Shown one piece after another: positions 1 to 24,898 of a stretch of DNA of 24,898 nt (positions within the stretch are counted from its first letter, which is position 1; every line of letters begins with the position of its first letter). A program made the position numbers and the translations under genes. Location: IMG/VR virus record IMGVR_UViG_3300043568_002888, positions 1-24,898 of that record, one strand, 5' to 3'. The notes under the pieces are model-generated. The model was not told the DNA's origin. It made no database searches and saw only the letters and a list, made by a program, of their open reading frames with translations. Origin of the DNA: a virus.

Positions 1-942
1 GTTGACGAAACTAATCCATCTAATACAATATTAAGAGAACTTTCTCAAGACCCTGATTTTAAAAATTGGTGGAAGTCTTATGATGCTCTATCAGTAACTA
101 AAGATGAAAAAAAGATTCCAAATCATAACTTATTAGCTATTATTGATTTAGGTGTTCAAAATAAAACTAATTTAATTGGTCAAAATGTTTATAAAGCACA
201 AGTTGCTTTTTTACCTTATGCAACTGGTCAACTTCGAACAGGCGAAGTTGCAGGTATGTGGGTTACATATGATGTTACAAAAGTTCCACATAGAGCAAGT
301 GCTACAGTTGAAGGATCAGACGTTGAATTGGTTGCTTGGAATATCCAAGATTTGCCTGACTTACGAGTTACTAACGATAATAAAAGAATAGAGGCAAAGG
401 ATAAAACTACTGGTGGAAATATACCAGCAAATTTAGTTAATCCAGCATACGTTGAAAAAAATGGAGCAAAAGGTGGAGTTGCTACAGTATCTACAACAAC
501 TGCCGCTAGTTCAACAACTGCCGCTAGTTCAACAACTGCCGCTAGTTCAACAACTGCTGCTAGTTCAACTACTACTGCTAGTACCTCAGTTGGATTAAAA
601 GCTACTCAAACATTTGATCAAAAAATTCAAGACCTACAGAAAAAAATTATTGCAGGCGGCGGAGATGCTGCTGCTGCAATTAATACTAAAGGTGGAGCAA
701 TTGGTAAATATGGAAGTGGAACTGCTAAAGCAATTGCAATTTTAGTTGGTACTCCAACGGTTCCAGTTACTGAAATTACAGCAGAAATTGCGGCTAAATT
801 AGATGCAGCCTTAGCCAAGGTAACACCTGAACAAATTGCAGCAGTTAAAGCGCCGGCTGCTCAAGCAGCAACTGCTGCTAAACCTGCAGAAAAGGTAGCT
901 GCTACAACTGTAACAACTAAAAAGGGCGCATTAACTTTCTAA
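1..942 (+). CDS. Virion-type protein of unknown function, 5' end outside window
   Basis: The frame is open from base 1 to the TAA at 940-942, giving 313 residues with no start, so the gene begins upstream of the window. An internal ATG at 256 is not needed as a start. The first ~130 residues look like a folded domain. Residues ~160-195 are a low-complexity Ser/Thr/Ala linker made of 6-residue repeats. The rest is Ala/Lys-rich and probably helical (AAAAIN, AAKLDAALAKV, KAPAAQAATAAKPAEK). I recognise no catalytic motif and do not know the family. It lies 16 bases upstream of the next gene, so the two are probably co-transcribed. The Ala/Thr-rich composition suits a structural or head-internal protein, but that is inference. 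Confidence 0.75.
   Translation, partial: VDETNPSNTILRELSQDPDFKNWWKSYDALSVTKDEKKIPNHNLLAIIDLGVQNKTNLIGQNVYKAQVAFLPYATGQLRTGEVAGMWVTYDVTKVPHRASATVEGSDVELVAWNIQDLPDLRVTNDNKRIEAKDKTTGGNIPANLVNPAYVEKNGAKGGVATVSTTTAASSTTAASSTTAASSTTAASSTTTASTSVGLKATQTFDQKIQDLQKKIIAGGGDAAAAINTKGGAIGKYGSGTAKAIAILVGTPTVPVTEITAEIAAKLDAALAKVTPEQIAAVKAPAAQAATAAKPAEKVAATTVTTKKGALTF
496..585 (+). repeat. In-frame 18-bp tandem repeat encoding TTAASS
   Basis: Three identical units of acaactgccgctagttca (496-549) are followed by one copy with a single change (550-567) and one degenerate copy (568-585). Each unit encodes Thr-Thr-Ala-Ala-Ser-Ser. The repeat makes a flexible linker in the protein and could vary in copy number by slippage. 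Confidence 0.9.
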
Positions 943-958
943 AAAATAAAATCTATTT

Positions 959-1951
959 ATGAATATTTCAAATTACGCAAGGGGCTTAGAGCTATCAAAA
1001 TATAAAATTAATGAGTCTGCTATTTTAGAAGCTGATGCTGATCCAGCAAAAGCACTTGAGCAAATAAAAAGCGGAAAGGCTGGAGGCTCTTATGCAGCTC
1101 AATGGAAACAAGTACAAACTGCCGTTATTGCTGGTCATGAAGCTGACCAAACTACTGGAACGGTAATGGTTAAACACGATAATGGTTCAGACATGACTAA
1201 TGTTAATTGGAAAATTACAAACGGCAAAGTTGAACTTTCAGTAGCAGGTGCCGCTGGTACAGTAACAGGTCAAAATGTTAGTATTGAAAAGCTTGCAGCA
1301 TATGACCCAAAAGGTAAGATGAATGAAGTTGTTGCTGCTCTAATTACAATATCGATTGAAAAATTTGGAAAGACTTGGGACAAAGCTCATATGGATTGGG
1401 TTAATGCTCAAATCAATAAGTGTAAAGCACTAGGTGGATTTTATAGTAGACTGGCAGAATCAGCAACCGGTAAATTCCTAGTTGATACTGGTGACATTTT
1501 TACCACATGGATAAGTCCACTAAGTGGAGGCGATAAGCCAACTCAAATTGATGCAATTGGTGCAGCTAATAAAATTGCAGGATCTGCAGCAACTGACCCT
1601 CAAGTTAATATGATACTGCAGGCAATAAACATAAAGACTCAAGAATCACTAATCAGTATGACTGACGAAAGAGCAATTCATGGACTTTACATGTTAATTT
1701 CTCCAAAATACACAACTGGACAATTAGATAGAATGTATGCCGCAATTAGAGGAACCTCTGGTGGAGTATTGTCGGTAATGAAAGATAGTGGCGCAACCAA
1801 TGATATTTCTTTAATTGAGAAAAAAGCCTTTGCACAATGGTGTATTGGAGTTAGAGGAAATCAATACAGCACAGATATGCTTGCGACATACGGCTTTGAC
1901 TTAGCCTCATATACTGCTAGTTTAGCTGCGCTTAAATCTTCTTTAGTATAA
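959..1951 (+). CDS. Unknown 330-residue protein, likely virion or head-internal
   Basis: I do not recognise this family. The ATG at 959 follows the previous stop by 16 bases and has no Shine-Dalgarno sequence. The N-terminus (MNISNYARGLELSKYKINES) has I-N-E at residues 18-20 and I-L-E at 23-25. Both fit the [LI]-x-E rule of T4-type prohead protease sites, so the first ~20-25 residues may be removed during head maturation. The remainder mixes small residues with helical stretches; no enzyme motif, signal peptide or membrane segment is visible. Its position next to another Ala-rich protein and upstream of a tagged NUDIX gene suggests a late, virion-associated role, with moderate confidence. Confidence 0.75.
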   Translation: MNISNYARGLELSKYKINESAILEADADPAKALEQIKSGKAGGSYAAQWKQVQTAVIAGHEADQTTGTVMVKHDNGSDMTNVNWKITNGKVELSVAGAAGTVTGQNVSIEKLAAYDPKGKMNEVVAALITISIEKFGKTWDKAHMDWVNAQINKCKALGGFYSRLAESATGKFLVDTGDIFTTWISPLSGGDKPTQIDAIGAANKIAGSAATDPQVNMILQAINIKTQESLISMTDERAIHGLYMLISPKYTTGQLDRMYAAIRGTSGGVLSVMKDSGATNDISLIEKKAFAQWCIGVRGNQYSTDMLATYGFDLASYTASLAALKSSLV

Positions 1952-1953
1952 TA
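1945..1953 (+). promoter_or_regulatory. AGTATAATA promoter box for rpsU
   Basis: AGTATAATA overlaps the stop codon of the preceding gene. The TATAAT hexamer (1947-1952) ends 6 bases before the ATG at 1959, so the predicted +1 is the A of the start codon. The same box with the same spacing occurs at 3251, 7004 and 12651. No -35 element is evident. Confidence 0.55.
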
Positions 1954-1958
1954 AATCT

Positions 1959-2144
1959 ATGTTAATAGTAAACGTAAAAGACAATGGAACTTTAGACAGG
2001 GCTCTTAAAGTTTTAAAACGCAAATTTGAAAAAACCGGTACAGTAAAGCAGTTACGTTCCCGAAAGGAATTTATAAAACCAAGTATAAAACGTAGACAGG
2101 AGATTCGTAATGCACAGTACCGTCAATCTCTAAACAATGATTAA
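1959..2144 (+). CDS. rpsU: Ribosomal protein bS21, Bacteroidetes type
   Basis: This 61-residue basic protein has the full bS21 pattern: a short beta start (MLIVNVKDNGTLDRALKVLK), then RKFEKTGTVKQLRSRKEFIKPS, then a basic helix (KRRQEIRNAQYRQ). The wording matches Bacteroidetes bS21 more closely than E. coli bS21, supporting a Bacteroidetes host. bS21 binds the 30S platform near the 3' end of 16S rRNA. In Bacteroidetes, bS21 with bS6 and bS18 is known to sequester the anti-Shine-Dalgarno tail. A phage copy could replace the host protein and bias initiation toward phage mRNAs, almost none of which carry a Shine-Dalgarno. It overlaps the next gene by 8 bases and has its own promoter-like box ending at its ATG. 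Confidence 0.9.
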   Translation: MLIVNVKDNGTLDRALKVLKRKFEKTGTVKQLRSRKEFIKPSIKRRQEIRNAQYRQSLNND

Positions 2145-2604
2145 AACATTTTCTAATTTCTTGGCAGAAACAAAGAAATATTCAGATGGAGCCGGTGTAG
2201 CTATTCTTTATCAAAAAAAGATTCTACTAGTTCATCCAACTAATGGCAGTTGGACTAGACCAATTATGGGAATTCCAAAAGGCAAAATTGAAGAAGGCGA
2301 AGAACTTCTTGATGCTGCGCTTAGAGAACTTCTTGAAGAAACTGGAATTAGGCTCTCACCTGATAAATTAGAACCGGCTGTTGAAACTGTTCAAGTTTTC
2401 GATAAAGACGGCAACTATAAAAGCTCACTTCATTATTTTATTTGCAGAATTTCAGATCTTGCTGAAATTGGACTAGATGGATTGGCTATCCCAAAAAGTC
2501 AATTACAGCCAGAAGAAATCGACTGGGCTGGCTTTATTGATATTAAAGATGCCTATTCAAAAGTATCCAGAGCACAATTAATAATTTTAGATAGAATTTC
2601 CTAA
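2137..2604 (+). CDS. NUDIX hydrolase with capsid-targeting-like N-terminus
   Basis: The 155-residue protein carries a perfect Nudix box at residues ~49-71 (G-x5-E-x7-RELLEETGI), including the metal-binding RE..EE glutamates. NUDIX enzymes hydrolyse nucleoside diphosphates linked to another group, such as oxidised dNTPs, NADH, dinucleoside polyphosphates or RNA caps; the substrate here cannot be told. The start MIKTFSNFLAE|TKK, just before the Nudix fold, looks like the T4 internal-protein tag (T4 IPI starts MKTYQEFIAE) with L-A-E as a gp21-type cleavage site. That predicts packaging in the head, which is unusual for a NUDIX enzyme. The start is fixed by the tag; the ATG overlaps the rpsU 3' end by 8 bases. 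Confidence 0.92.
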   Translation: MIKTFSNFLAETKKYSDGAGVAILYQKKILLVHPTNGSWTRPIMGIPKGKIEEGEELLDAALRELLEETGIRLSPDKLEPAVETVQVFDKDGNYKSSLHYFICRISDLAEIGLDGLAIPKSQLQPEEIDWAGFIDIKDAYSKVSRAQLIILDRIS

Positions 2605-2655
2605 AACTCCTTCACTGTTTTTAGTAAAATAGCTAAACAACAAATTTTATATAAA

Positions 2656-3204
2656 ATGGAAAATCAACAAGAATTAATTACTGATGAATTAGTAATGGAC
2701 GAAGCTACCGTAGCTATCGAAGAACCTCAAGCTGAAATGGAAGAGTCAGAGCCAATTCAAGAACCTCAAGCTGACATGTCAGAATTAGACATGCTAATTA
2801 ACAAAAGAACTGGATTTTTCCAAGTTAATTTGGACATTAAAGATCTAAAATGGATTAAAAATTCATGTAATGACGGTAAATTTGGATTCACTGGTCCAAA
2901 TGAAGCTTTTATGATTATGAATTGTTTCATGGGATTCTCTTCTGCAATTGCACGTCTTGAGCAAGAAGAAAAAGAGGCTGAATCAGCTGGAGTTCAAATT
3001 CAAGCTTCTGCGGTTGAAGCTGCTGCAATCCTTATCAATAAATTCGAAGGTTCTAGTATGGAATCAGCACAACGAATTTTTAGAATTGCAATTGCTCTTA
3101 ACAATCCAGTAATGGAAATGAAGCAACTTGATCAAATCATTAATCAGATTAAGTTAGAGACTGCAAAGCAGGAAGAACTTGCTAATCAAGAACCTCAAGC
3201 TTAA
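2656..3204 (+). CDS. Hypothetical protein with acidic N-terminal tail
   Basis: This 182-residue protein is of unknown function. The first ~45 residues are very acidic and contain two related stretches (EEPQAEMEE, QEPQADMSE); a third copy of the word, EPQA, forms the C-terminus. The middle (~50-165) appears helical and holds an aromatic/Gly patch (KFGFTGPNEAFMIMNCFMGF). No catalytic or membrane motif is seen. The 51-base gap upstream holds AGTAAAATA at 2620-2628, a weak relative of the AGTATAATA box, and an AT-rich run before the ATG. A strong terminator follows, so it ends a transcription unit. Confidence 0.75.
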   Translation: MENQQELITDELVMDEATVAIEEPQAEMEESEPIQEPQADMSELDMLINKRTGFFQVNLDIKDLKWIKNSCNDGKFGFTGPNEAFMIMNCFMGFSSAIARLEQEEKEAESAGVQIQASAVEAAAILINKFEGSSMESAQRIFRIAIALNNPVMEMKQLDQIINQIKLETAKQEELANQEPQA

Positions 3205-3224
3205 TTTTTAACTTTTTATTTAAA

Positions 3225-3246
3225 AGCCGCGTCAGCGGCTTTTTTT
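3225..3246 (+). terminator. Rho-independent terminator
   Basis: The stem AGCCGC (3225-3230) / GCGGCT (3235-3240) has a GTCA loop and is followed by six T (3241-3246), with A residues before the stem. It separates the 2656 gene from the ligase transcription unit. Confidence 0.9.
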
Positions 3247-3250
3247 GTTT

Positions 3251-3259
3251 AGTATAATA
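3251..3259 (+). promoter_or_regulatory. AGTATAATA promoter box for the ligase operon
   Basis: The box comes straight after the terminator T-run, with the TATAAT hexamer at 3253-3258 and the ATG at 3265. Six bases separate hexamer and ATG, so the mRNA is predicted to be leaderless. Its place between a terminator and a gene makes it one of the best-supported promoters here. Confidence 0.65.
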
Positions 3260-3264
3260 GCCAT

Positions 3265-4554
3265 ATGACAAATCTAGATTTTAAAGTAGTTGCACAATTT
3301 ATTGAAGAAATGAAAGCAACTTCTTCAACAAATGATAAAAAAGAGATACTTAAAAAGTATGATACTCCAGTATTACGTAAACTATTTGAATATGTGTATT
3401 CTCCATTTAAGCAGTATTATGTTACTTCGGATAACCTAAAGAAACGTCAGGATCTTAGTTTTGATAACTATGATGATCTATTTGATTTACTTGATGATCT
3501 GAATGAACGGCTAATCACAGGCCACAATGCTATCCAAGTAGTTAATGGTTTTATTGCCAAGAATCAGGAGTTCGCAGATGTCATCTATGATGTGATAGAC
3601 AGAAACCTAAAAACACGAGCAACTACCACCCTAATTAATTCAGTAATGCCAGGCACAGTGCCTACCTTTGATGTTGCCCTAGCTGAGAAGTTTGATGGTA
3701 ATGAAAAAAAGGTAAACTTTGACTCTGGGGAATGGTGGGCAAGTCGTAAGCTTGATGGAGTTCGCTGTATTACTGTAATTGATGCAGATGGAGAACCTAA
3801 ATTTTATTCACGAGCAGGCAATGAATTCTTAACTCTTTCAATATTAGCCCAAGATATTAAGAAGCTTGGATTAAAGAATAAAATATTGGATGGAGAAGTT
3901 TGCGTTATGAAAGAAGGCGGACTTGAAGATTTCCAAGGTATTATCAAAGAAATTGGCAGAAAGAACCATACTATTCAAACTCCAAAGTATTATGTATTTG
4001 ATTTTTTAGAAGCATCTGAATTTTGGAATCAAGCTGGAGATGTTTCTCTGTCAGCTAGACTAATTATCCTAAATGCAATTGTAACTGACTTAACCTATGC
4101 TGAACCGTTACCTCAATTTCAAATAAAATCAGTTGAAGAATTTGAAAAAATTGTAGCTGATGCAACTGAAATGGGTTATGAAGGAGTAATGATGCGTAAG
4201 GATATTGGTTACGAAGGCAAACGTTCAAAGAACCTGCTTAAGGTTAAAAAGATGCATGATGCTGAATATGTTGTAATTGATCTTGAATCTGATGTAAATC
4301 GTATTATTGATATGGGTAAGGAAGTTGAAGAGCTTATGTTAAAAGCTGTAATTGTAGAACATAAAGGCAATACAGTTAGAGTAGGTTCAGGCTTTAATCT
4401 TGAACAAAGACGCCATTATCACGAAAACCCAAATGAAATTTTAGGTAAAACAATTACCGTACAATTCTTTGAAGAAACTACTGATCAACATGGTGCTCAC
4501 TCACTAAGATTTCCAGTATTCAAAGCAGTTCACGGCCAAAAGAGAGAATTTTAA
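3265..4554 (+). CDS. ATP-dependent DNA ligase
   Basis: The 429-residue protein has the nucleotidyltransferase motifs of ATP-dependent DNA ligases in order: motif I RKLDGVR with the adenylated lysine at ~162, motif III YSRAGNEF (~181-188), motif IIIa FDF (~245-247), motif IV EGVMMRK (~306-312) and motif V LLKVKK (~324-329). A C-terminal OB-fold follows (VRVGSGFN, ITVQFFEET, LRFPVFK). It seals nicks during phage DNA replication and repair. It is shorter than T4 ligase (487 residues) but has both an N-terminal helical part and the catalytic core. It heads an operon with a kinase, an SSB-like protein and an exonuclease, spaced by 1-10 bases. Confidence 0.95.
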   Translation: MTNLDFKVVAQFIEEMKATSSTNDKKEILKKYDTPVLRKLFEYVYSPFKQYYVTSDNLKKRQDLSFDNYDDLFDLLDDLNERLITGHNAIQVVNGFIAKNQEFADVIYDVIDRNLKTRATTTLINSVMPGTVPTFDVALAEKFDGNEKKVNFDSGEWWASRKLDGVRCITVIDADGEPKFYSRAGNEFLTLSILAQDIKKLGLKNKILDGEVCVMKEGGLEDFQGIIKEIGRKNHTIQTPKYYVFDFLEASEFWNQAGDVSLSARLIILNAIVTDLTYAEPLPQFQIKSVEEFEKIVADATEMGYEGVMMRKDIGYEGKRSKNLLKVKKMHDAEYVVIDLESDVNRIIDMGKEVEELMLKAVIVEHKGNTVRVGSGFNLEQRRHYHENPNEILGKTITVQFFEETTDQHGAHSLRFPVFKAVHGQKREF

Positions 4555-4562
4555 TTTAATAT

Positions 4563-5042
4563 ATGAGCAAAAGAATAATTTTAGTCGGCAAAGCCGCAAG
4601 CGGCAAGGATTTCCTTCGCAAAAAATTTGAAGATCGCGGGTTTAAATACGCAATCAGTTACACAACACGGCCGCCAAGAGAAGGCGAAATAGATGGAAAA
4701 GATTATTTCTTTATGACACGTCCTCAAGCTCAAGATATGATTGATATGGATCAGTTTTACGAATGGGTTGCATTTAATAACTGGATATATGGAACAACGG
4801 TTGAACAATTTGAAGAAGATGATGTCTTTATTATGACCCCGTCTGGTTTAGCCCACTTATCTGATGATGCACGTAAAGAGTCACTAGTAATCTTTTTTGA
4901 TATTGATGAAGAGATTAGACGTAAGCGTATGCTTAGTCGCAATATGCCAGGAGATTCAGTTGAGCGTCGACTTGAGGCAGACCGCAAAGATTTTGAAAAT
5001 TTTACTAACTATGATATAAAAATAACTAATCACGATTTCTAA
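4563..5042 (+). CDS. Guanylate-kinase-like (d)NMP kinase
   Basis: The 159-residue P-loop protein has a Walker A motif GKAASGKD at residues 9-16. The guanylate kinase signature SYTTRPPREGEIDGKDYFF follows at ~32-50 and forms the GMP-binding region. An LVIFFDIDEEIRRKRMLSRN segment resembles the lid. It probably phosphorylates GMP/dGMP or another (d)NMP for phage DNA synthesis. It is shorter than cellular Gmk (about 200 residues), as phage NMP kinases often are, so substrate specificity is uncertain. It follows the ligase by 8 bases and precedes the SSB-like gene by 1 base. Confidence 0.85.
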   Translation: MSKRIILVGKAASGKDFLRKKFEDRGFKYAISYTTRPPREGEIDGKDYFFMTRPQAQDMIDMDQFYEWVAFNNWIYGTTVEQFEEDDVFIMTPSGLAHLSDDARKESLVIFFDIDEEIRRKRMLSRNMPGDSVERRLEADRKDFENFTNYDIKITNHDF

Positions 5043-5043
5043 T

Positions 5044-5463
5044 ATGGCATTTGAATTAACAGGGGTAATTATCGAAATATTCCCAGCACAGACATTTAAC
5101 AAAGGCTTTCGCAAAAGAGAGTTTGTAATTGAATCAGGGGACAAGTACCCACAAAAAATAATATTTGGACTAGTCCAAGATAAATGCGATATGATTGATT
5201 CATATGGAGTTGGAGATACGGTCTCTATTTCATTTGATGTAAAAGGCAGAGACTGGACTGATAAAGCTGGTCAAACCAAATATTTCAATAGTCTTGAGGC
5301 ATACCGAATTAGCGGTCAACAACGTGCATCTACTAAAAGTAAAAAAGTTGAAGAAGAGGACGAAGATGATGAAATTTTCCGTAGTCTTGGAATTGACACT
5401 GGTCCTAAAAAATCAGCTGCACCAGCTAGCTCATTTAGTGATGATGCCGATTTACCATTTTAA
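5044..5463 (+). CDS. DUF3127-type OB-fold protein with SSB-like acidic tip
   Basis: The 139-residue protein matches the DUF3127 pattern by eye: an N-terminal strand (LTGVIIEIFPAQTF), then RKREFVIESGDKYPQKIIF, then GDTVSISFDVKGRDW. This family is typical of Bacteroidetes and has an OB-fold resembling single-stranded DNA-binding proteins. An acidic, disordered linker (EEEDEDDE, ~100-110) leads to the C-terminus DDADLPF. That end closely resembles the acidic tip of bacterial SSB (DDDIPF), which recruits repair and replication partners. It may be the phage ssDNA-binding protein. Neighbours (ligase, kinase, exonuclease) fit. Assignment to DUF3127 is from memory of the family; the SSB role is inference. 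Confidence 0.75.
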   Translation: MAFELTGVIIEIFPAQTFNKGFRKREFVIESGDKYPQKIIFGLVQDKCDMIDSYGVGDTVSISFDVKGRDWTDKAGQTKYFNSLEAYRISGQQRASTKSKKVEEEDEDDEIFRSLGIDTGPKKSAAPASSFSDDADLPF

Positions 5464-5472
5464 TCTATACAT

Positions 5473-6099
5473 ATGAAATACATCTCAATAGATATTGAGA
5501 CTACTGGTCTAAATCCAGAGTCTTGTCAAATTCTTCAAATTGGTGCAGTGATTGAAGACACTCAAAATCCCGTACCATACAATCAATTGCCTAAATTTCA
5601 GTGTATCATTGAACATGAAGCTTATGTTGGAAGTGCATTTGCTCTTTCCTTAAATTCATGGATCCTAAAAATCTTAGGAGGTCTTGAAAATAAAACCAAG
5701 GAAGAACGTTTGGAATACCGAAAGGCCCATAATATTTTACCTGCAGGCTTGGTTGCAAAATCTTTTCAAATGTGGTTAATCACAAATGGATTTCCATGTG
5801 AAGCAACTGGCGGCGTAAAGATTAATGTTGCTGGTAAAAACTTTGCAAGTTTTGATAAAGTATTTTTACAGAAACTTCCAAATTGGATGAGCTCAATTCA
5901 AATGAGGCAACGTATCCTGGACCCAGCGATTCTATTAATGGACTGGCAAGAGGATGAAAGTTTACCAAATTTACAGACGTGCATGGATCGATGCCAATTA
6001 TCTGGAGAAGTAACCCATGATGCTCTGCAAGATGCATTAGATGTAGTTAGAGTCATCCGAACTGTAACTAGTAATTATAACTTTGTTAATATTAATTAG
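5473..6099 (+). CDS. DnaQ-like DEDDh 3'-5' exonuclease
   Basis: The 208-residue protein has exonuclease motif I SIDIETTGL (Asp7, Glu9), a motif II region GKNFASFDKVFLQKLP around residue 130-146, and motif III HDALQDALDVV with the His and Asp of DEDDh enzymes. It probably removes 3' nucleotides from DNA or RNA in proofreading, repair or host nucleic acid degradation. Free-standing DnaQ-like exonucleases are common in large phages. It starts 10 bases after the SSB-like gene and closes the ligase operon. Between motifs I and II lies a ~40-residue insertion rich in Leu/Lys. Confidence 0.9.
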   Translation: MKYISIDIETTGLNPESCQILQIGAVIEDTQNPVPYNQLPKFQCIIEHEAYVGSAFALSLNSWILKILGGLENKTKEERLEYRKAHNILPAGLVAKSFQMWLITNGFPCEATGGVKINVAGKNFASFDKVFLQKLPNWMSSIQMRQRILDPAILLMDWQEDESLPNLQTCMDRCQLSGEVTHDALQDALDVVRVIRTVTSNYNFVNIN

Positions 6100-6103
6100 G
6101 CTG

Positions 6104-6113
6104 AAATAAATAA
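6104..6113 (+). promoter_or_regulatory. ATAAATA late-type promoter
   Basis: AAATAAATAA, with core ATAAATA at 6106-6112, lies 23 bases upstream of the ATG at 6136. It resembles the T4 late promoter (TATAAATA, -10 element only). It precedes a gene with a capsid-targeting-like N-terminus. Confidence 0.55.
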
Positions 6114-6135
6114 CATTATAAAAATATTACGTGTT

Positions 6136-6726
6136 ATGATTAAGACCTTTAAAACTTTTACAAATGAAGCACTTAGCCCAGCTATTTTAACTAGTTCAAT
6201 TAATGAGTGTACAGCTAATCAACTTAAGAGTATTTCTGAATTTAAAAGTACTTATAAAACTGAGTTAGATAAAGCAAATAAGATTGTTAACGTATACCAG
6301 GTAATTGATAAATTTAGTACCTGGCTAGTTGGTAAAACTCCAGCAATGGTCCAAGCTGCTCTATTAAATTCGCCAGGAACTGCTGATAAACTGGTAATTG
6401 AGGCATATACTTTCATTTATATGGAAATACAAAATCAATTAAAGTCAATTGGTACACTTAAAAAATCAGCACTTAAATTACTGGCTCCATCCGCTGCTGA
6501 CTTTGATTCGCAAAAAACTGACTCAGACTTAGTGAATCAAATTATACAATTAGTGGAATCGTTATTTGATGTAGGCTTTATGATTGGTTACAAATTTGAC
6601 AGTAAGTCAATTGAGGCAGATAATGCTTCAAACTGGTCAGTTTCTTTTACCAAATCTCTTAATTCTAGGAAATCTTTAATATTCAAAAATATTAAACTAT
6701 TAATTCGTAACTTTTTATATAACTAA
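6136..6726 (+). CDS. Tagged head-internal candidate, unknown function
   Basis: This 196-residue protein starts MIKTFKTFTNEALSPA, sharing MIKTF with two other genes in the window. The T-N-E|A at residues 9-12 sits where the other tagged proteins have [LI]-x-E, so the site is slightly off consensus; a second candidate, I-N-E, lies a few residues further in (SSINECT). The rest is mostly helical, Lys/Ser/Leu-rich, with no enzymatic motif I recognise. It has its own late-type box and follows an early exonuclease gene, marking a change in expression class. I infer a packaged internal protein. Confidence 0.75.
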   Translation: MIKTFKTFTNEALSPAILTSSINECTANQLKSISEFKSTYKTELDKANKIVNVYQVIDKFSTWLVGKTPAMVQAALLNSPGTADKLVIEAYTFIYMEIQNQLKSIGTLKKSALKLLAPSAADFDSQKTDSDLVNQIIQLVESLFDVGFMIGYKFDSKSIEADNASNWSVSFTKSLNSRKSLIFKNIKLLIRNFLYN

Positions 6727-6732
6727 TTGTCT

Positions 6733-7005
6733 ATGACAAAATTAAAAGAATGTTTATTATTATTTGCAATTCAGCTTGTACTGTATGGAATTTTATGCAT
6801 AAATTTTAGAGCAGTTGCTGAAACTCAATATCACTTAGCAGCAGTTAGTGATTTTACAATAGCTTCACTAAATTTTTTCGTAATCCGAAAAATTGCAAAG
6901 AGCGAAGATTCACTACACCAATGGTTTGGTTATGTTACTGGCTCAGTAGCCGGGTCCTATTTAGGAATTTGGTTATCGGTTCAACTAGCCAATACAATTT
7001 TGTAG
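6733..7005 (+). CDS. Small integral membrane protein
   Basis: I chose the ATG at 6733 over the in-frame TTG at 6727, giving 90 residues. Three hydrophobic segments are visible: ~6-26 (CLLLFAIQLVLYGILCI), ~35-53 and ~66-88 (YVTGSVAGSYLGIWLSVQLA), with charged RKIAKSEDS between the last two. There is no signal peptide cleavage site. Phages often carry such small membrane proteins for superinfection exclusion or lysis control; nothing here says which. It follows the tagged gene by 6 bases, and its stop TAG overlaps the promoter box of the next gene. Confidence 0.75.
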   Translation: MTKLKECLLLFAIQLVLYGILCINFRAVAETQYHLAAVSDFTIASLNFFVIRKIAKSEDSLHQWFGYVTGSVAGSYLGIWLSVQLANTIL

Positions 7006-7012
7006 TATAATA
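7004..7012 (+). promoter_or_regulatory. AGTATAATA promoter box for uvsE
   Basis: TATAAT at 7006-7011 ends 6 bases before the ATG at 7018, giving a predicted leaderless mRNA. The box overlaps the stop codon of the membrane protein gene. Confidence 0.6.
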
Positions 7013-7017
7013 ACTAC

Positions 7018-7992
7018 ATGAAAGATACTAACGTCCGTTTGGGTTATTGTTGCATTAACTTGTCTCTAGCCAACCAAAAAATTACAGCCAATCGAGGTAT
7101 GATCCGTAAAACCTTTCAAGAAAAGGGCGTTTCATATTGTGCTGAGCTTGCGCATCAAAATATAAAAGATGTTCTAAAAATTCTACAATGGAATTTAGCT
7201 AATGGCATTTACGTATATCGAATGTCAAGCGATATTTTTCCATGGATGTCAGAATACGAAATTCAAAGGCTGCCAAATTTTGCTGAAATTTTATCAGACA
7301 TGCAAGAAATTGGCAAGTTTGCAGTTGCAAATAATATCAGGGTATCAATGCACCCAGGCCAGTTTGATGTTTTACCTTCTCCTAGAGCCGATGTTATTGC
7401 AAAAACAGTAAAGGATCTAGATCAGCACTGCGAAATTATGGATCTTATGAAGTTACCAACTAATGTAGGTTTTCCAATTAATATTCATATTGGCGGTACA
7501 TATGGCGATAAAATTGCAGCAGCTAAACGCTTTTGCGAGAATTTCCAACTACTTAAACCGAATACCAAAGCCAGGTTAGTTGTAGAAAATGACGATAAGG
7601 CTACTCAATATTCAGTAGTAGATCTTTATCAACTCGTATACCTTGAAATAGGTACTCCTATTACTTTTGATTTTCATCATCACCGGTTTAATACTAGCGA
7701 TCTTACTGAAGAGGCTGCTCTTAAGTTAGCTGCTACCACTTGGCACGGTCATACCCCGCTTACTCATTATTCAAGTAGTAAAAAAACCTTTGAGGATCCT
7801 GGTGTAATTGCTAGATCTCATGCTGATTACATTTATGAGCAAATAAATAATTATGGTCAAGCAATAGATATTGAAATTGAGGCAAAGGCCAAAGACTTAG
7901 CTGTACTTAAGTATCGCGAAGGTTTTAATTCTTTGCTTGAAAACTATTTAGAGTTTGACGATAAGAGACTATTTGAAAAAATTGAAGCATAA
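7018..7992 (+). CDS. uvsE: UV-damage endonuclease UvsE/UVDE
   Basis: The 324-residue TIM-barrel enzyme shows the UVDE signatures in order: RLGYCCIN near the start, YRMSSDIFPW (~63-72), SMHPGQF (~112-118), NIHIGGTYGDK, LVVENDDK, DFHHHRFN and a C-terminal DIEIEAKAKD. The His, Glu and Asp residues bind the metal cluster. The enzyme nicks DNA 5' of pyrimidine dimers, (6-4) photoproducts and abasic sites, starting excision repair without nucleotide excision repair enzymes. It is of normal length. With the Fpg-like glycosylase and ligase it gives the phage a light-damage repair set, consistent with sunlit water. It overlaps the next gene by one base (TAATG). Confidence 0.95.
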   Translation: MKDTNVRLGYCCINLSLANQKITANRGMIRKTFQEKGVSYCAELAHQNIKDVLKILQWNLANGIYVYRMSSDIFPWMSEYEIQRLPNFAEILSDMQEIGKFAVANNIRVSMHPGQFDVLPSPRADVIAKTVKDLDQHCEIMDLMKLPTNVGFPINIHIGGTYGDKIAAAKRFCENFQLLKPNTKARLVVENDDKATQYSVVDLYQLVYLEIGTPITFDFHHHRFNTSDLTEEAALKLAATTWHGHTPLTHYSSSKKTFEDPGVIARSHADYIYEQINNYGQAIDIEIEAKAKDLAVLKYREGFNSLLENYLEFDDKRLFEKIEA

Positions 7993-8252
7993 TGGCTGAA
8001 GAAACAACTAAAGGCTGTGGTTGCGGTAATAAACAACCAGTTCCACAAACTACAGTATTAAGCAGAATCATGAATAAAGTATTTGTGAATGATGCAGAAA
8101 AAGACCGTCGAATGGCAATTTGTAAAGAGTGCCCGCATTTTGGCGAGATCCTAACCCAATGTGGAATATGTGGCTGTTTCTTAGAGGCAAAAACCAGACT
8201 TGTTGGATTTCATTGCGCACTAGATCAAATTGGCGAGGAACCTAAGTGGTAA
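7992..8252 (+). CDS. Small cysteine-rich, zinc-ribbon-like protein
   Basis: The 86-residue protein has an N-terminal CGCG motif (residues 9-12) and a C-terminal knuckle pair: ICKECPHF (~40-47), QCGICGCFLEAKT and a final Cys in FHCALDQ. The C-x2-C ... C-x2-C-x-C pattern suggests one or two bound zinc ions. Similar small C-terminal knuckles (CPHF ... CGCF ... KT) recur in Bacteroidetes phages, with no known function that I can name. It is translationally coupled to uvsE through TAATG, so it probably shares its promoter. Confidence 0.8.
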   Translation: MAEETTKGCGCGNKQPVPQTTVLSRIMNKVFVNDAEKDRRMAICKECPHFGEILTQCGICGCFLEAKTRLVGFHCALDQIGEEPKW

Positions 8253-8280
8253 TAAATAAATTTGAAATTTTAGAAATTTC
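8250..8280 (+). promoter_or_regulatory. Late-type box followed by a 7-bp inverted repeat
   Basis: TAATAAATAAA at 8250-8260 resembles the late box. Right after it, GAAATTT (8264-8270) and AAATTTC (8274-8280) form a perfect inverted repeat with a 3-base spacer. It could be a leader hairpin or an operator for the following membrane gene. No T-run follows, so it is not a typical terminator. Confidence 0.35.
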
Positions 8281-8328
8281 CTGGCGATCTTAAGTTAGTG
8301 AGCCTGAAAAAAGAGACACATATGGACG

Positions 8329-8553
8329 GTGATAGTCGAACCTCAAAGAAGAACCCTACTCGGGAATCTATCAACCTGGAGCATGATGCTCGCACTATTT
8401 TTCAACCCATTTGGCTTCGATATTGTCCAATTTTGGCTAATCGAAGTAACTGGCAGCTTGTGGCGAGCCAATTTCGTTATGTATTGTATTGCGGCAGTTT
8501 TCTTTGGATCCTCTATCTACTTTCGTTGGCGTTATAAAAAATTATCAGTATGA
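8329..8553 (+). CDS. Small two-segment membrane protein
   Basis: The frame starting with GTG at 8329 encodes 74 residues. It has two hydrophobic stretches, STWSMMLALFFNPFGFDIVQF (~15-35) and NFVMYCIAAVFFGSSIYF (~48-65), followed by basic residues RWRYKK. The alternative overlapping frame (8298-8537) loses this regular pattern in its second half, so I prefer the 8329 frame for the body. The start is uncertain: an ATG at 8322 lies in the other frame and opens a plausible hydrophilic N-terminus (MDGDSRTSKKNPTRESIN), so a +1 shift or sequence error is possible. The stop overlaps the next ATG (ATGA). Function unknown. Confidence 0.65.
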   Translation: MIVEPQRRTLLGNLSTWSMMLALFFNPFGFDIVQFWLIEVTGSLWRANFVMYCIAAVFFGSSIYFRWRYKKLSV

Positions 8554-8777
8554 GAGACTGTTTATCCCTAATTGATACTACCCTAACCAAAGATGGAATT
8601 ATGCATCAAATAAAAGACATCAGCGTTAGCTGCTTAAATCATACCTACCTTACCGTTGAGTGCAGTCAAACCTGCTGCAGAATTAATTATAAATTCACAG
8701 ATTTTCAGGCCTTCTTAAACGACAATGGATTCTCATTAAGAGAATCCATTGCTAAAGAATATCAATTTAAAGATTAA
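8550..8777 (+). CDS. Small hypothetical protein
   Basis: This 75-residue protein is coupled to the membrane gene through an ATGA overlap. It has a strand-rich middle with four cysteines (SVSCLNHTYLTVECSQTCCRINYKF), which could bind metal, and a short helical C-terminus. No family is recognised. An 11-bp perfect inverted repeat lies inside its 3' end. Its TAA (8775-8777) interleaves with the stop codon of the convergent gene on the other strand. Confidence 0.65.
   Translation: MRDCLSLIDTTLTKDGIMHQIKDISVSCLNHTYLTVECSQTCCRINYKFTDFQAFLNDNGFSLRESIAKEYQFKD
8724..8750. repeat. Perfect 11-bp inverted repeat near convergent gene ends
   Basis: AATGGATTCTC (8724-8734) and GAGAATCCATT (8740-8750) pair perfectly around an ATTAA loop. 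It lies within the 3' coding end of the 8550 gene, about 25 bases from the overlapping convergent stop codons. It may act as a factor-independent pause or mRNA 3' end for either strand, though no T-run follows. Confidence 0.6.
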
Positions 8778-9880
8778 ATTCCGTATACTGCAGAAATTGC
8801 TGCATAGTTTACTGGGCCAAGCTGAGCAACTGAACCCATTGCCGTACTTTCATCATTATAACCGTATACCTTAAATCCGTAAACTCTGGTAGTTGTTGCA
8901 TGGGTTGGAGAACCACCTTCACATAAATTAATTCTACCAATTGTTGCATTTGCTAGAGGGCCTGTGCCAGATAAAACATATCCAGAAGGTCCAGCACTAT
9001 CAAGTTGTGTACCATTTATAAAAACCGTAATTGCAGTGGTAGTGCCGGTTCCAGTTGGAATATACGCAGCAATATGAAATATACCGGTACTAGTAAGGGC
9101 AGATATTCCAGTCCAAGACCAAGTAAAAGAACCTGATTTTATCTCAAGGTTTCCAGCACCATTAACAATAACGGTAATATCGTCAGTACCATCACCAATT
9201 AGGAAATTCCCAGCAACTGAACCGTCTTGATAGAATACACCTTCTACTACTAAACTTTGGTCAAATGTATCGCCACTAGCATCTTTAAGTGGGTTTACTG
9301 TTAATTTACCGCCGGCCAGTGATCTAAAATAACCTACAAAACTTCCAGCTGCTGGGGCAGTAAATGCACCACCTGCGGCAGTAAAACGATTATTGCTTAA
9401 ACTTCCAGAAACTAGATCATAAACTTGTGTACCTGTTCCTGGGTAACTTGCTAAGAAACCTAATTCAATATTTACTGCACATTCAGCATCTAGTAAATAT
9501 TCAGGATATTTAGTATTCACTAGCATATAGGTGGTAGTACTAAGTAGCCAATCAATTGCCTCATCATAACTTGCAAATATCTCATAGTTATTTGGGGCTC
9601 TTTCAGGCAAACGACTAATTAATTCAATAATATTTGCTTGAGATTGACCACTAATCCAATGAATTGATGGTATTGCGGCTGCTGGAGTATCAACACCGCG
9701 GCTGTTTGTGTCTGTATAAATTACAGTGTTAGTTGATGGGTTAATACCTGCTCGCCAGTTATTATCGAGTAGAGTAGTATAGTCCTTATTAATGGTCCCT
9801 AACGAAACTGTGCCGAAATTAACGGCATCCCTAGTTGGTTTATTAAGTCCATTGTAACATACTGGATTGATTGTTGGCAT
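8774..9880 (-). CDS. LamG-like (concanavalin-fold) virion surface protein
   Basis: The 368-residue protein has an N-terminal region of ~150 residues, including a helix AIDWLLSTTTYMLVN, then a linker SYPGTGTQVYDL, then a beta-rich C-terminal domain. That domain is typical of LamG/concanavalin-like folds: VVEGVFYQDGSVAGNFLIG, IFHIAAYIPTG, TAITVFINGTQLDS and TRVYGFKVYGYND near the end. Such domains in phages are tail-fibre or head-decoration adhesins that bind glycans. It is a paralogue of the 22196-23176 gene: the helix, linker and C-terminal module occur in the same order. It is transcribed alone from a late-type box and ends in a 3-base overlap with the convergent gene. Confidence 0.8.
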   Translation of the reverse strand: MPTINPVCYNGLNKPTRDAVNFGTVSLGTINKDYTTLLDNNWRAGINPSTNTVIYTDTNSRGVDTPAAAIPSIHWISGQSQANIIELISRLPERAPNNYEIFASYDEAIDWLLSTTTYMLVNTKYPEYLLDAECAVNIELGFLASYPGTGTQVYDLVSGSLSNNRFTAAGGAFTAPAAGSFVGYFRSLAGGKLTVNPLKDASGDTFDQSLVVEGVFYQDGSVAGNFLIGDGTDDITVIVNGAGNLEIKSGSFTWSWTGISALTSTGIFHIAAYIPTGTGTTTAITVFINGTQLDSAGPSGYVLSGTGPLANATIGRINLCEGGSPTHATTTRVYGFKVYGYNDESTAMGSVAQLGPVNYAAISAVYGI

Positions 9881-9901
9881 AATATAAAAATTATTTTAGG
9901 T

Positions 9902-9908
9902 TATTTAT
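9902..9908 (-). promoter_or_regulatory. ATAAATA late-type promoter for the 9880 gene
   Basis: On the minus strand AATAAATAA ends 21 bases before the ATG at 9880. The box, spacing and target (a virion protein) match the other late-type sites. Confidence 0.55.
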
Positions 9909-9953
9909 TTAGTAAACGGTTGGATTTTTCTAAAACCTTTTTTGCTAACTAGA

Positions 9954-9959
9954 TATAAT
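9954..9959 (+). promoter_or_regulatory. Probable promoter of the structured RNA
   Basis: TATAAT within AGATATAATA would start transcription near 9966, 27 bases before the closing helix of the RNA. It resembles the AGTATAATA class. No clear -35 element is seen. Confidence 0.45.
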
Positions 9960-9965
9960 AAATAG

Positions 9966-10432
9966 ACTTTATAATAATCGTTCTTTAATTTACGTTGGAA
10001 AAACCTAGTAGGAAGTCATGAGCCTGTTAGGAGTATGTGCCAGAACAACCTGATTGTAAAACAGGTAATGGTTTAGATTAGGAGGATGCTCCGCAAGTAT
10101 TGGCTGAACGGTCAACTTGAACCAGTTAACCGCTGGAGTCTAAGGTTTTGATATACATATATGGTATTTTGCAATCGGCATACGGGTATAAAATAGTCCC
10201 GTTAAATGGCTGAATAATCCTTTGCTAGGTGGGATAAAGCACTCGTACTGTTGTGGTTAACACGATAGTGATTCAAGCGGATCCAACTTGCTTTGAGTCG
10301 ACTCTGACAGGAGTGTACGAAGGTTGTCGTTATAACGCAAGCTCAGCATCAAATTGGAGGTAAACCCTACCCCTCTCATACGTTTTTTCCGACGATACCA
10401 AGGCTAGCCGTAAAAAAGCTAGCCTTTTTTTT
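9966..10432 (+). ncRNA. Large structured non-coding RNA of unknown class
   Basis: This gene-free stretch is richer in G and C than the intergenic DNA around it and has no long ORF. Its two ends pair: CGTTGGAAAAAC (9993-10004) with GTTTTTTCCGACG (10382-10394), 12 base pairs with one bulged U and one G-U pair, enclosing about 400 bases. Local hairpins lie between: 10048-10066 (ACCTG/CAGGT), 10081-10092 (GGAG/CTCC), 10109-10132 (CGGT-AACT with AGTT-ACCG), 10182-10202 (ACGGG/CCCGT), 10240-10270, 10274-10290, 10301-10314 and 10359-10371. A terminator follows at once. The plan recalls large ornate phage RNAs such as GOLLD or ROOL, but I cannot match it to either. RNase P, tmRNA and intron signatures are absent. 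The 5' end is estimated. Confidence 0.75.
10401..10432 (+). terminator. Rho-independent terminator of the structured RNA
   Basis: The stem AGGCTAGC (10401-10408) / GCTAGCCT (10418-10425) has a 9-base A-rich loop and runs into eight T (10425-10432). It lies 6 bases beyond the RNA closing helix. Confidence 0.92.
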
Positions 10433-10440
10433 GTTTACAG

Positions 10441-10449
10441 AGTATAATA
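10441..10449 (+). promoter_or_regulatory. AGTATAATA promoter box for the 10458 gene
   Basis: It has the same nine bases as upstream of the ligase and again follows a terminator directly. The spacing to the ATG at 10458 is 8 bases after the box instead of 5, so a 3-base leader is predicted. Confidence 0.6.
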
Positions 10450-10457
10450 ATAGTATT

Positions 10458-10682
10458 ATGGGATTTAACAAATTTTTTGTACCTGAACCAGCCGAAGTTG
10501 CTAGACAGGTAAAATTAAACGGGCCGACTCAATTTATTAATCGTAAAATTGATGCAGTAATCGGTAATTCAACTAGCGTTGATATAATGGATCATATTTA
10601 TGAAAGGTCACAAACTGGCCAAACTGATGATCAAATCCTAAAAAGTCTAGTCAAAAAATTTCCAGTGTATTTTAATGCCTAG
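10458..10682 (+). CDS. Small hypothetical phage protein
   Basis: I chose the ATG at 10458 because the upstream TTG at 10431 lies inside the terminator. The 74-residue product (MGFNKFFVPEPAEVARQVKLNG...) looks like a compact helical protein with an IDAVIGNSTSVDIMDHIYE core and a C-terminal LKSLVKKFPVYF. Function unknown; no enzymatic or membrane motif. It overlaps the next gene by 8 bases and shares its promoter. Confidence 0.7.
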   Translation: MGFNKFFVPEPAEVARQVKLNGPTQFINRKIDAVIGNSTSVDIMDHIYERSQTGQTDDQILKSLVKKFPVYFNA

Positions 10683-10965
10683 TCCAGCCAGAGCAAAAGA
10701 AGTCTGTTTACTAACGGTTGTCACTGGAGAAGCCCAAACTCATCTATGTGTTATTGGTACCTTTAGGGGAGCCTATAAACTTGCACTATTTGAGGCAGCT
10801 ATTTCTTTTCCAAATTTAAGTGAGCGTGCAGCTCAGACCCTAATGAATCAAACTGGCTCAGTTAAACTTTGGGATACTAAAAAGTTTGCATATGAAGAAG
10901 AGGCCAAGTGGTCGCCAATTGGAAAGATAATTTCAGTCTGTAAAGTTCCAGTAAAACACACATAA
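10675..10965 (+). CDS. Hypothetical protein
   Basis: The 96-residue product begins at the ATG overlapping the previous stop. It has a strand-rich N-terminal half (EVCLLTVVTGEAQTHLCVIGTF) and a following helix (AYKLALFEAAISF). The C-terminal half mixes Lys and Trp (VKLWDTKKFAYEEEAKW). No family is recognised. Transcription ends at the bidirectional hairpin right after its stop. Confidence 0.65.
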   Translation: MPSPARAKEVCLLTVVTGEAQTHLCVIGTFRGAYKLALFEAAISFPNLSERAAQTLMNQTGSVKLWDTKKFAYEEEAKWSPIGKIISVCKVPVKHT

Positions 10966-10992
10966 AAAAAGAGAGCGGTTGCTCTCTTTTTT
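10964..10992. terminator. Bidirectional terminator between convergent genes
   Basis: The hairpin GAGAGC (10971-10976) / GCTCTC (10981-10986) with a GGTT loop is flanked by seven A on the left and six T on the right. It therefore serves the + gene ending at 10965 and the - gene ending at 11009. Confidence 0.88.
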
Positions 10993-11008
10993 ATTTAAGT
11001 AAGTTAGG

Positions 11009-11206
11009 TTATTCGATTAGGCCCAGAATCCTTGATTCTTGAACCGCTTCTAATTGACATGGCGAAATTCCTTCACCGAATCTTTTCAATAATTTTTCTT
11101 CGGCTTCTCCAATTGAAGTTGCTTCAACTAGGTACTGTTCACGAATTTTTTTCGTTTTGCCGTTGTCGTCTTCCGACTCGAATCTTAATTTTGCTAGATA
11201 ATACAT
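11009..11206 (-). CDS. DUF4494-like small protein
   Basis: The 65-residue protein has the pattern YYLAKLRFES..NGKTKKIREQYLVEATSIGEAEEKL, which I recognise as DUF4494-like, a family found in Bacteroidetes and their phages with no known function. Two strands joined by a charged turn are followed by a helix. It is the last gene before the bidirectional terminator. A box AGTATAACA lies on the minus strand at 11236-11228, 21 bases before the ATG, so it may have its own early-type promoter, separate from the late gene upstream. Confidence 0.65.
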   Translation of the reverse strand: MYYLAKLRFESEDDNGKTKKIREQYLVEATSIGEAEEKLLKRFGEGISPCQLEAVQESRILGLIE

Positions 11207-11227
11207 ATTGCTTTTAAATTTATGTTA

Positions 11228-11236
11228 TGTTATACT
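11228..11236 (-). promoter_or_regulatory. AGTATAACA, variant early-type box
   Basis: On the minus strand AGTATAACA differs from the AGTATAATA box at one base and lies 21 bases before the ATG at 11206. Confidence 0.35.
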
Positions 11237-11242
11237 AGTAAA

Positions 11243-11809
11243 TTATCGAGTAGTTTTACGAGGGTTTAAAGATTGGGGCTTTTTACCAGTTTCCAGATTA
11301 GTATCTTTTTTAGAACCATTTAACACTCCATTGTCTGGAATATTATTGGTCTTTGCAAATACCTTTTTCTTATCCATAGACTCTTCAGTTTTCTGTGCAG
11401 ATTTTAAAGCGCCTGGAGCTGGATAACCTTTTTCTCCTGGCTTTGCAGGTTTTTCTCCACGCTTTCTTTTTGCATTAATATTATCCCATAAACCTTTTTT
11501 CTTTTCGGAAATGTCTAGACTTGCTAATAGTGCGTCAGACTCATCTGCAAAACTTTGAGCAATATCTTCTCCAAATTCATCATAAATTTTTGTGATAAGA
11601 TCATTTTGTAAATCTTTAATTCTGGTTGCAGTTTCATACTTATTTGAGTGTTGATCGATTTCAACTGGCTCATTTGTATAGTTGCTTGCTAATTCAATTA
11701 GATCTTTTGAAATATTATGGTAAAAAGAATCCGATTTTGTATTTGGCGCTTGGTGGAATTCATCGTAACTCTCTTCAAAGCTTTCAAATAGTGCAATGTA
11801 ATTTTTCAT
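11243..11809 (-). CDS. Tagged head-internal candidate with basic C-terminus
   Basis: The 188-residue protein starts MKNYIALFESFEESYDEF; L-F-E|S or F-E-E|S could be prohead-protease sites. The middle is acidic and helical (DLQNDLITKIYDEFGEDIAQSF). The last ~90 residues are Lys/Arg/Pro-rich and hold KKGLWDNINAKRKRGEKPAKPG, a motif I recognise as recurrent in phage proteins of unknown function. The basic end could bind DNA in the capsid. It is driven by a late-type box 26 bases upstream, which abuts the start of the divergent glycosylase gene. Internal-protein role is inferred. Confidence 0.75.
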   Translation of the reverse strand: MKNYIALFESFEESYDEFHQAPNTKSDSFYHNISKDLIELASNYTNEPVEIDQHSNKYETATRIKDLQNDLITKIYDEFGEDIAQSFADESDALLASLDISEKKKGLWDNINAKRKRGEKPAKPGEKGYPAPGALKSAQKTEESMDKKKVFAKTNNIPDNGVLNGSKKDTNLETGKKPQSLNPRKTTR

Positions 11810-11819
11810 TTGTTTTTGG

Positions 11820-11825
11820 TATAAT
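11820..11825 (+). promoter_or_regulatory. TATAAT box upstream of the glycosylase gene
   Basis: TTGGTATAATT, with hexamer TATAAT at 11820-11825, lies 20 bases before the ATG at 11846. It resembles the early-type box but at a longer distance. Confidence 0.4.
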
Positions 11826-11835
11826 TTTATAAACT

Positions 11836-11842
11836 TATTTAT
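11836..11842 (-). promoter_or_regulatory. GATAAATAA late-type promoter for the 11809 gene
   Basis: On the minus strand GATAAATAAG ends 26 bases before the ATG at 11809. Its other side lies 3 bases from the ATG of the divergent glycosylase gene, so early and late promoters are interleaved in a 36-base gap. Confidence 0.55.
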
Positions 11843-11845
11843 CTA

Positions 11846-12652
11846 ATGCCAGAAGGTCCGGAATGCAGACGAGTTTACGAGGGAATCTCGGAAATCGCTA
11901 AAACAAAAACAATTTCTCAATTTGAGGTACTAGGTGGCCGTTTCCTAAAAAGAGCGCCAGACCTTAATGTTAAAACATCGGTGCCAGTCCGTGTGACTGG
12001 CGGTGGAGTTAAGGGCAAATTCATCTGGCTGGAATTTAGTGACGAGACATGCCTGTGGATAACACTAGGAATGAGCGGGTACTGGTCAACTGCCATTAAA
12101 CCTTATAGTCATTTCCGAATAGGCTTTGAAGATGGTACCTCTCTGTACTTTGTTGATCAGCGTAGATTTGGCACCTTAAAGTTCACAATGAAGTCGGAGC
12201 TTTCAAAAAAATTGGAGAGCCTTGGGCTTGACATGCTAAACGATCAAACTTCCAGCATGTATGATTTCGTTAGAAAGGTTGAGATTCCTAAGGTGCAGAA
12301 AAAAACTGTTGCTGAAATGCTAATGAATCAGTCTCTATTTGCTGGAGTTGGTAATTATATTAAATGTGAAATGCTCTATCGCTCTAAAATATCCCCGTAC
12401 AGATTGGTGCAAGATTTGACACAAGATGAGATTTGTCAATTATGGAATTGGGGTAAATTAATAATGAGAGCTTCATACGATCAAGGCGGAGCAAGTATCA
12501 GAAATTATCGTCAAGTAAATGGAGAGCCTGGAGACTTTACTTTTGAGTTTGAAGTTTATGCTCAAAAATTGGATCCATTAGGTAACATAGTAATTAGAGA
12601 AGAAACACCAGACGGTCGCACAACACATTGGGTTCCAAGTCTACAATCATAG
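11846..12652 (+). CDS. Fpg/Nei-family DNA glycosylase, zincless finger type
   Basis: The 268-residue protein begins MPEGPE, with the catalytic Pro2 and Glu3 exposed after removal of Met1. It has the beta-sandwich domain (MSGYW, FVDQRRFGTL), the helix-two-turn-helix (MNQSLFAGVGNYIKCEMLY) and a C-terminal finger ending GRTTHWVPSLQS with the conserved Arg (~258). The four zinc-binding cysteines of bacterial Fpg are absent, so this is a zincless finger as in NEIL1 or mimivirus Nei. It removes oxidised bases such as 8-oxoguanine or formamidopyrimidines and cuts the strand by beta/delta elimination. Whether Fpg-like or Nei-like in preference cannot be told. Confidence 0.92.
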   Translation: MPEGPECRRVYEGISEIAKTKTISQFEVLGGRFLKRAPDLNVKTSVPVRVTGGGVKGKFIWLEFSDETCLWITLGMSGYWSTAIKPYSHFRIGFEDGTSLYFVDQRRFGTLKFTMKSELSKKLESLGLDMLNDQTSSMYDFVRKVEIPKVQKKTVAEMLMNQSLFAGVGNYIKCEMLYRSKISPYRLVQDLTQDEICQLWNWGKLIMRASYDQGGASIRNYRQVNGEPGDFTFEFEVYAQKLDPLGNIVIREETPDGRTTHWVPSLQS

Positions 12653-12659
12653 TATAATA
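12651..12659 (+). promoter_or_regulatory. AGTATAATA promoter box for the 12665 operon
   Basis: TATAAT at 12653-12658 ends 6 bases before the ATG at 12665, and the box overlaps the TAG stop of the glycosylase gene. A leaderless mRNA is predicted. Confidence 0.6.
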
Positions 12660-12664
12660 AAAAC

Positions 12665-13018
12665 ATGAAAGATATTATTGACTTAGGTAATCTAGTATTT
12701 AGTCAGCTAGTAAAATCACATGGGGAACTTGAAGAGTCTAGGACCCTATTTCTTTATGGAATTACAGTTGGTTCAGATTGGCAAGTATTGGGTTCAGTAA
12801 AGGTCGTAATAATTGACCAAACTGGAGTATCAATTAATTTTGAAGATCCTGTAATTACTGATGTAAACAGTCAATGGAAACAAATAATTACAAATCGCCA
12901 AGGAGTTAAAGCAGCAGCTGAGCTTTCAAAAATAAAATCAAATAATAAACAGTTTAAGGACGGGGAAACCTATGAATTTTGGCAAAATGACGGTCCTTGG
13001 AGAGAAATAAATTTTTAA
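12665..13018 (+). CDS. Hypothetical protein upstream of thyA
   Basis: The 117-residue protein has an N-terminal helix (IIDLGNLVFSQLVKSHGEL), a strand-rich middle (TLFLYGITVGSDWQVLGSVKVVIID) and a helical Lys-rich stretch, ending in EFWQNDGPWREINF. I do not recognise the family. It follows a predicted leaderless promoter and heads the short cluster that includes thyA. Confidence 0.7.
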   Translation: MKDIIDLGNLVFSQLVKSHGELEESRTLFLYGITVGSDWQVLGSVKVVIIDQTGVSINFEDPVITDVNSQWKQIITNRQGVKAAAELSKIKSNNKQFKDGETYEFWQNDGPWREINF

Positions 13019-13020
13019 CT

Positions 13021-13167
13021 ATGAACAAAGAAGAAGCAAAAGACGAATTAATCAAAGTATTATACAGTCAAGTAATGGACTTATCAATGATGTCTAAAAT
13101 TGAATTAGGTGATGACGTAATCGCTGAAATTAAACGACTTAAGCAAATTATTAATGAACCGTTTTAA
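13021..13167 (+). CDS. Small 48-residue helical protein
   Basis: The ATG at 13021, two bases after the previous stop, opens a 48-residue frame (MNKEEAKDELIKVLYSQVMD...EIKRLKQIINEPF) ending at TAA 13165-13167, two bases before thyA. The sequence is charged and probably forms two amphipathic helices. The tight fit between two genes, with no other frame available, supports it as real. Function unknown. Confidence 0.65.
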   Translation: MNKEEAKDELIKVLYSQVMDLSMMSKIELGDDVIAEIKRLKQIINEPF

Positions 13168-13169
13168 TT

Positions 13170-14480
13170 ATGAATAGTTTAGATAAACAATATCAAGCAC
13201 TACTCCAAGATATTTTAGATAATGGAGTAACTAAATCTGACCGAACAGGAACTGGAACAATTAGTGTATTTGGAAGACAAATCCGTCATAAAATGTCAGA
13301 AGGTTTTCCTTTACTTACAACTAAGAAGATGCCATTTAAAACTATTGTAACAGAATTGCTATGGTTCTTACGTGGTGATACAAACATTAAGTATTTAGTT
13401 GATAATAACTGTCATATTTGGGATGGTGATGCTTACAAGAATTTTGTAATAAAATCAAAGCAAAAATATGGAGAAGACTTTAGTGTACTATCAATGGAGC
13501 AATTCATAACAAGTTTAGAAGTCGATTCTGATTTTGCTGCTGAGTGGGGTGACTTAGGTCCAATCTATGGTAAGCAATGGAGAAAATGGAACAAAGTAAA
13601 TTTTGATAACATGATAGTAGATTACAGTGGAGACAATACTGGATATACCTTACATGAACCTATAGATCAAATCCAAAACCTAATCAACGACCTTAAAACA
13701 AATCCAGACTCAAGACGATTAATGGTTAATGCTTGGAACGTAGGAGAATTGGATTCAATGGTTCTTCCACCATGTCATTATGGATTTCAAGTTTATACAA
13801 GAGAGTTAAGTTTGAATGATAGAGTATTAGAATTTGCAAAAAGAGATTTAGACCCTTCTGAGTTTAGAAGAGGTGGTAATTATGGGACAGTAATTCCAGA
13901 AGAAAGGACATTAGAAGTTCTAAACAATCATAACATCCCAAAACGAACAATCTCATTAATGTGGAATCAACGTTCAGTTGATACCTTCTTAGGTTTACCA
14001 TTCAATATTGCTTCTTATGGATTGTTATTGGAAATCATTGCTAAAGCAGTTAATATGGTTCCAGATGAATTAATTGGTAACTTAGGCGATGTACATTTAT
14101 ATTCAAATCATATTGAACAAGCAAAGGAACAAATTGGTAGAAAGTATACACCAGAGGAAAGAACTCTAATGCTAAAAGATGCAATGAGCTGGCATTTATA
14201 CCATAAAGCAGTTAATGAACTAATGCCATTTGGTGGAGGTATGTCTGAGTATTATGATGCTCACAAAATTCCTTATCGAACAAGAGAACCTTATCAATTA
14301 CCTTCTTTAAATATTAATACTGAGTTTTGGGCTAGGGAAACTGAATATGGTCCATTAGATGCAGTCTCAGTATTTAATAATTTCACTGATGATAATTTTT
14401 GCAAGTGTTTATTAGAAGAGGATATTCAATTAGCCAATTATCAATCACATTCATCAATTAAAGCACCTTTATCTAATTAA
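13170..14480 (+). CDS. thyA: Thymidylate synthase ThyA, enlarged
   Basis: The protein makes dTMP from dUMP with methylene-tetrahydrofolate. Visible motifs: RTGTGTISVFG (~25-35), FPLLTTKKM (~46-54), WFLRGDTNIKYL, IYGKQWRKW, DSRRLMVNAWN, the active-site LPPCHYGFQVY with Cys at ~202, MWNQRSVDTFLGLPFNIASYGLLL and GDVHLYSNH. At 436 residues it is far longer than ThyA of E. coli (264). Extra segments lie at ~90-125, ~145-165, ~215-250 (RDLDPSEFRRGGNYGT) and a ~75-residue C-terminal extension. All core motifs are intact, so it should be active. It supports dTMP supply for an AT-rich genome. Confidence 0.95.
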   Translation: MNSLDKQYQALLQDILDNGVTKSDRTGTGTISVFGRQIRHKMSEGFPLLTTKKMPFKTIVTELLWFLRGDTNIKYLVDNNCHIWDGDAYKNFVIKSKQKYGEDFSVLSMEQFITSLEVDSDFAAEWGDLGPIYGKQWRKWNKVNFDNMIVDYSGDNTGYTLHEPIDQIQNLINDLKTNPDSRRLMVNAWNVGELDSMVLPPCHYGFQVYTRELSLNDRVLEFAKRDLDPSEFRRGGNYGTVIPEERTLEVLNNHNIPKRTISLMWNQRSVDTFLGLPFNIASYGLLLEIIAKAVNMVPDELIGNLGDVHLYSNHIEQAKEQIGRKYTPEERTLMLKDAMSWHLYHKAVNELMPFGGGMSEYYDAHKIPYRTREPYQLPSLNINTEFWARETEYGPLDAVSVFNNFTDDNFCKCLLEEDIQLANYQSHSSIKAPLSN

Positions 14481-14483
14481 GAT

Positions 14484-14831
14484 ATGGAAATTAGAAAAAT
14501 AACCTATAAGGAAGTTGATCATGAATTCAGCGAACTTAAACCTGACCTACTAGACGAATATGCAACCTATTATGGGTGCTTTATTAAAGATGAATTGGTT
14601 GGAGTTGTTTCGTATGTTGAACACGCTGCTGTAATTTATCTTTGCCATGCATATGTTAAAGAAGAACACAGAAGTCAGGGCATCTATAAATTATTGTGGA
14701 ACTATAGAGACTCTAAAATAAAAGAATCAGATAAATCTATTTATGCACACTGTAATGTTGATAGTTTAAAATATTTTATCAACAATGGATATGCAATTGA
14801 AAAGGCCCTATTTAAAGTAGTTAAATTATGA
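14484..14831 (+). CDS. GNAT-family N-acetyltransferase
   Basis: The 115-residue protein has the GNAT acetyl-CoA-binding motif A, LCHAYVKEEHRSQGIYKLLWNYRD (~50-74), with the R/Q-x-x-G-x-G/A-like loop as HRSQGI, and the motif B region DSLKYFINNGYAIEK. It is short for a GNAT (usually 140-170 residues), but the core strands are present. Substrate unknown: a protein lysine, N-terminus or small molecule. It starts 3 bases after thyA and overlaps the next gene by 4 bases (ATGA). Confidence 0.75.
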   Translation: MEIRKITYKEVDHEFSELKPDLLDEYATYYGCFIKDELVGVVSYVEHAAVIYLCHAYVKEEHRSQGIYKLLWNYRDSKIKESDKSIYAHCNVDSLKYFINNGYAIEKALFKVVKL

Positions 14832-15034
14832 AAAAAGTATTAAGAATTGAACCATATTGTTATAAAACATGGTCACCTGCATTTAAGCAAATTGGCTTAA
14901 TTTCCCCGTATATTACCTATAATCCAGAAGGTCACTTTGTTGAATCTGGAGTTAGCTCTTGGCTATTAATAGTAAGTTTTAATATACTAATTTGGGATTT
15001 TGGATTCAGGATCTATTATGATCTTGAATATTAA
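14828..15034 (+). CDS. Small membrane-associated protein
   Basis: The 68-residue product has one hydrophobic segment near its C-terminus (SSWLLIVSFNILIWDFGF, ~43-60) and a polar aromatic N-terminal part. It is coupled to the GNAT gene through ATGA. Its TAA interleaves with the stop of the convergent gene on the minus strand. Function unknown. Confidence 0.6.
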   Translation: MKKVLRIEPYCYKTWSPAFKQIGLISPYITYNPEGHFVESGVSSWLLIVSFNILIWDFGFRIYYDLEY

Positions 15035-16365
15035 GCAGTCTGAGTTGAGGTTAATGAATTAGCAAAAGCTTTTGCTTTTTGTAAACCGACTGAAACAACT
15101 GCTCCATCTAATGAAGTCCCCCAACCTGCGTTAGACCTAATATAGTCAGTAACTGCTGAATCTAAATCTGAATAGTTATTTGGATTTTTACCATGTCTCT
15201 TAAATGAATCAATAAAATATAGGATTGCAAATTCTGCTGCAATCTCAGGTTTTTCAAGAAGTTCAGGATTTTTAACAATATCAATACTACCTAAAGACTG
15301 GTTTGACTTATTATAAATCTTTTGTAGGTTTTCGTAATTTCCTTTAAATGTTATTCCATTAAAACCGCGGCCTCTGTATTTTTCTCCATCTCCTGGTTCA
15401 GTATTGCCGTACATTCCTCCATATACTGCTTCCCAAAATTTACTGTCAAAGCCAGTTTTGCCTAATTGTTTCCAACCTTCAATTTCTTGATCTGAATATT
15501 TTGAAATTCTGGCTCCAAATACTTCTTTCATTCTTGCAATTGATGTACTAAAATACGAAGTTTCACTACCACCTTTTGAAGACTCTTTTGAAATTACTCC
15601 TAAAATTGCTTTACGTGCAAATTCATTTGTTATTCCATTTTTGTCCATTGACTTTTCTAATGCAACCATATTTTCTTTTGGAAAGCCGCCTCCAGATTTA
15701 AAGTTAGTACCTTTACCTGCAGTCAATGAAGTTGAATATTTGTCTAATTCTGCTTGAGAAAAATTCTTTTCTTTTAATTTAGCAATAAGCCTCTTAATTA
15801 AGTCCGAGTCAATTACAATACCGCTGCTAGATAAATTACCAGCAGGTGCTTCCGCTCCGGTTAAGCCACTAACTGTAATTGGATCATCGACTTTGGCATT
15901 TGCTGTTTTTGAATTTTCTGCACTTTTGCCATATGATAAATGAAAGTGACCGCCAGTAGCAGCCGCAGTTGGATTAGAGTATTCATCAATATAACTAAAG
16001 CCTGGAGTTCCAGCTGAAATTCTGTCTAATATAGTAATCATTTGTTTACGAGCTTCTCCAGAATTTGGAGTTATGGCTAAGTCAATTGCTTGGCCTTTAG
16101 TATGTCGACTCACATATGATAAATTATGGTGAAATGCATCATTGCCTCCAGTAACTGTAACTTTAACAGTTGGTGCAAGTTTTTTAAATTCTTCAAGAAC
16201 TACTTTTGTAATCTTTTGAATATCATCAGTAATATCTCCACCGCTGCTAATCTCAGAAGATTTTTCAGAATATCCTAGCTCAGCTAAGGTATCTCTAAGC
16301 TCGTCAGATTGAGAGGCTTCATTAAGCGCACGTTTAAAGTCAGTATATGATTTGATTTTGGTCAT
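15031..16365 (-). CDS. Two-domain peptidoglycan hydrolase (M15 peptidase + GH19-like)
   Basis: The 444-residue protein has a tagged N-terminus (MTKIKSYTDFKRALNE|AS). An M15-type zinc peptidase domain follows, with SRHTKGQAIDL (~86-96) and GHFHLSYG (~139-146), giving His88, Asp95 and His142 as metal ligands. After a linker comes a lysozyme/GH19-like domain: AILGVISKESSKG with a likely catalytic Glu261, and YGNTEPGDGEKYRGRG (~319-334). Together they would cut the peptide stems and the glycan strands of the wall. The upstream gene supplies a peptidoglycan-binding domain and is coupled by TAATG. It could be an endolysin, but the tag suggests a virion-associated enzyme. Confidence 0.88.
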   Translation of the reverse strand: MTKIKSYTDFKRALNEASQSDELRDTLAELGYSEKSSEISSGGDITDDIQKITKVVLEEFKKLAPTVKVTVTGGNDAFHHNLSYVSRHTKGQAIDLAITPNSGEARKQMITILDRISAGTPGFSYIDEYSNPTAAATGGHFHLSYGKSAENSKTANAKVDDPITVSGLTGAEAPAGNLSSSGIVIDSDLIKRLIAKLKEKNFSQAELDKYSTSLTAGKGTNFKSGGGFPKENMVALEKSMDKNGITNEFARKAILGVISKESSKGGSETSYFSTSIARMKEVFGARISKYSDQEIEGWKQLGKTGFDSKFWEAVYGGMYGNTEPGDGEKYRGRGFNGITFKGNYENLQKIYNKSNQSLGSIDIVKNPELLEKPEIAAEFAILYFIDSFKRHGKNPNNYSDLDSAVTDYIRSNAGWGTSLDGAVVSVGLQKAKAFANSLTSTQTA

Positions 16366-16730
16366 TATATTCCCTGATCTTTTTTAGTAGCTTCATTAAA
16401 CTTCTTGATTGCATCAGCTGTTTCTGGTCCAAAATAGCCATCTACTCCAAATTTTGGAAGTGAATAACCTAGGAACATTAAGGCAGTTTGAATATTTTCA
16501 ATCATCTTTGAATATTGCATTTCTCCTGTTTTTTGAACGGGTACTGACTTATTTTCTCTTGCAAAATCTTCAAGTGTTTTATAAAATTCAGAAAGTTTAT
16601 CGTCAATTAGCTCCTGATTGTCAGTATTACCCTGTTTCTTAGCTGTGCCCTCTTCGCTCTTTCCGGTTAACCAGTCTAAAAAACGGCCTTCGTTAAGGTT
16701 TGAATTAAATTCAGTAAAGGTTTTAATCAT
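16365..16730 (-). CDS. Tagged peptidoglycan-binding protein
   Basis: The 121-residue protein starts MIKTFTEFNSNLNE|GRF, a clear capsid-targeting-like tag. The C-terminal ~45 residues form a PG_binding_1 domain (IENIQTALMFLGYSLPKFGVDGYFGPETADAIKKFNEA, given here in part: VDGYFGPETADAIKKF). It would anchor to the cell wall and help the hydrolase encoded downstream, to which it is joined by the TAATG overlap. Two late-type boxes lie upstream on the same strand. Confidence 0.85.
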   Translation of the reverse strand: MIKTFTEFNSNLNEGRFLDWLTGKSEEGTAKKQGNTDNQELIDDKLSEFYKTLEDFARENKSVPVQKTGEMQYSKMIENIQTALMFLGYSLPKFGVDGYFGPETADAIKKFNEATKKDQGI

Positions 16731-16743
16731 GGTAAACTTTAAA

Positions 16744-16777
16744 TATTTATTGTGTACTATATTGTAAAGTTATTTAT
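16744..16777 (-). promoter_or_regulatory. Two late-type boxes for the hydrolase cassette
   Basis: On the minus strand GATAAATAAC (core 16777-16771) and AATAAATATT (core 16750-16744) both contain ATAAATA. They lie 40 and 13 bases before the ATG at 16730. The first touches the start codon of the divergent nuclease gene. Which one is used cannot be told. Confidence 0.45.
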
Positions 16778-16779
16778 CT

Positions 16780-17532
16780 ATGCCTGAATCAATTAAAAGA
16801 GTTGTGCTGAATGGATTTAGATACTATCAAGTATCTGATTCAACTGGAATACTGGGAACTTTCCCAAGTGTAACGTCTGTACTTGGAGATACCTCTGATA
16901 AATCTGGACTTGATGCTTGGAGAAACCGAATCGGTCACCAAAAAGCCGATCAAATCGGACAAGATGCAGCCAACCGTGGAACTGTAATGCACAGGTTATG
17001 CGAAATCTATCTTAATTTGCCACAGTCAATGTCTGCCAAGGACAGACTCGAGGACACTTTGTCCTTGGCCAGAATAGACGATGAGATTGATCAATTTGAT
17101 AATCGAGCAAAAATTGTAGGTGGCATGCTCTTCTATAATTTTATAAAATCAAAGTCGTTTGATGAAATTAAACGGGTAATTGCCCAAGAGCGATTCTTAT
17201 GGACTGCTAGGGATGGTGGATTTGCTGGTACCGTTGATAATGTTTCTGAATTAATAACTGGTGACCATGCAATTGTAGATTTTAAGACAGCTCGTAAACC
17301 AAAGGAAGAAAAATGGATTGAAGACTATAAAAATCAAGTTGCAGCATATTCAGTTGCAGTTTGGGATCGCATGCAGGTTAAAACTGTTACTTGCAGAATT
17401 TGGATTTCAAATGAAGTAAATTTAGCTCCACAGCACTTTAGAATGGACTCTAGCGAAATGCGAGAATACTATTTTAAATTCAGAGAAAGACTAGCCGACT
17501 TCTATAAGAAGAATCCACCAATTGTACTTTAG
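16780..17532 (+). CDS. RecB-like PD-(D/E)XK nuclease
   Basis: The 250-residue protein has the PD-(D/E)XK nuclease pattern of RecB/Cas4-like enzymes: NRGTVMHRLCE (His71, Glu75), then GGFAGTVDNV (Asp153), the core DFKTARK (Asp167, Lys169) and the trailing QVAAY (Gln186, Tyr190). It probably degrades DNA as an exonuclease or processes recombination and packaging intermediates. It is a single gene between two divergent/convergent late genes. No obvious early-type box precedes it; the ATG follows a late box that reads the other way. Its stop interleaves with the convergent gene's stop. Confidence 0.88.
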   Translation: MPESIKRVVLNGFRYYQVSDSTGILGTFPSVTSVLGDTSDKSGLDAWRNRIGHQKADQIGQDAANRGTVMHRLCEIYLNLPQSMSAKDRLEDTLSLARIDDEIDQFDNRAKIVGGMLFYNFIKSKSFDEIKRVIAQERFLWTARDGGFAGTVDNVSELITGDHAIVDFKTARKPKEEKWIEDYKNQVAAYSVAVWDRMQVKTVTCRIWISNEVNLAPQHFRMDSSEMREYYFKFRERLADFYKKNPPIVL

Positions 17533-19493
17533 ACAATCTCAGTTCGGTCAGTGATCTTTCTTAAAAGATCTAATCTAACTGGAGTAGGTCTTTCAGCTCC
17601 ACCAAATGTTCTTAAGTAAATAAATGGCTGATTTGCAGTATTTCTGGTTGTATAATCACATTTAGATAAAATACCCCAATTGTTTTGGTGATTTGCAATA
17701 TAGTAGTGATCTCCGGCTCTGGCCATTAATTTATCCTGTTCAGTAACAGGTTCAAGGCTTAGGGCAACTAACCCCATTCCAACAAATGGACCTTCAACTG
17801 TTTTACCAGTAACTACATTAATTAGCATAATATTACGAGGATTGCTAATTAATTCTTGCGGGCTTTCAACTGACCTTGTTGCTCTACCTATTTTTTCAAC
17901 TGCTACAAATACTGGAACTCCAGCGGCTCCTCTAAGGGTTGCTTGTTGAGGTTCTGCTAGAACTACAAATTTTGCAAAATTACCAGTTCTGATTTTCTTA
18001 AGCAGGTCAAGATTATCTAAAGTTTGGCGATTATTAACAGCCTGTTTTAATTCAGTTCCAGTAAAATCAAGTTTACCAAATAAGGCTTTGTCTGCAGTTC
18101 TGGCCAAGTTTTGAGAACGATCTCTTTCAATACGTTCTCTTTCTGCTTGAGCTTCAGCATCTCGGCGTTGTTGAATTACTTCAGGGCGTAATCTATTGCT
18201 AATAAAGGTTTTGCCAGCTGGGGTTAAGTTAACCCTATCTAAGTCAGGAATACTTTCAATATTTACTTTAACCCAAATTGATTTATCATTTGTTGTTCGG
18301 GTATCGCCTGCATCGCCTGGAGTAAGTTCACCTTGCTCAATTCTGATAGCATCATTAATACCTACCGCAATATAAGTTCCGTTACGTACATCAACCACTT
18401 GTCTAATTGGTAAGCTACCGTAGCTTGCATCATACAGGTAGCTTTTAACTACAATAAAGTCGCCAACTTGCCATTCTGCATCTGGCTCTGCACCAAATTG
18501 TGTAATACGAGTAGCAAGACGTTGCCTAGTTTCAGCCTCTTCACGAGTTCTACGCTCTCTATCTGCAATTGCTTGGCGTTCTGCTCTTTCTCTGTCAAGA
18601 CGTTGAACTTCTGATCTAGCTGCATTAATTGAGGTTAATTTCTCAGTTGGTATACGGCCGTCTCGGCCTAATGAAGTTAAATAATCATCATCTAATTTTG
18701 TTAAAAATGTATCAGGTAAAAGTCCAAGAAGTTCATCATCAATATCAAATCTGTCCGGTTTTGTGTTATTAAAACCAATTTGACGTTCAATAAATCTTTC
18801 AGCTACATCAATTTTTGATTGAGTGCTTATACTTTTATCCATTGCCATCCAACTACCTGGACCAATTATTGCTAGCGCATCATCAACTGACGGTGTTCCA
18901 TCTGGGTTTGCTTTATAGTCTAACAATGACCCCCAAGCTTTGTCCTTTTCGGTAGTTCCACTTGAATTTGATGAAATATAACCTGCATATTTTAATAGTG
19001 TTCGGTACAATTTGTAACCTAATCCTGTACCCCTAAGCGCTGGTCTAATTCCATCATTTGGGAAATGGCTGCGTTGAAATGAGCTAGGCTCTTCAGTTCT
19101 AAGATAAACTGACGTACCGGATGGATACACATCTCTCCATTTACCAAAATCCTCTTTCATTCGCCCTTCATCAAGTTGCTTAATTTCCTTGAGTAAATCA
19201 ACAATAGGTTGTGGAAATTTTGGATAATAGTCTCTGGTATTACTGGGCTTTTCCATTGTAATCTCAAGTCTAGAAACCTGTTTTAGTGCACGAGTTAAAT
19301 CAGCAGCAACTTCTGTATAACTTCTGCGAACTGGCTGATTTGCCATACGCTCTCTACGAGTAACTGTTTCTTGTCTAGCTCTACCGATATGACTTCCAGC
19401 TAATCGTTCAGGGCGTTTAACTCCCATTTCATCAACTAGTCCACCCTGATTAATATTTGATTCATTAATTGCTTCTATAAAAGACTTTGCCAT
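17529..19493 (-). CDS. Large tagged virion protein with possible GNAT domain
   Basis: The 654-residue protein starts MAKSFIEAINE|SNI, with I-N-E at the predicted cleavage site. Residues ~75-210 include IRPALRGTGLGYKLYRTLLKYAGYISS, resembling the acetyl-CoA loop (RGTGLG) of GNAT-type acetyltransferases. Two Arg/Glu-rich helical stretches (~285-325 and ~430-455) separate beta-rich, SH3-like parts (WQVGDFIVVKSYLYD). The protein is single-gene, from a late-type box 25 bases upstream. By analogy with T4 Alt, which is packaged and injected, it could be an injected modifying enzyme; the GNAT call is by eye only, and it could be a structural protein. Confidence 0.7.
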   Translation of the reverse strand: MAKSFIEAINESNINQGGLVDEMGVKRPERLAGSHIGRARQETVTRRERMANQPVRRSYTEVAADLTRALKQVSRLEITMEKPSNTRDYYPKFPQPIVDLLKEIKQLDEGRMKEDFGKWRDVYPSGTSVYLRTEEPSSFQRSHFPNDGIRPALRGTGLGYKLYRTLLKYAGYISSNSSGTTEKDKAWGSLLDYKANPDGTPSVDDALAIIGPGSWMAMDKSISTQSKIDVAERFIERQIGFNNTKPDRFDIDDELLGLLPDTFLTKLDDDYLTSLGRDGRIPTEKLTSINAARSEVQRLDRERAERQAIADRERRTREEAETRQRLATRITQFGAEPDAEWQVGDFIVVKSYLYDASYGSLPIRQVVDVRNGTYIAVGINDAIRIEQGELTPGDAGDTRTTNDKSIWVKVNIESIPDLDRVNLTPAGKTFISNRLRPEVIQQRRDAEAQAERERIERDRSQNLARTADKALFGKLDFTGTELKQAVNNRQTLDNLDLLKKIRTGNFAKFVVLAEPQQATLRGAAGVPVFVAVEKIGRATRSVESPQELISNPRNIMLINVVTGKTVEGPFVGMGLVALSLEPVTEQDKLMARAGDHYYIANHQNNWGILSKCDYTTRNTANQPFIYLRTFGGAERPTPVRLDLLRKITDRTEIV

Positions 19494-19518
19494 AATTATA
19501 TAAAAAATACTTTTTAGT

Positions 19519-19525
19519 TATTTAT
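19519..19525 (-). promoter_or_regulatory. ATAAATA late-type promoter for the 19493 gene
   Basis: On the minus strand GAATAAATAAC ends 25 bases before the ATG at 19493, the usual spacing of the late-type boxes here. Confidence 0.55.
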
Positions 19526-19576
19526 TCCTGAATCCGGTTAGATAACCATAGTAGAATACTTAAAAAGATTTAAACA

Positions 19577-20299
19577 ATGCAAAAACTCACATTTACTAAA
19601 CAATCTATCCTAATTTCATTTTGGGATGAAACTTCTGAAAAATGGATAGAGAGAAATATGGCTGATGCAAGTTTACCAATCACTTGGTATTTACCGTATG
19701 AAGTTCATATAGAGAAAAATGTGACCTTAAGAGATATTATTAATATGTTAATTCCATATTCTGAGCAACTAAATTTTGTGTTTCTTGCATATCTTAATGG
19801 AGTTCAAGTTGAGGACCTATTTGCTGAATTGTTAAGCCGACCTGCTGAACCTCATGATCTTAAAATAGATGCAATTTGCCTATTATGGATGGGTCAAGTA
19901 AAACCTGTGCCGGATATTGATGACTTAAAGATATACACATTTCCAGCTCTACTTGCTCTGGAAATTATTGACGAAGACGATGATGGTTCAGAGGATGAAC
20001 TTCATAGTATTTACGATATAACAGTTGATCAATTATTAGATAAGTCAATTGTGATTGATGATTTCCTAGAATATTATGACGATGACAAACATAATGATGC
20101 ACTATTTAGCGGAATAACCGATTGGCAATTCTTTGATTTTATCAGAACTATATTAAGCGAATTGGTTCTTTATAGCTTTACAACTGATATAATTAAAAAA
20201 TCAGACTTAAATACTGATCCAATTGGGCCATCTGAATTATTTGAGCATCTTGATAAACTGGATAAATTTTTTAAAGATGAACCAACTGATTTAAGTTAA
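19577..20299 (+). CDS. Acidic hypothetical protein
   Basis: The 240-residue protein is strongly acidic, with runs such as EIIDEDDDGSEDE (~134-146) and EYYDDDKHND. A possible ubiquitin-like start (KLTFTKQSILISFWDE) is followed by helical segments. The acidity could mimic DNA or bind a basic partner, but nothing shows this. A weak box AGTAGAATA at 19550-19558 lies 18 bases before the ATG. The next gene follows within 60 bases. Confidence 0.7.
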   Translation: MQKLTFTKQSILISFWDETSEKWIERNMADASLPITWYLPYEVHIEKNVTLRDIINMLIPYSEQLNFVFLAYLNGVQVEDLFAELLSRPAEPHDLKIDAICLLWMGQVKPVPDIDDLKIYTFPALLALEIIDEDDDGSEDELHSIYDITVDQLLDKSIVIDDFLEYYDDDKHNDALFSGITDWQFFDFIRTILSELVLYSFTTDIIKKSDLNTDPIGPSELFEHLDKLDKFFKDEPTDLS

Positions 20300-20356
20300 T
20301 GGTAATATAATATGCAATTGAAAGTATCTAAGCTTTTGTGGTATATTATATTAAGT

Positions 20357-21364
20357 ATGAGATCAAAGAAAATAAAAACTTTTTATACTCCAAAGCAGGT
20401 TTTAGAAAATGACAAGACTTCTAATTATAGTAAGTCTCCACTAAAACCCAAGTTGCTTTTGGAATATTTAAAACAGAAAAAACTTCTTGGCAATTTTTCA
20501 ATAACTGATGATTTTAAACCATTTACTAAAACTGATTTTAGAATGGCTCATCATAAAAGTTATGTGGAAGATTTTTTTAATGGGACTGGGTTATGTAGTT
20601 CAAATTCATTAGCGTGGTCAAAGCAATTTGCTGAATCAATTAGATATACAAATTCATCTCTGTATTCAGCAATCCGAAATTCAATAGTTAATCCAAAGCA
20701 AGTTAGTTTCAGTCCAACTAGTGGGTTTCACCACGCCCGACCATCAGGCGGCAGCGGATTTTGTACATTTAGCGGTCAAGTAATTGCATCACTTAAAATC
20801 TATAATGAATTTGGATTAAGCGGAGCCTATTTAGATTTAGATGGGCATTTTGGAAATTCAATTGAGGATAGCCGAGGTTTCTGTAAAAACTTAAATAAAG
20901 CAGTTCCATTAGATTTTAATATTAATCCAGAAGGATATGACTCTGACTATTTAGCAGATCTTGCAAAATGGTTAGAAAGATTAAAATATGCTATCCTAAC
21001 CGATAAAATTCAATATGTAGTTTGGTGTCATGGCGCAGATTCGCACGCTGATGATAGCTTAGGAAGACAATGCGATACTGACCATTGGCTTGCATGTTCA
21101 ACTCTTTTTTGGAAATGGGTAAAAAAGATGGATGGGTTATTAGGAAGGCCATTACCTGTAGCATGCGCACTATTTGGAGGATACCGGGATGACGATTATA
21201 ATTCAGTCTTAAGTTTACACACCAGTGACTTTGTTGAGTGTTTCAAGGAATTGCTTGAGGTCGACGTTAAATATACTATAGAGGTAAGTCCTCGTCAAAA
21301 AATTGGATATTGTGATGGTACGAGACTACGTAGAAAACGAAGAACTATGGATCAAAAAGTATAA
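20357..21364 (+). CDS. Histone-deacetylase-fold (arginase/deacetylase) hydrolase
   Basis: I chose the ATG at 20357 because MRSKKIKTFYTP is a natural start for this fold and a TATATTATA box precedes it; an earlier ATG at 20312 would add 15 residues. The 335-residue protein carries the zinc-hydrolase motifs of class I/II HDACs and bacterial acetyl-amidohydrolases: GFHHARPSGGSGFC with the His pair (125-126), DLDGHFG (Asp160, Asp162, His164), HGADSHADDSLG with Asp228, and GGYR. These residues bind zinc and activate water to remove acetyl groups from lysines, polyamines or similar amides. The substrate is unknown. Confidence 0.85.
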   Translation: MRSKKIKTFYTPKQVLENDKTSNYSKSPLKPKLLLEYLKQKKLLGNFSITDDFKPFTKTDFRMAHHKSYVEDFFNGTGLCSSNSLAWSKQFAESIRYTNSSLYSAIRNSIVNPKQVSFSPTSGFHHARPSGGSGFCTFSGQVIASLKIYNEFGLSGAYLDLDGHFGNSIEDSRGFCKNLNKAVPLDFNINPEGYDSDYLADLAKWLERLKYAILTDKIQYVVWCHGADSHADDSLGRQCDTDHWLACSTLFWKWVKKMDGLLGRPLPVACALFGGYRDDDYNSVLSLHTSDFVECFKELLEVDVKYTIEVSPRQKIGYCDGTRLRRKRRTMDQKV

Positions 21365-21518
21365 AGATATTGACCGCAAAGGAGTTACCTCAACCTATTG
21401 GAAGGAGGTTCTTGGCGTAATTGGATATTTGGAATATAAAGAAAATTATGAGGGTTGCCAAGAGCTTTGGGATTACTATAAAGAAATAACAAATGGCAAA
21501 CAAGACGATACTGACTAA
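21315..21518 (+). CDS. Small hypothetical protein overlapping the deacetylase gene
   Basis: The ATG at 21315 gives 67 residues (MVRDYVENEELWIKKYKDID...); the TTG at 21303 is a less likely start. It overlaps the end of the deacetylase gene by 50 bases in another frame, unusually long for this compact genome. The body is helical and charged, rich in Tyr and Trp (STYWKEVLGVIGYLEYKENYEGCQELWDYY). Function unknown. Its transcription ends at the terminator that follows. Confidence 0.65.
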   Translation: MVRDYVENEELWIKKYKDIDRKGVTSTYWKEVLGVIGYLEYKENYEGCQELWDYYKEITNGKQDDTD

Positions 21519-21526
21519 CCAAAAAT

Positions 21527-21553
21527 AGCCCATATTAATATGGGCTATTTTTA
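21527..21553. terminator. Bidirectional terminator, 22-bp perfect palindrome
   Basis: TAGCCCATA (21527-21535) and TATGGGCTA (21540-21548) pair around TTAA, making a perfect 22-base palindrome flanked by five A and five T. It serves the + gene ending at 21518 and the - operon ending at 21570. Confidence 0.92.
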
Positions 21554-21569
21554 TTAAGTTAGTTTTTAA

Positions 21570-21887
21570 TTATGAATTAAGTTGTTGATCTGGTGCAGGT
21601 TCTTCAACTGGTGCCTCTACCTCAGTTGCTGCCGGTTTTTTACCATTCATAACATTTTTAACACCAAGTAAAGTCGCGCCAATTAGGGTAAACGTTATTG
21701 CTTGAGTAATAACATCAATTGACTTGGTAATCCATAGCTTGTCAATACAGCCCAATAAGAAGCATAAGCCTCCAATAAAGATAATATAGAGACCAGCAGT
21801 TGATGTTCCTGACGTTTTACCATTATCATTTGAGGTCATTTCGCCAAATGAAAAGCGTTTAACATCTCCAATTTTAGGAATTTTCAT
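21570..21887 (-). CDS. Two-segment membrane protein, holin-like in size
   Basis: The 105-residue protein has two hydrophobic segments, GLYIIFIGGLCFLLGCI (~32-48) and VITQAITFTLIGATLLGV (~59-76), after a polar N-terminus and before a Pro/Glu-rich tail (EAPVEEPAPDQQ). Size and topology suit a class II holin or a virion membrane protein; neither can be shown. It has its own late-type box in the 35-base gap upstream, and ends before the bidirectional terminator. Confidence 0.7.
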   Translation of the reverse strand: MKIPKIGDVKRFSFGEMTSNDNGKTSGTSTAGLYIIFIGGLCFLLGCIDKLWITKSIDVITQAITFTLIGATLLGVKNVMNGKKPAATEVEAPVEEPAPDQQLNS

Positions 21888-21909
21888 AGTAATTTAGAGT
21901 ATTTTTAGT

Positions 21910-21916
21910 TATTTAT
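21910..21916 (-). promoter_or_regulatory. GATAAATAAC late-type promoter for the 21887 gene
   Basis: On the minus strand GATAAATAAC ends 22 bases before the ATG at 21887, and lies just past the stop of the preceding gene. Confidence 0.55.
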
Positions 21917-21922
21917 CTTAAA

Positions 21923-22180
21923 TTATAACATTGGCGCCATTGGAGATGCCCATTCACTAGTATTTAAAATAATTAAAATTTCATTAGAAGTATAAGGACC
22001 TTTACTTGTTGTTAAGTTTTCTACACAAGTAGGTGTATTACCTTCCCATTTAACTAATGCTTTTGTACCATCTACTGATTTTCGTGTAGTATCAATAGAA
22101 GTTTGTAAAACTTCATTAAAGTTAATTATACTCAACTCAGAAACGTTAAGTATTAGAAATTTTCTATCTGTGTTTATCAT
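21923..22180 (-). CDS. Small virion-operon protein, unknown function
   Basis: The 85-residue protein (MINTDRKFLILNVSELSIINFNEVLQTS...) has a strand-rich start and an IDTTRKSVDGTKALVKWEG middle, then SNEILIILNTSEW. No motif is recognised. It sits 15 bases after the LamG-like gene on the same strand, in the same operon, and may be a chaperone or a small structural partner of it. Confidence 0.65.
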   Translation of the reverse strand: MINTDRKFLILNVSELSIINFNEVLQTSIDTTRKSVDGTKALVKWEGNTPTCVENLTTSKGPYTSNEILIILNTSEWASPMAPML

Positions 22181-22195
22181 ATTAATAAATATTAG

Positions 22196-23176
22196 TTATA
22201 GCCCAATAAATCTTGATGCATATGCATTATAATTTTGAGTCATTTCATCAACTGAAAGAATTCTATTATATGCTAATAAAAAACCAAATTCACCAGTACT
22301 AGCTTCATTTCCAACACCATAACCACTAACTGCAAATCCATTAGGCCCAGCAGAACCCCCACCATTAGGACCAGAGCTTAATGAATTATTAACATATAAA
22401 GAATAACTATCTCCCGCAATATTCCCAATTGCTGAATATATTCGCCAAGTTGTATCATTAGGTCCACTGTAAACACTTGATACCCAACCTTCAGCGTAGT
22501 AATTTGTAGTAGTAGTTGCCCAATTCCCCATCAACCAATTAGAACTAGTTAGAGCGAGTGGGGAATTAATCATTCTTTGATGATTTGGAGACGACGGGTT
22601 ATAAACTCCGACATATCGAGAAGCACCCATTACTGTATAATTTGTGGCACTTAAATTTGGGGTAGCACTATAAAGCCAATCATCTACGCCATCAAATGTT
22701 AATACTCCTCCATTGGATGCACTATAACCAACTCCATTAACTAAAGTTCCATTATTACCATTTCCTGATATATCATAAATTGTAGTACCTTTACCTGGAT
22801 AAGATGGAATAAACCCCGCATCCCAACACGTAACTAATCCACTGGTTATGATTGGTGGATAATCAATATTAACAGCCATCTTATCTGCTTGAGTGTTATA
22901 CCAATCTAATGCCGCATCGAGTCTTGTAAAACTTTGTGAACCAATTTGATTGGTCAAAGATATTAGAGCTTCGGCATTAGCAGCAACGTATATAGTAGGT
23001 CCTCCACTTGCTTTATTAAGATAAATTGTGTAGCCACCAACCGGAGGAGTAATCCCGTTCCAGTAATCAGTTGTGGCAGTTGGACCCTTTTCCACATCGC
23101 CAGTGCCAATCCAGTAATTGCCGTCTTTTAGGGCTAGTGTTTGGGCGGCAACGTTATATTTTATTGAATTTGGCAT
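22196..23176 (-). CDS. LamG-like virion surface protein, paralogue of the 8774 gene
   Basis: I start at the ATG at 23176 (MPNSIKYNVAAQTL), which lies 4 bases after the previous stop, instead of the overlapping longer frame beginning at 23218. The 326-residue protein has an N-terminal part with helix RLDAALDWYNTQADKMAVN, the linker SYPGKGTTIYDISGNGNNG, and a C-terminal LamG/concanavalin-like domain (VLTFDGVDDWLY, YSLYVNNSLSSG, FGFLLAYNRILSVDEMTQNY). The helix-linker-LamG order matches the 8774-9880 gene. It is a likely glycan-binding surface or fibre component, co-transcribed with the metalloprotease gene. Confidence 0.8.
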   Translation of the reverse strand: MPNSIKYNVAAQTLALKDGNYWIGTGDVEKGPTATTDYWNGITPPVGGYTIYLNKASGGPTIYVAANAEALISLTNQIGSQSFTRLDAALDWYNTQADKMAVNIDYPPIITSGLVTCWDAGFIPSYPGKGTTIYDISGNGNNGTLVNGVGYSASNGGVLTFDGVDDWLYSATPNLSATNYTVMGASRYVGVYNPSSPNHQRMINSPLALTSSNWLMGNWATTTTNYYAEGWVSSVYSGPNDTTWRIYSAIGNIAGDSYSLYVNNSLSSGPNGGGSAGPNGFAVSGYGVGNEASTGEFGFLLAYNRILSVDEMTQNYNAYASRFIGL

Positions 23177-23180
23177 TTGA

Positions 23181-23990
23181 TTATAGATTATTGATATAGT
23201 TATTAAGAGATAATTCAAGTTGCTCGGTTCCAGTTAAAGTAGATGAAGGTTCACCATAATATAATTCATAGCGATCTTCTAAAAGATCAGCTGCATCCAC
23301 TTCATTTTTTAGGTTAAGTAATCTAATACCAAACCAATCAGCTTCCATTTCTTGACGTTCATCATATTGATTTGCTCTATCGTATTTAGAGGCCGAGTGC
23401 TCTAATTCAAAATGTGCAATTTCATGAGCTTCAATTGCAAGTATGTGATCACTTGTTAAGTTTTGACTCTCAATTATTACTCCATCAATATAGATAGTTT
23501 TTAAGGAAAGATCTGCAAATGCAATTCCTAAATAGTTAAAAATCTTTGCAAAATCTTTATATAGGGAATCCTCTGGCCAAAGGGCAATAACTGTCCAGTC
23601 TAGATCAAGTTTACTTTTCCAAGCAGTAGGTTCTGCTGATTCTGACAAATTATAACGCTTCATTTTTGAAGCGCGTTGACCAGTTAGGTCTCTCCATAAC
23701 TCACGTACATCAGGTTGAGCTAAAGTATCCGCCTGTACCATTGAATAAAATTGATTATCTGAGTTCTGCATCATTGCGAACCATTCTTCTAGTGTTGGTT
23801 TCTTAGGTAGTGCGGCTATTCTAGTCTTTAACCGACGGAACATTGGAAACAACTCTGTTTCATATTTGTCACCGGTATGAGGGTTTCTGCCGAATTTACG
23901 ATTAATACCAAGATCGCTTAATTGCTTAAGAGGTCTTGGATGCTCAATATTTTCAGATACCCATGTATTAAAGTTTACAATCGTTGCCAT
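23181..23990 (-). CDS. Tagged HExxH zinc metalloprotease
   Basis: The 269-residue protein has the zinc-protease motif AIEAHEIAHFELEH (HEIAH at ~189-193) and a downstream glutamate in ERQEMEADWFGIRLL (~211-225), the E-x-x-x-D pattern of M48/ImmA-IrrE (M78) type gluzincins. A preceding strand TIYIDGVIIES (~165-175) is the usual edge strand. It starts MATIVNFNTWVSE|NIE, fitting the tag pattern loosely, with V-S-E as the site. If packaged, it could be injected and cleave a host protein; it might also act in virion maturation. It opens a late operon from a box only 7 bases upstream. Confidence 0.8.
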   Translation of the reverse strand: MATIVNFNTWVSENIEHPRPLKQLSDLGINRKFGRNPHTGDKYETELFPMFRRLKTRIAALPKKPTLEEWFAMMQNSDNQFYSMVQADTLAQPDVRELWRDLTGQRASKMKRYNLSESAEPTAWKSKLDLDWTVIALWPEDSLYKDFAKIFNYLGIAFADLSLKTIYIDGVIIESQNLTSDHILAIEAHEIAHFELEHSASKYDRANQYDERQEMEADWFGIRLLNLKNEVDAADLLEDRYELYYGEPSSTLTGTEQLELSLNNYINNL

Positions 23991-23997
23991 TCTATTT

Positions 23998-24022
23998 TAT
24001 TTATCCCTAGCGTAGATAAATA
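23998..24022. promoter_or_regulatory. Divergent late-type promoter pair
   Basis: TATTTATC (23998-24005) and GATAAATA (24015-24022) form an inverted pair 9 bases apart in the 50-base gap between two tagged genes. The left one reads minus, ending 7 bases before the ATG at 23990. The right one reads plus, ending 18 bases before the ATG at 24041. Confidence 0.6.
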
Positions 24023-24040
24023 ATAAGAAAATCAATAGTA

Positions 24041-24484
24041 ATGATTCATAAATATCAACAATGGATTGAAGAATCTGAAAAAGTTGAAGCAAACGAGCAA
24101 GTGCCAACCGCTACTCCAGAAGTAACGGCAGCAACTGATGCAACCGCTTTACCGGTTACAACTGAAACACCAGCCGCAACTACTCCAGAAATTCCATCTG
24201 AACCAGAAATCGTATCAGCTGAGTCTGAAATTGAAGAATACCAAACTTTAGATAAAGCTCGTAGAGAAGCAATTAAAGCATTTAAAGAAAAACAAGGCGA
24301 ATTCTTGGAAATTCCAGAAGACATTCGTAAAAACCCAGTTGAAGAAGCTGATAAAACAAAAGTTGAAGAATTAAAAACTGCTCTAATTGAACTTAATAAA
24401 ACAATGAAAGCTGCAATTACTGCTTGGAATAAATTTAATTCAATGGCTCTTGGTATTGAAGATGACGAAGACATTGAACCATAA
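24041..24484 (+). CDS. Tagged head-internal candidate, Pro/Glu-rich
   Basis: The 147-residue protein starts MIHKYQQWIEE|SEK, with I-E-E as predicted cleavage site. Residues ~19-70 are a Pro/Thr/Ala/Glu-rich disordered stretch. The remainder is helical and charged (KARREAIKAFKEKQG, ELKTALIELNKTMKAAI), ending in an acidic tip EDDEDIEP. No enzyme motif. It lies 2 bases upstream of another tagged gene. It resembles a scaffold or small internal protein; role inferred. Confidence 0.78.
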   Translation: MIHKYQQWIEESEKVEANEQVPTATPEVTAATDATALPVTTETPAATTPEIPSEPEIVSAESEIEEYQTLDKARREAIKAFKEKQGEFLEIPEDIRKNPVEEADKTKVEELKTALIELNKTMKAAITAWNKFNSMALGIEDDEDIEP

Positions 24485-24486
24485 GA

Positions 24487-24898
24487 ATGCAGTACCTACT
24501 AGAATATAGCGATTGGACAACCCAACGGGAACAAGAACTCAATGAAGATTGGGGATGGGATGATTTGGTGCATCTTGGCGTTGATGTGGTTAGCGCAGTG
24601 GCTGATACGGTAGTTCCAGGATCAGGCAGTGTTATTGACATAATTCATGCAATTTCCTATTCAATTCAATCAAGTTTTGCAAGTACTGAAGCTGAAAAAG
24701 TTTCTTTAAATATGCAAGGTTTAATAACCCTAGCGTCAGTTGCTGCAATTAGTGGAGCTCAAGCACTTGCAGTTGCGCTAAAGGCCCAAATTAAAATAGT
24801 AATGGCTGCATTTACTGAGGGTCTATCTAATCCAACTGCTTTTAAATTAGCAAAAGCTGCTGCTCCGGAAGTTTCATCTAAACTTAAAACTTTGCTTG
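24487..24898 (+). CDS. Tagged virion-type protein, 3' end outside window
   Basis: The ATG at 24487 follows the previous stop by 2 bases, and the frame stays open to the window end (137 residues seen). The N-terminus MQYLLEYSDWTTQREQELNE is rich in Glu; L-L-E or L-N-E may be protease sites. It is followed by a long small-residue, partly hydrophobic stretch (VDVVSAVADTVVPGSGSVID, then IHAISYSIQ) and another Ala-rich helix (LASVAAISGAQALAVAL). Such glycine/alanine-rich hydrophobic regions occur in membrane-inserting or pre-toxin domains, but I cannot assign one. The rest of the protein is unseen. Confidence 0.7.
   Translation, partial: MQYLLEYSDWTTQREQELNEDWGWDDLVHLGVDVVSAVADTVVPGSGSVIDIIHAISYSIQSSFASTEAEKVSLNMQGLITLASVAAISGAQALAVALKAQIKIVMAAFTEGLSNPTAFKLAKAAAPEVSSKLKTLL

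Follow-up and report, generated by a model that had tools for sequence, protein, structure and literature searches.

In bacteriophage T4 the internal proteins IPI, IPII and IPIII carry a capsid targeting sequence (Mullaney and Black 1996, reviewed in PMC9026906), and in IPIII residues 4 and 7 drive targeting while residues 8 and 10 drive processing (PMC9026906). IPI has a long form of this sequence, and the PDB entry 2jub begins at residue 20. In phages phiKZ and SPN3US many head proteins are cut after Glu and many proteins are ejected (PMC5694885, PMC9026906). In large bS21-encoding freshwater Bacteroidetes phages, according to excerpts of a report (PMC9723584), a 'prohead core scaffolding and protease' gene lies next to the capsid gene and expression is late; neither repeats nor N-terminal tags come up in these excerpts. 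Searches of the open-access literature gave no account of such tags beyond the T-even phages.

The stretch of DNA analyzed here (the window) is a 24,898-nt fragment, IMGVR_UViG_3300043568_002888, from a phage whose own genome is known as this 24.9-kb piece without head genes. The original prediction held that about ten of its genes share a capsid-targeting-like N-terminal tag. All ten starts are present with the N-termini as quoted, and N-terminal enrichment of the tag was upheld by matrix, strict and long-form tests. The tags are 9-20 residues long, end in [LIV]xE and have the conserved positions [FY]xx[FYW][LIV]xE. Like the T4 targeting sequence, they are short N-terminal peptides with aromatic residues at 4 and 7, [LIV] at 8 and Glu at 10, and the likeness extends to a predicted cut after Glu before Ala, an IPI-type long form, modularity, a gp21-type protease in relatives and a putative T4-like late promoter. 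On the other hand, enzymes are among the tag bearers, the protease of the relatives forms one protein with a repeat scaffold, and the phages are distant from the T-evens and reach 735 kb, the hosts of the window group being presumably Bacteroidetes. Against IPI and three strict matches in T4, one of the three unproven, 11-29 strict matches were found per long genome, bearing out, in the number of tagged genes, the proposal of a cargo much richer than that of T4. The tags also differ from the propeptides of phiKZ and SPN3US, several of which exceed 100 residues; the phiKZ-type head pattern (S/A-x-E, often with long propeptides) was not found in them. We consider it very probable, from the sequences, that these segments are T4-type capsid targeting sequences of a greatly expanded head-cargo system, and from this we infer packaging, cutting and injection of the tagged proteins.

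Table 1. Candidate tagged genes and late-promoter-like elements in the window
Feature	Tag and position	Coordinates	Strand	Evidence or context
NUDIX hydrolase	MIKTFSNFLAE then T, 2137-2169	2137..2604	+	PF00293 3e-14; strict tag
196-aa protein	MIKTFKTFTNE then A, 6136-6168	6136..6726	+	matrix 12.1 bits
188-aa protein	weak candidate, MKNYIALFESFEES	11243..11809	-	6.1 bits; no [LIV]xE in register
Wall hydrolase	long tag, MTKIKSYTDFKRALNE then A, 16318-16365	15031..16365	-	phrog_181 endolysin 3e-19
Peptidoglycan-binding protein	long tag, MIKTFTEFNSNLNE then G, 16689-16730	16365..16730	-	PF01471 4.5e-07
654-aa protein	degenerate tag, MAKSFIEAINE then S, 19461-19493	17529..19493	-	4.8 bits
Metalloprotease-like protein (HEIAH)	MATIVNFNTWVSE then N, 23952-23990	23181..23990	-	phrog_87 2.7e-07; strict tag
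147-aa protein	MIHKYQQWIEE then S, 24041-24073	24041..24484	+	13.0 bits; strict tag
Protein truncated by window end	long tag, MQYLLEYSDWTTQREQELNE then D, 24487-24546	24487..24898	+	long-form match
330-aa protein	weak candidate only, ILE then A at residue 24	959..1951	+	4.1 bits
Late-promoter-like ATAAATAA		6106..6113	+	before 6136
Late-promoter-like ATAAATAA		11835..11842	-	before 11243(-)
Late-promoter-like ATAAATAA		16770..16777	-	before two wall-hydrolase genes
Late-promoter-like ATAAATAA		19518..19525	-	before 17529(-)
Late-promoter-like ATAAATAA		23997..24004	-	before 23181(-)
Late-promoter-like ATAAATAA		24016..24023	+	before 24041

Seven of the ten listed genes were well supported, 17529(-) was probable, and 11243(-) and 959 were weak candidates that fit the targeting-sequence reading poorly; gene 959 has neither a strict nor a long tag, and a late motif of its own is absent. 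The cargo identities first proposed held for the NUDIX hydrolase, the wall hydrolases and the metalloprotease but not for an acetyltransferase, the protein so proposed, 17529(-), having no Pfam or PHROG match. Its tag has A in place of the second aromatic residue, and the homologue in the relative G012 starts MINSLRDIVNE followed by S. The tag of gene 6136 shows one conservative deviation (T replacing LIV); this gene is absent from the relative G005, and its DNA is 99.6% identical in G012. The tag of 24041 is retained in its G012 homologue and the long tag of 24487, apparently in the same operon, in a G005 homologue that is 84% identical. The wall hydrolase 15031(-) has a peptidase-like part at its N-terminus and a lysozyme/chitinase-like part at its C-terminus; its C-terminal 285 aa are 85.5% identical to the G005 protein, which through a domain swap has another N-terminal part but still bears a tag, of different sequence.

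The enrichment of the tag in the window was determined with a position matrix trained only on those genes of a relative that have no homologue in the window, using a motif fit with a bounded tagged share; an earlier fit with this share unbounded drifted to a vague motif and was replaced. At a threshold of at least 6 bits the matrix matched 10 of 36 window N-termini, against 1.0-1.5 expected from shuffled and internal backgrounds, and at least 8 bits were reached by five, against 0.1-0.4 expected. An operational form of the motif as originally described matched 12 of the 36 proteins, where shuffled or internal segments would give 2-3. The strict pattern [FYWH]xx[FYWH][LIVM]xE, settled after the scaffold repeats described below had been seen, occurred in genes 2137, 23181(-) and 24041 (three against 0.1-0.2 expected), and the long form, in which the aromatic pair comes first and the cut site some residues later, in 15031(-), 16365(-) and 24487 (three against 0.1 expected). 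One of the ten matrix matches, the DNA ligase (3265), was read as chance since the matching stretch lies inside its N-terminal domain. Thymidylate synthase, with 7.7 bits in the looser matrix, was likewise read as chance. The loose set also contained a sigma-factor-like family, rejected as an in-fold match. No strict or long tag was found on the other cytoplasmic enzymes recognized by Pfam in the window (guanylate kinase, DUF3127, exonuclease, UvdE, Fpg glycosylase, thymidylate synthase, PD-(D/E)XK nuclease and a deacetylase-like protein).

The motif search was extended to complete-size relatives, where the tag proved strongly N-terminal against both shuffled and internal backgrounds. The strict tag was present in 21 of 292 proteins of G012 (1.8 expected), 13/167 of G005 (0.7), 11/208 of G019 (0.8), 14/201 of G035 (1.3), 29/505 of the 735-kb LR756501 (2.4) and 23/521 of the 462-kb LR756500 (3.5), roughly 4-8% of the genes read per long genome. 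Ninety strict matches begin at residues 1-10 and beyond that about two per 5-residue bin, and the reversed pattern showed no enrichment in most genomes. Some fragments with a repeat scaffold had few strict tags or none (G027, 0/65; G030, 2/95). Enrichment was absent where the protease occurs without a repeat scaffold (G039, 0/259; PTm1, 4/298 against 2.1 expected; Lak, 1/238), and among cultured phages considered as models for experiments it was absent from PTm1, Lak and Salmonella SD-6_S16. PTm1, Lak and MA9V-2, the three examined in this respect, have no repeat scaffold. Variability between genomes was no higher for tagged genes than for the rest.

Since the window fragment itself has no head genes, the protease and scaffold expected for such a system had to be sought in relatives. 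A gp21-like protease gene was indeed found there: PF03420 scored above its cut-off in 14 of 45 relatives, and in the majority of these, as in T4, the gene is a neighbor of a gp23-type capsid gene. In G012-type genomes the Peptidase_S77 (gp21) profile reached 38.4 bits against a cut-off of 27, and both G012 and a 254-kb contig carry the gp21-type protease and the NUDIX gene on one molecule. Where T4 has two proteins, gp21 and a gp22 that shows no such repeat, the relatives have a single protease-scaffold fusion of 556-807 aa with tandem 14-residue repeats, which were present in 70 of 78 fusions examined and carry the four positions of the tag; a scaffold-protease gene beside the capsid gene is also described in the excerpts on bS21-encoding phages. 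In LR756500 recognizable repeats are few (four) and tags many. The structure predicted for the fusion is a single long helix over the repeats, of such low confidence (pLDDT about 40) that no conclusion was built on it.

The protease being fused to repeats with these same positions, a tag may work like one scaffold unit set apart from the rest. The stronger proposal, that the tag is an identical copy of a repeat, was dropped in favor of 'same four positions' because a matrix built from the scaffold repeats alone separated the tags only modestly; the pattern is common to both, the exact consensus is not. It is about equally plausible that the tag does not bind the scaffold and that the four positions reflect recognition by the protease alone, a reading that bears on scaffold mimicry only. 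The second aromatic residue differs consistently, F/W in tags and Y/H in repeats, and T4 uses a targeting sequence although its gp22 lacks such repeats; however, residues 4 and 7 in T4 affect targeting and not processing, and tag enrichment is greatest in the repeat-scaffold genomes. We hold only tentatively, at somewhat less than an even chance, that the tag derives from the phage's own scaffold as one detached repeat and is a general loading code in phages of up to 735 kb. Any gene acquiring a late promoter and some 11 residues at its N-terminus would then become head cargo, and heads would deliver dozens of different proteins at infection.

The element ATAAATAA was found without a prior upstream of tagged genes, preceding 19 of 34 tagged and 61 of 426 other genes (p=1e-7), and this was repeated in G019 (7/11 against 39/198, p=0.003). 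In the window this T4-like late-promoter element, identified by sequence match, lies upstream of six of the ten listed genes and two of 25 others (p=0.003). It also lies upstream of the protease-scaffold gene and of a small tagged gene that, in G012, directly adjoins gp23. In G033-G035 and in the two largest phages, tagged genes showed no excess of the motif upstream in the form tested, and the exact word TATAAATA was not enriched.

As capsid targeting sequences, the tags would act on proteins made late from T4-like late promoters, which would use the aromatic pair [FY]xx[FYW] to enter the prohead core. Cleavage after [LIV]xE by the gp21-type protease would then remove the tag, leaving mature proteins in the filled head, from where they would probably reach the next host with the DNA. 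In this phage group tagging is greatly expanded, with unrelated proteins, enzymes included, among the bearers. The tagged proteins could instead be head-core or assembly factors, packaged or degraded at maturation and not injected, in the way that gp67, gp68 and gp22 of the T4 core are cut to pieces and eliminated (PMC9026906, PMC9958956), and the tagged gene next to gp23 would suit such a role. This is unlikely, because NUDIX, amidase, lysozyme, metallopeptidase and methyltransferase-like proteins are improbable scaffolds and in T4 the internal proteins are injected and counter restriction (PMC12373910). Still less likely is a protease site or leader with a non-head role (membrane or replication-site localization, stability), its resemblance to T4 being coincidental. 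The function of most tagged proteins is not known, which leaves room for such a role, but the four conserved positions are those dissected by experiment in T4, a tagged gene adjoins gp23, the late-type element is the same as at head genes, and enrichment disappears where the protease has no repeat scaffold.

With dozens of unrelated proteins bearing a T4-like head-loading tag, the window phage and its relatives, some among the largest phages known, probably bring a large set of ready-made proteins into a new host. If so, head cargo could be read from the genome sequence of uncultured giant phages, in which most genes have no known function. The tags would predict the proteins that act first in infection, ahead of phage gene expression, a role that anti-restriction factors fill in T4. 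Reviews leave open how, in T4, a peptide of 10 residues can direct a protein to the core, and the repeat scaffold gives a concrete hypothesis for this. The tags also point to natural loading peptides, other than those of T4, that could serve head delivery.

The composition of the tags was analyzed around the predicted cut. The aromatic residues are F/Y at P7 and F/W/Y at P4, the 17-fold enrichment of F at P4 being partly imposed by the pattern. Two features lie outside the pattern: Asn before the Glu was enriched 7.6-fold, and the residue following the Glu was A/S/G/N in 94 of 133 tags, against 25.6% at internal sites (p=2e-27). Phe codons in the tags match genome usage, indicating that the constraint acts on the protein. 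Clustering of the mature parts placed 166 tagged proteins in 121 clusters, 93 of them singletons; some NUDIX homologues carry different tags and others start directly at the domain. Common descent from duplicated genes, or a chance effect of composition in short N-termini, is largely refuted and very improbable, given these singletons, the survival of tags through domain swaps and the shuffled, internal and (in most genomes) reversed controls, even though paralogues do occur among the tagged genes in small number, for example a cluster of six in the 462-kb phage.

The capsid protein of the G012 group has a conserved [ILV]NE followed by [SA] near its N-terminus.

The N-termini quoted in the original prediction, which proposed that about ten window genes begin with a capsid-targeting-like tag, are present in the window, and the motif written as a regular expression matched 12 of the 36 window proteins, where 2-3 matches would be expected. 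Relatives were retrieved by searches with the window NUDIX and peptidoglycan-binding proteins, and included G012 (271 kb, plus three sister contigs of equal size), G005 (128 kb; DNA identity to the window 90-96% across most shared stretches), G019 (176 kb) and others. An independent matrix trained on the 261 G012 genes without a window homologue placed 10 window proteins at ≥6 bits, compared with an expectation of 1.0-1.5, and 5 at ≥8 bits, compared with 0.1-0.4. These ten overlapped only partially with those originally listed; DNA ligase and a few others were taken as chance matches, and some listed genes fell below 6 bits because the cut site is displaced. Gene calling relied on a simple script, so that single start positions may be wrong. 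The strict pattern [FYWH]xx[FYWH][LIVM]xE likewise exceeded the 0.7-1.8 expected at the N-termini of G012 (21/292), G005 (13/167), G019 (11/208) and the related G033 (12/173), G034 (12/165) and G035 (14/201). With 400 kb of each genome read, it occurred in 29 of 505 proteins of the 735-kb phage LR756501 and 23 of 521 of the 462-kb phage LR756500.

Targeting of the T4 internal protein IPIII (MKTYQEFIAE) is set mainly by residues 4 and 7, and processing by residues 8 and 10 (PMC9026906); the positions conserved in the tags are the same four. The residue following the tag Glu, which lies outside the strict pattern and is unconstrained by it, was one of Ala, Ser, Gly and Asn in 94 of the 133 tags, compared with 25.6% after internal [LIVM]xE (p=2e-27). 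In three window genes the aromatic pair is followed only later by [LIV]xE, a layout like that of T4 IPI, whose solved mature form begins at residue 20 (PDB 2jub). Phe codons within tags match genome usage, indicating that the constraint acts at the protein level. T4 gp61.1, annotated as hypothetical, starts with a near-perfect targeting sequence (MKTFKEFIKED) and may have been missed as an internal protein, although its Glu is followed by Asp.

The anticipated gp21-like protease gene was found in relatives, where Peptidase_S77 adjoins a gp23-type capsid gene, the window itself being a 24.9-kb virus fragment. In the window's group, protease, capsid and NUDIX genes lie on one molecule both in G012 and in a contig of 254 kb; this contig was binned with a Bacteroidetes metagenome genome, and its NUDIX shares 85% identity with that of the window. 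Peptidase_S77 forms the front part of a 556-807 aa fusion, the middle of which carries tandem repeat units, each exactly 14 residues long (consensus I-x-Y-S-E-Y-L-A-E-N), with at least three 14-residue spacings between units in 70 of 78 fusions examined. Repeats and tags have four positions in common, the second aromatic being Tyr/His in repeats versus Phe/Trp in tags. The PTm1, Lak and short G039 proteases are without repeats, and tag enrichment was absent in all three genomes; repeats were not found in the MA9V-2 protease, and tag numbers are low (3-8) in T4, two cyanophages and one Vibrio jumbo phage. The association of repeat scaffold with tag enrichment, uncorrected for phylogeny, is suggestive; the fragments G027 and G030 are exceptions. 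The G012-group capsid protein has a conserved [ILV]NE|[SA] in its N-terminal region (| marking the presumed cut), which would fit a gp21-type protease.

Run without prior assumption on G012 and G005, a search of the regions before tagged genes gave ATAAATAA as the top enriched 8-mer (19/34 versus 61/426, p=1e-7), located 13-43 bases before the gene start and similar to the T4 late promoter TATAAATA. The enrichment recurred in G019 (p=0.003); in the form tested, the regions before tags of G033-G035 and of the two largest phages showed no such enrichment. G012 also has the element upstream of the protease-scaffold gene and of several long genes interpreted as tail or fibre genes. Within the window, 6 of the 10 listed genes have it upstream, compared with 2 of 25 others (p=0.003), and 15031(-) and 24487 lie directly downstream of genes so preceded.

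In the proposed model, the tagged proteins would be synthesized late and co-assemble with the core via the aromatic pair; the protease would cut after [LIV]xE in both scaffold units and tags, scaffold pieces would exit the head, and the remaining cargo would be injected, as T4 anti-restriction internal proteins provide precedent for (PMC12373910). Packaging and all later steps are what we infer. Capsid targeting sequences were already known in T-even phages, including relatives whose internal proteins number ten or more (PMC12373910). The apparently new aspects are the scale of tag use, its extension to enzymes and to the very largest phages, and the correspondence between tags and the tandem repeats of a protease-scaffold fusion.

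A minority of tagged proteins have recognisable domains (including NUDIX, peptidoglycan amidase, peptidoglycan-binding, phage lysozyme, VWA-linked metallopeptidase, ATP-grasp, methyltransferase-like, leucine-rich-repeat); most are without assigned function. A six-member tagged cluster in LR756500 (L224-L240), at least one member having leucine-rich repeats, could represent delivered effectors. The tag is modular. A loose set of 166 tagged proteins, some of them false positives, fell into 121 clusters when grouped by mature sequence, and 93 clusters had a single member. Both the window group and several more distant phages have a tagged NUDIX enzyme; in others the enzyme starts straight at its domain. 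The C-terminal part of wall hydrolase 15031(-) is 85.5% identical to G005, its N-terminal catalytic part being replaced, and the window, G005 and G012 versions each start with a different valid tag. The tract containing gene 6136 is 96-100% identical to G012 with flanks at ~75%, and G005 lacks the gene, indicating recent exchange of this tagged gene and its promoter.

Locations of individual features (window coordinates unless a record or locus is named)
Feature	Location	Remark
Exchanged tract	6050-7250	~1.2 kb
Fibre-like protein	8774-9880(-)	preceded by late-type element
Fibre-like protein	22196-23218(-)	similar style to the preceding; within stretch absent from G005
Wall hydrolase	15031-16365(-)	N-terminal catalytic parts swapped among the three (peptidase-like forms, amidase); C-terminal part common
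Wall hydrolase	L132:12151-13536:-	
Wall hydrolase	L123:2695-3948:-	
T4 gene 61.1 (L200)	NC_000866 18966-19130	
Thymidylate synthase	13170-14480	436 aa, longer than usual; family match in two stretches; possible insertion
Histone-deacetylase-like protein, phage-encoded	20312-21364	PF00850, 1e-16; no tag

Follow-up and report, generated by a model that had tools for sequence, protein, structure and literature searches.

HDAC-fold proteins of large phages form a separate clade nearest to class IV deacylases

Background

Zinc-dependent histone deacetylases (HDACs) have been studied as cellular regulators, and in the literature searched functional work on viral HDACs was found only for giant eukaryotic viruses (PMC9992855). 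The giant-virus proteins (Yasminevirus, Hyperionvirus and Catovirus) are likewise virus-encoded members of the HDAC fold, but they belong to viruses of eukaryotes, share 14-17 % identity with the protein described here and, where characterised, are acetylpolyamine amidohydrolases of the polyamine branch. HDAC-domain proteins of tailed phages include gp202 of Rhodococcus phage E3 (HM114277; annotated in GenBank as 'putative histone deacetylase protein') and a hypothetical protein of Microbacterium phage Magritte. Both are only about 26-29 % identical over a part of the protein and fall outside the phage clade reported below. No description of the present family was found in the open-access literature searched, and the main jumbo-phage survey is silent on it; the phage-wide clade appears to be undescribed in that literature, though a distant phage gene had been annotated earlier.

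The closest described enzymes are class IV (HDAC11) deacylases, represented here by Leptospira interrogans HDAC11 (9gz5/9rjd), Vibrio cholerae HdaH (9gky/9gkv) and Chlamydomonas reinhardtii HDAC11-1 (9rje). The fold, all catalytic residues, the GN of DxDxHxGN and a core of about 300 residues are common to these and the phage proteins, and both have an (S/G)G(F/Y)HH loop rather than RPPxHH. However, the phage proteins share 18-19 % identity with class IV and form a separate clade on a long stem. Their loop 1 reads SxSPxKP, where clade B has HPFD and clade A has HRFP, and they lack Glu94 and have an invariant Phe before GGY. Clade A enzymes, which also lack the loop-2 acid, show little or no acyl-peptide activity and have no known substrate (PMC13325672). 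A conserved phage clade makes it testable which acyl group large phages remove during infection, and the clade A substrate question, too, could gain from a phage enzyme whose infection phenotype is defined.

Results and discussion

Gene and reading frame

The window, i.e. the whole stretch of DNA that was analysed, is a virus record of 24,898 bases. It was confirmed as phage by its other genes, which include a phage-type exonuclease, an ATP-dependent DNA ligase and a DNA-polymerase exonuclease subunit. The gene under study and its nearest features are as follows.

20357..21364 (+): gene for a predicted HDAC-fold deacylase (335 aa plus stop), recognised by Pfam PF00850, the AlphaFold model and invariant catalytic residues
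20339..20348 (+): promoter-like TGGTATATTA of the extended -10 type, just 5' of the HDAC start codon; putative function
19577..20299 (+): 240-aa gene directly 5' of the HDAC gene on the same strand, upstream in 28 loci of the window lineage only
21315..21518 (+): small conserved ORF that overlaps the HDAC gene at its 3' end, in 26 loci of the window lineage

The longest ORF starts at 20312 (+) and ends at 21364. However, the start at 20357 was preferred because most relatives begin with the same M(R/K)xxxIKTFY, and because the segment 20312-20356 aligns with promoter-like DNA in relatives (the 20339-20348 element). In many close relatives the motif TTTTGGTATAWTA precedes the HDAC start despite differing flanks. 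The window protein matched Pfam Hist_deacetyl with an E-value of 1.1e-16 (61.5 bits; cut-off 27.9).

Close relatives were found in IMG/VR contigs at 11 loci by the initial search and at 53 loci when an alignment was used as the query. Several lie in records larger than 200 kb. In addition, relatives are present in phage records of 636 kb and 735 kb (56 % and 48 % identity, respectively), and the family as a whole extends over dozens of other large and huge phages. The family alignment consists of 32 phage members, all of which match Hist_deacetyl (E-value 0.001 or better), and nearly all informative close pairs have a dN/dS of about 0.07-0.11 (Nei-Gojobori). On these two grounds the observation is not due to chance; the ORF is confirmed as real and is under strong purifying selection. 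A misread or decayed ORF was ruled out by the dN/dS values together with the invariant active site. One relative (L020:3818-4728; LR756511, a 595-kb phage) occupies two overlapping frames with profile E-values of 2e-22 and 4e-11, and is either split, frameshifted or affected by a sequencing error.

For the window HDAC, no matching family was found in PHROGs or NCBIfam. A reading as a defence-system gene was not retained, as PADLOC gave no match.

Predicted fold

The AlphaFold model of the window HDAC had a mean pLDDT of 88.7 and a pTM of 0.89, and only the last 19 residues fell below 50. When the model was compared with the PDB using Foldseek, 9gz5 (Leptospira HDAC11) and 9gky/9gkv (V. cholerae HdaH) came first (E-values 8e-16 to 1e-14; TM 0.76-0.78 by target length), followed by class II and other deacetylases (TM about 0.6). 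The 50 PDB matches listed were all HDAC-superfamily deacylases. Profile searches by sequence gave the same order, with class IV at 1.7e-15 and 4e-10, class I at 4e-8 and class II at 3e-6. The deacetylase fold suggested in the original prediction is therefore borne out by the predicted model, with class IV as the nearest group.

In the viral structure library (BFVD), full-length matches came only from giant eukaryotic viruses; no full-length phage match to the model was obtained, and one phage fragment of 113 residues matched with an E-value of 0.002. An arginase-like reading, named in the original prediction as one that would count against it, was rejected because the PDB matches listed were all deacylases and the sole arginase match, from the viral library, was weak. 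Loss of the zinc site, the other such outcome, was seen in none of the homologues. That the window protein is a functional HDAC-superfamily enzyme is almost certain.

Active site and substrate pocket

The following sites are numbered from the start at 20357.

20720..20734 (+): codons of the SGFHH active-site loop (S122-H126), with the foot-pocket gatekeeper F124 and the catalytic pair H125/H126
20834..20857 (+): codons of D160-N167 (DLDGHFGN), with zinc ligands D162 and H164; D160, D162, H164 and N167 present in 32/32
21038..21040 (+): codon of D228 in HGADS, third zinc ligand, 32/32
21173..21184 (+): codons of F273-Y276 (FGGY), with the carbonyl-polarising Tyr276 and the unusual bulky Phe273, 32/32

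H125/H126, D160, D162, H164, N167, D228 and Y276 are identical in all 32 aligned phage sequences, so the claim that all metal ligands and the catalytic His pair are present holds for the family as well as for the window. We take H125/H126, D160 and Y276 to be the equivalents of HDAC8 H142/H143, D176 and Y306, and D162/H164/D228 those of D178/H180/D267, while N167 occupies the class I Asp183 site, where class II enzymes and HDAC11 normally have Asn. As in characterised HDACs, zinc (held by D162, H164 and D228) and Tyr276 would polarise the acyl-amide carbonyl and the H125/H126 pair would activate water, with an amine and a carboxylate as the released products. It is very improbable that catalysis has been lost and that the protein serves in binding or regulation: although its SxSPxKP loop 1 and FGGY are unusual, the catalytic residues are invariant in 32 divergent sequences that evolve under strong purifying selection.

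Three signatures mark the family: loop 1 reads S-x-S-P-x-K-P, the His pair is followed by CTFxGQ, and the catalytic Tyr lies within F-G-G-Y-R. All three are absent from the other HDACs compared. Of the 32 aligned sequences, 22 have Phe and 10 have Met as the gatekeeper preceding the His pair. Loop-2 position 84 (HDAC11 Glu94 / HDAC8 Asp101) is occupied by G, S, A, N, F or K and never by D or E (n = 32). Positions 94/98 are S(T)/T (S94/T98 in the window protein), without an Arg-Glu pocket plug. The residue before GGY is Phe in every member; other HDACs have Gly, Ala, Ser or Glu there, and a bulky residue preceding GGY restricts the foot pocket (PMC11532494).

When the specificity rules of two papers (PMC11532494, PMC13325672) were applied, the pocket residue set fitted neither published class IV clade. 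Among the clade A signatures (loop-1 Arg, Gly94, Thr/Ser gatekeeper and Arg-Glu plug), G/S at position 84 fits, but the F/M gatekeeper and S(T)/T at positions 94/98 do not. Of the clade B signatures (HPFD, Glu94 and Phe/Tyr gatekeeper), the F/M gatekeeper is present, but HPFD is lacking and position 84 carries neither D nor E.

Our main reading, to which we give roughly even odds (about 0.5), is that the protein is a catalytically competent Zn2+-dependent HDAC-fold amidohydrolase, of a phage clade nearest class IV, that would remove a short acyl group from an atypical substrate. The bulky Phe273 should narrow the acyl pocket, which indicates a short acyl group, and the absence of the loop-2 acid indicates that the substrate is held differently from an ordinary acetyl-lysine peptide. 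Since the pocket set fits neither class IV clade, we favour this combination of acyl group and substrate only as a loosely held best guess. The enzyme may act on a non-peptidic substrate, perhaps a small molecule or a nucleotide-linked amide. However, the clade lies on a long stem, so that specificity rules transfer to it from other HDACs at some risk, and the F/M gatekeeper together with S94/T98 looks more like clade B, whose enzymes are long-chain and peptide-active, than like clade A.

It is possible, though doubtful, that the protein is instead a lysine deacetylase that resets the acetylation of host or phage proteins (such as RNA polymerase, nucleoid proteins or metabolic enzymes) early in infection. 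Its fold and chemistry are those of lysine deacetylases, and acetylation by phages has precedents in AcrVA5, which acetylates Cas12a (PMC10286901), and in the GNAT Rac, which according to work cited in PMC7824862 acts on host RNA polymerase. However, 32/32 sequences lack the acid with which the peptide backbone is held, and no GNAT partner is consistently present.

A long-chain defatty-acylase resembling HDAC11 of clade B is unlikely. Such an activity would agree with the best fold match, a Leptospira HDAC11 holding a C12 fatty acid, with the Phe gatekeeper of most members and with the lack of a plug at S94/T98, but the invariant Phe273 should fill the pocket where HDAC11s have Ser, Ala or Gly, and both the HPFD motif and Glu94 are lacking.

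Still less probable is an acetylpolyamine amidohydrolase freeing spermidine for phage replication. Giant eukaryotic viruses do encode active enzymes of this type, and phages encode spermidine acetyltransferases (PMC9992855). However, the RPPxHH and EGGY motifs of polyamine deacetylases (cluster 4; PMC11532494) are absent, the window protein having TSGFHH and FGGY, and the nearest structures are of class IV. Spermidine synthase was found in 0/9 large HDAC-bearing phage records, which may be incomplete, so that its absence and those of the GNATs and sirtuins counted below are weak evidence. We rejected a polyamine module on this count, and the polyamine action proposed in the original prediction is not supported, as the motifs are missing and no polyamine-pathway context was found.

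Acetyltransferases and gene neighbourhood

Two other genes of the window had been put forward as acetyltransferases.

14484..14831 (+): small GNAT acetyltransferase (Acetyltransf_10, E-value 2e-7; 31.6 bits against a cut-off of 23.6)
17529..19493 (-): 654-aa conserved neighbour with an RGTGLG motif, near the HDAC gene in 31 loci of two phage lineages

The GNAT at 14484 is real by its Pfam match. However, it was found only in the six phage loci whose HDACs are at least 93 % identical, and it probably lies outside the HDAC system. Canonical GNATs occur in 4 of the nine large HDAC-bearing phage records. A conserved pair of HDAC and 14484 GNAT was rejected, because this GNAT is limited to near-identical phages and five of the nine records lack a canonical one. 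Sirtuins occur in two of the nine, as SIR2-family proteins at G006 323762-324265 and W03 408270-408830 (E-values 4e-46 and 2e-42).

For the protein at 17529, described earlier as possibly GNAT-like, the R-G-T-G-L-G motif and the conserved position near the HDAC gene stand. However, neither the protein itself nor any of 17 homologues gave a Pfam GNAT match (the protein itself matched no Pfam family), and the best PDB fold match, the GNAT NatD, was weak (E-value 0.035, TM 0.30); we do not regard it as a proven acetyltransferase. The proposal that the phage both adds and removes acetyl groups is supported only in part, and not in the form in which it was put: the 14484 GNAT is confined to near-identical phages, no family search bears out a GNAT fold for the 17529 protein, and the 17529 gene has another promoter type than the HDAC gene.

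In both lineages the homologue of the 17529 gene adjoins the HDAC gene or is separated from it by a few genes, and the arrangement differs: it is upstream and divergently oriented in the window lineage, whereas in the 735-kb phage and its relatives it lies downstream of the HDAC gene, 25 bp away and on the same strand. The homologue is single-copy in each large record searched from the two linked lineages. Both lineages belong to a single supported part of the tree, so common descent may explain the link. The 636-kb phage has more distant homologues far from its HDAC gene.

Outside the window lineage the HDAC neighbours differ from phage to phage, and bacterial copies stand beside unrelated housekeeping genes; for these reasons gene neighbourhood was discarded as a substrate clue. 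No conserved neighbour points to a substrate, which also counts against the main reading. About as improbable as polyamine deacetylation is the deacylation of a modified nucleotide or DNA base, in phage DNA maturation or in taking off a host mark. In its favour, jumbo phages are known to carry acyl modifications of DNA bases made by the GNAT superfamily (PMC7824862), the phage HDAC has features that suggest a non-peptidic substrate, and the window also holds DNA ligase, thymidylate synthase and repair genes. However, no DNA-hypermodification gene was recognised beside the HDAC gene and, outside the window lineage, no link to DNA-metabolism genes is conserved.

In smaller contigs (L050, L053-L060) a small gene near the HDAC gene resembles, by eye, the ClpS adaptor core (LFNDDENSFAYVMACLIKFCGHEPQQAEQ...), which hints at phage interference with the N-end rule.

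Phylogeny and hosts

In a maximum likelihood tree (quick method, long branches, root not inferred), the phage sequences formed a clade with an SH-aLRT support of 99, separate and on a long stem. Its nearest outgroup is a pair of HDAC-like proteins from Saprospiraceae (L131 and L132; genomes G432 and G499). The pair shares SPTSGFHHA, GFCTF and an SPSAKKPK loop 1 with the phage HDACs. Unlike these, it keeps DLDSHxGDGT and AGGYQ, consists of standalone bacterial genes and is more distant (E-values 1e-29 to 1e-32, compared with 1e-140 for family members). At one Saprospiraceae locus (L160:3978-4832 and L160:4839-5786) the nearest-outgroup HDAC gene follows what by eye is an SMI1/KNR4-type-like immunity gene, possibly a polymorphic-toxin neighbourhood. 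Most other Bacteroidota HDACs retrieved by the profile are of the ordinary class IV type (E-values 1e-6 to 1e-18), which carries a clade A type HRFPM loop.

Four Bacteroidota chromosomal copies are nested in the phage clade at three places. Two of them, from a pair of related genomes, are flanked by genes that are clearly cellular, and the housekeeping genes adjoining the bacterial copies, as judged by sequence, are metK and argH. This nesting fits repeated phage-to-host transfer of the HDAC gene and suggests Bacteroidota as the phage hosts.

Phages that carry the gene probably use it to remove acyl groups from some component of the cell that they infect. A wider picture, which we offer tentatively, is that large phages, probably of Bacteroidota, have their own HDAC-fold clade, that this clade moved from lysine deacylation to a short-acyl non-peptidic amide (small molecule, nucleotide or defence signal), and that the gene was repeatedly handed back to bacterial chromosomes.

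Promoter-like motifs and N-termini

The HDAC would be made inside the infected cell, because its gene has its own promoter-like element and the protein has no capsid-targeting N-terminus. The same type of motif also precedes the DNA ligase and UvdE genes. Perfect copies of TAGTATAATA followed by exactly five bases and then ATG were observed at window positions 1944, 3250, 7003 and 12650 (+), before a 61-aa ORF, DNA ligase, UvdE and a 117-aa ORF. With up to two mismatches allowed, nine matches were found and 1.8 were expected. With this spacing transcription would begin at the ATG or beside it, so these genes may have leaderless mRNAs.

The 17529 gene is preceded by a different motif, ATAAATAAC, which recurs before several structural-looking genes and lies just upstream of five genes (5 found, 0.75 expected). 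The difference in motif type suggests, without proving it, that the HDAC and 17529 genes are expressed at different times. ATAAATAAC resembles the T4 late promoter TATAAATA, with sites at 6106 (+) and at 9900, 16769, 19517 and 21908 (-), and several of the genes behind it encode T4-like capsid-targeting N-termini.

An N-terminal motif similar to M-x(2-4)-F/Y-x2-F/W-x-E, as in T4 head-packaged proteins, starts seven window ORFs (2137-2604, 6136-6726, 15031-16365, 16365-16730, 23181-23990, 24041-24484 and 24487-end). One of these encodes a Nudix hydrolase by Pfam, and the ORF at 23181 has an HExxH metallopeptidase motif.
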